Source of the DNA: Burkholderiales bacterium
Lineage (GTDB): Bacteria; Pseudomonadota; Gammaproteobacteria; Burkholderiales; Casimicrobiaceae
Reading direction: 5' to 3'
Length of the DNA stretch: 64,000 nt
NCBI GenBank assembly: GCA_017989135.1
Contig: JAGNQL010000001.1
Location: 101,673 to 165,672, forward strand
Position numbers and translations under genes: made by a program. Below, piece by piece: positions 1-64,000 of this stretch. Under the pieces are notes generated by a model. That model did no database searches and had not been told where the DNA came from. It worked only from the letters and a program-made list of their open reading frames with translations. Positions within the stretch are counted from its first letter, which is position 1; the number at the start of each line of letters is the position of its first letter.

Positions 1-200
1 CCGAAGCACATCAGCACCGCCGCGACAGTGATGAGGAGCGCCGTCTGCGGCACGGTCGCGGCCAAGTCGTTTGACAACACCACGAGCAGACCCGGTGCCA
101 TCATCACACCAGTGCCGATGACAAAATTTCCGAAGAGGAAGGCGTAGACGTACGAGCGCTCGCTCGTTGCGATGGACTCAGGCTTTGGTGTGTTTGACAA
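1..200 (-). CDS. MFS transporter, partial (N-terminus only)
   Basis: The reverse strand stays open from the window edge to about position 200 and encodes the first ~66 residues of a membrane protein. It reads roughly MSNTPKPESIATSERSYVYA followed by two hydrophobic stretches (FLFGNFVIGTGVMMAPGLL and TALLITVAAVLMC), which resembles the first helices of an arabinose-efflux-like MFS permease. The start is inferred as TTG at 198-200, preceded by a GGGTGGG stretch. That start overlaps the end of the other MFS gene (stop at 178-180), so the two are probably translationally coupled. The substrate cannot be inferred. The start is uncertain because no ATG fits; the family call rests on only a few helices. 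Confidence 0.6.
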   Translation of the reverse strand, partial: MSNTPKPESIATSERSYVYAFLFGNFVIGTGVMMAPGLLVVLSNDLAATVPQTALLITVAAVLMCF

Positions 201-1425
201 AACGTCCCACCCATAGCCCCGTCAAAATCGCAAGCACCAATGCCACGGACGCGCCAGCAAACACGCCACGCGGCATCTGGTGATCCATCATGTAACCAAA
301 CAGCAGCGGCGCGACCGCGAGACCCACATCAAGGCCCGAATACACCGCGCCGTACACGCGCCCGGTTGCGCCTTTGGGTGTGGCGCGCTTGATGAGCAAA
401 TCGCGCGACGGCGCAGCCATGCCCACACCAAAACCCGAAAGCGTCACCAGCGCGACCAACACAAACGCGCCGTAATTTCCCACGAATGCACTCGCCGCCA
501 GCGCGAGTGTCAACGCAGAAATACCCAGCGCAATCGCCACGCCTTTGTCCGGGTCCCACCAACCGCGGCTCACGGCAAAACCACCCAGCACTTGCCCGAT
601 GGCCCCGACGATCATGTAGCCCGACAACGCCGCTGCCGCCGTGGTGAGTGGCACATTTGCAATGGCCTGCAACGCTGGCGTCGAAAAGTTTTGTACAGCA
701 CCGAGTGGAAACGTGAGCACAAAAAAGAACAGCCAACACACCCACACAACCGGCAGCTTCAAAAAGGCCAGCGCGCTTTCGGGGTTCACTGCGCTGCCGG
801 CACTTATCGCGGCGCTAGTCGTGCGCGCGGTCGGCGTGGACAGAGATTCGCGAAACACAAAACACACAGCCAACACAACGAGCGCGTAAACACCAGCGGA
901 GGCCACCGCCACACGCCACGTAAACGCCGAAGCCAAGCCCACCAAAAACACCGCCGCGATCGCCCAACCGAGGTTCCCGCTGATGCCATGCACGCTGTAG
1001 GCGTGGCCGAGGCGCTTCGCTGAAATACGTTGATTCAAAATCGAAAAATCAATCGGATGAAAGGGCGAATTGGCGAAGCCTGCAATGGCGGACGCGATCA
1101 CCAACCCTACGTAACTTTGCGCGGTCGCCGCAGTAAAGGCAGCGATCGCAAAGCCGAATAGTCCCGCGAACATCACCGGTCGCGCACCAATTCGATCCAC
1201 CAAAAAGCCGGACACCGCCTGCCCAGTCGCAGAGATCACAAAAAACACCGTCGCGACCGACCCAAGCTGCGCAAAAGTCAGCCCGAAATCCTTCGCCAGC
1301 CAGGGGAACACCGTCGGCAAAACAATTTGGAAAAAGTGGGAGGTGCCGTGGGCGAGGCCAACGACGCCCATCGTCGTTGCATCCGCCCGAAAAGAGGATT
1401 CAGGCGCGGCTACTGTGTTGTTCAT
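178..1425 (-). CDS. MFS transporter
   Basis: A 415-residue protein of about 12 hydrophobic segments, the usual length for a major facilitator permease. The N-terminus (MGVVGLAHGTSHFFQIV) and the loop DRIGARPVMFAGL (an MFS motif-A-like D-R-x-G-x-R/K between helices 2 and 3) are the diagnostic parts. It probably exports or imports a small organic molecule across the inner membrane; the substrate is unknown. The annotated ATG is only 17 bp from the ATG of the divergent TPP enzyme. An internal ATG at 1371 also fits the family and would leave room for promoters. Its stop codon overlaps the start of a second MFS gene, suggesting a tandem operon. Confidence 0.85.
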   Translation of the reverse strand: MNNTVAAPESSFRADATTMGVVGLAHGTSHFFQIVLPTVFPWLAKDFGLTFAQLGSVATVFFVISATGQAVSGFLVDRIGARPVMFAGLFGFAIAAFTAATAQSYVGLVIASAIAGFANSPFHPIDFSILNQRISAKRLGHAYSVHGISGNLGWAIAAVFLVGLASAFTWRVAVASAGVYALVVLAVCFVFRESLSTPTARTTSAAISAGSAVNPESALAFLKLPVVWVCWLFFFVLTFPLGAVQNFSTPALQAIANVPLTTAAAALSGYMIVGAIGQVLGGFAVSRGWWDPDKGVAIALGISALTLALAASAFVGNYGAFVLVALVTLSGFGVGMAAPSRDLLIKRATPKGATGRVYGAVYSGLDVGLAVAPLLFGYMMDHQMPRGVFAGASVALVLAILTGLWVGRFVKHTKA

Positions 1426-1442
1426 TAGGTAAGCTTACAGCT

Positions 1443-3158
1443 ATGACACCTCCTAACCTGCTCCCCCGTTCCGGTGGCCAACTGGTCGCCGACGCTTTGA
1501 TTACGCACGGCGTTGATACCGCCTTTGGCGTGCCCGGCGAAAGCTACCTCGCTGTGCTTGACGGCCTCTACACGCACCGTGAAGATTTTCGTTTTGTGAT
1601 TTGTCGACAAGAAGGCGGCGCGGCGTTCATGGCCGAGTCGTACGCAAAACTCACCGGCAAGCCCGGCGTCTGCTTGGTCACGCGCGGTCCCGGCGCGACC
1701 AACGCGGCCATAGGTGTGCACACGGCGCATCAAGATTCGTCGCCGATGGTGCTGTTGATCGGGCAAGTGGGCAACGATTTCGTGGAGCGTGAAGCGTTTC
1801 AAGAGTTGGATTACCGTCGCATGTTTGGCCCGATGGCGAAATGGGTGGCGCAGATTGACGACCCAGCGCGCGTGCCGGAGTACATGGCGCACGCCTTCCA
1901 AACGGCGACCAGCGGACGTCCGGGACCCGTGGTGCTGGCGCTGCCGGAAGACATGTTGTCGGGCAGCGCAACGGTGGCCGATGCGCGCGCGTATCGCGCC
2001 GTGCAATCGAGTCCGTCGGTCGCGCAAATGGCCGAGATGAAATCACTCCTCGCGAACGCAAAAAATCCGTTCGTGATTTTGGGTGGTTTCGGTTGGAGCA
2101 AAGACGCCGCGCGGCAACTTCGCGAGTTTGTTGAAGCGAACGATTTGCCCGTGGGCTGCGCCTTTCGCTTTCAGGATTGTTTCGACAACACGCATCCGAA
2201 CTACGCCGGCGACGTGGGCATCGGCATCAACCCGAAGCTCGCTGCGCGCGTGAAGAACGCCGACGTCGTTCTGTGCATCGGCGCACGTTTGGGCGAAATG
2301 ACGACCTCGGGCTACACCTTGTTTGATGTGCCCGTGCCGAAGCAAAAACTCATTCATGTGCACAACGACCCCACGGAACTTGGGCGTGTGTATCAAGCGG
2401 AGCTGATGATCGCGTCTGGCGTCAATGAGTTCTGCGCGATGTTGGGTACAACCGCTTCCGCAAAAGGCGCAACGACGGCAACCGCAGTGAACGCAGAAGT
2501 GAACGCGTGGCGTGGCGAACCGCCGCTCTACAAGAACCGCGCAACCCCCGCCAAACTCAACCTTTGGCAGGTCGTACAGACGCTCAAGCGGCTCGCACCG
2601 GCCGATTCCATCATCACCAACGGCGCAGGAAACTTCGCGACGTGGGCGCACCGCTTTTGGCCGTACGCGGGCATTGAGTCCTGTGGTAAATCGCAGCTTG
2701 CGCCGACGAGCGGTGCGATGGGCTACGGCGTCCCCGCAGCAGTCATGGCCGCCATCGTCGCGCCCGAACGCACAGTGATTAACTTCGCGGGTGACGGCGA
2801 TTTTTTAATGACTGCGCAGGAGTTGGCTACCGCCGTCCAATTCGGCGGCGCGCCGATCTGCATCGTGTTCAACAACGGCATGTACGGCACCATTCGCATG
2901 CATCAGGAAAAAACGTTTCCGTCGCGCGTGTACGGTACGCAGCTCGCAAATCCGGACTTCGCAAAATACGGCGAAGCGTTTGGCGGTGCGGGTTTCACGG
3001 TCACGACGAACGCTGAGTTTGACAGTGCATTTGCGGCGGCGCTCGTGCACACGCGCACTAAACGCAAGCCCGTTGTGATCGAACTAAAAGTTGATCCACA
3101 AGATTTGACTCCCGGCGCGACGATGGATGCGATTACCGCCGCCGCGCAGAAGGCGTAG
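1443..3158 (+). CDS. Thiamine pyrophosphate-dependent enzyme, acetolactate synthase-like
   Basis: This 571-residue protein has the three-domain layout of acetohydroxyacid-synthase relatives: an N-terminal pyrimidine-binding domain with the catalytic glutamate in GVPGES (E33), a central domain, and a C-terminal pyrophosphate-binding domain with GDGDF (about residue 450) and the paired Asn near residue 477 (FNNGMYG). Such enzymes decarboxylate a 2-keto acid and ligate or release the product. No small regulatory subunit (ilvN/ilvH) is adjacent, so a catabolic or ALS-like role is more likely than branched-chain amino-acid synthesis. ATG 1443 is chosen over an upstream in-frame start because family members begin just before the RSGGQL segment. 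It is divergent from an MFS permease with a 17-bp gap. Confidence 0.85.
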   Translation: MTPPNLLPRSGGQLVADALITHGVDTAFGVPGESYLAVLDGLYTHREDFRFVICRQEGGAAFMAESYAKLTGKPGVCLVTRGPGATNAAIGVHTAHQDSSPMVLLIGQVGNDFVEREAFQELDYRRMFGPMAKWVAQIDDPARVPEYMAHAFQTATSGRPGPVVLALPEDMLSGSATVADARAYRAVQSSPSVAQMAEMKSLLANAKNPFVILGGFGWSKDAARQLREFVEANDLPVGCAFRFQDCFDNTHPNYAGDVGIGINPKLAARVKNADVVLCIGARLGEMTTSGYTLFDVPVPKQKLIHVHNDPTELGRVYQAELMIASGVNEFCAMLGTTASAKGATTATAVNAEVNAWRGEPPLYKNRATPAKLNLWQVVQTLKRLAPADSIITNGAGNFATWAHRFWPYAGIESCGKSQLAPTSGAMGYGVPAAVMAAIVAPERTVINFAGDGDFLMTAQELATAVQFGGAPICIVFNNGMYGTIRMHQEKTFPSRVYGTQLANPDFAKYGEAFGGAGFTVTTNAEFDSAFAAALVHTRTKRKPVVIELKVDPQDLTPGATMDAITAAAQKA

Positions 3159-3204
3159 TCGTTTAGCGAGCAGCTAGGCGACGACTTCGCGTCGCTCTGT
3201 TCCG

Positions 3205-3271
3205 GTTGTAGGCGACGACTTGGCGTCGCTCGCGTGCCACGGGGAAGCGCGGCCAAGTCCGCGCCTACAAC
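3205..3271. repeat. Family B GTAGG/CCTAC hairpin element, copy 1
   Basis: An imperfect palindrome runs from GTTGTAGGCG to CGCCTACAAC, with TTGGCGTCGC on one arm and GCGGCCAAGTCCGC on the other. It lies between the convergent TPP enzyme and yqaA, and the yqaA stop codon (3265-3267) is inside its right arm. A partial half-unit (AGGCGACGACTTCGCGTCGC) precedes it at about 3175-3196. Confidence 0.8.
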
Positions 3272-3750
3272 GTGATCTGCCCTGGCCAAATCCACAGCGC
3301 GCCTGCCGTCATGATCACGTAGCGCAAAAATTTGCCGAGCGCGCCGTAGAAAAAACACTGCCAAAAAGGAAGCTTGAGCCACCCCGCAACGGTGGCGAGC
3401 GGGTCACCGATGATGGGTAGAAACGCAAAGAAGCAGGCCTTCGGGCCGAGTCGTTCCAGCCACGCCAGCGCCTTGGCTTGCACCGACGAATGCTTATAGT
3501 TTTCGTACGCCTTTTTCGCGCCAAAACCCATCCACCAGTTGATCGCGCCACCGAGCGCATTGCCGGTCGTCGCCACCAAAATCGCGGGCCAAAACAGTTC
3601 TGGATTGAGCTTGACCAATCCGAACACGGCAGGTTCGGAGCCGAGCGGCAGCAGTGTCGCGGAAACGAGCGCAACGACAAAGACGGTCGATAAGCCGAAC
3701 TTCGGCAACGCCAAAGCCTGCAAAACGCCAAGAAACCAAGATTCGATCAT
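3265..3750 (-). CDS. yqaA: YqaA-family inner membrane protein (SNARE-associated / DedA-like)
   Basis: A 161-residue protein with several membrane segments and the signature SATLLPLGSEP near the N-terminus followed by the ATTGNALGGAINWWMG motif, both typical of YqaA proteins, a small branch of the DedA/VTT superfamily. Relatives are implicated in membrane homeostasis, but no exact reaction is known for YqaA. The gene stands alone between two palindromic elements. Its last residues (..QITL) and stop codon lie inside a dispersed repeat, so the C-terminus may have been reshaped by repeat insertion. Confidence 0.8.
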   Translation of the reverse strand: MIESWFLGVLQALALPKFGLSTVFVVALVSATLLPLGSEPAVFGLVKLNPELFWPAILVATTGNALGGAINWWMGFGAKKAYENYKHSSVQAKALAWLERLGPKACFFAFLPIIGDPLATVAGWLKLPFWQCFFYGALGKFLRYVIMTAGALWIWPGQITL

Positions 3751-3860
3751 CGTGTCATTTTGCCCTTTTAGGTTTGAACGACTGGATGGCGCTAGATTGC
3801 AACTGTAGCGTGCGCGACAGGCGCATCCGCATCACTACTGCGTGCCTGACTTCGTTTTAG

Positions 3861-3924
3861 GTTGTAGGCGACGACTTGGCGTCGCTGCGCGCCACGAGGG
3901 ATCAGCGCCAAGTCCGAGCCTACC
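3861..3924. repeat. Family B hairpin element, copy 2
   Basis: Runs from GTTGTAGGCGACGACTTGGC to AGCGCCAAGTCCGAGCCTAC, with a CGCGCCACGAGGG loop. It is nearly the same as copy 1 on its left arm. It lies just upstream of the yqaA start and 13 bp before a family A element. Confidence 0.8.
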
Positions 3925-3937
3925 ATCGTTCGGCTTA

Positions 3938-4058
3938 TCAGCTTTATGGCTTCGCCCGCTGAAAGGCGGTCGTTCTAGCCGATTTTCCTGATATGTCGAT
4001 AAGCAACGAAAAGCCGCTGTAAACACCACCCAGCGGTCGATAGAGCCAAAAAGCTAAT
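3938..4058. repeat. Family A 121-bp palindromic element, copy 1
   Basis: Outer ends ATCAGCTTTA and AAAAAGCTAA form an inverted pair. Inside are a left hairpin (CGCCCGCTGAAAGGCGGTCG) and a right hairpin (CCACCCAGCGGTCG), separated by an AT-rich centre containing TGTCGATAAG. It lies 8 bp beyond the stop codon of the NadR-like kinase gene. Seven further copies occur in this window, all about 120-123 bp. Confidence 0.8.
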
Positions 4059-4066
4059 GCCACAAA

Positions 4067-4603
4067 CTAAGTAATCGCCGCCAGCGTTTCAAGCGCACGC
4101 GCGAGGCGCGCCTCGCCGATGCCCGTAACAACCGCCGCGCGCGCGCCAACTGCCGCCAGCGCCTTGTCAATCGCGGAGTCCACGAGCGCTCGTGCAGCTT
4201 CGCCGTCACGTTGCCAATCGGGCGACCATGCAACGTCCGTCGCTGTTTTTAGCGTCAGCGCGTAGCGCGCGTGCAGCTCGCGGGCACGCGGGTACAGACT
4301 TTCGTCGCCGAAAACGATATCGCTGTAAATCGCGGTGAGCAGCGGCGCGGTGTCGCAAAAAACGTAAGGCGTACCGCAGCGCTGGGCGTCGAGGAAGGCG
4401 GCGCGCTCGTGAATGACCTGTGTTTCGAGAATCAACGCTTGCTCGTGTTGCGTCGGCGTGCGTTGATGCGCGTCGCAAAATTCACGCAAATACTCCGGCA
4501 CCCACGGCGCGTGGAAGTGCGCCGCGAGTTGCTGCGCGAGCGTGGTTTTTCCGGTGCTCTCTGCGCCGATGATGCAGACGAGTTTTGGCGAAGGCGCTGT
4601 CAT
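4067..4603 (-). CDS. NadR-like P-loop kinase, candidate thiamine/nucleoside kinase
   Basis: A 178-residue P-loop ATPase with Walker A GAESTGKTT (residues ~13-21), then VPEYLREFCDAH and VFCDTAPLLT, all matching the ribosylnicotinamide-kinase domain of NadR (AAA_28 type). The N-terminal HTH and the NMN adenylyltransferase domain of full-length NadR are absent. The ATG at 4601-4603 overlaps the stop codon of the upstream pnuC-like gene (ATGA), showing tight coupling. The operon is headed by a TPP riboswitch and a TonB receptor, so phosphorylation of imported thiamine or a precursor is a better inference than NAD salvage. This substrate assignment is inference; the kinase fold is clear. Confidence 0.8.
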   Translation of the reverse strand: MTAPSPKLVCIIGAESTGKTTLAQQLAAHFHAPWVPEYLREFCDAHQRTPTQHEQALILETQVIHERAAFLDAQRCGTPYVFCDTAPLLTAIYSDIVFGDESLYPRARELHARYALTLKTATDVAWSPDWQRDGEAARALVDSAIDKALAAVGARAAVVTGIGEARLARALETLAAIT

Positions 4604-5205
4604 TTCGCTGCGTGAAATCGCTGCCGCCAGCCGATCCAGCCCCACACAGCGAGCGCGAAGAATATGACGTAGAGGAGGGCCGTGAGGTAGAGCGCCTTGT
4701 AAGCGAAGAGCCCAACGCTCACCGCGTTCACAATGAGCCACACCGGCCAGTTTTCAACGAACTTTCGCGCGAGCAGCACGGTGCCGACGACGCTGCCCGC
4801 CGTCACGAAACCATCGGCCCACGGCACGTCGGAGTCGGTGATGAACCGAAGCAAAATTGCGCAGGTGAACCACAGCGCCGCCCAAGACGCGAAGAGGTTT
4901 CGCCATCCCGTAGTGTCAAGCCGCGCGATGGTCAGCGGCGCGGCCGAGTCGCCGCGATGACCGCGCAGCCACTGCCACCAACCCCACACCGCGGTGACCG
5001 CAAAGAAAACGTTCACGCTTGCATCGCCGTAGAGTTTGCTCGCATAGAAAAGCCACGCATACAGGATGCTTGCGACGATGGTGAGCGGCCACCCCCAATG
5101 AATCTCGAACACGTTGCAGGTGATGTTCGCCAGCGCGAGCACGAACGCGATCACCTCAAGCCACGTGACGGCGGCGCCGAGTAAGGTGAATGCAGTGGCG
5201 AGCAT
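4600..5205 (-). CDS. pnuT: PnuC/PnuT-family vitamin permease (probable thiamine transporter)
   Basis: A 201-residue membrane protein with about seven hydrophobic segments. The PnuC hallmarks are ITCNVFEIHWGWPLTIVAS in the N-terminal half, ASKLYGDASVNVFF, and the Trp-rich AVWGWWQWLRG. PnuC proteins facilitate diffusion of nicotinamide riboside, and the PnuT branch carries thiamine. The gene begins 3 bp after the TonB receptor stop codon and overlaps the downstream kinase gene by an ATGA. Control of the operon by a TPP riboswitch favours thiamine as substrate. PnuC-type uptake depends on trapping by phosphorylation, which fits the coupled kinase. Confidence 0.8.
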   Translation of the reverse strand: MLATAFTLLGAAVTWLEVIAFVLALANITCNVFEIHWGWPLTIVASILYAWLFYASKLYGDASVNVFFAVTAVWGWWQWLRGHRGDSAAPLTIARLDTTGWRNLFASWAALWFTCAILLRFITDSDVPWADGFVTAGSVVGTVLLARKFVENWPVWLIVNAVSVGLFAYKALYLTALLYVIFFALAVWGWIGWRQRFHAAK

Positions 5206-5208
5206 GGA

Positions 5209-7386
5209 TTAGAAGTCGAGCGCGACGCTTAAGCGCGTTGTGCGCGGCGTCGACGGGAACAAATAAATGCCGCCCCAATACTGCGTTGGTGCCTCGCGCC
5301 AATAGCTGCGGTTGGTCAGGTTTTCGACATTCAAGCGCCACAGCGTGGACTTGCCCAGAAGCTTGACCTGATACCGCGCACCGAGGTCAAGCTGCCATGC
5401 GCTTGGTAGCGTCACGCTGCCGTCGGACGTCACAGTTTTTCCGTTTTCGTATGTGGCCAATGCGTTCAAGGCAAAGCCCGGCAATGCTGAAACTTTGTAG
5501 TCCGCAAACACAGATGCCTTGGTGCGTGGCACGTTGGTGACCCGCTGTCCAACGAGCGCTGAATCGACGGCCTTAGTGAATTTCGCATCGAGCATTGTGA
5601 GGCTCGTCTGAATCGAGAGCGCGTCGGTTACTCGGCCGGTTGTTGCCAACTCAAGGCCGCGATGTCGAGCTTCTTTGCCGCCGGCAATGCGCGTGGGCAC
5701 AGCGCTCGCGTAAACGTCATCCGCATAGGGTTTTTCGATATTGAACAATGCGGCGGTTACGAGCGTGCGCGCGTTGGCTTGCCACTTGATGCCCACTTCC
5801 GTTTGCTCGCTTTTAAGCGCAGGCAAGCTTTGGCCGTAGTTCGTAAATCTCGATGCGCGGTTGGGCACGACTTCTAGCTCCGCACCTTGGCCCCAAGACG
5901 CATAGAGCATCGCCGAAGTCGACGGCGACCATGACACACCGGCCCACGGCGTGGTCACCGTTTGTTCATACGACACCGCGCGCGAACCATCGCTCCTCTC
6001 GCTGCTCCGATTAAGGCGCGACACTCGCACGCCGGCGAACGATTGCACGCTCGTTGTGATCGTCGATTGCAGGCTCGCGTAGCCTTCAATCGCCCGCTCA
6101 CGCGTGTTGGTGTTTAGTTCCAACTGCGTACTATCCGACGGCAAAATCGTGGGAACGTAAATGTTGGTAGAGCCCACGTAGTTGTACGCCTGAAGCGGCG
6201 GCAGATCGCTCGTCAGACGGCGACCCGTCAAACCGAATCGTGCTGTGTGCCGCACGCCGCCAGCGCTGAACTTGCCATCGACGTGCGCGTCCCAGCTCGA
6301 GATTCTTCGCTTCTCGTTCTCGCTCCGAAAATCGTAAACATCGACATCGCCATTGGCGCACAGGCCCGGATACACATAGTTTGTCGCGTTGCTACAACCA
6401 TCTGGAAATGCGAGGCGATCATTGATGCGGCTCTGCTGCAGGTTCGCGGAAATTCGACCTTGCCAGTCGGCGTTGAAGCGATGATTGATGGCAACTTCAG
6501 CGGTTGTTGTCGTCGCTTGAAATGGTTGCGACCACGATTGATTGTTCAGGTTCAAGCGCTCCTTGACGGGGGGCAGCGTGTCGCCCGCGCCGTCGCCATC
6601 GGCATCCAAGAGGCCAAGCCCCGGCACCGAAGGTTGCGATTTGTGGTGATATTCGAAATCGGCCGATAGCGACGTTTGCGAGGACAAGTTGGTGGCGAGC
6701 GCGAGGCTCACGAATTGACGCGAACCATCTGCGCGATCAAACTGCGTGTGCAGGCGTTCAGCCGCCACGTTCAAACGCACGCCCACGTTGGCGACTTGCG
6801 CATTCGCATCCACATGCGCCTTGGCGCCGCCGCGCTCGTCCATGCCGACATTCACCGACGTGAATGATTCTTTGAGCGGCACTTTGGTCACGTAATTCAC
6901 CAAACCGCCTGGCGCGGACACACCCGACTGCATGCCCGCGACGCCCTTTAAAATCTCAATGCGCTCTTTGTTCTCGAGCGCGATCGGCGCGTAGTTCGAG
7001 GTGGCCAATCCGTTGCGCCGAAAGTTTCCCGCTTGATCGAGCAAAAAACCACGAATTGACAAGCTCTCGATGTAGCCCGTCGTGTTGTATGCGTCGGCAA
7101 GTGATGCGTCGAGCTTCAACACTTGTGAGAGCGTTTGTGCTCCGGTGCTCGCCAGAAGGTCCGCGCCAATCACTGTGATGCTTTGCGGCGTCTTGGCGAG
7201 CGGCGTGCTAAAGCCGCCGACGTCCGCGTTTTCAGCGTCGAGAATCGGCGCCGATTTCGCGGTGACCGTGATCGGTTCAACGCGTTGCGGCGCCGCCGCT
7301 TGGCTTTGCGCGAACGCAGTGGACGCTGCGGACGCAGCAGAAATGGCCGCAAGCGCAGCCACGATTGGTTTCAGAGTCAGAGCCAT
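5209..7386 (-). CDS. TonB-dependent outer-membrane receptor, probable thiamine receptor
   Basis: A 725-residue protein: signal peptide (residues 1-~29, ending ..STAFAQ), plug domain beginning with a TonB-box-like region EPITVTAK and containing KTPQSITVI, ESLSIRGF and ERIEILKG, and a long beta-barrel ending in the characteristic terminal Phe (LSVALDF). By sequence it looks like the siderophore-receptor type, but the leader carries a TPP riboswitch and the next genes are a PnuT-like permease and a kinase, so thiamine or a derivative is the likely ligand. ATG 7386 has a good ribosome-binding site (GAAGGAA) and starts the signal peptide; the longer upstream reading is inside the riboswitch leader. 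Confidence 0.88.
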   Translation of the reverse strand: MALTLKPIVAALAAISAASAASTAFAQSQAAAPQRVEPITVTAKSAPILDAENADVGGFSTPLAKTPQSITVIGADLLASTGAQTLSQVLKLDASLADAYNTTGYIESLSIRGFLLDQAGNFRRNGLATSNYAPIALENKERIEILKGVAGMQSGVSAPGGLVNYVTKVPLKESFTSVNVGMDERGGAKAHVDANAQVANVGVRLNVAAERLHTQFDRADGSRQFVSLALATNLSSQTSLSADFEYHHKSQPSVPGLGLLDADGDGAGDTLPPVKERLNLNNQSWSQPFQATTTTAEVAINHRFNADWQGRISANLQQSRINDRLAFPDGCSNATNYVYPGLCANGDVDVYDFRSENEKRRISSWDAHVDGKFSAGGVRHTARFGLTGRRLTSDLPPLQAYNYVGSTNIYVPTILPSDSTQLELNTNTRERAIEGYASLQSTITTSVQSFAGVRVSRLNRSSERSDGSRAVSYEQTVTTPWAGVSWSPSTSAMLYASWGQGAELEVVPNRASRFTNYGQSLPALKSEQTEVGIKWQANARTLVTAALFNIEKPYADDVYASAVPTRIAGGKEARHRGLELATTGRVTDALSIQTSLTMLDAKFTKAVDSALVGQRVTNVPRTKASVFADYKVSALPGFALNALATYENGKTVTSDGSVTLPSAWQLDLGARYQVKLLGKSTLWRLNVENLTNRSYWREAPTQYWGGIYLFPSTPRTTRLSVALDF

Positions 7387-7458
7387 CGAAATTCCTTCAA
7401 TCGACGGCAGGGGTGAGGCACAGACACGTCCGACCACGAGGGCGGATAAGTTCGGCGA

Positions 7459-7553
7459 CGCTTCCCTGCGCAAGTATTACCTTGATCAAGTTCCAGGGTG
7501 TTATCTCAGCCGAGGCCCATAAGAAGTATGAGCTCCAGCACCCCTAGCGTGTA
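7459..7553 (-). promoter_or_regulatory. TPP riboswitch (THI element)
   Basis: Read on the minus strand, the segment has the TPP aptamer landmarks in order: CTAGGGGTGCTGGAG, then CGGCTGAGATAACACCCT, then GGAACTTGATCAAGGTAATA, then CTTGCGCAGGGAAGCG. GGCTGAGA and CTTGATC..GGTAATAC..GCG..AGGGAA are the most conserved parts of this class. It lies in the leader of the TonB receptor gene, with about 70 nt between aptamer and ATG where translation or transcription could be switched off when TPP is plentiful. Confidence 0.95.
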
Positions 7554-7581
7554 TTGGCATGTTTTTGGCATGCCAGCGGGA

Positions 7582-7587
7582 ATTATA
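7582..7587 (-). promoter_or_regulatory. -10 box of the thiamine operon promoter
   Basis: A perfect TATAAT on the minus strand sits about 30 bp upstream of the TPP aptamer. No strong -35 is visible at 17 bp (AGTTTA). The presumed start point falls on a TGGCATG direct/inverted repeat at about 7555-7576. Confidence 0.5.
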
Positions 7588-7689
7588 GTGGCGCAGGTTC
7601 GCTTAAACTCGCGGCTGTAAAAAAATCAGCGCTTGCGACGAACCGCATGCGCGTACGCTAATTATTCAAACGGAAACGAGGGTTTCGGG

Positions 7690-9141
7690 ATGCTGCTCGG
7701 TTTTGTCTTTCTCTATTTGCTGGTCACGATTGGCATTGGTTTGTGGGCTGCCAAACGGGTGAAAAACACGGCGGACTACGCGATCGCGGGTCGCCATTTG
7801 CCGCTCATCATGATTGTCACGACCACGTTCGCGACGTGGTTTGGTAGTGAAACGGTGCTCGGTATCGGTGCAAAGTTCGTGCAGGGCAATCTGGGTACGG
7901 TGGTGGAAGACCCGTTCGGCGCGTCGTTTTGCTTGATTTTTGTGGGGCTGTTTTTTGCCGCCAAGCTCTACAAAATGACGCTCTTAACGATCAGCGATTA
8001 CTACCGCCAGCGCTTTGGTAAAGCGGTGGAAATCTTGTGCTCAATCATCATCATGTTGTCCTACCTCGGCTGGGTGGCGGCGCAGGTGACTGCACTTGGA
8101 TTGGTGTTCAACCTTTTGTCGGCGGGCAGCATCTCGTTTGAGTGGGGCATGGTGATAGGCGTTGCGTCGATCCTCGTGTACACCTTGTTTGGTGGAATGT
8201 GGAGTGTTGCGCTCACCGATTTTCTTCAAATGATTGTGCTCGTCGTTGGCCTCTCGATCATCGCGGTAATGGCCGGCAATATGGCAGGTGGTGCTGACAA
8301 AGTAATCGCTTACGCGCAGAGCAAAGAGATGTTTCGGTTCTTGCCAGAACCGTCGTTCAGAGACGTGATGTTTTTCTTCGCGGCATCAATCACGATGATG
8401 TTGGGTTCTATTCCTCAGCAGGACGTGTTTCAGCGCGTGATGTCCGCCAAAGACATCAAGGCTGCGACGCGTGGGCCGGTGATTGGCGGCGTGCTCTACC
8501 TGCTATTTGCGTTCGTGCCCATGTTTTTGGTGGTCGCCGCAGTCATCATCATGCCCGAAAAGGCCGCGGAAATGCTCAAGAGCGATACGCAAAAAATCCT
8601 GCCGACACTCGTCATGGAGCACATGCCATTCGTCGCACAGGTGATCTTTTTTGGCGCGCTGCTGTCGGCCATCAAATCTTGCGCATCGGCGACGCTGTTG
8701 GCTCCGAGCGTGACTTTTGTTGAGAACGTATACAAACACTTCCGTCCGCATATGACCGACGCACAGACGTTGAAGGCCATGCGCGTTTCAACGCTCGTGT
8801 TTTCATTGCTCGTTCTTGCCTACGCAATGGCCACGCGCGGCACAAAAATTTACGACATGGTGTCGGGCGCGTATCAAGTTACGCTGGTGGGCGCGTTCGT
8901 CCCCTTGGTGTTCGGGCTTTACTGGAAGCGCGCGACTACGCAAGGGGCGATTGCGAGCGTGGTGCTAGGCCTCGGGACATGGCTGCTTGTCTATTTAGTC
9001 CCAGGCTGGGGTGAGGCGTTTCCGCAGCAATTGGCGGGGCTCATTGCTTCGCTCGTCGGGATGCTTGTTGGTTCGCTCGCGCCACAAGTGATCGCCAACC
9101 ACCACGGGCATGTGCATCATTTTTTGGGGTCAGAGGCTTAG
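7690..9141 (+). CDS. Sodium:solute symporter (SSS family)
   Basis: A 483-residue inner-membrane protein with about 13 hydrophobic segments. The N-terminal KNTADYAIAGRHLPL, ATWFGSETVLGIGAKF and TISDYYRQRFGK regions and the central SIPQQDVFQRVMSAKD are characteristic of the PutP/PanF-type Na+/solute symporters. It should drive uptake of a small organic solute with Na+. ATG 7690 is chosen because it begins the first helix and follows GAGGG; the longer frame upstream has no family support. The substrate cannot be told from sequence. A family A element follows 25 bp after the stop codon. Confidence 0.85.
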   Translation: MLLGFVFLYLLVTIGIGLWAAKRVKNTADYAIAGRHLPLIMIVTTTFATWFGSETVLGIGAKFVQGNLGTVVEDPFGASFCLIFVGLFFAAKLYKMTLLTISDYYRQRFGKAVEILCSIIIMLSYLGWVAAQVTALGLVFNLLSAGSISFEWGMVIGVASILVYTLFGGMWSVALTDFLQMIVLVVGLSIIAVMAGNMAGGADKVIAYAQSKEMFRFLPEPSFRDVMFFFAASITMMLGSIPQQDVFQRVMSAKDIKAATRGPVIGGVLYLLFAFVPMFLVVAAVIIMPEKAAEMLKSDTQKILPTLVMEHMPFVAQVIFFGALLSAIKSCASATLLAPSVTFVENVYKHFRPHMTDAQTLKAMRVSTLVFSLLVLAYAMATRGTKIYDMVSGAYQVTLVGAFVPLVFGLYWKRATTQGAIASVVLGLGTWLLVYLVPGWGEAFPQQLAGLIASLVGMLVGSLAPQVIANHHGHVHHFLGSEA

Positions 9142-9166
9142 CGGTGACCCGCAGCAACAGCGTTGC

Positions 9167-9286
9167 GATGACTTTTATGGCCGAGCGGCTGCTATACGGC
9201 CGCTAGCAGCTGTTTTCAGAAAAGTCGATAAGTAGAAAAACTGTTGTCAAACGGCCACCCGGCGGTGGTTAATTCGAAATAGCTGT
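9167..9286. repeat. Family A element, copy 2
   Basis: Left end GATGACTTTTATGG and right end AATAGCTGT. Inner hairpins are GCGGCTGCTATACGGCCGC and CGGCCACCCGGCGGTGG, around a centre with AAAGTCGATAAGTAG. It is the most diverged copy at its left end, but length, order and centre match the others. It lies 3' of the symporter gene. Confidence 0.7.
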
Positions 9287-9424
9287 GTGTGGAATCGGTC
9301 ACTTCGGTTTGGGCTGATCGTGCGCAACGCGGTTAATCGCAATGTGGTGCGATACTGAACTTTGCTAGCGCTCGCTATCACCAAACGCTAGGCGCACACA
9401 ATCGAACCGAACTGGAGTCAAATC

Positions 9425-11269
9425 ATGCCACCCGAGATCAACCTTATTCGACGCGTTGCGCTCGCTTGCTGTCTCGCAGCGAGCATTTGCCTGAATGGAC
9501 TCGCCGCTGCACAGACTTCAGAACTGGTAGACGTGCAGGTTTACGAAAACACCACGGCGTTTCCCGGGGAGTTTCGCTACTTCATGACCGCGCGCCCAGC
9601 CGACAAGGCCTACCTTGCCGCCAATCCGCAAATGGCGTGGAAGCCGCTGTATGTGTTCAGAGCGTACGCCGCAGACAGTGCCCCTCCCGGTGCCGTCGCC
9701 GTCTGCCGCTTTTACTTGCCAACGCTCGCGACGCACTTCTACTCAGCGCAACCCGCAGAGTGCGATCAATTCAAGCGCGACCCGTTGTTCGTCTTTGAGG
9801 GCGATGATTTCTATGTGAGTTTGCCAAGCGAGACAAATACACAAATTGCGGCGTGTGGCCAGAGTGAAGCGCCGGTTTACCGCGCGTATAACGAAGGCGC
9901 GCGTCGCCACGTCTCCGGCAATCACATCTACGGCACCGACGTTGGGCTCGCCAATTATTTGGCGAGTAACGCAGGCTGGCGTTACGAGGGCGTGGTGATG
10001 TGTGTACCGAAGACGCCACGCCCGAGAACATCAGTGATCGTTGCCGGTCGCGCCTCGGTCGCCCGAGATGAAGTTATCGTGCCGGACGCATCGGGAGCGC
10101 CGATAGCACAGATCATCAGCACGCAAACGCTGAGCAGCACACATTGGATTGATCCCCTGCGCGGCGAAAGTGATTGGCAGACGAGAACTGGTTTTGATCC
10201 GATACGCGGAAAAATTTATTTGGTGCGCGCTACGACATTGAGAACACGCAAGGAGAACGGGCCGTACCTGTACTTAACGCCCGAACAACTTTTGCAACGC
10301 TTGTCTGTGATCGAGACAACGCGTGCAATTGAAAACGTCATGGAGTTAGACGTTGCAACCGGCACCGCGCGCTACCTCAACGTTCCGGGAACATTTACGG
10401 ATGTGCATTTCGATGTGCGCAGCCGATTGCTCTTACTTGCAGGCCCCGATGCCTCTGGAAAGGCGAGTCTTCAATGGTTCGACCCAACAGCCAACCGTTC
10501 GGTAGCGAAGACAAGCTTGGGCGCCCAGGCTTTTCAGGTAAACGCGAAGTACATTGGTAGTTCGACGTGCATGTTCTACGTCAGCACGTTCACCTACGTC
10601 GCATCCGTGTTTCCAGACACCGTTCTTACGAGTTACTCGATCGAACCAAAATCGACGGGCGACTATTGCGTTCTGAACGACCTGACGAATCGCGCCTTAA
10701 CGGCTGGTGAGGCGATTGTTTTTTCCAGTGGCATTGTGATGGGCGATGCGATTTACGGGCGGTCTAACCTTGAGCAGCGATACGCCAGCGATGTCGCGCG
10801 CTATCAGCTCGACACCTTGGCGTTTACGACCTACGTTGCGCGCCCTGATGCATCCATGTTGCCCAATCGCCCTGAGGGTGGTACCTACCGGGCGTTTGCG
10901 TTCGCGCGAACCGAGTCGGATGTTCTCGCACTTCTGAGGACGCAGTACGACGTTGGTCCGCCTAAGGTAGGCTACTTCATGCTCCGGTATCGTGAGGGGC
11001 GACTCGTTGATACGACAGGTCCGCTGACCGAAGCAAAACACTATTTTGCCAACTCTCCACTTGAAAGTTGGGATGGGGCGTTTCCGCAGCATTTCAATGG
11101 AATAGACACACAGCTGGTTTTTCGCACGTCTGCGCCGTTTGGCGAATTGTGGACACTCTCCGTCGGGACGGGCAAGCCGGCCAGCGTATGGCGAGCGGAC
11201 GGTGCAACCTTTCGACCGATTAGCGAAATCGCACTTGACGTGCCGGGCGGATCACTGCATTTGCAGTGA
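9425..11269 (+). CDS. Secreted DUF5648-type protein of unknown function
   Basis: A 614-residue exported protein with signal peptide (LACCLAASICLNGLAAAQT). Residues ~30-200 hold two units resembling DUF5648, the module with aromatic patterns such as AVCRFYLPTLATHFYSAQ and APVYRAYNEGARRHVSGNH. This module is often attached to secreted hydrolases and surface proteins. The remaining ~400 residues are rich in beta-strand-like segments, possibly a propeller (for example LDVATGTARYLNVPG); I do not recognise a catalytic motif. A GGAG ribosome-binding site precedes the ATG. It stands alone and ends at a strong bidirectional terminator. Function is unknown. Confidence 0.75.
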   Translation: MPPEINLIRRVALACCLAASICLNGLAAAQTSELVDVQVYENTTAFPGEFRYFMTARPADKAYLAANPQMAWKPLYVFRAYAADSAPPGAVAVCRFYLPTLATHFYSAQPAECDQFKRDPLFVFEGDDFYVSLPSETNTQIAACGQSEAPVYRAYNEGARRHVSGNHIYGTDVGLANYLASNAGWRYEGVVMCVPKTPRPRTSVIVAGRASVARDEVIVPDASGAPIAQIISTQTLSSTHWIDPLRGESDWQTRTGFDPIRGKIYLVRATTLRTRKENGPYLYLTPEQLLQRLSVIETTRAIENVMELDVATGTARYLNVPGTFTDVHFDVRSRLLLLAGPDASGKASLQWFDPTANRSVAKTSLGAQAFQVNAKYIGSSTCMFYVSTFTYVASVFPDTVLTSYSIEPKSTGDYCVLNDLTNRALTAGEAIVFSSGIVMGDAIYGRSNLEQRYASDVARYQLDTLAFTTYVARPDASMLPNRPEGGTYRAFAFARTESDVLALLRTQYDVGPPKVGYFMLRYREGRLVDTTGPLTEAKHYFANSPLESWDGAFPQHFNGIDTQLVFRTSAPFGELWTLSVGTGKPASVWRADGATFRPISEIALDVPGGSLHLQ

Positions 11270-11290
11270 TGAGTGTCGGCCTCGCACTCA

Positions 11291-11321
11291 TAAAAAAACG
11301 CGCCGATTGGCGCGTTTTTTT
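11291..11321. terminator. Bidirectional intrinsic terminator
   Basis: The stem AACGCGCC-GATT-GGCGCGTT is flanked by an A-run on the left and a T-run on the right, so it can end transcription from both convergent neighbours (the DUF5648 gene and the 64-residue gene). Confidence 0.9.
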
Positions 11322-11340
11322 CGGGGGCGCGAGGCGCGAA

Positions 11341-11535
11341 TTAGGCGCGGTGCGGTGCCTGCGACTGGTACGGGGATTTCGCGGCTGACGATTTCGCACC
11401 AAAGAACGCGGCGATGCGTGTTGCGATTGCGAAATAGGTCTCGACGAACGACTCGGCGGCGGCCATCTCAGCTTCTGCGATGCGGCGGGTCGACGCGTTC
11501 ATTTGGATGCTGTCGAACTGGGCTTTGGAGATCAT
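11341..11535 (-). CDS. Small hypothetical protein (64 aa) divergent from a LysR regulator
   Basis: A 64-residue protein beginning MISKAQFDSIQMNASTRRIA. The body looks like one amphipathic-to-hydrophobic helix (AEMAAAESFVETYFAIATR) with a basic, Ser/Gln-rich tail. The ATG has a good ribosome-binding site (AAGGAAAG) and the frame ends at a terminator, so it is probably real. I do not recognise the family; a phasin-like or membrane-associated peptide is conceivable. It is transcribed away from a GcvA-like regulator, and a LysR-type operator lies between them, so it is the best candidate target of that regulator. Confidence 0.6.
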   Translation of the reverse strand: MISKAQFDSIQMNASTRRIAEAEMAAAESFVETYFAIATRIAAFFGAKSSAAKSPYQSQAPHRA

Positions 11536-11661
11536 GGTGACTTTCCTTTGACGCGGTGCGTCATAAGCGACGCTTGCGTTGAATTACTAGGTTACGGTGA
11601 TGCGCTACCGTGAAGACATGCTATTGCGCCTGCTGCGTTGCAGCAAACGAGAAGTTATACT

Positions 11662-11682
11662 CCTAGCATTAGAAAAACTAGG
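11662..11682. promoter_or_regulatory. LysR-type operator candidate (CCTAG-N11-CTAGG)
   Basis: A perfect interrupted palindrome of the T-N11-A type bound by LysR-family proteins, 19 bp before the GTG start of the divergent LysR gene. A further ACTAGG half-site occurs at about 11588-11593. Autoregulation and control of the small divergent gene are the likely roles. Confidence 0.55.
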
Positions 11683-11701
11683 CCTAACGGCCGCCACACT
11701 T

Positions 11702-12691
11702 GTGAACTCACGTCTTCCGTCGGTTAACGCGTTGCGCGCCTTTGTGGCGGCTGCTCGCCACAGCAGCTTCAAAAAGGCTGCGGCGGAGCTGCACGTCACG
11801 CCGGCCGCCGTAAGCCACCAAGTGAAAGCGTTGGAAGAGGAGCTGGGCATTGCCCTGTTTCGGCGCTTTGCCAACGGTTTGGCGCTCTCGCCGCGGGGCG
11901 CGAGCTTGTTGCCGGGCCTGGAGCGCGGGTTTGAGCAGTTGGCCAGTGCGGTGGATGCGTTACGCCAATCGGTTGAGCCGAATCGGCTCGATGTGGCCGT
12001 CGCGCCATCGTTTGCTGCGCGTTGGTTGCTGCCCCGTTTGCATACTTTTATGGAGCGCCATCCTGAAATTGATGTGCGCATCTCGGCAGCGGAAAATTTG
12101 ATTGAACGTGACGGCGCTGGGCGCGGCGCGCCAGCGGGGGGCGACGCCGCAGCCGAGGAGCGACAAGGCGTGGCCATTGCGTTTGGGCGGGGCGACTATC
12201 CGGGCTATCGCGTGGAGCCGCTCATTTCGCCGCAACTTGCTCTGTTCTGTGCGCCGAAACTATTGAAGGGCAAGCATCCGCTGAAACATCCGGATGATCT
12301 GCGACACCAAACGCTTTTGCACGATGACACGCCTTTTTTCAGCGGTGACACGTCGAACTGGAACGTGTGGTTCGAGCACGCAAGCCCTGGCGCGTTTGCG
12401 TCTGCCAAGCGGGTGGTGCACGTCAGCCACGCGGTGCTGGCGCTTGACGCGGCCGTTGATGGCCTCGGCGTCGCGCTAAGTCTCGCGCCGCTGGCCTTGC
12501 TCGACGTACGCGCGGGAAGGCTCGTGGTGCCATTCGGTCCGTCAATCACCAGTGAATGGGGCTACTACCTGCTCACCCCGAACACGGCCGCCGGCAGCGG
12601 TGAGCGCACGCACATCGCGTTATTTCGGGAGTGGCTGCTGGATGAAGCGCGCAAGGATGACGCGGAGTTGGCGGCGCTGTTGGGACGGTGA
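11702..12691 (+). CDS. LysR-family transcriptional regulator, GcvA-like
   Basis: A 329-residue regulator if started at GTG 11702 (VNSRLPSVNALRAFVAAAR). The winged helix-turn-helix (AAAELHVTPAAVSHQVKALE) is typical of the GcvA branch, and the effector-binding domain follows. An in-frame ATG lies further upstream at 11597, but using it would place the palindromic operator inside the coding region and add residues with no family support. An unusual insertion of ~20 residues, rich in Gly, Ala and charged residues (about aa 137-157, around GRGAPAGGDAA), sits in the effector domain. The gene is divergent from a 64-residue gene and ends 18 bp before a family A element. Confidence 0.85.
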   Translation: MNSRLPSVNALRAFVAAARHSSFKKAAAELHVTPAAVSHQVKALEEELGIALFRRFANGLALSPRGASLLPGLERGFEQLASAVDALRQSVEPNRLDVAVAPSFAARWLLPRLHTFMERHPEIDVRISAAENLIERDGAGRGAPAGGDAAAEERQGVAIAFGRGDYPGYRVEPLISPQLALFCAPKLLKGKHPLKHPDDLRHQTLLHDDTPFFSGDTSNWNVWFEHASPGAFASAKRVVHVSHAVLALDAAVDGLGVALSLAPLALLDVRAGRLVVPFGPSITSEWGYYLLTPNTAAGSGERTHIALFREWLLDEARKDDAELAALLGR

Positions 12692-12708
12692 GCAGTGAGC
12701 GGCGAGCT

Positions 12709-12830
12709 TTCAGCTTTTCGGCTCTAGCGACTGCCTGGTGGCGTTTGCAGTCCTATTCTTAATACTGTTGACTTTACAGAAAATGCATCGGAAAACGCCG
12801 CCCGCTAGTCGCATACGCGAAAAAGCTGTT
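12709..12830. repeat. Family A element, copy 3
   Basis: Ends TTTCAGCTTTTCGG and GCGAAAAAGCTGTT. Inner hairpins are CGACTGCCTGGTGGCG and CGCCGCCCGCTAGTCG. It fills the space between two convergent genes and reaches the last bases of the SDR gene's stop codon. Confidence 0.85.
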
Positions 12831-13578
12831 AAAACTTTAATCGCTTGAATATCGCCTCGGGCACATGCGCAATGATGAGCATGATGACGCGCCAAAAACC
12901 GGGCAGATAGACGACGTCGCGATTCTTGTCGATGGCGTTCACGATGCCTTTGGCAACGGTTTCGGGTGATGCCCAGAGCGCGCCTTTTTTTGCGATGTGC
13001 GCTGTCATCGGCGAATCTATGAACCCTGGTTTGATCGTGACGATGTGTACCCCGCGCGCGTGCATCCGCGCGCGTAGTCCGGAGCAAAACGCGGTCAATC
13101 CTGCTTTCGCAGCGCCATACGCGTGATTGCTGCCGCGGCCGCGGTCGCCCGCGACTGACGAGATGACTGCGACGGTGCCGCCGCCACAATCGGCACGTGA
13201 CAAGCGTTCAGCGAGCGCTTGCGCCCACAGTGCCGCGCTCACGAAATTGGTGTTGAGCTCGGTGGCGAGGTAATTCACATCAACGTCCGCGAGCGCGGAA
13301 TCGGTGAGGCTGCCATGAGCGATGAGCGCTTGTGCAGTTGCGCCGCTGTTCGTATTGAATGCTGCGACTGTGGTCGTGATGAACGCCGCGTTCGTCAAAT
13401 CTCCGACCACGACAACAACGTCGGCAGCGCGACGCACGCGTGCATCGGCGGCGATGCGCGCCAGCTCGTCTGCATTCCGCCCGACCAGCGTGAGCGAAGC
13501 ATTTCGCTCAGCCCAAATCCGAATGGCCGCTTGCGCAACGGCAGACGTCGCACCGACAACAACGATCTCTAGTTTCAT
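12829..13578 (-). CDS. SDR-family oxidoreductase, DprE2-like
   Basis: A 249-residue short-chain dehydrogenase/reductase. The Rossmann loop is GATSAVAQAAI (residues 9-19), a degenerate form of the TGxxxGxG motif as found in DprE2 relatives. Catalytic residues are Ser140/141, Tyr154 and Lys158 (SSVAGDRGRGSNHAYGAAK). The C-terminus (PGFWRVIMLIIAHVPEAIFKRL) is hydrophobic, like the membrane-contacting tail of DprE2. It lies 27 bp downstream of a DprE1-like FAD oxidase on the same strand. DprE1/DprE2 together epimerise decaprenyl-phosphoryl ribose to arabinose in mycobacteria; here the sugar-lipid substrate is unknown. Confidence 0.8.
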   Translation of the reverse strand: MKLEIVVVGATSAVAQAAIRIWAERNASLTLVGRNADELARIAADARVRRAADVVVVVGDLTNAAFITTTVAAFNTNSGATAQALIAHGSLTDSALADVDVNYLATELNTNFVSAALWAQALAERLSRADCGGGTVAVISSVAGDRGRGSNHAYGAAKAGLTAFCSGLRARMHARGVHIVTIKPGFIDSPMTAHIAKKGALWASPETVAKGIVNAIDKNRDVVYLPGFWRVIMLIIAHVPEAIFKRLKF

Positions 13579-13605
13579 AGGTATTTACTGTTCACAACTC
13601 ACCGC

Positions 13606-14919
13606 TCACTGAACTTCACGCGTAACACGCCGCCAAAAGCTCGACGAAATCATAGGGTCGCGCATCGCTTCGAGCTCTCGCCATTGTGGGAAAAAACGTT
13701 GAAACATTGCTGCAGACATTCGCGCGTCCTTGGCGGGATAGACGCGTCCGCCAACGTCCGCCACCATCGCATCGGCGCGATCCAGCGCACGGCGATCGTT
13801 GTCGTTCGGCGCTGGAATATCTAGCGCAACAGTCGTGCCTGCCATAGGGAAACTCAGGAGCCCCGGAGAGGGAAGGTCGCCAAACGTTTTGATGACCGCG
13901 AGATAGCTCGCCACATTCGACTCGCGCAAATGCGCCAAGATTCGCGGCACTGTTTCGCGAGCGGCATCGGTGGGTACGACGAATTGATACTGAATAAAAC
14001 CGCGTTTTCCGTACGCGCGATTCCACGCGTTCACCGCATCGAGTGGAAAGAAAAATTGCCACAGCGGAATCGTCGCGCGCTTAGCCGTTTGCAATGCTTG
14101 CGCGCGGTAGTAAGCGGCGTTAAATGCGCGTGCGCTCCAGCGACCGAGCAACCATTGTGGTGCGTCGATGGGCAGCGTGAGCTTGGTCGCGTTTGGCGTA
14201 CGCCATTCGTCCGGACCGTCACAGTGATTGCCGCGAAAGAACACACCGCGCAGGTTCTCGTCCATCGTGTCGATCCAAGCGACGGTGTAATTCCAGTCTT
14301 TGCTTTCGGCGTCAAGCGCTAGGTAATCGTCGATTCCGCCGTCACCGCTTTTGCCGCCGAACAGCTTGGTTTCTTGCACGATGCCTGGACCCGGCACACG
14401 GCCAAGTTGTAGCGTTACTTCTTCGATCAAGCCGGTGAGCCCGAGGCCGCCGATGGTGTGCGCGAGCAGCGGGTTGGGGGCGTCGAGTCTGTGTGAACCT
14501 GAGTCCGAACGCCGAAGCGTGATGCTCTGAACTGCGCGACCAAACGTGCCGGAGATATGATGATTCTTTCCGTGCACGTCGTTGGCGATGGCACCACCGA
14601 CAGTGACGAACCGCGTACCCGGAACGACGGGCAAAAACCAACCGCGTGGCAGCATAGTCTCCGCGATGTCGGCGAGCGAAGCGCCCGCTTCGCAGGTTAA
14701 GAGGCCTTGAACGTCGTCAAACGCCAGCAATCGATCGCGGCGAAATGTGTGCATCAGCGTGCCGCCGTCATTCACGCAAACGTCGCCGTAACTGCGGCCA
14801 AGACCGCGCGGAAGTACGTTCCCCGATGTGCGTGGAAACGCGTGACCATCACCAAACGCGTGCGAATGCGTCGCTGAAAAACCACGACCCCACGGTTGAT
14901 CGAGCGAGAGCGGGGTCAT
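13606..14919 (-). CDS. FAD-binding oxidoreductase, DprE1-like
   Basis: A 437-residue flavoprotein. The FAD-binding PCMH domain is clear: RGLGRSYGDVCVNDGG (residues ~39-54), VVPGTRFVTVGGAIANDVHG and KNHHISGTFGRAVQSI. The C-terminal half carries GLLSFPMAGTTVALDIPA and a YPAKDARM segment that match the DprE1 substrate-binding region, including its active-site lysine. The position of the cysteine hit by benzothiazinones in mycobacterial DprE1 appears to be alanine here. It probably oxidises the 2'-hydroxyl of a polyprenyl-phosphate sugar, with the SDR downstream reducing the product. No UbiA-type phosphoribosyl transferase is nearby. Confidence 0.8.
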   Translation of the reverse strand: MTPLSLDQPWGRGFSATHSHAFGDGHAFPRTSGNVLPRGLGRSYGDVCVNDGGTLMHTFRRDRLLAFDDVQGLLTCEAGASLADIAETMLPRGWFLPVVPGTRFVTVGGAIANDVHGKNHHISGTFGRAVQSITLRRSDSGSHRLDAPNPLLAHTIGGLGLTGLIEEVTLQLGRVPGPGIVQETKLFGGKSGDGGIDDYLALDAESKDWNYTVAWIDTMDENLRGVFFRGNHCDGPDEWRTPNATKLTLPIDAPQWLLGRWSARAFNAAYYRAQALQTAKRATIPLWQFFFPLDAVNAWNRAYGKRGFIQYQFVVPTDAARETVPRILAHLRESNVASYLAVIKTFGDLPSPGLLSFPMAGTTVALDIPAPNDNDRRALDRADAMVADVGGRVYPAKDARMSAAMFQRFFPQWRELEAMRDPMISSSFWRRVTREVQ

Positions 14920-14944
14920 CTTTTTGCCCTCTGCCCAGCAATCA

Positions 14945-16492
14945 TCAATCGAGCAGCAATGGCACCCACAGCGTGCCCAAAATTGCCAACAAACTAAACG
15001 CGATGATCGCCAGCCAGAGGCTCGCCCAGACCGATGTCGTTTTGATGATTACAGGCGCGGGCGGGTCGTTGCGCCGCTCCAGCGCTTGATGCACGAGACG
15101 TGGAATCTGCGGTAGCGCTGACGAGAGATACGGCGCTTGCTCGAACAGTCGTTGCCATACGGCTTCCGGTCCGATTTGCGTGCGCATCCACTTTTCGAGA
15201 AACGGCTGCGCCGTAGCCCACAAGTCCAGATACGGATCAAGCTGCCTGCCGAGGCCCTCGACATTGAGCAACGTTTTTTGCAGCAACACCAATTGCGGCT
15301 GAATTTCCACGTTGAATCGACGCGACACTTGAAACAGCCGCAGCAATACTTTCCCGAACGAAATGTCAGCGAGCGGGCGATCAAAAATCGGCTCACACAC
15401 GCTGCGCACCGCGTTTTCCAGTTCGTCCACGCGGGTGCCCGCTGGCACCCAACCGGACTCGATGTGCGCGCTCGCGACACGTCGATAATCGCGCCGGAAG
15501 AATGCCAAAAAGTTCTCCGCAAGATAGCGGCGATCAGTGTCTGTCAGCGTGCCGACGATTCCGAAATCCATGCCGACGTATTGCCCGATGTTGGGCGCAT
15601 CGGTGCGCACCGCGATATTGCCCGGATGCATGTCTGCATGAAAGAAACCATCGCGAAATACTTGCGTGAAGAAAATCTCAACTCCATCGCGCGCGAGCTT
15701 TTTAATGTCGACGCCAGCCGCACGCAATTTCTCGATTTGGTTGACCGGCGTGGCATGCAGCCGCTCCATCACCATCACCGTTTTTTCGCTCCAATCCCAG
15801 TACACCTCGGGCATGTAGAGCAAGGGCGATCCGGTGAAGTTACGACGCAACTGCGAACAGTTGGCCGCTTCGCGAATCAAATCCAGTTCGTCGTGCAAAT
15901 ATTTATCGAATTCATCGACCACTTCGAGTGGTTTCAGGCGACGTCCGCCTTCGCTGAATTTGTTCACCCATCCGGCCAACACTCGCAGCAGCGACAAATC
16001 GCTCTCGATGACTGGCTCGATATTCGGACGCAACACTTTCACAGCAACTTCGCGCGTCTCGAACGTGTCACCAACCTTGAACTGTATCGTTCCGAAGTGC
16101 ACCTGCGCCACGCTCGCGCTTGCCACCGGTTGCCAGTCGAAGCTCGCAAAGACCCGATCTACGGGGCGTCCGTAGGCGCTTTCCAGTACTTTGCGCACGT
16201 CTTCCTGCGGAAACGGCGGTACTCGATCCTGCAAGAACGAAAGCTCGGAGGCGATGTCGGGCGGAATCAAGTCTGGGCGTGTGGAGAGGACCTGCCCAAA
16301 CTTGACAAAGATCGGGCCGAGCGCTTCGAGCGCCGCGCGCAAACGTGCGCCGCGTGGCGCAGAATGTTCGCGATTACCCAATACGCGGCCGAGGCCCCGC
16401 AGAATTGGGTTTGAAGCGTCCTTGAGCACGAACTCATCGAGCCCGAAGCGGTGGAAGACAGAAATTATTTTCGCGAGACGAATTAAGCGCAT
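14945..16492 (-). CDS. ubiB: UbiB, ubiquinone-biosynthesis accessory kinase-like protein
   Basis: A 515-residue ABC1/UbiB/ADCK protein. The family signature [13 protein letters not shown] is at residues ~62-74, followed by [11 protein letters not shown] (an Ala-rich loop replacing the usual kinase Gly-loop), HADMHPGN (catalytic loop) and MDFGIVGTL (DFG). Two hydrophobic C-terminal segments ([18 protein letters not shown] and VPLLLD) anchor it in the inner membrane. UbiB proteins support coenzyme Q assembly by an ATPase activity rather than by classical protein phosphorylation. The usual neighbours ubiE and ubiJ are not present. It follows the DprE-like pair on the same strand, 25 bp upstream of it. 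Confidence 0.93.
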
Positions 16493-16599
16493 AGCTTGAT
16501 TCTATGAATTTGCTTCAAGTTCAGGACGGACCTGGTTGCAGAGGCCGCGCGACCGGTCCCTTCGCGGGTAAGATTGTGCCCATCAATAAGGTGCGCATC

Positions 16600-18105
16600 A
16601 TGACCGTTTCTGCCACTTCCGTCGCTCCCTCAGCATCTGGCGCGTTGGCCAGCATTCACGCCCAAGCAAGCCTGGACGACACGCTCTTCGACTTAGCGCC
16701 CGTGTCGCTGTGGCTCGAAGACTTCAGTCGTGTTTATGAACTGCTGCAGTCGTGGCGCGAGCTGGGTGTCGAAGACATTGGTGCTTACCTGCGCGACCAC
16801 CCCGATGCGATCAACGAGTATTTCTCGCGCATTCGTGTGCTCAAAGTGAATCAACGCACGCTCGATCTGTATGGAGCGAAAGATTTGAATGCACTGCTCG
16901 CTGCGGGCAATTCGCTGTTCGACAATACCAACACCGAGGCGGCCATCGCTGAGATCTCTCGACTATGGGCGAACCACGATTCCTACCAAACCGAGACGAT
17001 TAACTACACGGTAGACGGACGAAAACTACACATTCGCTTGAACGTGAATCGCTTGGAAAGTGTCGCGCGGCCGTGGGATCGGATGCTGATGGCGATCGAA
17101 GATTTCACGCCACAAGTGAATGCGCAGGCGGCCGCGTCGGTGAACGAGGCTTATGCGCGTGGCTTGTTTGAACTCTCTCCGGTTTCGCTGTGGGTGGAAG
17201 ACTTCAGCGACGTGAAGGAACTCCTAGACGATGTGCGGGCACAGGGCATCACCGACTTTCGCACCTTTGTGGACGTTCATCCGGAGTTTGTTGCTTCTTG
17301 CATGGAGCGCATCCGCGTCATCGACGTCAACCAACAGACGCTGACGATGTTTGGTGCACGGAGCAAAGACGAATTACTCGGACGACTGGGCGAAGTGTTC
17401 CGCGATGAAATGGGGCGATCGTTTGCCGAGCAACTGCTCGATTGCTGGAACGGCTCGCTGTTTCAATCGCGTGAAACTCTTAATTATTCATTGCGAGGGG
17501 ACCCCATTCATCTGCATATGCAGTGGGCCGTGCTGCCTGGCCACGAAGCGAATTGGGATCTGGTTCAAGTGGCACTCACCGACATCAGCGCGCGCAAAAA
17601 GGCGGAGGCGTATCTTGAGTTTTTGGGTAAACACGATGCGCTCACCAAGCTTAGAAACCGAGCTTTCTACGACGACGAAATTGCGCGCCTCAATCGACGC
17701 GGGCCGTTTCCCGTAGGCGTGTTGACGGTTGATCTCAATGGCTTGAAACTCGTTAACGATGAATACGGCCACGCGGCGGGCGACGCGCTGCTGCGACGAG
17801 CCGGTGAGGCGCTCAAGAAGGCGTTGGGCGAAAACACGTTGGCCGCGCGTGTTGGTGGCGACGAATTCGTGTGCCTCTTACCGCGCCACGGCGAGGCTGA
17901 GCTCGCCGCGTTGGTGGAGAGCGTGAAGCTTGTGGTCGACATGAACAATCAGTTTTATCAAGGGCCGCGATTGTCGGTGGCGATTGGCACGGCGATTTGC
18001 GAGCGCGCGGGGGCGCTGGAGCCGGCATTGCGAGCGGCAGATGATGCTATGTACGTCGCAAAACGTTTTCACTACAAGTCTTACTCTGATCCTCGTGCGC
18101 CGTAA
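16600..18105 (+). CDS. Diguanylate cyclase with two tandem PAS-like sensor domains
   Basis: A 501-residue protein without membrane segments. Residues ~24-170 and ~187-335 are two copies of the same PAS-type sensor unit: LAPVSLWLEDFSRVYELL versus LSPVSLWVEDFSDVKELL, and VLKVNQRTLDLYGAK versus VIDVNQQTLTMFGAR. A GGDEF domain follows (residues ~345-500) with the intact active site RVGGDEFVCLL, so synthesis of c-di-GMP from GTP is expected. The RxxD inhibitory site is not visible before GGDEF. ATG 16600 is chosen for its AAGGTG ribosome-binding site; an in-frame ATG at 16504 gives an unconvincing extension. It is divergent from ubiB. Confidence 0.9.
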   Translation: MTVSATSVAPSASGALASIHAQASLDDTLFDLAPVSLWLEDFSRVYELLQSWRELGVEDIGAYLRDHPDAINEYFSRIRVLKVNQRTLDLYGAKDLNALLAAGNSLFDNTNTEAAIAEISRLWANHDSYQTETINYTVDGRKLHIRLNVNRLESVARPWDRMLMAIEDFTPQVNAQAAASVNEAYARGLFELSPVSLWVEDFSDVKELLDDVRAQGITDFRTFVDVHPEFVASCMERIRVIDVNQQTLTMFGARSKDELLGRLGEVFRDEMGRSFAEQLLDCWNGSLFQSRETLNYSLRGDPIHLHMQWAVLPGHEANWDLVQVALTDISARKKAEAYLEFLGKHDALTKLRNRAFYDDEIARLNRRGPFPVGVLTVDLNGLKLVNDEYGHAAGDALLRRAGEALKKALGENTLAARVGGDEFVCLLPRHGEAELAALVESVKLVVDMNNQFYQGPRLSVAIGTAICERAGALEPALRAADDAMYVAKRFHYKSYSDPRAP

Positions 18106-18177
18106 TGGTTGCTAAAGGCACAGCGCCTAAAATCAGACGTAACGACACGCTGTAACCGCCACTGGACATTCCGCTTC

Positions 18178-19320
18178 ATGCCTGATCCCGCCGCTCCGAT
18201 TCTCTGGCAATTTTCCCTCTCTACCGTCAACGCGATTATCTGGCTCGTGATGCTCGCGCTGGCCTTGTGGATGGGGCTGCGAATGCGCTGGGGAAAATTG
18301 CTGGCCGTGACCGCATTTCTGACTCTCGATTTAATTGCGTTTGGCGCATTCGTTCGCCTCACTGACAGTGGTTTGGGTTGCCCGGACTGGCCTGGTTGCT
18401 ACGGCCAAATGTTGCCCGCTACGGCGACCACTCAAATTAATGCGGCAATCGCCGAGCAAGGCGGTACGCACGGCCCCGTAAGCCACGGCAAAGCGTGGAT
18501 TGAGATGGTGCACCGCTACGTCGCCTCGTTCATCGGCGCGCTGATACTGGTGATGTTCGTCCGTTCGCTCGTCGCGCGCTTCACGCGGGCGAGATTTTTG
18601 CTCGACCAAACGGTGGCACCCGTGGGTTGGGGATGGCCACTGCTGCTCTTAATCGTTGTTTCGGCTCAGGGTTTGTTTGGCAAATGGACGGTGACGTTAA
18701 AGCTCATGCCGATTGTGGTGACCACGCACTTGATGGGCGGCATGTTGCTGTTTGGATTGTTGATTTGGTTTTGGATGATTGAGCGCGCGCGCGTGGGCGA
18801 CCCAAAGGCGCGCGCAGTGGCGGTGACAAGCGGCGTGCGCGTGGCGGTGTGGTGCGCGCTGATCGCGGTGACCGCTCAGATATTTTTAGGTGGCTGGGTG
18901 AGCACCAATTACGCGGTGCTCGCGTGTGGCGATTTCCCGGCCTGCAACGGCAGCTACGCACCAGTGCTCGCGTTGAGCGAGGGTTTTACGTGGATGCGTG
19001 CGTTGGGCCGAAACCCAGACGGCACATTCTTGTCGATTGAGGCGCTGCGGGCGATTCACTGGGCGCATCGCTTGGGCGCAATCGTTGTGACCGTGGCGGT
19101 GGTGGTCGCGGCGCTGCGATTGATGCGCGCGGACGCGTCGCTGAAACCTCATGCCCTGTTCATCAAAGTCATCCTGCTGGCGCAAATCGCGGTTGGCATC
19201 AGCACCGTGTTGTGGGCGCAACCGCTGCTACTGGCCACAGCGCATAACGCGCTGGCGGCCCTTTTGCTGGCAAGCTTGTTGATCGCGGCGTTTCGAGTGC
19301 GCAGCGGTGCATCGCGCTGA
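18178..19320 (+). CDS. ctaA: Heme A synthase (COX15/CtaA family)
   Basis: A 380-residue, eight-helix membrane protein. It has VRLTDSGLGCPDWPGCYGQ (first Cys pair), EMVHRYVAS, TTHLMGG, a second Cys pair in STNYAVLACGDFPACNG, WAHRLGA and TAHNALAAL, which supply the heme-ligating histidines of both four-helix halves. It oxidises heme O to heme A for aa3-type cytochrome oxidase. ATG 18178 begins a plausible N-terminus (MPDPAAPILWQF); upstream residues are not family-like. The usual partners (coxABC, ctaB, sco) are not in the window, so the gene is displaced from its common cluster. A family B hairpin follows. Confidence 0.93.
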   Translation: MPDPAAPILWQFSLSTVNAIIWLVMLALALWMGLRMRWGKLLAVTAFLTLDLIAFGAFVRLTDSGLGCPDWPGCYGQMLPATATTQINAAIAEQGGTHGPVSHGKAWIEMVHRYVASFIGALILVMFVRSLVARFTRARFLLDQTVAPVGWGWPLLLLIVVSAQGLFGKWTVTLKLMPIVVTTHLMGGMLLFGLLIWFWMIERARVGDPKARAVAVTSGVRVAVWCALIAVTAQIFLGGWVSTNYAVLACGDFPACNGSYAPVLALSEGFTWMRALGRNPDGTFLSIEALRAIHWAHRLGAIVVTVAVVVAALRLMRADASLKPHALFIKVILLAQIAVGISTVLWAQPLLLATAHNALAALLLASLLIAAFRVRSGASR

Positions 19321-19332
19321 TGATGGATTAAT

Positions 19333-19392
19333 GTAGGCGCTGCCTAGGCCGCACTAGATGCAGTGGAGCGACGCCAAGTCGTCGCCTACAAC
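19333..19392. repeat. Family B hairpin element, copy 3
   Basis: Runs from GTAGGCGCTGCCTAGGCCGC to GCGACGCCAAGTCGTCGCCTA plus CAAC. It lies 12 bp beyond the heme A synthase stop codon. Its right arm is the complement of the left arm of copies 1 and 2, so it is inverted relative to them. Confidence 0.75.
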
Positions 19393-19567
19393 GTCAGCAA
19401 GCGGCGGTGGGATTGAAGATACTGCGTCGGTTTTTCGCGTTTGAGTGGCTTCGTTAGACTGTCGCAGAAGATGTAAACAATCGTAAGTTCTGCGCCTTGC
19501 GTCAACTTCTGTCGATGTTGGGCCGTTGGGCGCAAGTCGGTTGCACATAAATTCTCTAGGAGGCCCT

Positions 19568-19915
19568 ATGCGTTTTTCCAAATTGTCTCTCGTCACCGCG
19601 CTGGCTGGCGCTGCGGCTGCCATCACCTTGACCGGCTGCGTAGTCGCCGCTCGTGTGCCCGGCCCGGCTTACGTCAACAGCGGCCCAGTGATCTACGTGG
19701 ATCGTGCGCCGCCAGCGCCTTACAGCGAGCAGATGCTGCCGTCGCCGGGCGCGGGCCATGTCTGGGTTGGCGGCTACTGGCACTGGACGGGGCGCGACTA
19801 CACGTGGACGCGCGGTCATTGGGCGCGTCCGGCGCACGGCCACACACAGTGGGTGCCGGGACACTGGCGCCGTGACCAGCGTGGTCATCATTGGGTCCCA
19901 GGCCACTGGCGCTAA
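19568..19915 (+). CDS. YXWGXW-type small lipoprotein
   Basis: A 115-residue protein with a lipoprotein signal: charged start, hydrophobic core and lipobox LTGC (Cys at about residue 24). The mature part is rich in Trp, His, Gly and Pro and consists of short repeats around GYWHWTGRDYTWTRGHW and VPGHWRRD, the YXWGXW/WxPGHW repeat seen in BcpO-related lipoproteins. It probably faces the periplasm or outer membrane; no function is established. The AGGAGG ribosome-binding site is ideal, so expression may be high. The stop codon (TAA) is the first part of a family A element. Confidence 0.8.
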   Translation: MRFSKLSLVTALAGAAAAITLTGCVVAARVPGPAYVNSGPVIYVDRAPPAPYSEQMLPSPGAGHVWVGGYWHWTGRDYTWTRGHWARPAHGHTQWVPGHWRRDQRGHHWVPGHWR

Positions 19916-20034
19916 CAGCTTTTCTCGCTGAGCGACCGCCAGGTGGCGGTTGCGGCGAAATTATCCTATTAGTCGACTAAGCGAAAAAATGCGATGAAAC
20001 GACCGCCTGGCGGTCGCTGAACGCAAAAAGCTGT
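19914..20034. repeat. Family A element, copy 4
   Basis: Near-canonical copy: AACAGCTTTT at the left and CAAAAAGCTGT at the right, hairpins CGACCGCCAGGTGGCGG and CGACCGCCTGGCGGTCG, and a centre with TTAGTCGACTAAG. It fills the gap between two convergent genes and contains the end of the lipoprotein's stop codon. Confidence 0.9.
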
Positions 20035-20037
20035 ATA

Positions 20038-20625
20038 TTAACTACGAACACGCACCGCGTTCTTGGGGCGGAAGCCTTTGCACACCGCATCGTTGGTTTC
20101 GATGTACGCGCCGCCGATCAGATCAACGCAGTACGGCACGGCCGCAAAAATGCCGTGCACCACCGACTTGCCGTCTCCGTCGCGCAAGCCTTCGAGCGTT
20201 TCTTTGATGCTTTTCGGCTGGCCGGGCAAGTTGATGACTAGCGTTTTGCCGCGAATCACAGCGACCTGCCGCGACAGAATCGCCGTCGGCACGAAGTTCA
20301 AGCTGATCTGACGCATCTGCTCGCCGAAGCCGGGCATTTCTTTGTGCGCCACCGCGAGCGTCGCCTCCGGCGTCACGTCACGCCGCGCCGGGCCTGTGCC
20401 GCCAGTTGTAAGCACGAGATCGCAGCGTTCGACGTCACACAATTCAACGAGCGTGGATTCGATGGTCGGTTGCTCGTCGGCTATGAGGCGCGTCGCGTAC
20501 GTCACGGGATTTTGAATCGCGCTGGCCAGCCACTCTTGCAGCGCAGGAATGCCTTTGTCCTCGTACACGCCGGTTGAAGCGCGGTCAGAGATGGAGACAA
20601 GGCCGATTTTTACTGGATCGAACAT
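20038..20625 (-). CDS. mogA: Molybdopterin adenylyltransferase (MogA)
   Basis: A 195-residue protein of the MoaB/Mog fold. The MPT-binding signature TTGGTGPARRDVTPEATL (residues ~75-92) is intact and is followed by MPGFGEQMRQI and NLPGQPKSIKETLEGL. It activates molybdopterin by adenylation before molybdate insertion, in the cytoplasm. The length is that of MogA rather than of a MoeA or CinA fusion. No other molybdenum-cofactor genes are near. It shares its strand with darP 24 bp upstream, so the two may be co-transcribed. Confidence 0.93.
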   Translation of the reverse strand: MFDPVKIGLVSISDRASTGVYEDKGIPALQEWLASAIQNPVTYATRLIADEQPTIESTLVELCDVERCDLVLTTGGTGPARRDVTPEATLAVAHKEMPGFGEQMRQISLNFVPTAILSRQVAVIRGKTLVINLPGQPKSIKETLEGLRDGDGKSVVHGIFAAVPYCVDLIGGAYIETNDAVCKGFRPKNAVRVRS

Positions 20626-20649
20626 TCGGTGTTCCTCGACGTTGCGCGG

Positions 20650-21162
20650 CTAAACCTTTAACAGTGCCCGGTACACCACGCGAAACACTTGGCGCGATGC
20701 GGCCGGCGCATCGCCATTGGCTGCTTGATGCCGCGCGCGTTCGATGAGCGTGAGCAGCGCGGCACGGTCAACGTCGGGCTGCGCGGTCATGAACTCGGTG
20801 AGCGTATCGGGCTCGGCGATTAAGCGATCACGCCAGCGCTCGGAAGCTTTGAACGCGGCTTTATTGGCGCGCGTTCCCATTTCCCAGCGGTCAATCTGCG
20901 CGCGGATCGGCTCGGGATCGACCTCACGCATCAGTTTGCCGATGTATTGCATGTGGCGACGCTTGGCTTCGTGTTTGCCAACGTTCTCAAGCTCGTCGAG
21001 CGCGTCGCGCAAAAATTCAGGCAATTCGAGCTGATCTAGCTGATCTTTCGAGAGCGTGGTGAGTGTCTCGCCAAGGTCCTGCAGGTCTTGCATCTCCTTT
21101 TTGAGCTGAGTCTTGGACGGGCCGTCGTCGACGGGCCGTGGAATTTTTGGGGGGCGTGCCAT
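20650..21162 (-). CDS. darP: DarP/YjgA ribosome-associated protein
   Basis: A 170-residue, highly charged, mostly helical protein of the DUF615 family. The core segments KTQLKKEMQDLQDLGETL, LDQLELPEFLRDAL, EAKRRHMQYIGKLMREVD and RWRDRLIAEPD are all present. The E. coli homologue (YjgA/DarP) binds late 50S precursors and aids ribosome assembly. ATG 21162 is chosen because family members begin around PRPVDDGPSK; an in-frame ATG six codons upstream exists. It is divergent from pmbA, an arrangement conserved in many proteobacteria. Confidence 0.9.
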   Translation of the reverse strand: MARPPKIPRPVDDGPSKTQLKKEMQDLQDLGETLTTLSKDQLDQLELPEFLRDALDELENVGKHEAKRRHMQYIGKLMREVDPEPIRAQIDRWEMGTRANKAAFKASERWRDRLIAEPDTLTEFMTAQPDVDRAALLTLIERARHQAANGDAPAASRQVFRVVYRALLKV

Positions 21163-21283
21163 CACGCAATTTTGCCGCATACGGCGTTTTGCTCGCTAAT
21201 CGCCAGAATCGAGCGCACTAAAGCGCAGCAAGGCGACACCTCGGTCGGCTATGCTTTCGCCTCTTGCCTGACTGGTTGTGTGT

Positions 21284-22621
21284 ATGTCCCTTGCCCTATC
21301 CTCCGATGCGCTTCGTGACGTTGCGCTCTCCGCGCTGGAGCGCGCCAAACGCGGCGGTGCCGACCAAGCGGAGGCCGAGGCCACGCAGGGCAACGGTCTG
21401 AACGTGACGGTGCGCTTGGGCGAACTGGAAACGCTGGAACACAACGTCGACAAAAGCCTAGGTGTTACGGTGTACGTCCAAGGCCGCAAGGGGAACGCCA
21501 GCACCGGCGATTTCTCAACGGACGCCGTAAACGCTGCGGTCGACAAAGCGCTCACCATCGCGAAATTCACCAGTCCAGACCCGTTCGCAGGCTTGGCCGA
21601 TGCAGACGTCATGGCGAGCCTTCCTTTGCCCGACCTAGATCTTTATCACCCTTGGGCGCTCGACGCCGCTCAAGCTATCGAGATCGCTAAGCGCTGTGAA
21701 GACGCCGGTTTTGCGGTGGATGAGCGCATCGACAACAGCGAAGGCGCGTCGGTCAGCGTGAGCGAATCGGAATTTGTGTACGCCAACTCGCACGGCTTTT
21801 GCGGCGGCTACATGGGCAGCGCGCACTACATCGGCTGCGCGATGGTTGCCTCGGAAGGCGAAGAAATGGAGCGCGACGATTGGTACACCTCGCACCGCGT
21901 GCCCGGTGCGCTCGAGTCCGCCGAAAGCGTTGGACGCAAAGCGGGTGAGCGCGCCGTTGCGCGGCTCGGCGCGCGGCAAATCCCGACGCAAAACGCGCCG
22001 GTGATCTTCACGCCTCAACTCGCGGCGGGCTTCATCGGCCACGCGATCAGCGCGCTGTTCGGCGGCTCGCTCTACCGCAAGACATCGTTCCTGCTCGACA
22101 GCATGGGCAAGCCGATGTTCGCCTCGCTCCTCAATATCGTGGACGATCCCTTCGTCAAACAGGCCTACGCGAGTTCACCGTTCGACGGCGAAGGTGTTGC
22201 GTGTCAGCGTCGCGCCATTATTGAAAACGGCGTTGTCCGCGGCTACTTTTTGTCGGCGTATTCCGCGCGCAAGCTCGGCATGAAAAGCACGGGAAACGCC
22301 GGTGGCAATCACAACCTGTTAATCAGCCCAACCATCAAAGGCGACACCGCCACGCTCGCTAAACAAATGGGGCGCGGGCTTATCGTGACGGAGCTGATGG
22401 GGCAGGGCGTGAACCCTGTCACTGGAGACTATTCGCGCGGCGCAGCGGGCTTCTGGGTGGAAGGCGGCGAGATCGCGTACCCCGTCGGTGAAATTACGAT
22501 TGCGGGTAATCTCATTGACTTGTATCAGCGCATCGTGGCCATTGGCGACGACATTGATCGACGCGGCTCGAAGCTTGTTGGCTCGATGCTCATCGAATCG
22601 ATGCAAATTGCTGGCAGCTAA
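21284..22621 (+). CDS. pmbA: Metalloprotease PmbA/TldE
   Basis: A 445-residue protein of the TldD/PmbA family. It shows the N-terminal helical region (RAKRGGADQAEAEATQG), the substrate-cleft part (DNSEGASVSVSESEFVYANS) and the C-terminal GNAGGNHNLLISPT and RGLIVTELMGQGVNPVTGDYSRG segments. TldE pairs with TldD to degrade unfolded peptides and mature microcin B17 or antitoxin CcdA; the metal-binding HExxxH is in TldD, not in this subunit, and tldD is not in the window. The frame also opens two codons earlier at 21278. Divergent from darP. Confidence 0.92.
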   Translation: MSLALSSDALRDVALSALERAKRGGADQAEAEATQGNGLNVTVRLGELETLEHNVDKSLGVTVYVQGRKGNASTGDFSTDAVNAAVDKALTIAKFTSPDPFAGLADADVMASLPLPDLDLYHPWALDAAQAIEIAKRCEDAGFAVDERIDNSEGASVSVSESEFVYANSHGFCGGYMGSAHYIGCAMVASEGEEMERDDWYTSHRVPGALESAESVGRKAGERAVARLGARQIPTQNAPVIFTPQLAAGFIGHAISALFGGSLYRKTSFLLDSMGKPMFASLLNIVDDPFVKQAYASSPFDGEGVACQRRAIIENGVVRGYFLSAYSARKLGMKSTGNAGGNHNLLISPTIKGDTATLAKQMGRGLIVTELMGQGVNPVTGDYSRGAAGFWVEGGEIAYPVGEITIAGNLIDLYQRIVAIGDDIDRRGSKLVGSMLIESMQIAGS

Positions 22622-22780
22622 ATGATCGCGAAATGCGTGTCGGTGTGTAAAAAACAAACGACCGTTTCGATGTTCACGTGACGCATGAAAAATTTTCCTG
22701 TCAACGCGGGTTAACTCCGTATTGCAGTGCATCAATTTCGTGAAAAATCCTTAGAGTTATCGAAAACGGGGAGTTACAGA

Positions 22781-23398
22781 ATGCAGGTCTTACTGTCTAT
22801 ATCCAAGCTCATTGACCGATGCAGCACGATGCTCGGCTCTTTGATGAAATGGCTCATTCTTGCGTCGGTGGTGATCAGCTGCGTCAACGCGATTGCACGA
22901 AAAATTTTCGACGTGGGGTCGAACGCGTTTCTTGAAATTCAGTGGTACCTGTTCGCAACGTCTTTTCTCTTGGCGGCGGGGTACACGTTACTCAACAACG
23001 AGCATGTACGTATTGACGTGATCTCGGGACGCTTCTCTAAGCGCGGCCAAATGTGGATCGACATCATGGGTTTCACGCTTTTCTTGATTCCGGTTTGCGT
23101 TGCGATCATTGGTTTGTCGATGCCCGTTTTCTTAATGGCTTATCAATCGGGCGAGGTCTCGGCCAACGCCGGTGGGCTCATACTTTGGCCGATCTACATG
23201 ATGCTGCCGCTGGGTTTCGCGTTGCTGCTGCTGCAAGCGGTTTCGGAGCTCATAAAACGAGTTGCATTTCTCAAAGGACTCATCGCAGACCCGACCCTTA
23301 AGGTGGGCGAAAAGTCTTCCGAAGAAGAACTTGCCGAAGCAATTCGCCAGCGTGCGGAAGCAGCTGCCGCCGAAGCGGCCGCGATGCCAACGAAATAA
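22781..23398 (+). CDS. dctQ: TRAP transporter small permease (DctQ)
   Basis: A 205-residue protein with four hydrophobic helices, including LMKWLILASVVISCVNAIAR and an IQWYLFATSFLLAAGYTLL segment typical of DctQ. The polar C-terminus is Glu/Ala-rich (EELAEAIRQRAEAAAAEA). DctQ forms a membrane complex with the large permease DctM (16 bp downstream) for Na+-driven uptake of organic acids delivered by a periplasmic DctP protein. ATG 22781 follows a GGGGAG ribosome-binding site. The matching dctP gene lies beyond a pseudouridine-synthase gene on the other strand. Confidence 0.88.
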   Translation: MQVLLSISKLIDRCSTMLGSLMKWLILASVVISCVNAIARKIFDVGSNAFLEIQWYLFATSFLLAAGYTLLNNEHVRIDVISGRFSKRGQMWIDIMGFTLFLIPVCVAIIGLSMPVFLMAYQSGEVSANAGGLILWPIYMMLPLGFALLLLQAVSELIKRVAFLKGLIADPTLKVGEKSSEEELAEAIRQRAEAAAAEAAAMPTK

Positions 23399-23414
23399 CT
23401 GGGGCTGACACATC

Positions 23415-25229
23415 ATGGAATTTTTCATCGCTAACTTCGCCCCGATCATGTTCTTCGGGCTTGTGTGCTTTTTGCTAATAGGCTTCCCTGTAGCGTTCAG
23501 TTTGGGCGCATGCGGACTCTTTTTTGCGTTCATCGGCATCAAACTCGGTGTGTTGCCAGAAGCGCTGATGCAGGCGTTGCCGCAGCGCATTCTGGGAATC
23601 ATGCGCAATGACACGCTGCTCGCGATTCCGTTTTTTACGCTCATGGGCTTAATACTTGAGCGAAGCGGCATGGCAGAGGATTTGCTCGATACGATTGGCC
23701 AACTGTTTGGGCCAATTCGCGGCGGACTCGCGTTCGCGGTAATTTTCGTTGGCGCACTGCTTGCGGCCACCACAGGCGTTGTCGCTGCGTCAGTGATCTC
23801 GATGGGATTGATCTCGTTGCCGATTATGTTGCGCTACGGGTACGACCGTCGCTTGGCTAGTGGTGTTATCGCAGCGTCCGGCACGCTTGCGCAAATCATT
23901 CCGCCATCGCTCGTGCTCATCATCCTCGCTGACCAACTTGGCCGCAGCGTTGGAGATATGTACAAGGGCGCGTTTATCCCCGGCTTCATCCTTACCGGAC
24001 TCTACGTGCTTTACGTGGCGGGTGTTGCGATGTTTAAGCCCGCTTGGGCACCTGCGTTGCCGCCGGAGGCGCGCACAATCCGCGAGGCCAACGGCCAATC
24101 GGGCTTACCGTCGTTGGCTGTTCTTGTGGTGCTGTCCACCACTGTCGCCGTGATTTTTGGGAAAAATTACGGCAACGTATTGGCATGGGCAAAGGGGAAA
24201 GCTCCGGTCACCGTGGCGCTCGATGAAACCATCGTTGTGTCCATGTGCGTAGGTGTCTTCTTGGCGTTCATCATTGCGGTGATTAACAAGGCTACACGCA
24301 TGAGCCTGCTCTCCAAAATGGCCGAACGCGTGACGTTCGTTTTGATTCCACCGCTGCTGCTAATTTTCTTGGTGCTTGGCACAATCTTTCTTGGTATCGC
24401 CACACCAACCGAAGGCGGTGCGATGGGCGCAATGGGCGCGATCATCATGGCGATGGTGCGCAATCGTTTGAGCATGTCGCTCATGAAGCAGGCGCTCAAC
24501 AGCACCGTCAAGCTCTCATGTTTCGTGGTGTTTATCTTGATCGGGTCCACCATTTTCAGCCTCGTGTTCCAAGGGGTTGACGGTCCGAAATGGGTCGAGC
24601 ATTTGTTGACCGGCTTGCCCGGCGGTCAAGTGGGATTCTTGATCGTGGTGAACATCATGATCTTCGTTCTCGCGTTTTTCTTGGACTTCTTTGAGCTCTC
24701 GTTTATCGTGGTGCCGCTGCTAGGCCCGGTTGCAGAGAAGCTGGGGATCGATCTGATTTGGTTCGGAATTTTGCTCGGCATCAACATGCAAACGTCGTTC
24801 ATGCATCCGCCTTTCGGCTTCGCGCTTTTTTACTTACGCAGTGTCGCGGCGACCAAAGAGTATGTTGATCGTGTCACCAAGAAGTTGGTGCAGCCAGTGA
24901 CTACCATGCAAATTTACTGGGGTGCGGTGCCCTTTGTGCTGATCCAAATTGTGATGGTTGGTCTGGTGATTGCGTTCCCAGGAATCGTCTCCAGCGGTCT
25001 CGACAAGGACGTGAAAGTTGATTTGGACAAAGTGAAAATTGAGGCTCCCGAGCAACAACCGACTGATCAGCCGCAGAAGAACGATTCGGACATGATGAAA
25101 GGCTTCGATAAGCCGGGCACTCCATCTGGTGGTGATTCGTCCGCGCCAGCCGCCGCGCCAGATGCTAAAGCTGACGATCCGATGAAAGCCGTGCTTGATG
25201 CGATGAAGAAAGACGAGCCGAAGAAGTAG
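23415..25229 (+). CDS. dctM: TRAP transporter large permease (DctM)
   Basis: A 604-residue permease with about 14 hydrophobic segments and the DctM landmarks RSGMAEDLLDTIGQLFGPIR, GTLAQIIPPSLVLIILAD, GIATPTEGGAMGAMG and GINMQTSFMHPPFGFALFYL. It belongs to the longer DctM branch with an extended cytoplasmic/membrane middle section. The last ~70 residues form a hydrophilic tail (Lys/Asp/Pro/Ala-rich, ending MKKDEPKK) not needed for transport in shorter relatives. It follows dctQ and ends at a strong terminator. The substrate class is probably an organic acid; it is not specified by sequence alone. Confidence 0.9.
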   Translation: MEFFIANFAPIMFFGLVCFLLIGFPVAFSLGACGLFFAFIGIKLGVLPEALMQALPQRILGIMRNDTLLAIPFFTLMGLILERSGMAEDLLDTIGQLFGPIRGGLAFAVIFVGALLAATTGVVAASVISMGLISLPIMLRYGYDRRLASGVIAASGTLAQIIPPSLVLIILADQLGRSVGDMYKGAFIPGFILTGLYVLYVAGVAMFKPAWAPALPPEARTIREANGQSGLPSLAVLVVLSTTVAVIFGKNYGNVLAWAKGKAPVTVALDETIVVSMCVGVFLAFIIAVINKATRMSLLSKMAERVTFVLIPPLLLIFLVLGTIFLGIATPTEGGAMGAMGAIIMAMVRNRLSMSLMKQALNSTVKLSCFVVFILIGSTIFSLVFQGVDGPKWVEHLLTGLPGGQVGFLIVVNIMIFVLAFFLDFFELSFIVVPLLGPVAEKLGIDLIWFGILLGINMQTSFMHPPFGFALFYLRSVAATKEYVDRVTKKLVQPVTTMQIYWGAVPFVLIQIVMVGLVIAFPGIVSSGLDKDVKVDLDKVKIEAPEQQPTDQPQKNDSDMMKGFDKPGTPSGGDSSAPAAAPDAKADDPMKAVLDAMKKDEPKK

Positions 25230-25254
25230 CATTCACTAGACCGAATGCTTCGGC

Positions 25255-25281
25255 AAGGCACCTTCGGGTGCCTTCTTCTTT
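25255..25281 (+). terminator. Intrinsic terminator after dctQM
   Basis: A stem AAGGCACC-TTCG-GGTGCCTT with a stable tetraloop is followed by CTTCTTTTC, 26 bp past the dctM stop codon and before the pseudouridine synthase gene. Confidence 0.85.
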
Positions 25282-25317
25282 TCTGCGCCGACAACTGCGC
25301 TTGTGGACTTTGTAGCT

Positions 25318-26061
25318 ATGACTGACCCGATACGATTATCCAAACGCATGAGCGAGTTGGGCCTGTCTTCTCGGCGTGAGGCCGACGAATGGATTGAGCG
25401 CGGTTGGGTGCGCGTTGACGGTGTGCCGGCTGTGTTGGGTCAAAAGGTGCTGCCGCATAATGTCATCACTATCGAGCGTGCAGCCACCGACGAGCAAGCG
25501 GAGCGAGTGACTGTATTGCTCAACAAGCCGATTGGGTACGTGAGTGGGCAGGCCGAAGATGGCTACGAGCCTGCGGTGGTGCTCGTGCGGCCGGAAAATC
25601 AGTGGCGAGACGATACCTCGCCGCTTCGTTTTCGCCGCGAGCAACTTAAGAGTTTGGTGCCTGCAGGTCGCCTCGACATTGACTCGACGGGGCTGCTTGT
25701 GCTCACGCAGGATGGACGCATCGCCAAGCAATTGATTGGCGAAAACTCATTGGTTGAAAAAGAGTATCTCGTTCGCGTGCAGTCATTGCGTGGCGGGCGA
25801 TTGCCTGACGCTGAGTTGAGGCTCCTTAATCATGGCTTGTCGATTGACGGTGCAGCTCTGAAACCGGCAAAGGTGTGGTGGCAGAACGAGGACCAGCTTC
25901 GCTTTATCTTGCGTGAAGGCAAGAAGCGGCAAATTCGCAAAATGTGCGACATGGTCGGCTTGCATGTCGTGGCGTTGAAGCGCATTCGTATCGGCAATGT
26001 TCAGCTTGGAGACGTGCCGATTGGCGCGTGGCGATACTTGGGCGCGAACGAGTCGTTTTAG
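25318..26061 (+). CDS. RsuA/RluF-family pseudouridine synthase
   Basis: A 247-residue protein. The N-terminal S4 RNA-binding domain (RLSKRMSELGLSSRREADEW) is followed by the catalytic domain with GRLDIDSTGLLVLTQDG, whose Asp is the nucleophile, then KEYLVRVQSL and REGKKRQIRKMCDMVG. The order and the size match RluF (23S rRNA U2604) or a close RsuA relative; rRNA position cannot be told from sequence. ATG 25318 is the family-like start. The gene sits between dctM and the convergent dctP gene and looks unrelated to them. Confidence 0.9.
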   Translation: MTDPIRLSKRMSELGLSSRREADEWIERGWVRVDGVPAVLGQKVLPHNVITIERAATDEQAERVTVLLNKPIGYVSGQAEDGYEPAVVLVRPENQWRDDTSPLRFRREQLKSLVPAGRLDIDSTGLLVLTQDGRIAKQLIGENSLVEKEYLVRVQSLRGGRLPDAELRLLNHGLSIDGAALKPAKVWWQNEDQLRFILREGKKRQIRKMCDMVGLHVVALKRIRIGNVQLGDVPIGAWRYLGANESF

Positions 26062-26106
26062 TTGTATATGCGCGCTTTGGATAGCGAACGTCACGTTTTC
26101 CAATTT

Positions 26107-26167
26107 GTAGGCGCGGACTCGGCCGCGCTTCCCCGTGGCCCGGAGCGACGCCAAGTCGTCGCCTACA
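26107..26167. repeat. Family B hairpin element, copy 4
   Basis: Runs from GTAGGCGCGGACTCGGCCGC to CGACGCCAAGTCGTCGCCTAC. It lies 45 bp past the pseudouridine synthase stop codon, with an AGCCGC-type arm and the same GTAG/CTAC ends as the other copies. It is the last repeat of either family before the 13-kb repeat-free stretch. Confidence 0.75.
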
Positions 26168-26267
26168 TAGTGTGCGATTGGCGTTGGTGATTTACGTGCC
26201 CTTATCTCGCGCGATGGTGGGTTAGCAAGCCGTGGAAAAGGCGAAGTCCCACCGGTTCGGGACCCAG

Positions 26268-26300
26268 AAAAAAGCCCGCAGGGCTTGCGCCGTGCGGGCT
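26268..26300 (-). terminator. Intrinsic terminator after dctP
   Basis: On the minus strand a stem AGCCCGCA ... TGCGGGCT is followed by TTTTTCT, 38 bp past the dctP stop codon. Confidence 0.85.
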
Positions 26301-26337
26301 GAGGATTCACATGTTGTAACAGTAACTATCGTCGCGT

Positions 26338-27426
26338 TTACAGCTTCTGCGATTGCATGAAGGTGTCGAAGCTCATCTCTGTGAAGCGGAACCACAGGTT
26401 CGCATCAGCACGGAACTTGGAGTAGTCGTCGTAGATTTTTTTCCACGCAGGATTCTTAGCTGAAGTTTCGGCGTAGAGATCCATGGACTCTTTGAACGCT
26501 TTGTCCATCAAGTCTTTCGGGAAGCGGTGCAGCTTCGTGCCGGCGGCGACCAGCGTTTTCAACGCGGCTGGGTTGCGCGCGTCGTAGCGAGCCTGCATTT
26601 CGGTATGAGCGTAAGCTGCGGCATTCTCAACGATCGCTTTGTACTCAGGGGTGAGTGCGTCGTAGGCCTTTTGGTTGACGAAAAGGTCGAGCTGCGGGCC
26701 ACCTTCCCACCAACCTGGGTAGTAGTAGTGTGGTGCCACTTTGTTGAAGCCGAGCTTCTGGTCATCGTACGGGCCAACCCACTCGCATGCGTCGATGGTG
26801 CCTTTTTCCAGTGCTTGATAAATCTCGCCGCCTGGAATGTTCTGTGGCACAGCGCCAAGGCGTGAACACACTTTGCCGGCGAAGCCGCCGACGCGGAACT
26901 TCAGGCCGTTGAAGTCAGCGGCCGATTTGATTTCTTTGCGATACCAGCCGCCCATCTGTGCGCCGGTGTTGCCCATCGGGAAGCTGATCATGCTGTACTT
27001 CGCGTAGAACTCGCGCATCAGCTTCAGGCCGTTGCCCTCGTACTGCCAAGCAGTCATCTGACGGCTGTTGAGGCCGAATGGGATGGCACAACCGAGCGCA
27101 AACGTGTCATCTTTGCCGAAGTAGTAGTAAGGCGCGGTGTGACCTGCCTCAACAGTGCCGTTTTGCACCGCGTCAACCAAGCCTGGTGTCGGAACAATTT
27201 CGCCAGCGGCGTGAACCGAAATCTGGAACTTGCCACCGGTCATTTTCGAGACTTGCTGGGCGAACACCTCAGCTGCGCCGTAAATCGTGTCGAGCGACTT
27301 AGGGAACGCCGAGGTCAAACGCCAACGGACTGCGGGCGATTGGCCGATGACCGCTGGGGCTGCCAGAACGGCACCACCGGTTGCGGCCGTGGCGGCTGCT
27401 TTAGATAGAAAATCACGACGTTGCAT
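26338..27426 (-). CDS. dctP: TRAP transporter solute-binding protein (DctP)
   Basis: A 362-residue periplasmic protein with a Tat-like leader (MQRRDFLSKAAATAATGG, with the RRDFL variant of RRxFLK). The body has the DctP markers FPKSLDTIYGAAEVFAQQV, GEIVPTPGLVDAVQNGTVE, YYYFGKDDTFALGCAIPFG, NFNGLKFRVGG-like ADFNGLKFRVGGFAGKV and GLKFRVGG, and the Trp-rich ligand-pocket segment GTIDACEWVGPYDDQKL. It delivers an organic acid or similar ligand to the DctQM permease encoded 1.1 kb away on the other strand. Its relatives with this Trp/Tyr pocket often bind 2-oxo or keto acids. Its own terminator is visible. Confidence 0.88.
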   Translation of the reverse strand: MQRRDFLSKAAATAATGGAVLAAPAVIGQSPAVRWRLTSAFPKSLDTIYGAAEVFAQQVSKMTGGKFQISVHAAGEIVPTPGLVDAVQNGTVEAGHTAPYYYFGKDDTFALGCAIPFGLNSRQMTAWQYEGNGLKLMREFYAKYSMISFPMGNTGAQMGGWYRKEIKSAADFNGLKFRVGGFAGKVCSRLGAVPQNIPGGEIYQALEKGTIDACEWVGPYDDQKLGFNKVAPHYYYPGWWEGGPQLDLFVNQKAYDALTPEYKAIVENAAAYAHTEMQARYDARNPAALKTLVAAGTKLHRFPKDLMDKAFKESMDLYAETSAKNPAWKKIYDDYSKFRADANLWFRFTEMSFDTFMQSQKL

Positions 27427-27658
27427 AGTCTCTCCTGATGAGTCGATTTTTGAAAGTGGAATTGCCGCTTGACGCGACGCCCCGAAATACAGCGACAGCC
27501 GAACTTGGCCTTGGCAGTATTGTATGTATGCGAGCGACTGACAGCGCTAGGGGTTTCCCGCGGCGGCGCTGAGTTTCATGGCCTGCTTACAATGCTGGCG
27601 ATACTTTGTAAGCGTTTGGTACGAGCACCGAACGCCATTCTTAGGAAATGACCCACCC

Positions 27659-28924
27659 ATGACAGCCACTTCTCACGAACTCGTTGCGGCGGTGCTGTTC
27701 GCACTCGCAATCGCGCACACTTTTCTCGCACCCAAGATTGCGTCGTACGGCCACCACCACCCCTCGCACAAGGGGCTTTTTCACTTGCTGGGGGAAGTTG
27801 AAGCAGTCTTCGGGCTTTGGTCCGGCGTGCTGTTGGCTTATCTCTTTTTCTCTGGTGGCTTCAAAGCCGCGACTGATTACATTGATGGCCGCAACTTCAC
27901 GGAACCGATGTTTGTGATCGCGATTATGGTTGTGGCCGCCAGTAAGCCTGTGCTGCACGTCGCGAAGCTGTTTGTGTCCGCGCTGGCGAGAATGATGCCA
28001 TTGCCGCAAACCGTCGCGATGTTCTGGCTGACACTTGCGTTTGTTCCGTTGTTGGGGTCGTTCATCACCGAGCCCGCCGCTATGACGTTGGCTGCATTTA
28101 TGCTGCGGGACCGTTTCTATAGGGCGCACTTATCTTCTAGGTTGAAGTACGCGGCGCTTGGCGTGTTGTTTGTCAACGTATCGATTGGTGGCGTCCTGAC
28201 TCCATACGCGGCGCCTCCCGTGCTTATGGTTGCCGCCAAGTGGGATTGGAACATCGGATTCATGATTTCCAATTTCGGCTGGCGATCGGCCCTAGCGGTT
28301 GTGACCAACGCGACGATTATTACCGCGATGTTCTATCGTGAAATCAAATCGGTCAGCGCCACGCATGACGGCACCAACGAGGGTTCGATTCCGGTGACCG
28401 TCTGCCTCACCCATATTGCTCTTTTGGTGGGTGTCGTCGTCTTCGCGCATCACCCGGCGCTGTTTATGGGTGTCTTGCTGCTTTTCTTGGGGATCGCAAG
28501 CGCGTATCCACGGTTCCAAGACCGCTTAATTCTTCGCGAAGCACTGATGGTCGGATTTTTCCTCGCTGGCTTGGTAGTGCTGGGTGGCATGCAACAATGG
28601 TGGCTGCAACCGCTGTTGCTCAGAATGTCGCCGGATCAGGTGTACTTCGGCGCGACGGCCTTGACCGCCATCACTGACAACGCGGCACTGACCTATCTTG
28701 GGTCACTTGTGCCCGGCCTGTCGCCGGAGTTCAAGTACATGCTCGTGGCCGGGGCGGTCACGGGTGGCGGTTTAACCGTTATCGCCAACGCGCCGAATCC
28801 CGCAGGCTACTCGATCCTCAAGGGCTACTTTAAAGACGAGCACATCAGCCCGTTGTGGCTCCTTGTGGCGGCCGCAGGCCCAACATTGGTCGCGATCATG
28901 TGCTTCTGGCTTCTGCCGCGGTAA
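27659..28924 (+). CDS. Putative Na+/H+ antiporter (PF07399 type), paralogue 1
   Basis: A 421-residue membrane protein with about 11-12 hydrophobic segments. The conserved stretches DGRNFTEPMFVIAIMVVAAS, LGSFITEPAAMTLAAFML, VLFVNVSIGGVLTPYAAPP, TAITDNAALTYLGSLVPG and GGGLTVIANAPNPAGYSIL identify the Na_H_antiport_2 family. The TAITDNAA segment carries the paired Asp-Asn likely to bind the ion. A second member (37927-39198) shares all five segments with about 55-60 percent identity by eye. Both flank the osmotic-stress genes in the same orientation. ATG 27659 follows TTAGGAA. Ion specificity is inferred from the family only. Confidence 0.85.
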   Translation: MTATSHELVAAVLFALAIAHTFLAPKIASYGHHHPSHKGLFHLLGEVEAVFGLWSGVLLAYLFFSGGFKAATDYIDGRNFTEPMFVIAIMVVAASKPVLHVAKLFVSALARMMPLPQTVAMFWLTLAFVPLLGSFITEPAAMTLAAFMLRDRFYRAHLSSRLKYAALGVLFVNVSIGGVLTPYAAPPVLMVAAKWDWNIGFMISNFGWRSALAVVTNATIITAMFYREIKSVSATHDGTNEGSIPVTVCLTHIALLVGVVVFAHHPALFMGVLLLFLGIASAYPRFQDRLILREALMVGFFLAGLVVLGGMQQWWLQPLLLRMSPDQVYFGATALTAITDNAALTYLGSLVPGLSPEFKYMLVAGAVTGGGLTVIANAPNPAGYSILKGYFKDEHISPLWLLVAAAGPTLVAIMCFWLLPR

Positions 28925-29227
28925 TCACTCCCCGAATCGTGCAACGTTGTCCATTAGGTGAAACTGAACCGGCACGTGGCCGTGGATTACGTGGTTGGTT
29001 ACTTTGTCACCCTTGGATTACCGGTTGAGTGCCGACGGTGTTGAAGGTGGTGCGCTAAGCCAACACTCATCGGGACCGGCATCGCCCGCGATTGCGACTT
29101 ATGGTGTGCCCGAGTTGATTGCTCTGTCCGACGAAGGCCCGTTCCCACTGGCAGACGGCGAGGCACATGTTCGCATCTGGGCGTGTTTTGGCCTGTTGCA
29201 GGTTTGTTGGTCCTGCATAATCTGGTC
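28925..29227. other. 303-bp gap without a recognisable gene
   Basis: Between the PF07399 antiporter and the CPA1 antiporter I see no protein-coding frame with family support, no repeat copy and no clear terminator. A GTG in frame with the next gene occurs at 29183 and could shorten this gap. Confidence 0.6.
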
Positions 29228-30502
29228 ATGCTCGATATCTCTGCTACCTGTCTCGTCGTCACTGCATGTCTCGCGTATCTCAATCACCGTTTCGTCGGCC
29301 TGCCCACCACAATTGGGGTAATGGTCACGGCGCTCGTGTTGACGTTGGTCCTGATCGCCGTGGATGCTGCCGGGCTAGGCGGCGGGTTGCGTCAATACGA
29401 GGAGTCGCTGCTGCGCTCCATCAGTTTCTCTGACGTATTGATGCAAGGCATGCTTTCGCTCCTTCTGTTTGCTGGCGCGTTGCATGTTGATCTAAGTGAA
29501 CTCAAGGCCTACCGTTGGCAGATTGGCGTCTTGGCGGTTATCGGCACCCTCGCCTCAACGATTCTGGTTGGTCTCGCAATGTGGTGGCTGCTGCCGCTCG
29601 TGGGGCTGCCTCTACCTCTGATTTATTGCTTACTTTTCGGTGCGCTAATTTCGCCGACTGATCCGATTGCAGTGATGGGTATTCTCAAATCGGCGGGCGC
29701 ACCCAAAAACCTCGAATTGGTGATTGCAGGCGAATCACTATTCAACGACGGTGTGGGCGTGGTGATTTTTTCGCTGTTGCTCGGCATGCTGGCCAGCGGC
29801 GTGACGCCCACTGTCGGGCAGGGATTTGAGCTGTTGCTGCGCGAAGCGGGCGGCGGGATACTGTTTGGTGGAATTCTCGGATACGTCACCTTTTTGATGC
29901 TTCGAAGCGTCGACAACTATCAGGTCGAAGTGCTGCTGACGCTCGCCGCCGTGACCGGCGGATATACGCTGGCGAACAAGCTTCACGTGTCCGGCCCGCT
30001 CGCGATGGTGGTTGCAGGTCTCATCATCGGCAATCATGGTCGCGCCCTCGCGATGTCGGATACGACTCGCCGCTACGTCGACATGTTCTGGGAGTTGCTC
30101 GACGAAATTTTGAATGCCGTGCTGTTTGTGCTGATCGGAATGGAAGTGATCGTCATTGCGTTCAACTCACATGTTTTTGCCGCTGCCGCACTCGCTGCGG
30201 TGATCACGCTTGTTGTGCGCGCGTTGGTGGCTGGCCTTCCAGTCGGCGTGCTGCCGAGCTTGTTCCGTCTGCCGCGCGGCTCATGGCAAGTGCTGACATG
30301 GGGCGGACTGCGCGGCGGCATCTCGGTGGCATTGGCACTGTCCATTCCGAACGGCCCCGAAAGGGAAACGATTCTTGCGCTGACTTACTGTGTCGTGGTT
30401 GCTTCGATTCTGGGGCAGGGGCTCAGCATCGGGCGCGTGGTCAAGCACGCTGTGAAAGTCGATCCTGTTTCTGCAGCGCGCCTCGGAGCAGGCAAGCATT
30501 GA
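29228..30502 (+). CDS. CPA1-family Na+/H+ antiporter (NhaP-like)
   Basis: A 424-residue membrane protein with 12-13 hydrophobic segments. SPTDPIAVMGILKS (the loop with the essential Asp) and AGESLFNDGVGVVIFSLLLG (with the ND ion-binding pair) are the NhaP/NHE signatures; LTWGGLRGGISVALALS is the third hallmark. It exchanges cytoplasmic Na+ (or K+) for H+. The ATG at 29228 (MLDISATCLVVTACLAYLNHRF) matches family N-termini; a GTG 45 bp upstream would add 15 hydrophobic residues. It opens the trehalose/ion-homeostasis block on the plus strand. No soluble CTD or RCK domain is visible. Confidence 0.88.
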   Translation: MLDISATCLVVTACLAYLNHRFVGLPTTIGVMVTALVLTLVLIAVDAAGLGGGLRQYEESLLRSISFSDVLMQGMLSLLLFAGALHVDLSELKAYRWQIGVLAVIGTLASTILVGLAMWWLLPLVGLPLPLIYCLLFGALISPTDPIAVMGILKSAGAPKNLELVIAGESLFNDGVGVVIFSLLLGMLASGVTPTVGQGFELLLREAGGGILFGGILGYVTFLMLRSVDNYQVEVLLTLAAVTGGYTLANKLHVSGPLAMVVAGLIIGNHGRALAMSDTTRRYVDMFWELLDEILNAVLFVLIGMEVIVIAFNSHVFAAAALAAVITLVVRALVAGLPVGVLPSLFRLPRGSWQVLTWGGLRGGISVALALSIPNGPERETILALTYCVVVASILGQGLSIGRVVKHAVKVDPVSAARLGAGKH

Positions 30503-30588
30503 GCGCTTCCACGTGTCCGCATTCGTTCTCTTTCCTATGTTTGCCGGATGCTTATTCGGTTCAATAGAAAGACGCCGCGCCATCCGCG

Positions 30589-32448
30589 TTAGACCACACT
30601 GTCCCACGGGGCGGACAAACGCACAGCACCGTTGATGATGCCCACCATTGAGTAAGTTTGCGGGAAATTTCCCCAAAGCTCACCGGTCTTCGCGTCCATG
30701 TCTTCGCTCAGTAGGCCGACTTTGTTTCGTCTGGAAAGCAACATCTCAAACGCGTCCCTGGCCAGATCGCGTCGACCGATCCGCGCGAGCGCGTCGACCC
30801 GCCAGAATGAACACACATTAAATGCGGTTTCAGGTTTGCCGAAATCGTCAACCGCCTCGTAACGGCGCATGAACGGGCCGTCGCAGAGCGCGCGCTCCAA
30901 CGCCCCAACGGTGCTGATGAAACGCGGATCGTTGGGCGGGAGGAATCCCACCTCGGCCATCAGCAGGACGCTGGCATCAAGGTCGCTACCGCCGAGACTC
31001 TCGACGAAGGCGCCTAGCTCCGCGTTCCACGCACGCAGCAGTATGTCTTCGCGGATCGTTTCTGCGCGCGCGTGCCAGACGTGGGCGCGCGTCTCGAGGC
31101 CGAGCGTGCCAGCGATTCTGCCGAGCCGATCACACGCCGCCCAGCACATGAGTGCTGATGATGTGTGAATACGTGCGCGCGTGCGTAGCTCCCAAATGCC
31201 GGCATCCGGTTTATCGTGCAGCAGCCATGCCTGCTCGCCCACGCCTTCGAGTGAGGCGAAGTCACTCGCGTCACAGCGTCGCAGCAGACGATGATCATGA
31301 AAGCCCTGCGCAGCGGCGAGGACAATATTGCCGTACACGTCATGCTGGAAATGCTCATGCGCCTGATTGCCTACGCGCACCGGGCCCATGCCACGATAGC
31401 CGCGTGCATTCGCCACCACAGATTCCGGCTGGTCGCTTTCAAGGCCAATGCCATACAACGGCTTGATGTGTCCGTTGCGCGATGAACGTACCACATTGAA
31501 CAGCCATTGCAGGTAGTTCTCCATTGTGCCCACTTCGGCAATGCTATTGAGTGCTCGGACGACAAAAAAGGCGTCGCGTAACCAGCAATACCGGTAATCC
31601 CAGTTGCGGCCGCTGTGCGCGGCTTCGGGAATGCTAGTGGTCATCGCGGCCACGATCGCCCCGGTCTCTTCGTACTGGCAAAGTTTGAGCGTGATAGCTG
31701 CGCGTATCACCGCATCCTGCCATTCCAGCGGCAGTGCGAGGCGACGCGTCCAGTGTCGCCAGTACGATGCCGTTTGCTCTTCGAATTCGCGGGCGGTTTC
31801 CTCGACTCCGCCGACGAGCGTTTCGTCTGGGCCGAGCAACAGACTCAGTGGCTTGTCCAGCGTGAACCACGTGCTGTCCATCAGGTACGTCACTGGCACA
31901 CTCGTGTTCAGGCGTAGCGTTTGGTCGGGCATTACATAGCGCACATGATGACTGCCCCGCGTGACCACCGGCGCACTCGCGCCCCAGTTTGCCCGCGGAC
32001 GTACAGTAAAGCGAACGCGCGGATTTCCGTTGATCGGTCGCACACGGCGAACCAGTTGTGCGGGGCGAAATACGCGATCCCGATTGACGTACCGTGGCGC
32101 GAAATCGAGCACTTCTATACCATTCCCACTGCTATCGAAGAGACGGGTTCGCACGATAGCCGTACCCGCGTCATAAGCCTGTTCGACGCGAACAAAGTTT
32201 TCGATCTGCAGTGACATGGCGCCCTCCGCAGGCGTTCCATGCTCGCTGTTGATCAAGGCATCGAATACAGGCACGCTATCGAACCGCGGCATGCAGCACC
32301 AGACAATAGTCGCGTGTTCATCCACCAGCGCGCTGATCGTGCAATTGCCGATCATTGCCAGCTCCAGCGAGGCGACTTTCGCGTTCTCGGGCGATGCTGG
32401 ATGTGAAGTTGGTGCTGGTTCGTGCAAAGTTAATCCCTTCAAATGCAT
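30589..32448 (-). CDS. GH15-family glycoside hydrolase (glucoamylase/trehalase-like)
   Basis: A 619-residue cytoplasmic protein. An N-terminal beta-sandwich-like region with CISALVDEHATIVWCCMPRF-type sequence (here NCTISALVDEHATIVWCCMP) is followed by an (alpha/alpha)6 barrel with SGRNWDYRYCWLRDAFF (acid/base side) and MDAKTGELWGNFPQTYSMVG (base side), both typical of GH15. Some bacterial GH15 proteins cleave trehalose, and genes of this branch often sit beside otsA/otsB, as here (divergent, 74 bp apart). Trehalose turnover is thus the likely role, but alpha-glucan hydrolysis is possible. The start is uncertain: ATG 32448 or a shorter one at 32355. Confidence 0.85.
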   Translation of the reverse strand: MHLKGLTLHEPAPTSHPASPENAKVASLELAMIGNCTISALVDEHATIVWCCMPRFDSVPVFDALINSEHGTPAEGAMSLQIENFVRVEQAYDAGTAIVRTRLFDSSGNGIEVLDFAPRYVNRDRVFRPAQLVRRVRPINGNPRVRFTVRPRANWGASAPVVTRGSHHVRYVMPDQTLRLNTSVPVTYLMDSTWFTLDKPLSLLLGPDETLVGGVEETAREFEEQTASYWRHWTRRLALPLEWQDAVIRAAITLKLCQYEETGAIVAAMTTSIPEAAHSGRNWDYRYCWLRDAFFVVRALNSIAEVGTMENYLQWLFNVVRSSRNGHIKPLYGIGLESDQPESVVANARGYRGMGPVRVGNQAHEHFQHDVYGNIVLAAAQGFHDHRLLRRCDASDFASLEGVGEQAWLLHDKPDAGIWELRTRARIHTSSALMCWAACDRLGRIAGTLGLETRAHVWHARAETIREDILLRAWNAELGAFVESLGGSDLDASVLLMAEVGFLPPNDPRFISTVGALERALCDGPFMRRYEAVDDFGKPETAFNVCSFWRVDALARIGRRDLARDAFEMLLSRRNKVGLLSEDMDAKTGELWGNFPQTYSMVGIINGAVRLSAPWDSVV

Positions 32449-32522
32449 GTATATTCAGACAAATATATATTGGAACTCAACGATGTTGCGCCGCACGAGG
32501 CGCGGCACGGCAATGGCTATTG

Positions 32523-34883
32523 ATGTTCAAGACAATTCGACTCCAGCTTCGCTTTCTGTTGCCGCTTACGGTCACGCTGGTTATCGCTGCCTATCTGGCG
32601 GTCCCATTTCTTGACCAGGTAACGCTGCGTTGGTTCACGCGCGACCTGAACAGTCGCGGTTTACTTTTGGCCAATGCCATGTCCGATTCGATTGCCGAGG
32701 CAATGGCCGCCAATGGACCTGCGCGACTACGCCCTGTTTTCGATCGTACGGTTCAGGATGAGCGCCTCTTCGCGATTGGGCTGTGCACTCCGGATGGAAA
32801 GCTGGTGCTGTCGACGGACAGTTATGCCGCCAACCTTTCCTGCGCGTCGGCGCTTGAGTTATCACAACGCTCCGATCCGAATCTCAAGTTGTCGGGCGGC
32901 CCCGTCATCGTGGGGGTGCATGACATTGCTGCCGCCCGGGCGGGTGACGCTGCAAGTTCTGGGGTGGTGGCGGGTGACGTCCAGAATAGCTCCTCCATCG
33001 GGACACCTGCCCCCATCACTCTGCCAAACGAGCTCCCAGACGGCAGCGCAAATGCGGCGAGCGTGCGCGTTGTGGCGCGGCTCGTTTTGCTGCATGACAT
33101 CAGTTTCATCGAACGCCGAAGTCAGGACACGCGTCGCTACCTGATCGGGTTGATCGCCGCGTTGGGGCTCACCATTGCCTTCATCACGATGGTGGTTGCG
33201 CAACTGAGTTGGCGTGGCTGGGTCAACGGCGTTCGCGCCATCATGCGTGGGGAAGGTCTAGTCAGTCCGCTAATTCCGGCGCCGGAGTTGTCTCCTTTTG
33301 TCGCTGATTTGCGCTCTCGATTGCGCGACCTTGAAGACGAGTATCGACGCTCGCAGGGTCCGGAAGTCGACTGGAGCGCGGAGCGGCTGCGCGCGTTGTT
33401 GCACACGCAGCTCAGTGGCGATCAGGTGATCGTGGTATCAAATCGCGAGCCCTATATCCACGAACGGGTCGCCGGCGGCATCGTCGTCAAGCGGCCTGCC
33501 AGCGGCCTGGTAACAGCGGTGGAGCCGGTCATGCGCGCGTGCTCTGGCACCTGGATTGCGCACGGTAGTGGTAGCGCAGATCGCGCCGTAGTCGATGCCT
33601 CAGATCGCGTTCGCGTGCCTCCGGGCAACGACGAGTACTGGCTACGCCGAGTTTGGCTGACCGCTGAGGAGGAACAAGGCTACTACTACGGGTTTTCCAA
33701 TGAAGGCATGTGGCCGCTTTGTCATGTAGCACATGTGCGCCCGGTGTTTCGAGAATCGGACTGGGACGCGTATCGGCTAATCAATCAGCGATTTGCCGAC
33801 GCTGTCGTTGCCGAAGCCCGCACTGAAGATCCAGTGGTGTTGGTGCAGGACTATCACTTTGCACTACTTCCGGCAATGATCCGGGCGAAACTGCCAAGAG
33901 CAACCATCCTGACGTTTTGGCATATTCCGTGGCCTAACCCGGAGTCGTTTGGCATCTGTCCTTGGCGCAAAGAGATATTGCAAGGCATGCTAGGCAGCAC
34001 CATCATCGGGTTTCACACCCGTTTCCATTGCAAGAATTTCATTGAGACCGTGGATCGCTACCTCGAAGCGCGCATCGAGCATGAACACTCGACGATTTCA
34101 TTTCAGGAAAAAGATACGTTGATCGAGAGTTATCCCATTTCGATTGAATGGCCAAGCGAGGCGGAGGCTGCGCTATGGCCATCTGTGGCTGAATGCCGTC
34201 GCAATCTAGCGGCGCGGCTGGAACTGCCGATCGATGTATGCCTGGCTGTTGGCGTAGATCGCTTCGACTATACGAAAGGAATTCTGGAGCGACTGAATGC
34301 CGTCGAACGGTTGCTTGAGAAATGGCCGTCGTGGATTGGCAAGTTTGTGTTCGTTCAGATCGCTGCGCCGACTCGCGGAGCGCTTGACGAATATCGTTTG
34401 TTTCAGGAGCGTGTTGACGGTTTGACTGCACGAATCAACCAGCGATTTGGTCGCAACGGTTACCAACCGATACATCTTCTAGCGCAGCACCACGAGCGCG
34501 ACGCACTCACCGAGCTGTTCAGGGCAGCCAACATCTGCGTGGTGACCAGCTTGCACGACGGAATGAATCTGGTGTGCAAAGAGTTTGTGGCCGCCCGTGA
34601 CGATATGCAGGGCGTGCTCATACTTAGTCGCTTTGCCGGGGCTTCCCGAGAGATGGCGGAAGCCCTCATAGTCAATCCGTATCACGTTGAAGAGACAGCC
34701 GACGCGCTGCACCGCGCAGCCACTATGCCCCAGCCGGAGCAGCGCGAAAGAATGGCTAGTCTGCGTAGTACGATTCGCGAATTCAACGTCTTTCGCTGGG
34801 CTGGACGTATGCTTGCTGATGCCGGACGTTGGCGCTTGCGCGCCCGGATCGAGGCGCGTGTGCAACGCCATCGCGATACCTGA
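32523..34883 (+). CDS. otsA: Membrane-anchored trehalose-6-phosphate synthase with sensor-like N-terminus
   Basis: A 786-residue protein. Residues ~10-30 (FLLPLTVTLVIAAYLAVPFL) and ~205-226 (YLIGLIAALGLTIAFITMVV) are membrane helices, and the ~175 residues between them resemble the extracytoplasmic sensor of a histidine kinase. A HAMP-like linker follows. From ~301 comes a complete GT20 domain: VIVVSNREPYIHERVAGG, DYHFALLPAMIR, GVDRFDYTKGI and HDGMNLVCKEFVAA. It makes trehalose-6-phosphate from UDP-glucose and glucose-6-phosphate. Standard OtsA is ~470 residues and soluble, so the first 300 residues are extra. otsB starts 3 bp after its stop codon. ATG 32523 is chosen over an upstream frame with unlikely composition. 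Confidence 0.88.
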   Translation: MFKTIRLQLRFLLPLTVTLVIAAYLAVPFLDQVTLRWFTRDLNSRGLLLANAMSDSIAEAMAANGPARLRPVFDRTVQDERLFAIGLCTPDGKLVLSTDSYAANLSCASALELSQRSDPNLKLSGGPVIVGVHDIAAARAGDAASSGVVAGDVQNSSSIGTPAPITLPNELPDGSANAASVRVVARLVLLHDISFIERRSQDTRRYLIGLIAALGLTIAFITMVVAQLSWRGWVNGVRAIMRGEGLVSPLIPAPELSPFVADLRSRLRDLEDEYRRSQGPEVDWSAERLRALLHTQLSGDQVIVVSNREPYIHERVAGGIVVKRPASGLVTAVEPVMRACSGTWIAHGSGSADRAVVDASDRVRVPPGNDEYWLRRVWLTAEEEQGYYYGFSNEGMWPLCHVAHVRPVFRESDWDAYRLINQRFADAVVAEARTEDPVVLVQDYHFALLPAMIRAKLPRATILTFWHIPWPNPESFGICPWRKEILQGMLGSTIIGFHTRFHCKNFIETVDRYLEARIEHEHSTISFQEKDTLIESYPISIEWPSEAEAALWPSVAECRRNLAARLELPIDVCLAVGVDRFDYTKGILERLNAVERLLEKWPSWIGKFVFVQIAAPTRGALDEYRLFQERVDGLTARINQRFGRNGYQPIHLLAQHHERDALTELFRAANICVVTSLHDGMNLVCKEFVAARDDMQGVLILSRFAGASREMAEALIVNPYHVEETADALHRAATMPQPEQRERMASLRSTIREFNVFRWAGRMLADAGRWRLRARIEARVQRHRDT

Positions 34884-34886
34884 TGA

Positions 34887-35699
34887 ATGGCGAAAGACAC
34901 TGACGGGATGCGCCATGTTTTTAGTGCTGCTGGCCAAATTGCGCTCGCCGCAGTGCTTGCCAGACGCCCGCTGCTGGCATTTGATTTTGACGGCACTCTT
35001 GCGCCTATCGTGCCAAGACCACACGATGCGCAACTCTCGTCGGCCGTCGCCAACCGACTGCGGTCACTTTCACGGCGTCTCCCACTGGCCATCGTCAGTG
35101 GACGATCGCGCGATGATGTGCTCGAACGTCTGAGCTTCGCACCACGCTATGTGGTCGGCAACCACGGCGCGGAGGATCCGCTCGACACCGCAGGCGCGGT
35201 CGGGCGCATCGGAGCACTTGATCCGCTGCGTCGTCTCCTGCATTCGCGCCTCGCCGATCTTGACAGCGCTGGTGTGCTGATCGAAGATAAGGGACAGTCC
35301 CTCGCGCTGCACTACCGACTTTCGCGAAACCGCGAATTGGCCTGTGCGCTTATTGGTGAATTGCTGGATACCGAAGACGCAACATTTCGCACCTTTCCGG
35401 GAAAAATGGTCGTTAACGTAGTACCAACGGGCGCGCCAGACAAAGCTGACGCGGTATTTCGCCTACTCGCGCGCTGTGGTGCGGATTGCGCCTTTTTTGC
35501 TGGGGATGATGTGAACGACGAGCCGGTATTCGCGTCAGCCCCGCCGGACTGGCTGACCGTTCGCGTCGGCCGTGACGCGGCTTCGCAGGCGCACTTCTTT
35601 CTTGATGGTCCCAACGAAATGGCCATGCTACTGGACCGCATTCTGGCACTACTCGGTAGCGCGCGCGGCAGCGCGCGACCCACGTCGTCAACGCTATGA
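34887..35699 (+). CDS. otsB: Trehalose-6-phosphate phosphatase
   Basis: A 270-residue HAD-superfamily protein. Motif I FDFDGTLAPI carries the nucleophile and acid/base Asp (D33 and D35), motif II is in AIVSGRSRDDV, and the family segments VGNHGAE, HYRLSRNRE, FPGKMVVNVVPTGAPDKADAV and FFAGDDVNDEPVF complete the active site. It removes the phosphate from trehalose-6-phosphate made by the preceding enzyme. The gene follows otsA directly (3 bp gap), so the pair is an operon; a MarR gene starts 7 bp after its stop codon. Confidence 0.93.
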   Translation: MAKDTDGMRHVFSAAGQIALAAVLARRPLLAFDFDGTLAPIVPRPHDAQLSSAVANRLRSLSRRLPLAIVSGRSRDDVLERLSFAPRYVVGNHGAEDPLDTAGAVGRIGALDPLRRLLHSRLADLDSAGVLIEDKGQSLALHYRLSRNRELACALIGELLDTEDATFRTFPGKMVVNVVPTGAPDKADAVFRLLARCGADCAFFAGDDVNDEPVFASAPPDWLTVRVGRDAASQAHFFLDGPNEMAMLLDRILALLGSARGSARPTSSTL

Positions 35700-35706
35700 T
35701 TCTCGG

Positions 35707-36222
35707 ATGCCAAAATTTTCACGCTCAGCTGCCGCTCCACCACCGCTTGACGCCGAACACGCGAACGTGCCCGTGGCCCAAGTGTTGAGGCGATTTCGCG
35801 TGGTATTCAATGCGGTCAAAACACACTTTCAGCAGATCGAAAAGCGGGCGGGGGTCGGTGGCGCCCAGCTTTGGGCGCTCAGCGTGATCCGGGCAAGTCC
35901 CGGCATCGGCGTCAATGACCTCGCGAAGGCGATGGATGTGCATCAGACCACGGCGAGCAACCTCGTCAAGGCGCTTGTCTTGAACGAGATGGTTGCGGCG
36001 GAAAAAAACGGGGCAGATCGCCGCGCAGTGCAATTGCGAATTCTGCCTGCCGGAAAGCGTGTGCTGGGCCGGGCGCCCGGGCCATTTTCAGGTGTGTTAC
36101 CGGATGCACTGGCACGACTTGACAGTGATACCCTCGCGCGGCTGGACGAGGATCTCGCGCTCCTGATCAAAGTGCTGGCGGCGGATGAGCGGGCGGCCAG
36201 CATTCCGCTAGCGCAAATGTGA
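35707..36222 (+). CDS. MarR-family transcriptional regulator
   Basis: A 171-residue winged-helix regulator. The DNA-binding part reads GVNDLAKAMDVHQTTASNLVKAL followed by a wing EKNGADRRAVQLRILPAG with the conserved D-R-R. It starts 7 bp after otsB and ends 9 bp before a ClC gene, so it belongs to the otsAB-marR-clc transcript and probably regulates that operon or the divergent GH15 gene. The effector is unknown. The long reading frame opening inside otsB is not used because its first 45 residues are unlike MarR proteins. Confidence 0.85.
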   Translation: MPKFSRSAAAPPPLDAEHANVPVAQVLRRFRVVFNAVKTHFQQIEKRAGVGGAQLWALSVIRASPGIGVNDLAKAMDVHQTTASNLVKALVLNEMVAAEKNGADRRAVQLRILPAGKRVLGRAPGPFSGVLPDALARLDSDTLARLDEDLALLIKVLAADERAASIPLAQM

Positions 36223-36231
36223 TCGACTGAT

Positions 36232-37662
36232 TTGGCGACCGCATCAACACTTCGCTGGTTTGTGAGTCAGATTCGTAGTCTCGCGCGGCGATGGCTCGGT
36301 CGTCTGCCAGTCGTGTGGAGCGCGAGGCTGAACGAATTGGTGGCGGCCCGGCAGTGGATTGATCGGGTGATCATTCTTGGCTACGCCGCCATCACCGGTG
36401 TCATCGCGGTCGGATTCACTTTTGTTGCGGAGGCTGCGAGTCACCTGTTTACCCGGCTCACGACCGGGGCTCTGCCGGGTCCATATCTTGCGCTGGCGAT
36501 TACGCCTCTGATGACTGTGATGGTTCTGTGGTGGACGCGCCGATTTGTGCCCGGCGCAGGCGGATCCGGTATCCCGCAGGTTGTGCGTGCGCTCGACGAC
36601 GAGTTTCCGCCGCATCAGTTGAACGGGCTGGTGTCGTTGCGGGTTTCATTGCAAAAAATCGTGCTTGTATCGGGCGGGTTGTTGGCGGGTTTGTCGATTG
36701 GTCGCGAGGGTCCCATGGTTCAGGTGGGCGCCGGCGTGATGAGTCACGCCCGCAGGTGGTTGTCAAAAACTTCAGTGATCGACTCGCATGACCTAATGGT
36801 GGCTGGCGCTGCGGCAGGTATCGCCGCAGCGTTCAACACGCCGCTGGGCGGCGTGATATTTGCGATAGAACAATTGTCCCGGCGTCGCGGTATGACTCAC
36901 AGCGCTATTGTCATTTCGTGCATCGTGCTCGCCGGTCTGGTCTCGGTATCGGTATTTGGCAATGTCACGTACTTTGGTCGGCTCCGGGTTCAGGAACTCT
37001 CCTGGTCGCTCATTGGGCCGGGACTTTCTGTGGCAATCGTCGCTGGCCTCGCCGGTGGTCTTTTTTCGCGACTCGTCGTCGCATCGATGCGCGGGCTGCC
37101 GGATCGCTACTGTCGATGGAGAGCGCTGCATCCGCTGCGATTCGCCGCGGGCTGCGCCTTGCTCGTCGCGGTCATTGGCATCGTTACTGGCGGGGCTACG
37201 TCAGGCGCCGGCTACGCGCAGACGCGCGCCCTGCTCGAAGGACACGCCGAGTTGCCGGCCGTCTTCACGTTGCTCAAATTTTGCGCCACCTGGTTGTCGG
37301 CCTGGACAGGCGTGCCTGCGGGCGTGTTCGCGCCGTCGCTTACGATCGGGGCTGGCATCGGACATGACGTCGCGCTGCTTGCCGGCATTTCAGACGAGGC
37401 CGCGATCCCGCTGATTGCGCTTGGCATGGTCGGTTTTCTCGCTGCGACCACTCAGGGGCCATTGACCGCATTCATTATTGTTATGGAAATGGTGTCTGGG
37501 CAATCGATGGTTCTCAGTCTCATGGCGTGCGCATTGTTGGCCAGCGCGATTGCTCGTGTGATCACGCCGCCGATGTATCTAGAACTTGCCGCATTGATCT
37601 CACCTCAACTGGCTCACGCGGCGCTACTCGTCACACGTTCATCGGATCGTGCTGGTAATTGA
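36232..37662 (+). CDS. ClC-family chloride channel/antiporter
   Basis: A 476-residue ClC protein beginning at a TTG codon. The chloride-site motifs are GAGGSGIPQ (residues ~108-116), GREGP (157-161, with gating Glu159) and PAGVFAPSLTIGAG. Near residue 213 the sequence is AFNTPLGGVIFAIEQLSRR: the position of the internal proton glutamate of E. coli CLC-ec1 (second Glu of EEM) appears to be Gln214. This could favour channel-like Cl- flux over 2Cl-/H+ exchange, but that is inference. The gene closes the otsA-otsB-marR operon and may help anion balance under osmotic stress. Confidence 0.87.
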   Translation: MATASTLRWFVSQIRSLARRWLGRLPVVWSARLNELVAARQWIDRVIILGYAAITGVIAVGFTFVAEAASHLFTRLTTGALPGPYLALAITPLMTVMVLWWTRRFVPGAGGSGIPQVVRALDDEFPPHQLNGLVSLRVSLQKIVLVSGGLLAGLSIGREGPMVQVGAGVMSHARRWLSKTSVIDSHDLMVAGAAAGIAAAFNTPLGGVIFAIEQLSRRRGMTHSAIVISCIVLAGLVSVSVFGNVTYFGRLRVQELSWSLIGPGLSVAIVAGLAGGLFSRLVVASMRGLPDRYCRWRALHPLRFAAGCALLVAVIGIVTGGATSGAGYAQTRALLEGHAELPAVFTLLKFCATWLSAWTGVPAGVFAPSLTIGAGIGHDVALLAGISDEAAIPLIALGMVGFLAATTQGPLTAFIIVMEMVSGQSMVLSLMACALLASAIARVITPPMYLELAALISPQLAHAALLVTRSSDRAGN

Positions 37663-37695
37663 GGGTAAACACCAGCGACCTAGACCGCCACAGTA

Positions 37696-37724
37696 TTGTC
37701 AATATAGTTTTGTTCAAATATAAT
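37696..37724 (+). promoter_or_regulatory. Near-consensus sigma-70 promoter
   Basis: TTGTCA (37696-37701), 17 bp spacer, TATAAT (37719-37724). It is the best promoter in the window and lies 33 bp past the ClC stop codon, 203 bp before the second PF07399 antiporter, with a terminator in between. Confidence 0.75.
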
Positions 37725-37730
37725 TTCTTG

Positions 37731-37803
37731 CGTTTCAAAGAATCCTCTGAGACGTTTCACTTACAACGTCCACTCACAAGCCCTGTTTCAGGGCTTTTTT
37801 TTG
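37731..37803 (+). ncRNA. Candidate ~70-nt small RNA or attenuated leader
   Basis: Between the promoter (-10 at 37719-37724) and the terminator ending near 37802 lie about 70 nt with no credible coding frame. The predicted RNA begins near GCGTTTCAAAGAATCC, contains a weak stem (TCAAAG...CTCTGA) and a single-stranded middle (ACTTACAACGTCCACTCAC), then a Rho-independent terminator. It could be an independent small RNA, or a leader whose terminator controls the antiporter gene downstream. The evidence is architecture only. Confidence 0.5.
37778..37802 (+). terminator. Strong intrinsic terminator
   Basis: A perfect stem AAGCCCTG-TTT-CAGGGCTT is followed by eight T residues. It ends the candidate small RNA and probably also the otsAB-marR-clc transcript. 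Confidence 0.93.
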
Positions 37804-37926
37804 CGCGTCGATGTGCGATATCGAGCGCGCTTCCCCTCGCTACGTGTCGCTGACCGGGAGCGGACTGCTGAATGCTTGCGGGTTCTCACGATGACGACCA
37901 ACATTGCGCGCGTATAGACTCATTCA

Positions 37927-39198
37927 ATGAACCCCACCACCATTCAACTCATCGGCGCAACGCTCTTCGCGCTGGCCGTAGTTCACACGTTTTCCGTTCG
38001 CTACTTCGAGCGTCTTGCGCATCGCTACCCCGCGCATGCCGGCAGCTTCCACTTCCTTGGCGAAGTGGAAGTGGTGTTCGGGTTTTGGGCGCTCGTGTTT
38101 GTCGCGTTTAAGTTCGCCTTCACCGGAAAAACAGCGACGGTTGATTACCTTGAAGGGCGAAATTTCACGGAACCGATGTTCGTGTTTGTCGTGATGGTTG
38201 TTGCGGCGAGCAAACCGATTGTTGAGCTTGCGGGCTTGGCCGTGCGGTCGCTGACGCGCATCGTGCCGGTCAAAACGCACAGCAAACCGATGGCATTTTT
38301 CTTCATCGTACTTGCGCTCGTTCCAATGCTCGGCTCATTTATCACCGAGCCCGCCGCGATGACGCTTGCCGCGCTCATGTTGCGCGAGCATTTCCTGTCG
38401 AAGGACATTTCTACGCGGATGAAGTACGCGACGCTCGGTGTGCTCTTCGTGAACGTTTCCATTGGCGGCACGCTTACTGCGTACGCAGCGCCGCCGGTGC
38501 TCATGGTGGCGCAAACCTGGAATTGGTCGAGCGCATTCATGCTGCAAAACTTCGGCTGGCGCGCGGCGCTCGCGGTGTGTGTGAACGCACTGGTGATCAC
38601 GCTGATCTTCGCGCGCGAGCTGCGCCACATTCCCTATCAAGCCAGCGGCGGCCAACGGGCGAATGTGCCGTGGTCGATCATCCTCGTGAGCGTGTGTTTT
38701 CTAGCAAGCGTCGTGGTCTTCGCGCACCACGTAACGGTGTTCATCGCGATCTTTTTGTTCTTCCTCGGCTTCGCGAGCGCGTACGAGAAATATCAAGACA
38801 AACTCATCCTGCGCGAAGGCTTGCTCGTCGGCTTCTTCCTTGGCGGGTTGGTCGTGCTCGGCGCGCAGCAACAATGGTGGTTGCAACCGATTCTCACGGG
38901 CTTGTCGCCGAGCGCGGCGTTCTGGGGCGCCGCGGCGCTTACGGCTATCACCGATAACGCGGCGATCACCTATCTCGCGTCGCTCGTGCCCGGTCTCTCC
39001 GACGAATTCAAATACATGGTCGTCGCAGGCGCGGTCACCGGCGGCGGGCTCACAGTGATCGCCAACGCGCCCAACCCCGCGGGCTACGCGATTCTCAAAG
39101 GCAATTTCCCGGATCAAGCGATCGGAGCGGGCGGGCTGTTGCTCGCCGCGTTGCCGCCGACGTTGGTCGCGGCCGTGTGTTTGTGGGGACTACGCTGA
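37927..39198 (+). CDS. Putative Na+/H+ antiporter (PF07399 type), paralogue 2
   Basis: A 423-residue membrane protein that carries the same landmarks as paralogue 1: EGRNFTEPMFVFVVMVVAAS, LGSFITEPAAMTLAALML, VLFVNVSIGGTLTAYAAPP, TAITDNAAITYLASLVPG and GGGLTVIANAPNPAGYAIL. Expected to exchange Na+ for H+ at the inner membrane. It is separated from the ClC gene by a promoter-terminator unit, so it is either under its own promoter or under attenuation from the one at 37696. The ribosome-binding site is weak. A family A element lies 39 bp past its stop codon, which marks the return of dispersed repeats. Confidence 0.85.
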   Translation: MNPTTIQLIGATLFALAVVHTFSVRYFERLAHRYPAHAGSFHFLGEVEVVFGFWALVFVAFKFAFTGKTATVDYLEGRNFTEPMFVFVVMVVAASKPIVELAGLAVRSLTRIVPVKTHSKPMAFFFIVLALVPMLGSFITEPAAMTLAALMLREHFLSKDISTRMKYATLGVLFVNVSIGGTLTAYAAPPVLMVAQTWNWSSAFMLQNFGWRAALAVCVNALVITLIFARELRHIPYQASGGQRANVPWSIILVSVCFLASVVVFAHHVTVFIAIFLFFLGFASAYEKYQDKLILREGLLVGFFLGGLVVLGAQQQWWLQPILTGLSPSAAFWGAAALTAITDNAAITYLASLVPGLSDEFKYMVVAGAVTGGGLTVIANAPNPAGYAILKGNFPDQAIGAGGLLLAALPPTLVAAVCLWGLR

Positions 39199-39236
39199 GC
39201 GTGTTCCGGGCGGCGGTGGCTTGACTGGTCATTTGA

Positions 39237-39358
39237 CACAGCTTTATGCCCGCAGCGACAGCCAGGCGGTCGTTTAAGCGCGATTATCGAGATAGTCGAA
39301 TATTGAATTTATTTGGCCAGAACGGCCGCCCACTGGTCGGTAGAGCCTAAAAGCTGTA
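39237..39358. repeat. Family A element, copy 5
   Basis: Ends CACAGCTTTATGCC and CCTAAAAGCTGT; hairpins CGACAGCCAGGCGGTCG and CGGCCGCCCACTGGTCG; centre with GATAGTCGAATATTG. Placed 3' of the second PF07399 antiporter. Confidence 0.88.
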
Positions 39359-39473
39359 TATGTGTTGACTGCGCACTGTTGCTCGGAATTCGCCAGCGCG
39401 CACTGCGGAATATTTCTGTGAAGTCCCTAATCGCGACTAAACTATCTTTGCTAAGAAACTTCCGGGGGCCATC

Positions 39474-42074
39474 ATGAAACGCGTTTTTGTACTTCTTCTA
39501 TTGCTCTGCGCTAGCGCAGCAAGCTTCGCGCAGTCCATCACGAGCGGTTCGGCGACGTTTACGCGCACTAGTCCCAGTTCGTTCGACGCCACACCAACGG
39601 CCAATTTCGCGGGCGTAACCGCAGGCCCCGGTGATCAAGTGTTCGAGTTTGGTTGGTGGTATCGCGTGAGCGGCGACACGGCGGAAACGCCGTTCCCACT
39701 TCCGACTTCGCAGGCGTACGTCGGCGACACTTCGACTATCACTTGGACAAACGTGAACGGGCGCGGTTTTGACGCGCAGGAGACCTGTGTCGTGCTCGGG
39801 ATTGCTTCTCCGATTGGCGGCAAAGTGACGTGCACGATGCGCATTACGAATCCCGGCGCCGCCGCGCTGACCATCGATATTTTTGTGATGACAGACGTTG
39901 ACCTTGGCGGTACCGCAGCCAGCGACAGCGTCACCGTTGGCATCCCGCAGCAGCGCCTTGACCTCACGGACGGCTCGGTGTCCGACACCGCACAATTCGC
40001 TGGCATTGGCGCATCCGCGCTGCTGGTTCGTCCGTTTGGTGCGACCACGGACGTCGCGGGCCTTCTCTCCGACACGCTCGTGACGAATTTCGACAACTCG
40101 GGCGTTCCCGCGACCAACTTTGATTTCACCGGCGGCTTTCAGTGGTCCACAATGACAGTGCCCGCGGGGGGCAGTCGCGACGTGGTGACGGTGGTGGCTT
40201 TCAACACGACCGCGTTCGCGGCGAGTGCTGATTTGGCAATCACCAAAACCGATGGCGTAACCAGCGCGGCCCCTGGCGCCAGCGTGACCTACACCATCAC
40301 CGCGTCAAATGCTGGCCCCGACGCGTCGGGCGCGGTCGTTGCGGACACCTTCCCCGCATCGCTCACCTGCTCCTGGACTTGCGTTGGAGCGGGTGGTGGC
40401 ACGTGTAGCGCAGCTGGTGCCGGCAACCTAAATGACACCGTGAATTTGCCCGTTGGCGGAAGCGTCAGCTATACCGCGTCCTGCGTCGTATCACCGAGCG
40501 CGACCGGTTCGCTCAGTAACACCGCGACGGTCACCTCGACAGGTGGCACCACCGACCCAGCTCCCGGCAACAACAGCGCGACGGACACAGACACGCTCAC
40601 GCCGACGGCCGACATCTCAATTACCAAAACCGACGGCGTAACCTTCGCAACGGCTGGCGGATCCGTCACCTACACCGTGACCGCAGCAAACGCTGGGCCG
40701 AGCGACGCCAACGGCGTGTTCGTCGATGACATGATGCCTGCCACGTTGACTTGCAACTGGACGTGCGTCGGCGCGGGCGGTGGGACCTGCACGGCCTCCG
40801 GCGCGGGCAATATCAACGACACCGTCAATCTCCCAGCGGGCGGCAGCGTCATCTACACCGCTGCCTGCGCCGTGAGTCCCAGCGCCACCAGCACAATTGT
40901 CAATATGGCGACGGTCAGCCCGCCGCCGACGGTGGTTGACCCGAATTCGGGAAACAACGCAGCGACTGACACTGACACTGTGATGGCCTCGGCGGATCTG
41001 TCGATCACGAAGACCGACGGCGTCACCACTGCCACGGCGGGCGGATCGGTCACCTACACGATTGTCGCCAGCAACGCCGGCCCGAGCAACGCCCCGTCCG
41101 CAAACGTCAGCGACACCTTCCCGGCGTCGCTCACGTGTACGTGGACGTGTGCGGGCGCGGGTGGCGGCACTTGCGCGCCGTCCGGTGCCGGCAACATCAA
41201 CGACACGCCGAACCTTCCGGCGGGCGGCAGCGTCACCTACACCGCCGCATGCGCCGTTTCGCCGTCTGCCACCGGCTCGCTCGTTAACACCGCGACAGTT
41301 GGCACGGGCCCGCTCGTTACCGACCCGAATGTCGGCAACAACAGCGCGACCGATACCGACGCCCTTGGCAGTGCCGCCGATTTGTCGTTGACGATCAGCG
41401 ACTCGCCCGATCCTGTGACGTCGGGCGCTCAAATCACCTACGCGATCAATACCGCCAATGCGGGCCCGAGCGACGCGTCTGCCGCCGTCATGACGATCGC
41501 CACACCCGCGAACACCACGTTTGTGTCGTTGGCGTCACCAGGCTGGACGTGCACCGCGCCAGCCGTCGGCGGCAGTGGCACCGTGACGTGTAATCTCGCG
41601 TCGTACCCCTCCAGCGGAACGGCGAACTTCACGTTGGTCGTTGCGGTTGCATCGACGTTCACCGGCACGGTTTCGGCCACGGCCAACATCACCGCGTCCA
41701 CCACAGACACGACGCCGGGCAACAACTCGGCGAACGCCAGCACGCTGGTCAACGCGTTGCCCGTCGTCGTGAGCGGCGTTGTCTCGGGCAGCGGCGGCAC
41801 GATCTCTTGCGCTAGCCCCGTGGCCAGCGGTTCGACGACGACCTGCGTCATCACGCCTGCGCCGGGCTTCGGCATCGGCTCGGTGAGCGGCTGCGGCGGT
41901 GTGACCGGAACGACCAGCCCCTACACCACGGGCGTTATCACCAGCGCTTGCACGGTGACAGCGACGTTCGCGTCGCTCTTTGTCGCGCCGGTTCCGGCGA
42001 CCGAATGGGGCGTGATTGTTCTGCTCACGCTGATGCTCGGTGTGCTCGGCGCGCGTCGCCGCCGGGCGGTTTGA
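39474..42074 (+). CDS. DUF11-repeat surface protein with IPTL-CTERM sorting signal
   Basis: An 866-residue exported protein: signal peptide (MKRVFVLLLLLCASAASFAQ), an N-terminal domain (to ~245), then four tandem beta-sandwich DUF11-type units at about 247, 378, 505 and 633, each opening with an ADLSITKTDGV-like motif and containing TYTITASNAGPS and a Cys pair (TCTWTCxGAGGGTC) in the first three. A short Gly/Cys unit follows, then a C-terminal IPTL-CTERM anchor: TEWGVIVLLTLMLG plus ARRRR. Such tails are processed by a dedicated sorting system in Gram-negative bacteria, not found in this window. It is probably an extracellular or surface structural protein. The three near-identical units suggest recent internal duplication. 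Confidence 0.85.
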   Translation: MKRVFVLLLLLCASAASFAQSITSGSATFTRTSPSSFDATPTANFAGVTAGPGDQVFEFGWWYRVSGDTAETPFPLPTSQAYVGDTSTITWTNVNGRGFDAQETCVVLGIASPIGGKVTCTMRITNPGAAALTIDIFVMTDVDLGGTAASDSVTVGIPQQRLDLTDGSVSDTAQFAGIGASALLVRPFGATTDVAGLLSDTLVTNFDNSGVPATNFDFTGGFQWSTMTVPAGGSRDVVTVVAFNTTAFAASADLAITKTDGVTSAAPGASVTYTITASNAGPDASGAVVADTFPASLTCSWTCVGAGGGTCSAAGAGNLNDTVNLPVGGSVSYTASCVVSPSATGSLSNTATVTSTGGTTDPAPGNNSATDTDTLTPTADISITKTDGVTFATAGGSVTYTVTAANAGPSDANGVFVDDMMPATLTCNWTCVGAGGGTCTASGAGNINDTVNLPAGGSVIYTAACAVSPSATSTIVNMATVSPPPTVVDPNSGNNAATDTDTVMASADLSITKTDGVTTATAGGSVTYTIVASNAGPSNAPSANVSDTFPASLTCTWTCAGAGGGTCAPSGAGNINDTPNLPAGGSVTYTAACAVSPSATGSLVNTATVGTGPLVTDPNVGNNSATDTDALGSAADLSLTISDSPDPVTSGAQITYAINTANAGPSDASAAVMTIATPANTTFVSLASPGWTCTAPAVGGSGTVTCNLASYPSSGTANFTLVVAVASTFTGTVSATANITASTTDTTPGNNSANASTLVNALPVVVSGVVSGSGGTISCASPVASGSTTTCVITPAPGFGIGSVSGCGGVTGTTSPYTTGVITSACTVTATFASLFVAPVPATEWGVIVLLTLMLGVLGARRRRAV

Positions 42075-42081
42075 TTCGCTA

Positions 42082-42203
42082 AGCAGCTTTAGCGCTCCGG
42101 CGACCGCCTGGCGGTCGTTTGAGCGTTATTCTCGTGATTGTTGATATTTTTATAAAAGGCCGCATAACGACCGCCCGCTGGTCGTTGGCGCCGAAAAGCT
42201 GTT
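42082..42203. repeat. Family A element, copy 6 (near-consensus)
   Basis: Ends AGCAGCTTTAGCG and GCCGAAAAGCTGTT. Both inner palindromes are clean: CGACCGCCTGGCGGTCG and CGACCGCCCGCTGGTCG; the centre is AT-rich (GATTGTTGATATTTTTAT). It lies 7 bp past the DUF11 gene's stop codon and just upstream of the glyA promoter. Confidence 0.92.
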
Positions 42204-42240
42204 GAGGGCTGTCCGCGCGTATGCGGAAAAAATCGCCCTC

Positions 42241-42246
42241 TATAAT
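42241..42246 (+). promoter_or_regulatory. -10 box of the glyA promoter
   Basis: TATAAT lies 9 bp before the first conserved stem of the ZTP aptamer; the -35 region (around 42218) is weak. The predicted transcript starts at about 42252, right at the riboswitch. Confidence 0.5.
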
Positions 42247-42253
42247 TTGTCTT

Positions 42254-42375
42254 CGCGTGTAACTGGCGTAAGCGCCGCAAATTTTGCGGTGTCTGAGAGG
42301 GAGCCACCCTCAGGAAGCACGCGCGTAGCGGCCTTTTTTCTCTGGCCGCGCGATCCCGCCGTCCGCCTGGGCATG
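42254..42375 (+). promoter_or_regulatory. ZTP (pfl) riboswitch upstream of glyA
   Basis: The segment has the pfl-motif hallmarks: CGCGTGTAACTGGCG at the 5' side, a GAGGGAGCCACCCTC element, a variable hairpin (AGCGGCC...GGCCGC), and the conserved 3' CCGCCTGGGCA. This class senses ZMP/ZTP, the signal of 10-formyl-tetrahydrofolate shortage, and commonly turns on one-carbon genes such as glyA. It ends about 60 nt before the glyA start, with an AGGAAA ribosome-binding site. Confidence 0.9.
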
Positions 42376-42436
42376 TGTTGATTTCGTCGATGACGATTTC
42401 TGCGCACTAATTTCGCTACAAAAAAGGAAATGCCCC

Positions 42437-43702
42437 ATGGCTAATGCTGCCCGCCCCGAAAACTTTGTGCTGCCGCTCGCTCAGGTCGACGCCGAAGTTC
42501 AAGCCGTTCTCACCGCTGAAAATCAGCGCCAAGAAGACCACATCGAACTCATCGCCTCCGAGAACTACACCTCGGTCGCCGTGATGCAAGCCCAAGGCTC
42601 GCAGCTCACCAACAAATACGCCGAGGGCTACCCTGGCCGTCGTTACTACGGTGGCTGTGAGTTTGTCGACGTCGCCGAAACGCTCGCCATCGAGCGCCTG
42701 AAAACCCTGTTCGGCGCAAAGTTCGCCAACGTGCAGCCGCACTCCGGCGCGCAGGCCAACGCCGCCGTGTACTTCACGCTCATGCAGCCGGGCGACCCGT
42801 TCCTCGGTCTCTCGCTCGCCGAAGGCGGTCACCTCACGCACGGCATGGCGCTCTCGATGAGCGGCAAATGGTTCAAGGCCAACGCCTACGGCCTCACCGC
42901 CACGGAAGAAATTGACTACGACGCGATGCGCGCCAAAGCGCACGAGTGCAAGCCGAAAATGATCATCGGCGGCGGTTCGGCGTATTCGCTGAAATGGGAC
43001 TGGGCCAAGATGCGCGAAATCGCTGACGAAGTTGGCGCGTACTTGTGGGTCGACATGGCGCACTACGCAGGCCTCATCGCCGCCGGCGTCTACCCGAACC
43101 CTGTGCCGCACGCGCACATCACCACCAGCACCACGCACAAAACCTTGCGCGGCCCGCGCGGCGGCATCATCCTCACCAACGACGAAGATCTCGCCAAAAA
43201 GCTCAACAGCGCGATCTTCCCCGGCCTGCAAGGCGGCCCGCTGATGCACATCATCGCCGCCAAAGCCGTCGCCTTCGGTGAAGCGCTCAAACCCGAATTC
43301 AAAACCTACCAAGCACAGGTGCTCAAGAACGCTGACGTACTCGCCAAAACGCTCGTCGAGCGCGGCCTCCGGATCGTCAGCGGCGGCACCGAAAGCCACC
43401 TCATGCTCGTCGATCTGCGCTCGAAAAAAATCACCGGCAAAGACGCAGAATCCGTGCTGCACAAAGCACACATGACCTGCAACAAAAACTCCATCCCGAA
43501 CGACCCAGAAAAGCCCATGGTCACCAGCGGCATCCGCTTGGGCTCGCCAGCGTTCACGACGCGTGGATTCAAAGAAGCCGAGGCCAAGATGGTCGGTAAC
43601 TTCATCGCCGACGTGCTGGATGCGCCGAATGATGAGGCCGTGATTGCGAGGGTGCGTGGGGACGTTGCGGCGCTCTGTGCGCGGTTTCCGGTTTATCGGT
43701 AA
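42437..43702 (+). CDS. glyA: Serine hydroxymethyltransferase
   Basis: A 421-residue PLP enzyme. N-terminal [20 protein letters not shown] and [20 protein letters not shown], the central [19 protein letters not shown] and [19 protein letters not shown], and the PLP-lysine segment [13 protein letters not shown] (Lys at about residue 234) are all intact. It interconverts serine and glycine with tetrahydrofolate and feeds the one-carbon pool. The length is normal for the family. Control by the ZTP riboswitch in its leader ties expression to folate/purine status. The downstream gene (DUF3806) appears unrelated. Confidence 0.97.
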
Positions 43703-43742
43703 CGGCTCGTTGCGTGGCTGATCACTCGCTCATCGGCTTGCG

Positions 43743-44174
43743 ATGAAGTTTGACCCACTCACCGAGGCTGAGACGACGTGGCTCAAAGATCAGCTCCGGT
43801 GCGCGTCGGCGTTCGTTGGCGATGCCTCGACCGATCAACTCCCGCCGCTAAGTTCTCTCGACGAGGCATTTGCCAGATTCGTTGCTTTGGGGGATGCGGC
43901 GAACGCTGAAGCGAATGGCATCGTACTTTGTGTTGGCGCTGCCTTTGGCGAACACCTTGTGCGTGACCTCGGTTTCCAATGGGGCATAGCGACGGACGAT
44001 TGGGGCACAGACATCGCAGTACTCGCCCGACCAGGTCGAGGCGACTGCACTGTGTACCCCACTGATTTCGTAGCAAAACGATGGGAGCGGAGAGAGACGA
44101 ATTTTTTAGTTGGTTCCCTTGAGCAAATCTCCGAAATGCTTGACCAATATGCGCGAGATTGGCGTGATGCCTGA
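43743..44174 (+). CDS. DUF3806-like protein
   Basis: A 143-residue soluble protein. It begins KFDPLTEAETTWLKDQL and has the pattern GAAFGEHLVRDLGFQWGIA, then DIAVLARPGRGDCTVYPTDF and AKRWERRETNF, which I associate with DUF3806 proteins of unknown function. The predicted fold is alpha/beta with no signal peptide. It starts 40 bp after glyA and could be read through from it. A family B hairpin follows 10 bp past the stop codon. Function is unknown; the family assignment is moderate. Confidence 0.65.
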   Translation: MKFDPLTEAETTWLKDQLRCASAFVGDASTDQLPPLSSLDEAFARFVALGDAANAEANGIVLCVGAAFGEHLVRDLGFQWGIATDDWGTDIAVLARPGRGDCTVYPTDFVAKRWERRETNFLVGSLEQISEMLDQYARDWRDA

Positions 44175-44184
44175 TGTAGAAACC

Positions 44185-44253
44185 GTAGGGGGCGGTTCAC
44201 CGCACCCAAATTGATACGCGCCGAGGTTGATGGTGCGGTGAACCGCGCCCTAC
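44185..44253. repeat. Family B hairpin element, copy 5
   Basis: Starts GTAGGGGGCGGTTCACCGCA and ends TGCGGTGAACCGCGCCCTAC, a near-perfect inverted repeat with a ~28-nt loop, 3' of the DUF3806 gene. The arm sequence differs from copies 1-4, but the GTAGG/CCTAC ends are kept. Confidence 0.8.
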
Positions 44254-44275
44254 GAGCTGCCGCGCCAACGAAGGA

Positions 44276-44863
44276 ATGAAAGTGATGACGTTCGTTGAGC
44301 GCTTGCTAGTAGGGACCAAATTTCGAATTGTGGTCACGGCTGCGGTTACCGGGCTATTGATCGCGTGTTGTTTAGCCGCGATGGTTCTTTTTGCTTTTAC
44401 TGGCTACATGGCAGTGGTGTACTCCGGATGGGGATCGGTGATCCCGCAGCAAATTCAAGTGACCGTAGATCGAAAAGGCGCGACCTTTGATGAGTTTCTG
44501 CCGAAGTTAGCGGCTGCCGCAGAGCGTCGAGGATTTACGGTGAACGCCAGATACGAATCTTGGAGCGGCCTCCATGTGTCGCTAACTGATAAGACTAAAA
44601 CTATGCGGATAGATACTGGTTATCCTTCGCCCAACATCGACCTTGCACTCACCGTTTTCAGCATTGTCGATTTGAAAAACACTCATGGGACTATCGACAT
44701 AGCCAGAGCTATCGGTGACGATTTGAGTGGAGAATTCCCGGCCACAAGAATTTACGTTCAGGTGGATCCTCAGCAATACGACTGCGTAAAGACACCGTGC
44801 TCTTTCGAGATGTCGCAGCCTATTGAAGTTGGCAAATTACCGCGGCGTGTGGGGATAAAGTAG
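44276..44863 (+). CDS. Hypothetical single-pass membrane protein
   Basis: A 195-residue protein with one long hydrophobic helix (residues ~20-50, around AAVTGLLIACCLAAMVLF) after a short basic N-terminus, so probably anchored in the inner membrane with the rest periplasmic. The soluble part has no motif I recognise; it contains two Cys near the C-terminus (YDCVKTPCSFEM) that could form a disulfide. The ATG is preceded by AAGGAATG. The base composition of this gene is somewhat more AT-rich than its neighbours by eye. Function unknown. Confidence 0.6.
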   Translation: MKVMTFVERLLVGTKFRIVVTAAVTGLLIACCLAAMVLFAFTGYMAVVYSGWGSVIPQQIQVTVDRKGATFDEFLPKLAAAAERRGFTVNARYESWSGLHVSLTDKTKTMRIDTGYPSPNIDLALTVFSIVDLKNTHGTIDIARAIGDDLSGEFPATRIYVQVDPQQYDCVKTPCSFEMSQPIEVGKLPRRVGIK

Positions 44864-44867
44864 CGCA

Positions 44868-44973
44868 GTAGGGCAGAACGCTTGCGGTTCTGCCGAACAC
44901 GGCGGCCTCATGCGCACCGGTTGGTTGGCCTTCGGCGTGGACACGAGGCGGAACCGCAAGCTTTCCGCCTACG
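44868..44973. repeat. Family B hairpin element, copy 6 (long form)
   Basis: The left arm GTAGGGCAGAACGCTTGCGG folds on itself (GGCAGAAC...GTTCTGCC), and the right arm GGCGGAACCGCAAGCTTTCC plus GCCTAC does the same. Both arms also pair with each other over about 60 nt. It lies 4 bp past the stop codon of the preceding gene. Confidence 0.7.
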
Positions 44974-45072
44974 GCGGCGACGCGACGAGTACCGCGACCG
45001 ACAGCGTTCCGCGCCGCGTTCGCGGGCTAACATTGCGCGCAACATCCACGCTGGGCTCGTGCCCTCCACGCC

Positions 45073-45645
45073 ATGACTACGAACCTATCCACCTTCACCG
45101 GCGTCATGCGAAACATATTCGCTGCATCGGCGCTTCTGACGATCGGCGCACTAAGCCTTCCCGCCTCCGCCGCCGATGAGGTGACGCGTGCGGCGGCGCG
45201 CGACGCGCAGGGCGTTGAGGTGTTTGTCGTGGAGCTGCATTACGTCGGTAAAAAGCCGCTCGATGCGCGAACGCGTCTGCCGCACAATCCCGACGACGTC
45301 GACACCGATTTCTACAAGGTGACGTTTCGAAATCCGAGCACTAAACCGGTGACGGTCAAGCACTACGCCAGCGGCTTGCGCTACGGAACGGGAACCATCG
45401 TGGGCCAAGCGAGCACCACGGGCGGCGACAGCTGGGGCGCAGGCTTGCAGCCACGCGACTTGGTGAAACAGCCGATGTTTGATAACAACGTATTGGCCGC
45501 GGGGCGCACCGTTACGGCGGAGCATTTCATTTACGGAAAAACTTCACCGAACTATTTTGATCGCGTGATGCGCATTGAGCACGACGGCGCAACGTATGAA
45601 GTCAAGTGGGAAATGCGTTATTCGCGCAGCACGGGTGTGCGGTAG
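45073..45645 (+). CDS. Hypothetical exported protein
   Basis: A 190-residue protein with a signal peptide (NIFAASALLTIGALSLPASAAD, cleavage near residue 34). The mature part has a beta-rich look with no cysteine pairs; DFYKVTFRNPSTKPVTVKHY suggests an Ig-like or C2-like beta fold. I do not recognise the family. An in-frame ATG at 45106-45108 is an alternative start that would give a shorter signal peptide. It is followed by a short hairpin-containing gap and then a methyltransferase gene. Periplasmic location is inferred from the leader. Confidence 0.65.
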   Translation: MTTNLSTFTGVMRNIFAASALLTIGALSLPASAADEVTRAAARDAQGVEVFVVELHYVGKKPLDARTRLPHNPDDVDTDFYKVTFRNPSTKPVTVKHYASGLRYGTGTIVGQASTTGGDSWGAGLQPRDLVKQPMFDNNVLAAGRTVTAEHFIYGKTSPNYFDRVMRIEHDGATYEVKWEMRYSRSTGVR

Positions 45646-45689
45646 CGCGCACCGGATACGCGAAGCATCTTCACTTTGCGGTAGACGTA

Positions 45690-45714
45690 GCCCGGAGAAG
45701 CGAAGCGCGTCCGG
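45690..45714. repeat. Short hairpin, CCCGGA...TCCGGG
   Basis: A GTAGCCCGGA start, a GAAGCGAAGCGCG loop and a TCCGGG arm form a small REP-like hairpin between two genes. Similar hairpins are common in betaproteobacterial intergenic DNA. Only one copy is seen in the window. Confidence 0.4.
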
Positions 45715-45814
45715 GTTGTGTTGCCCAGACGAAGTCGCTTCTCGCGTTGGTTCGATGAACATTTGCCTTGACGCGCTGCGCATCTCAAGGCTACGCGCAC
45801 ATTTTTGACCAGTA

Positions 45815-46501
45815 TTGTTGAACACGCAGGACGCAACTTTGACGACAGACGCATCAGCCAACCAATCCGAATTCTGGAACCAATCGGCGGCATCGAAGGT
45901 GTTTTCGCATCCGTTGGATCACGCGCGATTTGAGCGCACGGTTGCGCGCGACGCGTCGATTCTCGACTACGGCTGTGGGCGTGGCCGGTTGTGCGGTGAG
46001 CTAGTTGGTCGTGGGTTTACTCAGGTGGTGGGCGCTGACTTTTCTACGGAAATGATCGCAGCGGCGAGACGCGATCATCCGTCTGTTTCATTCACGCATG
46101 TGGATGGCGCAACATTGCCGTTTAGCGACGCATCTTTCGACGCGCTGCTGCTGTTTGCGGTGTTGACCTGCATTCCGCCACGCAACGCGCAGCGCATGCT
46201 GATCGCAGAAGTACACCGCGTGTTGAAGCGCGGTGGTTTGCTCGTTGTGAGCGACTATCCGCTGCAGACCGACGCACGAAACGTGGCGCGATACGATGCG
46301 TTTGCGAGAGAAACGGTTGACGGGGAAGCGGGCGACTACGGCACATTTCGGCTACCCGACGGTGGCACGGTGCGGCACCACGCGATGTCGTGGTTCGACG
46401 AACTATTTGCTGCGTTCACCGTCGAGGAGCGTGTCGAATTCGACGCGAAGACGATGAACGGAAATCCCGCGCGCATTGCGCAGTGGTGGCTGCGCGCGTA
46501 A
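45815..46501 (+). CDS. Class I SAM-dependent methyltransferase
   Basis: A 228-residue protein with the methyltransferase Rossmann motifs: motif I ILDYGCGRGRLCGEL (about residues 49-63), VVGADFSTEMIAAAR (acidic end of strand 2), VDGATLPFSDASFDALLLF and the motif-III-like RVLKRGGLLVVSDY. These belong to the UbiE/MenG-like class. The substrate is unknown. The start is uncertain: TTG 45815 has no clear ribosome-binding site, while TTG 45839 follows AGGA at suitable distance. No biosynthetic partners are adjacent. Confidence 0.83.
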   Translation: MLNTQDATLTTDASANQSEFWNQSAASKVFSHPLDHARFERTVARDASILDYGCGRGRLCGELVGRGFTQVVGADFSTEMIAAARRDHPSVSFTHVDGATLPFSDASFDALLLFAVLTCIPPRNAQRMLIAEVHRVLKRGGLLVVSDYPLQTDARNVARYDAFARETVDGEAGDYGTFRLPDGGTVRHHAMSWFDELFAAFTVEERVEFDAKTMNGNPARIAQWWLRA

Positions 46502-46546
46502 CGCGGGCGCGCGCTGCTCACTGCAGCGCGACCGAAACTCGCGAGA

Positions 46547-47038
46547 TTAAACGCGACGCAGCGCGAGCAACTTAGTGTGGATCGGTTCGATCGAGCGCAT
46601 CGCGCTTGGAGCCATCGTCAAGCGCAACTGCACGAGATGACCGCGGTTTATGTAGGCGATATGCGCGACTTGCGTGGCCTCGGACGAACGGACGATGTGA
46701 GCTTGGTTAGCGTCCTTCGCTACAGCGGTTAGTTGCGTGGTTCGCGTCGGGCCAATCACCGTGCGCACGGCGTCAAACGAGCTCTGCGTCGGAAAAAGCA
46801 CGACGGAGAGTTTCTGTTTCCCATCGAGCGAGGTGTATGTGCAAGACGGCCCGATGCCCTTTTTTCCCTGACCCGCGCCGAAGGGTGTCCCCAGCGCTTT
46901 CGAGATCTCTGCCGCCTGAAACTGACAGCCGTTGACTGGTACTTGCGCAAACGCTTGCGGTGCCACGGCGACCGATGCGCTGATGACAACTAAGGTTTTG
47001 ACGCTCCGCGCCAAGCGTGAAATGCGAGATGAATTCAT
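46547..47038 (-). CDS. Hypothetical exported protein (163 aa)
   Basis: A 163-residue protein with signal peptide (residues 1-~30, SVKTLVVISASVAVAPQAFA) and a mature domain with a Cys pair (NGCQFQ and GPSCTYTS) typical of small DUF3558-like periplasmic or lipoprotein folds, though I cannot confirm that family. ATG 47038 has an excellent ribosome-binding site (CCGGAGGCACACT). A longer reading frame upstream is rejected because its N-terminus is not signal-like. Convergent with the methyltransferase gene. Function unknown. Confidence 0.65.
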   Translation of the reverse strand: MNSSRISRLARSVKTLVVISASVAVAPQAFAQVPVNGCQFQAAEISKALGTPFGAGQGKKGIGPSCTYTSLDGKQKLSVVLFPTQSSFDAVRTVIGPTRTTQLTAVAKDANQAHIVRSSEATQVAHIAYINRGHLVQLRLTMAPSAMRSIEPIHTKLLALRRV

Positions 47039-47197
47039 AGTGTGCCTCCGGTGACACATCGACGCGTTGCGCCGTGTTGTTATGGTTTGTGAATAACAAA
47101 TCATAGGTATCACGGAACATGACGGGGTCATGACTGCACTCGACGTCGGCGAATTCAGACATATCCGAAGTGCCGTTAAGTTTCGCCTGACGAATGC

Positions 47198-47626
47198 CTA
47201 CGAGTGCTGCACGATGGTGACCGGAATTTTTGATGAATGCAGCACGGCCTGCGAAACCGAACCGATTAGTGCGCCGCGCACCGCGCCCGCGCCTCGCGCG
47301 CCCATGATGATCGCGTCGCAGCCGTAACACTCGGCGATGTCGATCAGCGCAGGCTTTGCGTAGCCGGTGCGTACTTCTCGCTCAAAGCTCGCGCCGGCCG
47401 CTTCGAGCAAGGCTGCGCCGGTAGCCAGTGCTTCCTTGCCCACGTGTTGGTTCACTTCTTCACGCGCTAAAGCGTCGGGCATCATGAGTAGCCCGACGAC
47501 GCCAGCAGGTTCTTCAACGTTTGCCAGCACAAAGCTCGCGTGCAACCCGGCGTGAACGAGGCGAACGGCATAGCGCACCGCGTCTAACGCAAGCTCCGAT
47601 CCATCGAGGGGAATGAGAAATTTCAT
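47198..47626 (-). CDS. Universal stress protein (UspA family)
   Basis: A 142-residue single Usp domain. It opens KFLIPLDGSELALDAVRYAV and ends with the nucleotide-binding signature GARGAGAVRGALIGSVSQ followed by SKIPVTIVQ, which is the G-2x-G-9x-G-S/T motif of ATP-binding Usp proteins. Such proteins accumulate in stress or growth arrest. The gene is monocistronic and divergent from a chalcone-isomerase-like gene. The N-terminal ATP-site Asp is present (PLDGSE). Confidence 0.9.
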   Translation of the reverse strand: MKFLIPLDGSELALDAVRYAVRLVHAGLHASFVLANVEEPAGVVGLLMMPDALAREEVNQHVGKEALATGAALLEAAGASFEREVRTGYAKPALIDIAECYGCDAIIMGARGAGAVRGALIGSVSQAVLHSSKIPVTIVQHS

Positions 47627-47907
47627 GCGCTGCTCCTAAAACGTCAGGCTACGCTCGGAAAGCCAAGGGTACGTTGACACTAATCAAGCTGGGCCGGATG
47701 GTGCGCATGCGGCGGGGGATACCTCGCTGCATGGGCGTTTCATGGACCATCCGTGGATGTCTAAAACCGCTTCAGTGGTCGCCGTTGGGCGACTTTGCAT
47801 CACTGCGCGCGCCAAGATGTGTATTAAACGCATTGCGCGCGGTGACACGCCGCAGCCGCGCGGATAGCATCAGTTTTTTCTTAGACACCGCGAACTTGGA
47901 GAAAGCT

Positions 47908-48564
47908 ATGTCTGATGTGAATGTCGCTTCGGCGCGGCGCGCAAAATGGCGCCCGGTCGTGCTCGGTTTGTTTTTTGCGTCTCTCGCTCCAAGCGCGTTC
48001 GCGCTGGACGTGTCTGGAGTCAACGTTGAAGAGCGCGTACGGCTCGCCAACCAGGATCTGGTCCTCAACGGCGCGGGGATTCGCTATGCGGCGGCGGGTT
48101 TAGTGCGCGTGTATGTCGCGCAGCTGTATTTGCCGCAGAAGCGCAACACCAGTGCGGAAATCGGCGCGCTCAAAGGCCCCAAGCGGGTCACGCTCGCGCT
48201 GCTGCGAGACATTAATGCCAACGAACTGTCGAAGGGCCTCCTAGGCGGCATGCGCGCGAATCTGTCGGCTGCCGAACAACAAAAGCATTTCGATAGTTTG
48301 CTGAAGCTCGGTGCCATATTCGGCATGATTCCGTCGCTCAAAAAAGGCAACACCATCTCGGTTGATCTCGTTCCCGGCACCGGCATGATCGTCAATGTCA
48401 ACGGCAAGCGTGTCGGTGATGTGTTTCAAGACGAGAGCTTTTTCCAAGCGCTGCTGCAAATTTGGCTCGGGCCGAAGCCTATTGACGAGAGTTTGAAGCC
48501 TGTCTTGCTCGGCATGGTGCCGAGTAACGACAACTCGGTGAGCAACGTTCGCGATCGGTATTAG
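47908..48564 (+). CDS. Exported chalcone-isomerase-like protein
   Basis: A 218-residue protein with a signal peptide (WRPVVLGLFFASLAPSAFALD) and a chalcone-isomerase-like domain: LNGAGIRYAAAGLVRVYVAQ, KRVTLALLRDINANELSKG and GTGMIVNVNGKRVGDVFQD are its landmarks. Bacterial members are periplasmic, lack proven isomerase activity, and are found with varied neighbours. ATG 47908 is chosen because it begins the leader; the longer frame upstream has no family-like residues. The stop codon is directly adjacent to the convergent amidohydrolase gene. Confidence 0.8.
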   Translation: MSDVNVASARRAKWRPVVLGLFFASLAPSAFALDVSGVNVEERVRLANQDLVLNGAGIRYAAAGLVRVYVAQLYLPQKRNTSAEIGALKGPKRVTLALLRDINANELSKGLLGGMRANLSAAEQQKHFDSLLKLGAIFGMIPSLKKGNTISVDLVPGTGMIVNVNGKRVGDVFQDESFFQALLQIWLGPKPIDESLKPVLLGMVPSNDNSVSNVRDRY

Positions 48565-49389
48565 CTAACGCCAATAGATTGAATTCGCGTTGTCCGAAAG
48601 CGCCGCTTGACGATCACTGGTGCCGGGGAGCCACGCGCTGAGCGCGTCAAAGAGCGCGGCGTAGTTCGCCGCGTGTTCGTGATTCGTACACGGCCAATCA
48701 CTTCCCCACAACAACCGTTCGATACCAACTTCGTCTCGCCAGAGCGCGGCGATTTCTGCGCAACGTGATGTGTTCGGCGCGCTTTGTCGATAGGCGCCGC
48801 TGAGCGTCACGTATGTCGCGCCGCCCGTTGCATTGCGATCGCGCACGGCGGCTACCGCTGCGTCGTTGTTGCTAATCAATTCGGGCTTGGCGAAGTGGTC
48901 AAGTGCGACGACGATGTCGCGCGGAACGTTCGGCAACAGCGTCGCAACGCGGCCAACGTCCGTGTGTAGCTCTAGATGAAGGTTCGCTTCCATAAGCGCT
49001 GACCACCACTGCGGCGAAATATCGCGTGTCGCCGCCACGTCGTCGCGAACTCCCGAAAGATTCAGCCGGACGCCGCGCACGCCACCGGCGTGGAGCGCTT
49101 GTAGCTCCGGCACGGTGACGTTCGGCGCGACCACGGCGACGCCGCGTAGCGCGTGCGGTTGTTGCGCGATGGCGGCGAGCATGCGTGAATTGTCGGTGCC
49201 CAAGAAGCTAGGCTGAACGATCACGCCGCGCGTCACGCCGCATGGCCGAGCGGCACTCGCCCAATCGTCGAGCGTCGACGCGTATGCCGGCACATAGCGC
49301 GCATCCCTGGCACTTTCGTTCGCGTCGAACACATGAAAGTGGCAGTCGCAGGCGAGGGCGGATTGCTGATTTGTGTTTTCTTGAGTCAT
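48565..49389 (-). CDS. Amidohydrolase family protein (TIM-barrel, PDC hydrolase-like)
   Basis: A 274-residue metal-dependent hydrolase of the amidohydrolase_2 family. The HxH metal motif is in DCHFHVFD near the N-terminus, and GSDWPCTNH near the C-terminus carries the conserved Asp. Its general shape resembles 2-pyrone-4,6-dicarboxylate lactonase and related ring-cleavage hydrolases. Substrate unknown; a role in aromatic or lactone catabolism is plausible since it is divergent from a Bug-type tricarboxylate receptor gene (85-97 bp apart). ATG 49401, four codons upstream, is a possible start. Confidence 0.82.
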   Translation of the reverse strand: MTQENTNQQSALACDCHFHVFDANESARDARYVPAYASTLDDWASAARPCGVTRGVIVQPSFLGTDNSRMLAAIAQQPHALRGVAVVAPNVTVPELQALHAGGVRGVRLNLSGVRDDVAATRDISPQWWSALMEANLHLELHTDVGRVATLLPNVPRDIVVALDHFAKPELISNNDAAVAAVRDRNATGGATYVTLSGAYRQSAPNTSRCAEIAALWRDEVGIERLLWGSDWPCTNHEHAANYAALFDALSAWLPGTSDRQAALSDNANSIYWR

Positions 49390-49485
49390 GGCGATTTGCA
49401 TTATGCTGCGAGCGAGTGCGCTTGACTCCTCACGCCGCGCTGCCGTGAAAAAATCGAACCCAATTTCGAACTCAAATATCGCATC

Positions 49486-50454
49486 ATGACTTCATCAATT
49501 GTTCGCGCCCTCGCCACCGCCGCTGTGTCACTCTGCGCATTCGCTGCACATGCGCAAACGTGGCCGACCAAACCGATCTCTCTCGTCGTGACTTACCCTC
49601 CGGGCGGTGGTGCCGACACGATGGCACGGCTGATCGCGCCGAAGCTTGGCGACGCGCTCGGCCAAACTGTCGTTGTCGAAAACAAACCCGGTGCGAGTGG
49701 GCAAATTGGCGCGAGCGCAGTTGCAAAAGCTGCGCCGGACGGCTACACCCTGATGCTAGATGCGTCGTCGTTCGCGGTGAATCCGGCGCTCTTTGCGAAG
49801 CTCCCGTACGACAGCGACAAGGCATTCAAACCGATTGGCGTCATCGCGCTGTTCCCGAATGTGCTTCTCGTGAACCCTTCGTTCCCCGCGACTTCCGTGA
49901 AAGAAATGATCGCGCTCGCGAAAGCGAAGAAAAACGCCGTGTCGTTTGCGTCGTCGGGTAATGGCTCGGCGCAGCACTTGGCCGGCGCGATGTTTGAGAG
50001 CACGGCGGGCGTCGAGATGTTGCATGTACCGTACAAAGGCGGCGGGCCCGCGCTCAATGATGTGATCGGTGGCCAAGTGCCGGTGTTCTTCGGCAATTTG
50101 GCATCGACGCTGCAACACGTTCAGTCAGGAAAACTGAAAGCGCTCGCGGTGACCAGTGCCAAGCGCTCGGCGATCTTGCCGAATGCGCCGACGATGGCCG
50201 AGGCGGGCCTTGCGGGCTACGAGGTGTACGAGTGGAACGCGATTTTCGCGCCTGCCGGAACGCCCGACGCTGCGGTCGCGAAGATCGCGGTGGCGCTACA
50301 AAAAACGATGGATTCGCCCGAGGTCAAGGCGCGCATCGCCTCGCTCGGCGGAGAAATGCAGACCGCGAAACCAGAAGCCGCGCAGCAGTTCATCCGCGCG
50401 CAAACAACGCTATGGGCGCGCATCGTGAAAGAGCGCGGCATTTCGCTGGATTAG
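49486..50454 (+). CDS. Bug-family tripartite tricarboxylate receptor, copy 1
   Basis: A 322-residue periplasmic binding protein: signal peptide (ATAAVSLCAFAAHAQ), then PTKPISLVVTYPPGGGAD, VENKPGASGQIGASAVAKA, DGYTLMLDASS, HVPYKGGGPALNDVIGGQV and MAEAGLAGYEVYEWNAIFAP, which are the standard Bug landmarks. Bug proteins bind carboxylated ligands such as citrate, glutamate or aromatic acids. The membrane subunits (tctA/tctB) are not in the window, so this is an orphan receptor, as usual in Burkholderiales. Adjacent to a divergent amidohydrolase that may act on the same ligand. Two repeat elements follow. Confidence 0.9.
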   Translation: MTSSIVRALATAAVSLCAFAAHAQTWPTKPISLVVTYPPGGGADTMARLIAPKLGDALGQTVVVENKPGASGQIGASAVAKAAPDGYTLMLDASSFAVNPALFAKLPYDSDKAFKPIGVIALFPNVLLVNPSFPATSVKEMIALAKAKKNAVSFASSGNGSAQHLAGAMFESTAGVEMLHVPYKGGGPALNDVIGGQVPVFFGNLASTLQHVQSGKLKALAVTSAKRSAILPNAPTMAEAGLAGYEVYEWNAIFAPAGTPDAAVAKIAVALQKTMDSPEVKARIASLGGEMQTAKPEAAQQFIRAQTTLWARIVKERGISLD

Positions 50455-50494
50455 TTTCGGATCGCACGCGGGAGAAGTCTGATGTCAGCCGCGT

Positions 50495-50617
50495 AACAGC
50501 TTTTAGGTGCTAACGACCAGCGGGCGGTGATTTCAGCTCGTTTTGAGGATTTGTTGATTTGTTAGCAGAACGGGCTGAAAGCACCGCTCAGCAGTCGTCG
50601 CGGCAGAAAAGCTGTTA
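50495..50617. repeat. Family A element, copy 7
   Basis: Ends AACAGCTTTTAGGTG and GCAGAAAAGCTGTTA; hairpins CGACCAGCGGGCGGTGA and CACCGCTCAGCAGTCG; AT-rich centre (GATTTGTTGATTTGTTAG). Its left hairpin is in the opposite sense from other copies (CCAGCGGG arm first), so the element is inverted. It lies 3' of the Bug receptor and 11 bp before a family B hairpin. Confidence 0.88.
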
Positions 50618-50628
50618 ACCCGCAACGT

Positions 50629-50687
50629 GTAGGCGCGACATCAGTCGCGCTCGACGGAGATTGAGCGCGACTGATGTCGCGCCTACA
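50629..50687. repeat. Family B hairpin element, copy 7
   Basis: A very clean inverted repeat: GTAGGCGCGACATCAGTCGC and GCGACTGATGTCGCGCCTAC with a ~19-nt loop. It lies between the convergent Bug receptor and dusA genes and immediately follows a family A element. Confidence 0.9.
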
Positions 50688-50718
50688 GCGAACGGTCCGC
50701 GGCCACGCCAGCCCAAAA

Positions 50719-51792
50719 CTATCCCGTCATCGCGTCGAGCAACGGTTGCCGATGATCGTCGTACGCGTGGTTTTCACCCTGGTACGGAAGCGCCCGTAGG
50801 AACAGCGTCGGATCGTTTTCGTCGAGCACGCGATAGTCCGAGAGCTGCCGCCGCCAGGATTTTCCGCCGACTTGCCCACTGAAGAGGCCCAGCATGTGAC
50901 GCGCCACATCGCGCACGCGGGTCGGATGCGTCCACCCGCGCGTGGCGGCGAATTCCTTGTTCACATATTCGACCATCGCTTCGACAATCGCTTCACGCGT
51001 TGGTAGCGGCGTGCCGAAGAGTGCGCTTTGCGTTTGTGCGAGCACGTACGAGTCGTGATACGCCGCTCGACCAAGCATGACGCCGTGCGGTGCATTGGCG
51101 GCGTTTAGCGCGCTTTCGCACTGCTGCGCGCTGGTCAGTCCGCCGTTGAGCACAAACGTTAGCGCCGGAAAATCTTCTCGCAATTTTGAGACGACCTCGT
51201 ATCGAAGCGGCGGTATTTCGCGGTTGGCTTTCGGGCTCAAGCCTTTGAGCACCGCGTTCCTCGCGTGCACGATAAACACGTTGCATCCGGCGGCCGCCAC
51301 CGTGCCCACGAAGTCACGCACGAATCCGTAATCCTCCGCGTAATCAAGACCGATGCGGTGCTTCACGGTCACCGGAATGTTCGACGGCACAGCGTCCACC
51401 ATCGCCTTCACGCAATCAGCAACAAGCCCCGGCTCCGCCATCAAGCACGCGCCGAACGCCCCGCGCTGCACGCGCTCGGACGGACAGCCGCAGTTCAAGT
51501 TGATTTCGTCGTAGCCCCAGTCCGCGCCCATCTTCGCCGCGGTTGCCAAGTGCTCGCGCTCGCTGCCGCCGAGTTGTAGCGCGACAGGATGCTCAGCCGC
51601 CGTGAAGTGCAGATGGCGATGATGTTGAATCGCGTCGCCGTAAACGAATGGGCCGGTGGTCACCATCTCGGTGTAAACACGCGCGTTCGGTGCGAGTAAA
51701 CGAAACAGAACGCGGCAGTGTCGGTCCGACCAATCCATCATCGGTGCGGTCGTCAAAAGCCAAGGATTGTGCGGGGTGGTGCTCGTGGTCAT
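50719..51792 (-). CDS. dusA: tRNA-dihydrouridine synthase (DusA)
   Basis: A 357-residue FMN-dependent enzyme. APMMDWSDRHCRVLFRL (FMN-side start), ALQLGGSEREHL, EINLNCGCPSERVQRGAFGACLM with the catalytic Cys (C103) and VKHRIGLDYAEDYGF are present, followed by the FMN-phosphate segment LNGGLTSAQQCESAL. DusA reduces U20/U20a of tRNA to dihydrouridine. Its length and LNCGCPSERV signature place it in the DusA rather than the DusB or DusC branch. The gene is monocistronic and convergent with the Bug receptor gene. Confidence 0.95.
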   Translation of the reverse strand: MTTSTTPHNPWLLTTAPMMDWSDRHCRVLFRLLAPNARVYTEMVTTGPFVYGDAIQHHRHLHFTAAEHPVALQLGGSEREHLATAAKMGADWGYDEINLNCGCPSERVQRGAFGACLMAEPGLVADCVKAMVDAVPSNIPVTVKHRIGLDYAEDYGFVRDFVGTVAAAGCNVFIVHARNAVLKGLSPKANREIPPLRYEVVSKLREDFPALTFVLNGGLTSAQQCESALNAANAPHGVMLGRAAYHDSYVLAQTQSALFGTPLPTREAIVEAMVEYVNKEFAATRGWTHPTRVRDVARHMLGLFSGQVGGKSWRRQLSDYRVLDENDPTLFLRALPYQGENHAYDDHRQPLLDAMTG

Positions 51793-52241
51793 GCACTTAT
51801 TTTCTCAGGTGCGCGACATACTCCTGAAAAGTGCCAATCGTGAGCCGAATTGTCTCGCAGCGAAACTGAGTTGCTTTGGCGACTCGCCCGCGTACACTCA
51901 TCGCGCGAGGCGGCCGCAGACGTGCGACCGGCGGCGGATAGCGTCGTGACAGCCTTGGACAACACAATGCGCGGAAGGTGCCGACCGAGCATCAGCAAAT
52001 ATGGGGAACATGGTGCGCAAATTGGCGAGTCTTTTCAGATCGTCGTTGAAATCAATGGCGGCCCACGACAGGCTTCGAATTTGGCGTAGCCAGTAGGTAG
52101 CTTGATGTCTTGCGTTTCCGCATTAGAGCACCTCCAGAAAGGCCAGCGGCGACGCGAGCTAACGACAGTGTTTCGTTTTCACACTCCAATTGGCGTATCA
52201 CGCCGCATGTCCGTAACACCGATGAGAAGAGGTTAGTCGTG
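51793..52241. other. 449-bp gap between dusA and the modular exoprotein
   Basis: I see no coding frame with family support here; one 79-residue frame exists but starts at TTG, lacks a ribosome-binding site and has no recognisable domain. An AGAAGAGG-type ribosome-binding site for the next gene lies at its end. A clear promoter or terminator is not visible. Confidence 0.55.
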
Positions 52242-55200
52242 ATGGTTTTTTCTAAACGTTCAGGTCACGCACTGGTTGCATCGCTGGCAGCGGGTCTGCT
52301 TTGGCTTTCAGTTGGGGCAGCAGCAGCGCCGTTTACACCAGGCAATTTGGTGGTTTACCGTGTTGGCGACGGCGCCGCAACTCTTGTGACTTCCGGCAAC
52401 GCTGTGTTCCTCGATGAGTACACCACGGCGGGTACGCTCGTGCAGTCGATCGCGTTACCCACTGCGGCCAGCGGGCCACAGAAGGCTCTGGTCGCTAGCG
52501 GTACTGCGGCGTCGGATGGCTATCTGACGCGTTCGGTGGATGGCAACTGCCTTGTGTTGCCCGGCTATGGTCGCGACCTGATTGGTGCTTCAGGCTCACT
52601 GACTGGCACGACGTCAGCGGTGGTTCCGCGGGTCGTTGGTCGAGTGATGGCCACTGGCGTTGTTGATACTTCGACAGCACTAAGCGATGCATCCTCTGCA
52701 GGTAATTTTCGCGGTGCAGCCAGCTCGGATTGCAACAGTTTCTGGGTCACGGGTGCCGCTGGTGTGCGCTACGCCCCATCGTTGGGCGCGACGACATCCA
52801 CGGACGTATCCAACACTCTCCCGGCGGCGACCCGCACCGTTGCGGTCTTCGGTGGACAGCTCTACATCGTCAGTAACTCGACGGGCTCGAAAGGAGTGAG
52901 TGCTGTTGGAACGGGTGCTCCAACCGTTGTCGGTCAGCCGGTCACACGATTGCCAGGTCTCAGCGATTCGCTGACGCCGAGCAACTATTCCTTCTTCTTC
53001 GCGGACCTTAGTGCAGGCATTGCCGGGGTCGACACCTTGTACGTCGCCGACGACACGCTTGGGATTTCCAAATTCTCGTTTGACGGCACAACATGGAGCT
53101 TCAAGGGCTCCGTTGGCGCCGGGACCGATCTGTACAAAGGGCTCACGGGCGTAGTGAACGGCGGCACTGTGACGTTGTATGCGATCCGCAAAACAGTTGC
53201 GATAGCGGCGGGTGGAGGCGAGATGGTTTCGATCGCCGATACATCGGGATACAACAATACGTTGACAGCTGCGCCTAGTGCGGCGCTTGCGACGGCTGGC
53301 ACGAACAAATCGTTCCGTGGCATTGCGCTCGCTCCCGAGGTGACGGTTACCTCGACGGGCGGCACTAACGGCACGATTACTCCGTTGGGCGTGCAGTCCG
53401 CCGCCGCCGGTTCCACGCGCGCGTTCACCGTCACTCCCGATATCGGCTTTACGGCTGTGGTCGGAGGCACGTGCGGCGGGACCCTCGTCGGCACTGCGTA
53501 CACGACTGTTCCCCTCACGGTCAACTGCACGGTGGTGGCGTCGTTCACGGCGGTGCCGACCTACTCGGTCACGCCGAGTGTGACCGGTAGCGGCACGATC
53601 AGCCCGAGCACCGCGGTAACGGTGTTGTCGGGCGCGACCACTTCCTTTACGGTTACTGCGTCGCCAGGCTTTTCAGCCAGCGTCGGCGGTACCTGTGGCG
53701 GCAGCCTCGTTGGCGACACCTACACCACCAATGTGATTACGGGCAATTGCACGGTGGATGCCACATTCACGCAAATCACTTACACCATCACGCCTACCGC
53801 CGGTGCCAATGGCACGATCAGCCCGTCAACGCCACAGACAGTTAACGCGTCTAGCGCCCAAGTGTTCACGGTCACACCGGACGCCGGATATTCTGCTTCT
53901 GTCGGTGGTACTTGCGGTGGTGCGTTGGTTGGCACGACATACACGACCAATGCAGTGAGCGCGAACTGTACAGTCGATGCGACCTTTGTCGCGTTGCCAA
54001 CCTTTACCGTTACGCCTGTCGTTACGGGTAGTGGTACCGTTTCCCCTGCGGCCGCCCAAACCGTTTTGCAGAACGCGACGGTTGTGTTTACTCCGACGCC
54101 GGCCGTAGGCTATTCGGTCGTCATGAGCGGGTGCGGCGGAAAAATGAGCGGCAGCACGTTCACCACGGCGCCGGTGACGGCCAATTGCATCGTCACGGCG
54201 AGCTTTTCGCAGAAGAACATCCTGTTCGTGGGCAACAGCTACACCTTCGCACGGGTTGAGCCGGCGATGAGTTTCAACGCCGCGAATGTCAACGACCTGA
54301 CGGCGGCATTCAATGCCGCTTACCCGAATGGTGCCAACAGCTGGCCATGGAGCGGGCTAACCTGCACCGGTGCGGCGCTGCAAGACGGTTGCTTCGAGCC
54401 TCACCCATGGGGCGGTGTGCCCGGAATCTTCAAGGCTTTGACGGTGCAGGCGGGTCTCGATTACAACGTGTCGTTGTCGACTCGCAATGCGGCCACACTG
54501 CGTGGACACTTTCTAAATACCTCCAACGCCGTTTGGGATTTGCGCGGCAACATTGCCAGCCAGAAATGGGACGTGGTCATGGTGCAGGGTCAGAGCGACG
54601 AGCCGCTACCAGCGAACAAATCGAAGAACGGCAATCCGGCGTCGTTCAAGACCTACGCTAATCAGATCGCAAAATACGTACATCAGGGGAACGGTCAGGC
54701 CACTGATTTGGTGACTACTGAGCAAGCCATTTACGCGGCCGAAGGCTTCGGCACCAGTAGCAATACGACGCCGCGCACGATTCCGCCAAACTTCAATGCC
54801 AACTCGAACGCTAAGGTCTATGTGATGCAGAACTGGGCACGACCCGACATGGTCGAGCCGCACAAATGCACGGTCGCGGATTACACATCGAACGACGGCG
54901 CACCGCTGGTTGATCCCACGTGCGCGGGTGACACCAACGGAAGCGGCGGCAACAACAACGTCTTCTACACCGCGCAGCCGACGACTGCACTGAACTTGAA
55001 CGACATCACGAACGATATGAACAGCTCTCTCAGTTCACTGGTGACGGGCAACAGCCAGTTTTCCGGGGTGATTCCGACCGGCAATGCGTTCCAGAAAGCA
55101 GTGGATGCGGGCGTCGTCAAGAACAGTGCGTTCTACAACGGCGGCGGCACCTACGACGAGAGTGGTCTGATCAATCTGTGGTGGCTGGATCGCACGCATG

Positions 55201-56510
55201 GCAGCAAATACGGATCGTATTTGAGCGCACTCGTGCACTTTGCGCGCCTTTCCGGGCAGGATCCCACACAGTTTGGCGGCGGCGATGCGGTGGCCACAGG
55301 ATTGGCGATTTCGCCTGTTGATGCGGTAACGCTGCAACAGATGGCCATGGCCGCAGTCGTTCCGAGTGCGCCAACTGCAGCAGCAGCGACGGCCGGCAGC
55401 GGTCAGGTGACGGTGAGTTTCACGGCCCCAGAGAATCTGGGCGGATTGGACATCACTGGCTACACCGTGACCTGCGGTAGCCAGAGTATGAGCGGTACTA
55501 CGGCGCCTATCGTCGTCGCAGGCCTGACCAACGGCGCGCCGGTATCTTGCACGGTCGTAGCCACCAACAGTGTTGGCAACAGCTTGCCGTCTGCAGCGTC
55601 CAGCAGTGTGACTCCACGGGCGACGACGACGACAGCCGTAGGCAGCAATCTCAACCCGACGGTCGCCGGACAGACCGTGGTATTTACGGCGACGGTCAGC
55701 GGCAGTGGCCCGTTGGTGACCGGCACCGTGGATTTCCTAGACGGGGCAAGCACCCATTGCGCCGCCGTACCCCTGTCGGGATCAGAGGCGCAGTGCATCA
55801 CCGACACTCTTCCGGCGGGTACCCGGTCGATGACCGCGGTTTACTCGGGCGACGGTTATTACCTCGGCAGCACGTCGGTCGTGTTAACTCAGACGGTCAA
55901 CGCTTCGGGCGGCAATGTGCTAACCGTTGGTAAGGCTGGCTCGGGCACGGGCACCGTGACCGGATCTCCTCCCGGTATTAATTGCGGAGCCGATTGCACG
56001 GAGACGTATGCCAGCCCGACCCCTGTTTCGTTGACGGCTACACCGAACGTGGGCTCTATCTTCGCCGGATGGTCCGGCGCTTGCGTTGGTCGAGCTAGCT
56101 GCGATCTGACGGTGGCGTCAAACGAGCTTGTAGTGGCGACTTTTGCGCCCGCTGGCACGGCTCTGAACCTCGACGTTGACAGCAGCGCAGCGTACTTGGG
56201 GCAAAGCGATGGACTCATCATCGCTCGCTATCTATTTGGAGTTCGCGGCGCTGCGCTGGTTGTGGATACGTTTGCAGCCAGTACGAACCCCGCGCTGATC
56301 GCGCAGCGGCTGCATGACGTCAGGCCGATTTTGGATGTCGACGGTGACGGGCGAACCGACGCGCTGACTGATGGCGTGCTGATCATGCGTTACCTTTTGG
56401 GGCTGCGAGGCGATGCCCTCATCAACTCAGCAGTGTCGCCAAGCGCCAGGCGCACATCGTACCTCGACATAGAGGATTATCTGCTCGGCGTAACGCCCGG
56501 TTTGCCTTAA
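52242..56510 (+). CDS. Large modular secreted protein: bacterial repeats, SGNH-like domain, Fn3/Ig and dockerin-like C-terminus
   Basis: A 1,422-residue exported protein. Signal peptide: residues 1-~29 (..LWLSVGAAAAPF). A beta-rich region to ~365 is followed by four TxTPxVTGSGTISP-type repeats (about 366-656, each ~73 residues and ending GTCGGxLVGxxYTT...NCTVDATF). From ~659 comes a region that starts NILFVGNSYTFARV and contains VVMVQGQSDEPL, suggestive of a SGNH hydrolase-like fold. Then an Fn3-like unit (~1040), an Ig-like unit (~1126), another Gly-rich repeat (~1223), and C-terminal dockerin-like calcium loops (LDVDGDGRTDALTDGVLIMR, ~1360). ATG 52242 is taken for the signal peptide; the frame is open further upstream. 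The substrate is unknown; a role in polysaccharide or adhesion contact is plausible. Confidence 0.8.
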   Translation: MVFSKRSGHALVASLAAGLLWLSVGAAAAPFTPGNLVVYRVGDGAATLVTSGNAVFLDEYTTAGTLVQSIALPTAASGPQKALVASGTAASDGYLTRSVDGNCLVLPGYGRDLIGASGSLTGTTSAVVPRVVGRVMATGVVDTSTALSDASSAGNFRGAASSDCNSFWVTGAAGVRYAPSLGATTSTDVSNTLPAATRTVAVFGGQLYIVSNSTGSKGVSAVGTGAPTVVGQPVTRLPGLSDSLTPSNYSFFFADLSAGIAGVDTLYVADDTLGISKFSFDGTTWSFKGSVGAGTDLYKGLTGVVNGGTVTLYAIRKTVAIAAGGGEMVSIADTSGYNNTLTAAPSAALATAGTNKSFRGIALAPEVTVTSTGGTNGTITPLGVQSAAAGSTRAFTVTPDIGFTAVVGGTCGGTLVGTAYTTVPLTVNCTVVASFTAVPTYSVTPSVTGSGTISPSTAVTVLSGATTSFTVTASPGFSASVGGTCGGSLVGDTYTTNVITGNCTVDATFTQITYTITPTAGANGTISPSTPQTVNASSAQVFTVTPDAGYSASVGGTCGGALVGTTYTTNAVSANCTVDATFVALPTFTVTPVVTGSGTVSPAAAQTVLQNATVVFTPTPAVGYSVVMSGCGGKMSGSTFTTAPVTANCIVTASFSQKNILFVGNSYTFARVEPAMSFNAANVNDLTAAFNAAYPNGANSWPWSGLTCTGAALQDGCFEPHPWGGVPGIFKALTVQAGLDYNVSLSTRNAATLRGHFLNTSNAVWDLRGNIASQKWDVVMVQGQSDEPLPANKSKNGNPASFKTYANQIAKYVHQGNGQATDLVTTEQAIYAAEGFGTSSNTTPRTIPPNFNANSNAKVYVMQNWARPDMVEPHKCTVADYTSNDGAPLVDPTCAGDTNGSGGNNNVFYTAQPTTALNLNDITNDMNSSLSSLVTGNSQFSGVIPTGNAFQKAVDAGVVKNSAFYNGGGTYDESGLINLWWLDRTHGSKYGSYLSALVHFARLSGQDPTQFGGGDAVATGLAISPVDAVTLQQMAMAAVVPSAPTAAAATAGSGQVTVSFTAPENLGGLDITGYTVTCGSQSMSGTTAPIVVAGLTNGAPVSCTVVATNSVGNSLPSAASSSVTPRATTTTAVGSNLNPTVAGQTVVFTATVSGSGPLVTGTVDFLDGASTHCAAVPLSGSEAQCITDTLPAGTRSMTAVYSGDGYYLGSTSVVLTQTVNASGGNVLTVGKAGSGTGTVTGSPPGINCGADCTETYASPTPVSLTATPNVGSIFAGWSGACVGRASCDLTVASNELVVATFAPAGTALNLDVDSSAAYLGQSDGLIIARYLFGVRGAALVVDTFAASTNPALIAQRLHDVRPILDVDGDGRTDALTDGVLIMRYLLGLRGDALINSAVSPSARRTSYLDIEDYLLGVTPGLP

Positions 56511-56734
56511 CGGGTAACAGTCGTCGTAAGCTTGCCGCCGTGATTGCCTGCGTAGCACGGCGCGAGACTGATTGCGTGCGGCGACCTGTTATTCGAGGAT
56601 TCTGGGCATCGGCGGCTGTCCAATGGACAGATGAAACAGTGCGGTTTCAGTTTCGAAGGCCATCGTTTTCCTTCACGCAAAACACTGCCCGCAATGGATA
56701 ATGTCTGGAGTATTTCTAAGGAGGAGATCGTTCC

Positions 56735-57730
56735 ATGGCACACACATCACAACGCAACTCGCTGCGCCGCACGCTGATTGCTGCGGCGCTCGGAGTTTCA
56801 GCTCTTGCCGCCGTTGCCCCCACCGCGAGCTTCGCGCAAGCGTTTCCGAACAAACCCATCACGCTCATCGTGCCGTGGCCGGCCGGCGGTTCGACGGATC
56901 GGCACTTGCGCGCAATTGCCGATATCGCGGGCAAGCATCTTGGCCAAAACGTCGTCGTGCAGAACCAACCCGGTGGTGGCGGAACTCTTGGCCCGGGCAA
57001 CATGGCGCTTAACGCCAAGCCCGACGGCTACACCATCGCGCAATTTCCTATGGGGATGCTGCGCATCCCGCACATGCAAAAAACCGCGTGGCACCCGATC
57101 AATGATTTCAGTTTCATCATGGGCGTGTCCGGTTACACGTTTGGATTCGTCGTGAAATCCGATTCGCCTTACAAGAGCTTTGCCGAGTACATGGAGGCCG
57201 CGCGCAAAGCGCCGGGCAAGATCGACTACGGCTCAACAGGTACCGGCACGTCGCCGCATTTGCTGATCGAAGAAATCGCCGATGCTGCGAAGGTGCAACT
57301 CAACCACGTGCCGTTCAAAGGGAATGCTGACTTGATGACTGCTGTGCTGGGTGGTCACGTCATGGCAGGCAGCGACGCGACCGGGTGGGACAAGTACATC
57401 GACGGCGGTCAGATGCGTCTACTGGCGACATTCGGTGAAAAGCGCACCAAACGCTGGCCGAATGTGCCGACCGCGAAAGACCTGGGCTACAACGTCGTCG
57501 GCAACTCACCCTACGGATTCGTCGGCCCGAAAGGCATGGACCCGGCTGTGATGAAAGTTCTGCACGATGCGTTCAAGAAAGCGATGGATGACCCGAAGCA
57601 CCTTGAAGTGCTTGACCAACTGAACCAAGACCTCTGGTATCGCAGCGGCGAGGATTACGCGAAGTGGGCTCGCGAGACGTTCGCGAAGGACAAAGCGCTC
57701 ATCGAGCGACTTGGGTTGTCGGCGAAGTAG
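56735..57730 (+). CDS. Bug-family tripartite tricarboxylate receptor, copy 2
   Basis: A 331-residue periplasmic receptor with signal peptide (LIAAALGVSALAAVAPTASF) and Bug landmarks FPNKPITLIVPWPAGGSTD, VVVQNQPGGGGTLGPGNMA, DGYTIAQFPMGML, LNHVPFKGNADLMTAVLGG and NVPTAKDLGYNVVGNSPYG. The PAGGSTD variant of the ligand loop (PPGGGAD in copy 1) and the sequence differences show it is not a recent duplicate of copy 1 and probably binds another carboxylate. TctAB subunits are absent nearby. A GGAGGAGA ribosome-binding site precedes the ATG. A large hairpin follows 37 bp past the stop codon. Confidence 0.9.
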   Translation: MAHTSQRNSLRRTLIAAALGVSALAAVAPTASFAQAFPNKPITLIVPWPAGGSTDRHLRAIADIAGKHLGQNVVVQNQPGGGGTLGPGNMALNAKPDGYTIAQFPMGMLRIPHMQKTAWHPINDFSFIMGVSGYTFGFVVKSDSPYKSFAEYMEAARKAPGKIDYGSTGTGTSPHLLIEEIADAAKVQLNHVPFKGNADLMTAVLGGHVMAGSDATGWDKYIDGGQMRLLATFGEKRTKRWPNVPTAKDLGYNVVGNSPYGFVGPKGMDPAVMKVLHDAFKKAMDDPKHLEVLDQLNQDLWYRSGEDYAKWARETFAKDKALIERLGLSAK

Positions 57731-57767
57731 TCTTGCTTGATGGGATGTTTGCTGCGTGTGTTGAAAA

Positions 57768-57805
57768 CGCGCCCTGCCCACTTTGAGTTGAGTGAGCAGG
57801 GCGCG
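57768..57805 (+). promoter_or_regulatory. Hairpin at the acyltransferase start (terminator-like or translational)
   Basis: A perfect 10-bp stem CGCGCCCTGC ... GCAGGGCGCG encloses an 18-nt loop and ends 3 bp before the TTG start of the next gene. There is no T-run, so it is a weak terminator at best, but it would hide the ribosome-binding site (AGGGCGCGGA). Confidence 0.6.
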
Positions 57806-57807
57806 GA

Positions 57808-58971
57808 TTGAGTTCAACGGAAGTTCACGCCCGTGTCTTCGGGCTAGACACGCTTCGTGCCGCTGCGATCTTGCTGGTGTTCATGTATCACTATCAAGTG
57901 TTCGTCAGCGGCGAAGACACGTTTGGTTGGCTCAGCACCATCGGTTGGGTCGGCGTCGATTTGTTTTTCGTGCTCAGCGGCTATTTGATTGGCAATCAAA
58001 TTTTCGCGGAATTGCGCCGTACGGAAACGCTGTCGCTAAAGCGTTTTTATGCGCGTCGTTTTTTGCGCACGCTACCGAATTTTTACGTCGTACTTGCGTT
58101 GTACTTTTTGTTTCCGGTTGCGATGGGAGGCAAGACACCGCCGCCGCTTTGGCAATTTCTGACTTTCACGCAGAACATTCAGTTGCAGCCGGGCACCGCG
58201 TTTTCACATGCGTGGTCGTTGTGTATTGAAGAGCAGTTTTACGTCTTTCTGCCGATGACGGTATTGCTCGTGATGGGGGCGATACCGACGCGAAATTTAG
58301 AAACGTTTGCGTGCATGATGTGGGGCTTGATCGCTGTCGCCATCGTCGCCGCGATCTGCTGGCGCGCTTGGCTGTGGACGCAATATGGCCTGCTCGAAGG
58401 CGACGCGATTCGTGGCTATCACCCCAACATCTATTACGCGTCGCTGTGCCGAGCCGATGAGTTGCTGCCAGGCGTGGCCGTGGCACTCATCAAAAACTTT
58501 CACGTGAACGCCTGGCAGTGGCTCATGGAGCGTGGGCGTGCGTTGTTCGCGGTGGGCGTGAGTTGCGTGGCCGTGATGCTCTGGGCGCTGTTCAATTTCT
58601 ACGAAATTCCGAACTACGGGTACGGCTTCGCGATGACGGCGTTTGGGTACTCGCTCCTCGCGATGGCGTTCGCGGTGTTGCTGGCTTCGGCGCTGAGTCC
58701 TGCGTCGCCGCTCAACGCATGGCGTGTGCCCGGTGCGGCGCAATTGGCGGCGTGGTCGTACGCGTTGTATTTGACGCACAAGGCTGTGGCGCACATGCTG
58801 CGAACACCGCTTAAGACGTACGGCGTCGACCCGAATAGCGCGCTTGGTGTGGTCGTCGTAAGCATCGCCTGCCTAGCTGCGGGATGGCTGTTGTACCGTT
58901 TGGTCGAGACGCCGTTTATGGCGATTCGTGCTCGATATTTTCCGGTCCCAGCGGGGACCCGTGCGGCGTGA
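57808..58971 (+). CDS. Acyltransferase 3 family membrane protein
   Basis: A 387-residue protein with about ten membrane helices. The N-terminal motif VFGLDTLRAAAILLVFMYHY holds the catalytic His-type region of OafA/NolX-like acyltransferases (LRAxAxxxVxxxH pattern ending in YHY), and VGVDLFFVLSGYLIG is the second hallmark. It should transfer acyl groups to a cell-surface sugar. The TTG start at 57808 is the only one that keeps the first helix intact and lies against a hairpin; a different start is possible. No LPS or exopolysaccharide genes are adjacent. Confidence 0.85.
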   Translation: MSSTEVHARVFGLDTLRAAAILLVFMYHYQVFVSGEDTFGWLSTIGWVGVDLFFVLSGYLIGNQIFAELRRTETLSLKRFYARRFLRTLPNFYVVLALYFLFPVAMGGKTPPPLWQFLTFTQNIQLQPGTAFSHAWSLCIEEQFYVFLPMTVLLVMGAIPTRNLETFACMMWGLIAVAIVAAICWRAWLWTQYGLLEGDAIRGYHPNIYYASLCRADELLPGVAVALIKNFHVNAWQWLMERGRALFAVGVSCVAVMLWALFNFYEIPNYGYGFAMTAFGYSLLAMAFAVLLASALSPASPLNAWRVPGAAQLAAWSYALYLTHKAVAHMLRTPLKTYGVDPNSALGVVVVSIACLAAGWLLYRLVETPFMAIRARYFPVPAGTRAA

Positions 58972-58993
58972 TTCGGTGTCGCGAAGTGAACGT

Positions 58994-59482
58994 CTAGAGT
59001 CGCGCGAGCGCAACGTTCGCGACGCGCGCGCCACTGAGCCCGATGAGCTCCTGCGGATCAACCGCGAACATGGCGTGTGGCGTGCCGCCGGCAGGGAACA
59101 CGGTGTCAAAGGCGAGCAAATCTTCGTCTAACAATATCGCGCCGGGGTTGGTGTGCGCGATGGGCGGCACGCCGCCGATCGCGAAACCGGTTTGTTCACG
59201 CACGAAGGCGGCGTCGGCTTTGGCGAGTTTTTCACCGATGATCGCGGCGACCTTCTTCTCGTCCACGCGATTGCCGCCACTGGTAATCACCAGCACCGAG
59301 GTGCCGGTTGCTGCGTTTTTGAAGATGATGCTCTTTGCGATCTGTGCAATGTCGCAACCGAGCAACTCGGCTGCTTCTGCGGCCGTACGCCCTGGATTTT
59401 CATGTTCGGTAATCTGCGCGCTGCTGCCTGCGGCAGCGAGAGCGTTTTGCACTCTTTGTGCGGACGGCGACAGCGCAGTCAT
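58994..59482 (-). CDS. YbaK/EbsC-family aminoacyl-tRNA deacylase
   Basis: A 162-residue protein of the YbaK/ProX fold. The conserved Lys in IAKSIIFKN, the GVPPIAH loop and TSGGNRVDEKKV are the hallmarks; these proteins hydrolyse mischarged tRNAs such as Cys-tRNAPro or Ala-tRNAPro in trans. The ATG at 59480-59482 overlaps the stop codon of the upstream DEAD-box gene by one base (TAATG), so it is translationally coupled to an RNA helicase, an unusual partner. The longer frame upstream lies entirely inside the helicase C-terminus and is not used. Confidence 0.88.
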   Translation of the reverse strand: MTALSPSAQRVQNALAAAGSSAQITEHENPGRTAAEAAELLGCDIAQIAKSIIFKNAATGTSVLVITSGGNRVDEKKVAAIIGEKLAKADAAFVREQTGFAIGGVPPIAHTNPGAILLDEDLLAFDTVFPAGGTPHAMFAVDPQELIGLSGARVANVALARL

Positions 59483-61260
59483 TACGCAGTCGCGGTCACA
59501 CTCGGCGTGGCGTCTTGTGCAACGGATGCGGCCGCGGAGATTTGGGTTACGTCTACGGCGGGCGCATCGTGCGGCATCGACATCGCGGCTGTCGACTCTG
59601 CAACGGCTGCAGCAAGCGGTGCCGCTTCCGCAACTGTCGCGTCTGGCGCAGCTGGTGCGGCGGCTACAGAGGGGGCAGGGCGCGGCGCACGCACCGGCGC
59701 GCGCAGCAACGCGCACACTTCGTTCATCGCGCGGCGACCGTTGGTGATGTGTCGCGCGCCGCGAGCGCCTTGAGCGTTCGGGGCGATGGGCTGGTCAGGA
59801 TTGAGGTCGAAATGGGTCTTGTCGCGGCCGCCTTGATAATTCGTGCGGCGCGGTTCTGCCATTGACGGGCGCACGCTGCCGTAGCCCTCGCCGCGCGGTG
59901 CGCGTGGAGATTCATCTGCCGCCTTGCGCGGCCCATAGCGTTCGCCGTAGCGGGACAAATCCGGCATCGGCTGCTCGTCGAGCTTCCTCTTGATGAGTTT
60001 TTCAATCTCGGCCAGAAGCTTGCCGTCGTCCGGCGACACGAACGAAATCGCAGTGCCCGACGCGCCAGCACGACCTGTGCGACCAATGCGGTGCACGTAA
60101 TCTTCGGCAACGAATGGAAGCTCGTAGTTCACGACCGTGGGCAACTGATCAATGTCGATACCGCGCGCCGCGACGTCAGTGGCTACCAAAATTCGAACGG
60201 TGCCGTTCTTGAAGGCTTCGAGCGCTTTCATGCGCTCATCTTGCGTTTTGTCGCCGTGAATGGCGTCGGTGGTGAAGCCGTCGCGCGCAAGCTCACGCGC
60301 GAGGCGCGCGGTCTGCAATTTCGAACGCGAAAACACGAGCACTTGCTGCAAGTTTTGTGAATTGACCATGTGGCCGAGCAAGCGGCGCTTGTCGTCGCCA
60401 TGCACGCGATACATCTGCTGTGCGACATTCGCCGCAGACTCGTTGCGGCGCGCCACCTCGATCAGCACCGGCGCTTTGAGCATGCGGTCGGCGAGCTTCT
60501 TGATTTCGTCTGAGAACGTCGCGGAGAAGAGCAAGCTTTGCCGCTTCTCAGGCAACAGGCCGATGATGCGCACGATGTCGGGGATGAAGCCCATGTCGAG
60601 CATGCGATCCGCTTCGTCGAGAACCAACACTTCGACCTGATTGAGCGAAAGATTTTTTTGCTCAAGGTGATCGAGCAGTCGGCCCGGCGTGGCGACGAGA
60701 ATCTCGACGCCGGCGCGCACAGCGGCTTTCTGCTCCTTGATATCCACGCCGCCGAAAACGACGGTAGAGCGAATGCCGGTGTGTTTGGCGTACGTCTCGA
60801 CGGCTTCTTGAATTTGGATCGCCAACTCGCGCGTCGGGGCGAGCATGAGCGCGCGAATCGGGTGGCGTGCGGGCGAAGGGGAGCTGTTGGCGTGCTTGAT
60901 GATCCGGTTGAGGATCGGCAGCGTGAACGCAGCGGTTTTGCCGGTGCCGGTTTGCGCGCCGCCCATCACGTCGAGGCCGGAGAGCACGATCGGAATTGCC
61001 TGCGCCTGAATCGGCGTGGGCTTGGTGTAGCCCGATTCGGTGACCGCACGCAGGATGGGTTCGGCGAGGTTGAGCTGCGCGAACGTGATGTCGGCTGGTA
61101 CAGTGGCGTCGACTTTTACGACGGTGGCGGGCGCGACGACTGTTTCCGTGGCTTCAGCGGGCGCAGCGAGTTCGGCGAGCGGGGTAACTGCGGCGAGGGT
61201 TTCGGTGGCGGCTGGAGCATCGGCTGCAGCGGGTGAGGTGGCGTGTGTTTCGTTTGTCAT
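59482..61260 (-). CDS. DEAD-box RNA helicase, RhlE-like
   Basis: A 592-residue ATP-dependent RNA helicase. Q motif KPTPIQAQAIP, Walker A AQTGTGKTA, PTRELAIQI, TPGRLLDHL, the DEAD box VLDEADRMLDMGF, SATF, and HRIGRTGRAGASG are in order. The core spans ~75-445. It has an Ala/Thr/Glu-rich N-terminal extension (~60 residues) and a ~150-residue C-terminal tail: first basic (PRRTNYQGGRDKTHFD), then Ala/Pro-rich (PVRAPRPAPSVAAAPAAPD). RhlE-type helicases act in ribosome assembly and RNA turnover. The gene overlaps the downstream ybaK-like gene by one base. Confidence 0.92.
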   Translation of the reverse strand: MTNETHATSPAAADAPAATETLAAVTPLAELAAPAEATETVVAPATVVKVDATVPADITFAQLNLAEPILRAVTESGYTKPTPIQAQAIPIVLSGLDVMGGAQTGTGKTAAFTLPILNRIIKHANSSPSPARHPIRALMLAPTRELAIQIQEAVETYAKHTGIRSTVVFGGVDIKEQKAAVRAGVEILVATPGRLLDHLEQKNLSLNQVEVLVLDEADRMLDMGFIPDIVRIIGLLPEKRQSLLFSATFSDEIKKLADRMLKAPVLIEVARRNESAANVAQQMYRVHGDDKRRLLGHMVNSQNLQQVLVFSRSKLQTARLARELARDGFTTDAIHGDKTQDERMKALEAFKNGTVRILVATDVAARGIDIDQLPTVVNYELPFVAEDYVHRIGRTGRAGASGTAISFVSPDDGKLLAEIEKLIKRKLDEQPMPDLSRYGERYGPRKAADESPRAPRGEGYGSVRPSMAEPRRTNYQGGRDKTHFDLNPDQPIAPNAQGARGARHITNGRRAMNEVCALLRAPVRAPRPAPSVAAAPAAPDATVAEAAPLAAAVAESTAAMSMPHDAPAVDVTQISAAASVAQDATPSVTATA

Positions 61261-61330
61261 TGCCTAAATTTTACGCTATTTTCGCCGAAAAACGCCACTG
61301 CAACCCGCGTGAAATATAGATGACAAGAAT

Positions 61331-61453
61331 CCCAGCTTCTTAGTGATAACGGCTGCCCAGAGGCGCTTTAAGGTCGAAAATTATGAAAGTCGACTCAGCG
61401 ATAAAACGTCGTTTAACGACCGCATGGCAGTCGCCGCAGCACAAAAGCTGTTA
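61331..61453. repeat. Family A element, copy 8
   Basis: Left end CCCAGCTTCTTAGTG (diverged), right end GCACAAAAGCTGTTA; hairpins CGGCTGCCCAGAGGCGC and CGACCGCATGGCAGTCG; centre with GAAAGTCGACTCAGCG. It lies between the helicase start and the 3' end of the LysR gene (58 bp away). Confidence 0.75.
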
Positions 61454-61510
61454 ACTTATTGTCACCGATGGACGCGCGCCCGCCGCGTGGTGCGGGTCGC
61501 GTGCACGCCG

Positions 61511-62428
61511 CTACTCCGTTACACCCGCCATAAACCGCTCGGCCAAAAAGTCGAACACACGGCGGATGCGTGGATTGCCGTGAATCTCGCGGTGCGACGT
61601 GAGCCACACCGGGAGCGGCGGCAGCGGCATGGTCGGCAGCACCCGAACGACGTTAGTGTCTTGCCGCCCGACGTATTCAGCGACAAAACCGATGCCGAGC
61701 CCGGCGCGCACGCCTTGCCAGTGGACGATGTGATCGTCGCTTCGAAGCGCGAACGCTGTCTTGTCGATGTCGACGCCGAAGTTACGAAAACCGCGCAACA
61801 TCGAATCGTCTTGATCGAAGCCGATCAGATCGTGCGAAAACAGATCTGCGGGCTGCTGCGGCGTACCCCGCTTTTTCAGGTAGCGCTTGTGTGCGAACGC
61901 GCCGAGCTGCACGTCGCCGATTTTTCGCGCGATGAGCCCGGACTGTTCGGGCCGCACCATTCGAATCGCGATGTCGGCTTCGCGACGCAGCAAGTTTTTC
62001 ACCTCGTTGCTGGTGACGAGTTCAATCTGAATTTCCGGCGCGACCGCGCGCAGTTCTGCGAGCAACGGCGGCAGCGCGTAGGCGGCCACCGTTTGGCTCG
62101 CCGTGATGCGCACCGTGCCCGCCGTTTGCGTCGCCAATTGCGACAACGAACGCGACAAATCATCAGCCTGCGCCTGCATGCCGCGCGCAAAGCCCGCAAT
62201 CGCCAACGCGCGCTCGGTGGGCACTAGGCCGCGCCCGGTGCGCTCAAACAAGCTCACGCCAAGCTGGGATTCCAGCGCGTCGATATGTCGCCCCAACGTG
62301 GGCTGCGCCTGCTGCAGTTGGCGCGCCGCGCCCAGCAGACTCCCGGCATCAATGACCGCGAGAAACGATGGCATCAGCGACCAATCGAAGTTCACGGGTT
62401 GCGCGGTGTTGTTCGGAGATTTGGGCAT
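61511..62428 (-). CDS. LysR-family transcriptional regulator
   Basis: A 305-residue regulator. The winged helix-turn-helix is SLLGAARQLQQAQPTLGRHIDALESQLG (residues ~30-57, quoted in part), followed by the linker GLVPTERALAIAGF and a periplasmic-binding-protein-like effector domain (AGTVRITASQTVAAYALPPLL). It is divergent from an NAD-dependent epimerase-type gene, 176 bp apart, and is the likely regulator of that gene. The co-inducer is unknown. A family A element lies beyond its 3' end. Confidence 0.9.
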   Translation of the reverse strand: MPKSPNNTAQPVNFDWSLMPSFLAVIDAGSLLGAARQLQQAQPTLGRHIDALESQLGVSLFERTGRGLVPTERALAIAGFARGMQAQADDLSRSLSQLATQTAGTVRITASQTVAAYALPPLLAELRAVAPEIQIELVTSNEVKNLLRREADIAIRMVRPEQSGLIARKIGDVQLGAFAHKRYLKKRGTPQQPADLFSHDLIGFDQDDSMLRGFRNFGVDIDKTAFALRSDDHIVHWQGVRAGLGIGFVAEYVGRQDTNVVRVLPTMPLPPLPVWLTSHREIHGNPRIRRVFDFLAERFMAGVTE

Positions 62429-62604
62429 AGTGATGTTTAGCGGTGCAGGCGAAACGCTCGCTCAAGGCGTACGCTCTGGTGACGGGCGTGAGTATTCAAA
62501 AAAGCATAGCAGAAATGCGACGCTATGGAATTGTGTAATATCCCATTCATGCCCAAAATGCGCTTCATCGTCCCGCAAGGGGCAGCGCAAACAGAGAGCA
62601 AGTG

Positions 62605-63531
62605 ATGAAAAAAGTTTTGGTCTTGGGTAGTAGCGGACGTCTAGGCGCCGCCGTAACGAAAGCCTTCGCCGCTGCGGGCTGGACTGTGCAGGCGCAACGA
62701 CGCACAGCCGGCCAAACGCCACTGCCTAACGGCGCGACCGAAGCGCTTGTTGATCCGCTCGACGTTGATCGTGCGTTTGCACTCGTCGGTGCGGTGGACG
62801 TTATCGTGCATGCGGCCAACCCGCCGTACGCAGAATGGCCGACTGCGGCGGTACCTCTGCTTGCGGCGACCATCGCGCTTGCGAAGAAGACCGGTGCGAC
62901 GATTTTGTTCCCCGGCAACATCTATAACTTCGGTTCGGCACAGCCTGAATTGCTGCTGGAGAACACCGCTCAACGTGCCGACACAAAGAAAGGCAAGATT
63001 CGTGTGCAGCTTGAACACATGTTGCAAGTTGCGGCGAGCGAAGGCGTGCCAAGTGTTGTGTTGCGGGCGGGGGACTTTTTTGGCAGCGGCTCGGGCAGTT
63101 GGTTTGATCTGGCGACGGTCAAGGAGATCTCGAAAGGCAAGGTCACCACGCTCAGCCCGCCCAACACCAAACACAGTTGGGCGTATGTGCCGGATTTAGC
63201 GCAGATGTTCGTGCGCGTCGCCGAGGCGCGTGACACGCTGCCGAAGTTCTCCGTAGTGAATTTCGCGGGGTACTGCATCACGATGGAAGAAATGGCGGCG
63301 GCGTTGGCGCGAGTCACCGGGCGCGCCGTAGCGTTGAAGCGCTTTCCGTGGGCGTTCATTCGCGTGGCCTCGCTGGTGGTGCCCGGCTGGCGCGAACTGC
63401 CAGAACTACGGTACATGTGGGAAATGCCGCACGAGATTGTCGCGGGCGCGGTGGCGAAATCGCTCGCTCCTCCGATTACGCCTCTTGATGAGGCGTTAGC
63501 GGCTTCGCTAGTTGCGCTGGGGAAACGTTAG
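62605..63531 (+). CDS. NAD(P)-dependent epimerase/dehydratase-family protein
   Basis: A 308-residue extended-SDR protein. It begins KKVLVLGSSGRLGAAVTKAF, with the GSSGRLG nucleotide-binding loop (GxxGxxG), and has VDVIVHAANPPYAEWP and FPGNIYNFGSAQPE, with Tyr in the latter replacing the usual YxxxK. The catalytic Lys is not obvious, so it may be an atypical member acting on a quinone or isoprenoid-type ligand, or a non-catalytic reductase. ATG 62605 is preferred over GTG 62602. Divergent from a LysR gene that may control it. Confidence 0.8.
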   Translation: MKKVLVLGSSGRLGAAVTKAFAAAGWTVQAQRRTAGQTPLPNGATEALVDPLDVDRAFALVGAVDVIVHAANPPYAEWPTAAVPLLAATIALAKKTGATILFPGNIYNFGSAQPELLLENTAQRADTKKGKIRVQLEHMLQVAASEGVPSVVLRAGDFFGSGSGSWFDLATVKEISKGKVTTLSPPNTKHSWAYVPDLAQMFVRVAEARDTLPKFSVVNFAGYCITMEEMAAALARVTGRAVALKRFPWAFIRVASLVVPGWRELPELRYMWEMPHEIVAGAVAKSLAPPITPLDEALAASLVALGKR

Positions 63532-63751
63532 TTGTGATTGAGGGAAATGGGTTTGTAATCGTTTTATCCGATTGAAGCGGCGAAAACTATTCGTTACAGC
63601 CACTTAAAAATGAGGCATATTTCATCCTAACGCAGCGTTCTTCAGACGCTGTGTCACTGAATCGAGCAGAAGTTGCGACGAGCAAAGGGCGGCGATGTTT
63701 GCCGATACGTGCGTAAGTTCTCACTTCTCTCTAACTCAATCAAGGAAAACC

Positions 63752-64000
63752 ATGTCGCTTATCAACACCCAAGTCCAACCGTTCAAAACCACCGCTTTCC
63801 ACAACGGCAAATTTGTCGAAGTCTCCGACGCAACACTCAAGGGCAAATGGTCAGTCTTGATTTTCATGCCCGCAGCGTTCACCTTCAACTGCCCGACGGA
63901 AGTTGAAGACGCTGCCGACAATTACGCCGAATTCCAAAAGGCTGGCGCTGAGGTTTACATCGTCACCACCGACACGCACTTCTCGCACAAGGTGTGGCAC
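63752..64000 (+). CDS. ahpC: Alkyl hydroperoxide reductase C (peroxiredoxin), partial
   Basis: The first 83 residues of a typical 2-Cys peroxiredoxin, cut by the window end. It reads SLINTQVQPFKTTAFHNGKF..., with the peroxidatic Cys at C47 in AAFTFNCPTEVEDAAD; the usual consensus is ADFTFVCPTE, so the residue before the Cys is Asn instead of Val and the Asp of ADF is Ala. The next region, VYIVTTDTHFSHKVWH, is standard. It reduces H2O2 and organic hydroperoxides and works with AhpF or an equivalent. AAGGAAAA is the ribosome-binding site. The leader is AT-rich, but I could not define an OxyR site. Confidence 0.93.
   Translation, partial: MSLINTQVQPFKTTAFHNGKFVEVSDATLKGKWSVLIFMPAAFTFNCPTEVEDAADNYAEFQKAGAEVYIVTTDTHFSHKVWH

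Follow-up and report, generated by a model that had tools for sequence, protein, structure and literature searches.

Correia elements and YPAL are palindromic intergenic repeats in the range of 100–170 bp. At the matS, Noc, SlmA and parS sites, which are non-coding and recur along the chromosome, proteins bind sequence-specifically; these sites measure ~13–20 bp and are fewer or regional. DNA uptake sequences (USS/DUS) show species dialects. They are described as genome-wide, relatively even and scarce in newly acquired DNA (PMC7811141, PMC1939737), and their even spacing was once taken as a sign of roles in replication, repair or compaction (PMC1939737). ERIC/IRU elements are palindromic, intergenic and 127 bp long (PMC2229807), with reported copy numbers of 30 to 711 per genome (PMC10969869), while YPAL is given as 168 bp (PMC2229807). 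REP/BIME repeats associated with RAYT are also palindromic and reported mostly downstream of genes, in unidirectional and convergent gaps (PMC3733652). Supercoil domains of E. coli and Salmonella are stated to average ~10 kb, with 400–500 per E. coli chromosome, and to be dynamic, with stochastically distributed ends (PMC3820752).

A genus-wide family of 122-bp intergenic repeats

The window, the whole 64-kb stretch of DNA that was analysed, contains eight copies of one family of ~122 bp, at the positions given by the initial annotation to within 1–2 bp. A sequence-only model built from the copies detected these eight places with best-strand E-values of 6e-27 to 8e-21 and also matched their opposite strands; the next-best place in the window reached only E 0.91. 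In one base-shuffle of each genome set, no match to the core motif exceeded 12 bits.

Three of the copies, none of which is assigned a strand, lie between convergent genes. Copy 3 (12709..12830) fills the gap between a LysR and an SDR gene and overlaps the SDR stop codon, and copy 4 (19914..20035) fills that between a WXXGXW gene (19568-19915) and an MoCF gene (20038-20625). Copy 7 (50495..50616), between a TctC-family and a dihydrouridine-synthase gene, leaves 40 and 102 bp, so that the filling of convergent gaps noted earlier applies to two of the three. Copies 2 (9167..9287, one base shorter) and 5 (39237..39358) are in tandem contexts, where they follow the stop of a sodium:solute symporter gene by 25 bp and that of Na_H_antiport_3 by 38 bp, respectively. 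Copy 1 (3937..4058) lies 8 bp past the stop (4067) of a minus-strand AAA_28 gene, and copy 6 (42082..42203), which the model matches best, is 7 bp from the stop of the preceding DUF11-repeat gene. Copy 8 (61331..61452) follows the stop of a LysR gene on the minus strand by 58 bp and precedes a DEAD-box helicase gene by 70 bp. We also observed that copy 1 lies behind NMN-transporter-family and TonB-receptor genes, that copy 6 lies 233 bp before a serine hydroxymethyltransferase gene and that copy 7 adjoins a TGTAGG-type inverted repeat pair, which constitutes a separate repeat family in the window.

The search beyond the window yielded many further copies, establishing the repeats as a real family, of a size resembling ERIC, that occupies intergenic sites genome-wide. 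In the genome of the window (G000), 76 copies were found in 702 kb, which extrapolates to ~360 per genome; because the G000 contigs were partly picked for holding hits, as were all of the first tiles of congener G012, the densities of these two genomes lean upward. A single-contig congener (G005) had 41 copies in 480 kb, including 7 in an arbitrary 100-kb stretch (1.0–1.1 Mb), and the element is spread over its whole chromosome among the matches listed and the stretches read. Density ranged from 1 per 7 to 1 per 27 kb in the stretches read. Among the matches listed, the models hit 16 of 17 congeners, the exception being G016, and none of 23 genomes outside the genus; copies probably number hundreds per genome across the genus. 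Copy 6 had no match in plasmids and phages, and the element was absent from all 80 loci examined in relatives for a widely shared antiporter. No named family had been recognized initially, and we found none that fits, neither in Rfam at gathering scores, where the only match in the window was a TPP riboswitch, nor in a limited literature search largely outside subscription journals.

According to gene calls from a purpose-made hexamer caller, no copy midpoint fell inside a called gene (76 G000 copies), and the predicted enrichment 3′ of genes was confirmed in G000. In the window, a stop codon lies no more than ~60 bp from each of the eight copies, as described before, but this does not extend to every copy genome-wide: for the 65 G000 copies with an adjoining 3′ end, the distance had a median of 19 bp and reached 133 bp at the 90th percentile.

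Base-specific constraint around a central dyad

Column statistics were computed on 94 gapless copies of one of two element types (type A), leaving out 16 of 110 with insertions or deletions. These copies show the inverted ends ACAGCTTTT/AAAAGCTGT and the inner blocks CGAC.GCC/GGCGGTCG that had been described. The AT-rich centre reported with them exists as a region, but it holds the best-conserved motif, WWGTCGACWW, which had been missed and which sits at the exact dyad. In copy 6 this block (columns 57–66 of the element, strand not assigned) occupies 42138..42147 and reads TTGTTGATAT, with the axis between 42142 and 42143. The left inner contact module of the same copy (42099..42119, likewise unstranded; columns 18–38) is of the CGACCGCC..GGCGGTCG type in this genome, and this module is the part that differs between species. 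Altogether, ~nine contact blocks 13.5 bp apart surround the GTCGAC dyad, and the base-specific information totals ~103 bits in type A and ~98 bits in type B. The 13.5-bp periodicity is present in both types. Information power was 0.205 at 13.5 bp and 0.03 at 10.5 bp, and A+T content showed a weak peak of 0.103 at 9.5 bp.

Across the 94 copies, many columns are 93–100% identical, side by side with columns at background. The 14 columns with the least information had a pairwise identity of 0.267, the same as after shuffling (0.267). No young, near-identical copies were present: the top pair of whole copies shared 0.738 identity, inside the shuffled range of maxima. Pairwise identities nevertheless spread wider than shuffled ones (sd 0.057 versus 0.040; mean of the top 20, 0.689 versus 0.668), leaving room for differences in copy quality, differences between the two genomes contributing copies, or some kinship.

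The initial annotation interpreted the element as a double hairpin and proposed compensatory changes in both hairpins as a check. A double hairpin fits the consensus, but it is not what is conserved. Mirrored columns paired at 0.537 versus 0.536 predicted from composition in type A (94 copies) and at 0.524 versus 0.509 in type B (27–30 copies), without covariation in either. The left half resembled the mirrored right half of its own copy (0.550) as much as that of other copies (0.549). In a further covariation test one of five measures exceeded most shuffles, with no compensatory pairing overall. Instead, of the 20 column pairs with the strongest coupling, 17 were adjacent columns, a pattern that may be likened to protein-DNA readout. 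The constraint is thus base-specific rather than one of pairing, as is characteristic of sites for chromosome-organizing proteins.

Spacing, shared sites and dialects

Spacing was analysed in G000, G005 and a further congener, G011; the G012 tiles were too short. Mean spacing was 8.7, 10.6 and 9.1 kb, respectively, and copies were more evenly placed than expected by chance, most weakly so in G000. Against length-weighted intergenic placement (2000 simulations), the coefficient of variation was 0.41 versus 1.01 for the 33 gaps of G005 (mean 10.6 kb; 0/2000 simulations), 0.51 versus 1.00 for 16 gaps of G011 (4/2000) and 0.78 versus 1.09 for 58 gaps of G000 (2/2000). With a second null that allowed one copy per gap without length weights, the result persisted by this measure in G005 (0/1000) and G011 (9/1000) and was not significant in G000 (86/1000). 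The smallest gaps were 3.2 kb in G005, 5.0 kb in G011 and 1.4 kb in G000. One very long G000 gap of 45.6 kb carries a tyrosine-integrase gene and is probably an island. A depletion at the G005 terminus, suggested among the matches listed, was not confirmed, as 5 copies lie in 80 kb there and the largest gap is within the random range. Target immunity or uptake drive likewise gives rise to even spacing.

Some sites are common to different species, even where the inner motif differs. Ten genome pairs were compared for synteny; six of them shared one or more occupied gaps and four shared none. P-values, which ignore gap length, were calculated for two pairs. Between G005 and G011, 4 gaps were occupied in both, 2 in one only and 48 in neither (p 5e-5), and between G000 and G005 these counts were 2, 2 and 29 (p 0.017). 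Two sites were filled in G011 and empty in G005. At the copy 4 locus, G005, G011 and G012 are likewise occupied past the MoCF gene, and the junction on the WXXGXW side does not differ between G000 and G005. In the copy 8 gap, an element is also present in G005 and, weakly, in G011, a genome with both element types. For G005, half-types were counted only in the 19 of 33 full copies that span exactly 124 columns.

Five orthologous G005/G011 pairs were tried and one was dropped, having no aligned pair. In the remaining four, free columns were identical in 48 of 141 cases, compared with 0.30 for random pairs and 0.63 for fourfold codon sites. As orthologous free columns differ as much as those of unrelated copies, the interiors of copies change faster than expected under simple vertical retention. 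An orthologous pair from G001 and G015 kept more of its free columns (17/35) and fewer of its contact columns (33/53).

A candidate docking site and its alternatives

We infer from these sequence patterns that the element is bound by protein as double-stranded DNA. Each copy would be a twofold-symmetric docking site for a sequence-specific, probably multi-subunit complex, and selection would keep the site at each locus. Such sites would recur about every 10 kb where promoters are spared, above all just past stop codons. Their likeliest use would be as fixed anchors or barriers splitting the chromosome into roughly 10-kb, supercoil-sized domains; we give this reading as a whole a probability of about 40%. 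The domain role is the more tentative part, its agreement with the 10-kb domains being numerical only. A bolder version, which we consider doubtful, would have ~400 hard-wired, evenly spaced 122-bp anchors per chromosome and a putative multi-subunit reader whose recognition of the inner motif shifted between species, with the sites following. If the docking-site reading is right, sites hard-coded at the ~10-kb scale would make domain boundaries genetically testable site by site. The dialects raise the question of how hundreds of sites per genome come to share a motif unlike that of a sister species.

One alternative, itself unlikely, is that the copies are non-autonomous mobile elements (MITEs) whose ends are long and multi-site, spaced by the target immunity of their transposase. 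The copies are short, non-coding and intergenic with terminal inverted repeats, as in ERIC and other MITEs, and the sites filled in G011 and empty in G005, the minimum gaps in all three genomes and the presence of both types in G011 agree with such an origin. However, the flanks of the 94 type A copies shared no k-mer beyond the element's own ends that would indicate a target duplication, of which old ones could have decayed, and close pairs were absent among these copies. Contact columns are largely intact next to randomized free columns, unlike decaying relics, and even spacing with retention of some orthologous sites further disfavours the passive mobile family suggested in the initial annotation. 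Several listed copies match the model over one half only; half-sites in four genome sets, each read for a minor part, were only halves of listed copies plus one weak 13-bit place in G012, and by eye no opposite-facing half pairs enclosing genes were seen among the one-half copies. The stretches read contained no autonomous partner. Y1_Tnp genes occurred in all 15 other element-bearing congeners searched and were absent from G008, with at least 20 element matches, and from G016, with none; they were also present in G017, G019, G021, G022 and G023, genomes of other genera in which no element match was listed, though not in G018 or G020. Only one of 30 Y1_Tnp loci read (21 of them from the genus; 43 matches in all) had a copy within ~1.5 kb. 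Given the occurrence of Y1_Tnp in genera without listed element matches and this single nearby copy, a link to RAYT was dropped. ParB_N genes were found in 26 of 26 genomes, with more than one match in six, and showed no pattern with the element. Integron attC sites were dismissed, the copies being dispersed, single and flanked by unrelated genes.

A preferred site of gyrase or another topoisomerase, around which DNA wraps symmetrically about the cleavage point to relieve supercoils at gene ends, is improbable. The exact dyad with its four-base palindrome TCGA, the 3′-end and convergent placement and a footprint-like length agree with it, but gyrase is highly conserved and weakly specific, whereas the inner motif changes between congeners, the 23 outside-genus genomes lack listed matches and the information has little power at 10.5 bp compared with 13.5 bp. 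REPs in E. coli are reported to be targets of gyrase, whose cleavage of those located 3′ of genes may serve to relieve supercoiling (PMC3733652). Less probable still is a role at the RNA level, as the bidirectional terminator or mRNA 3′ stabilizer initially considered. Single copies fold better than shuffled sequence (z −2.5 to −7.7, DNA parameters) and are biased toward 3′ ends, but only ~three T follow the inner hairpins in the 94-copy consensus, and copies between divergent genes make up 10 of 76 in G000 and 12 of 36 in G005. We rejected a hairpin or RNA function because covariation is lacking in both types. About as unlikely as the mobile element is a signal of the self-recognition or DNA-uptake type that molecular drive has spread, with carrier DNA preferentially taken up or spared; this predicts persistence, mutual distance, avoidance of constrained sequence and species dialects. 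The even distribution, weakest in G000, agrees with it, as do genus-wide use, inner-motif dialects, 3′-end placement and the absence of the element from the 45-kb integrase-carrying stretch. A relatively even distribution is likewise described for H. influenzae uptake sequences, and under-representation in newly acquired DNA for those of Haemophilus and Neisseria (PMC7811141). Against this, the H. influenzae sequences are given as ~31 bp or shorter at ~1 per kb (PMC7811141), and a 122-bp, 100-bit dyad at 1 per 9–11 kb is far larger and rarer.

The element differs from its closest counterparts in several respects. ERIC, whose sequence is different according to the initial annotation, is classed as a MITE, while for the present element no target duplications or near-identical copies were found, spacing is even and the constraint is base-specific. 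YPAL is reported to make target duplications and predicted to have been recently mobile (PMC2229807), neither of which was seen here. REPs are described as 20–40 bp long, most with GTAG or CGTC tags (PMC3733652); the element is 122 bp long and untagged. It also exceeds matS, Noc, SlmA and parS sites in length and range, extending over a whole chromosome in G005 among the matches listed and stretches read. Compared with USS/DUS, it is at least 4 times longer, ~ten times rarer and exactly twofold symmetric, and should it prove to be an uptake signal or a target-immune element instead, it would still be much larger than, and built differently from, the cases known to us.

Anatomy, copy number and placement of the element

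The eight palindromic copies that the initial annotation had grouped as one family do align as such, and a sequence-only model of the element recovered these eight places in the window and none besides. The genome of the window, G000, is a 3.35-Mb draft in 331 contigs. Searching both strands, we obtained at least 150 scored matches from 1020 candidates; by hand count, the matches listed represent ~100 distinct places. With 76 copies in 702 kb, or one per 9.2 kb, the genome would hold about 360 in total should this density hold.

Column statistics were derived from 94 gapless copies of G000 and its congener G012. The unit is ~122 bp long, with sharp ends and a dyad between columns 61 and 62. 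Each half comprises, from the outside inward, ACAGCTTTT, a palindromic inner module of ~20 bp, a run of A/T and one half of WWGTCGACWW, and between the conserved blocks lie columns at near-background composition. Two versions differ in the inner module. In type A, information recurs with a period of 13.5 bp (block-shuffle p ~0.004); in type B it peaks near 13.75 bp, where the maximum has p = 0.057 and the 13.5-bp period p = 0.001.

No copy midpoint lies inside a called gene in G000. The copies occupy 25 convergent, 40 tandem and 10 divergent gaps and 1 contig edge, versus 10.2, 48.3 and 16.5 expected from free insertion points for the three gap classes (p = 3e-6). The bias in G012 agrees (p = 4e-4) and falls short of significance in the congeners G005 (p = 0.06) and G011 (p = 0.13). 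Within tandem gaps, the copy is closer to the upstream stop in 36/40 cases in G000, 14/16 in G005, 12/17 in G012 and 7/11 in G011. The placement 3′ of genes proposed initially is thus a strong bias in G000, but a weaker one in the other genomes.

A second, unrelated REP-like repeat family of the TGTAGGCG...GTCGC type occurs in the window singly or as inverted pairs (3204-3230, 3860-3886, 19366-19392, 26107-26167 and 50628-50687), one pair directly adjoining copy 7 (50495-50616); arrays of a similar repeat are found in the congener G013 (locus L297, ~4.3-5.2 kb). A TPP riboswitch (7446-7555, minus strand) precedes genes for a TonB receptor, an NMN-transporter-family protein and an AAA_28 protein; these look like a vitamin-uptake operon that ends at copy 1 (3937-4058). 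Two related genes ~10.3 kb apart (27659-28924 and 37927-39198) share 71-75% DNA identity in stretches; the second, the one scanned against Pfam, is a Na_H_antiport_3 member. A 384-bp DNA periodicity at 39474-42074 reflects a protein with four DUF11 repeats.

Distribution and inheritance within the genus

The matches listed for model R1 come from 9 of 40 genomes, every one within the genus. Those listed for a type-B model cover 16 of 17 congeners, including 20 matches in G008, with none in G016 and none in the 23 genomes outside the genus. Core scans of six genomes from five other genera (262 kb in all), and of 40 kb each of G008 and G016, gave nothing above 11 bits. With genome-specific models, copies numbered 36 in G005 (400 kb read), 18 in G011 (178 kb), 10 in G007 (72 kb), 8 in G010 (60 kb) and 3 in G002 (80 kb).

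In a two-way test, the half types within one copy nearly always agree: AA in 63/64 copies of G000 and 29/30 of G012, BB in 18/19 of G005 (the other AA). In G011 the 17 copies are of mixed make-up: 12 BB, 2 AA, 1 AB and 2 in which one half is unclear. G007, G010 and G002 score as B, yet each has its own consensus module.

Copy 4 lies between a WXXGXW gene (19568-19915) and a MoCF gene (20038-20625). Past the MoCF gene, G012 has an element like that of G000, and G005, G011, G007 and G015 have one that shares this plan but not the inner module; in several other congeners none was seen or the case was undecidable by eye. The WXXGXW-side junction is identical in G000 (type A) and G005 (type B). Across conserved gene pairs, occupancy is shared above chance between G005 and G011 and between G000 and G005; two sites are occupied in G011 and vacant in G005. 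Four orthologous G005/G011 copies match in 0.34 of free (low-information) columns, near the 0.30 of random pairs and lower than the 0.63 at fourfold codon sites and the 0.72 (aligned) or 0.59 (shuffled) in intergenic DNA. These four pairs suggest that the interior turns over fast while position and contact columns are retained.

Pairing, mobility and constraint

Individual copies do fold, and the two inner hairpins each pair ~0.01 above expectation (94 copies). The compensatory changes sought following the initial annotation did not appear, mirrored columns pairing at the independent-column rate (0.537 vs 0.536; 94 copies). For the second type, pairing was 0.524 vs 0.509 expected (30 copies) and paired cells 62.1% vs 61.5% in shuffles (27 copies); in the latter set one of five measures, the number of pair types, exceeded most shuffles (reached by 7/500). 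Pairing there falls to 37-45% when the partner is slid, as expected of any palindromic consensus. Among the top 20 coupled column pairs, 17 are adjacent, two are at distance two and one is distant (108-122). With no covariation of mirrored columns in either type, we rejected a conserved hairpin as the element's identity.

A burst of copying was likewise rejected as its origin. Identity between copies averages 0.554, as in column-shuffled copies, and its maximum (0.738) is within the shuffled range; low-information columns are also at the shuffled value, and no target duplication common to the copies was found. Identities scatter more broadly than in shuffled copies (sd 0.057 vs 0.040), which leaves room for differences in copy quality or between genomes, or for some kinship. 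Half-site searches of G000, G012, G005 and G011 returned only halves of listed copies, with one exception, a weak place in G012. Among the listed copies, a few are matched over a single half. That nearly fixed contact columns stand next to random free ones implies that constraint acts on each copy.

Small Y1_Tnp (HUH) proteins (open frames of ~170-210 aa) occur in most congeners, often several per genome. They were not found in G008 or G016, and no physical link of their genes to the element was seen in the congeners.

Spacing and proposed role

When copies were dropped into real intergenic gaps, length-weighted and with two per gap allowed, observed spacing was over-regular in all three genomes tested: CV 0.41 vs 1.01 in G005 (33 gaps, all 3.2-19.3 kb), 0.51 vs 1.00 in G011 (16 gaps, 5.0-22.4 kb) and 0.78 vs 1.09 in G000 (58 gaps, 12% below 3 kb vs 38% expected). 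When each gap could take a single copy and length was unweighted, 0, 9 and 86 of 1000 simulations each were as regular for G005, G011 and G000, respectively; the evidence from G000 therefore leans more on its scarcity of short gaps (12% vs 29%). Copies are found around the entire G005 chromosome, also where the GC skew changes sign. The longest gap in G000, 45.6 kb, holds a tyrosine integrase, a DUF927 gene and metabolic genes, among them phosphoketolase and acetate kinase; this element-free 45-kb stretch (loci L079-L081, contig C47, ~8.0-53.5 kb) is probably a genomic island.

Overall, the findings are consistent with a site on double-stranded DNA for a putative symmetric protein complex; such sites would be kept up locus by locus, and they are evenly spread. 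An uptake or self-recognition drive or target immunity may instead lie behind the element, or the copies may be topoisomerase sites. In E. coli and Salmonella, supercoil domains are described as roughly 10 kb (PMC3820752), a scale that the spacing of the element resembles; from this likeness we infer a role as domain anchors or barriers, the one we favor. No family that we compared or found in our literature searches combines these features, and on that basis we consider the element a new kind.
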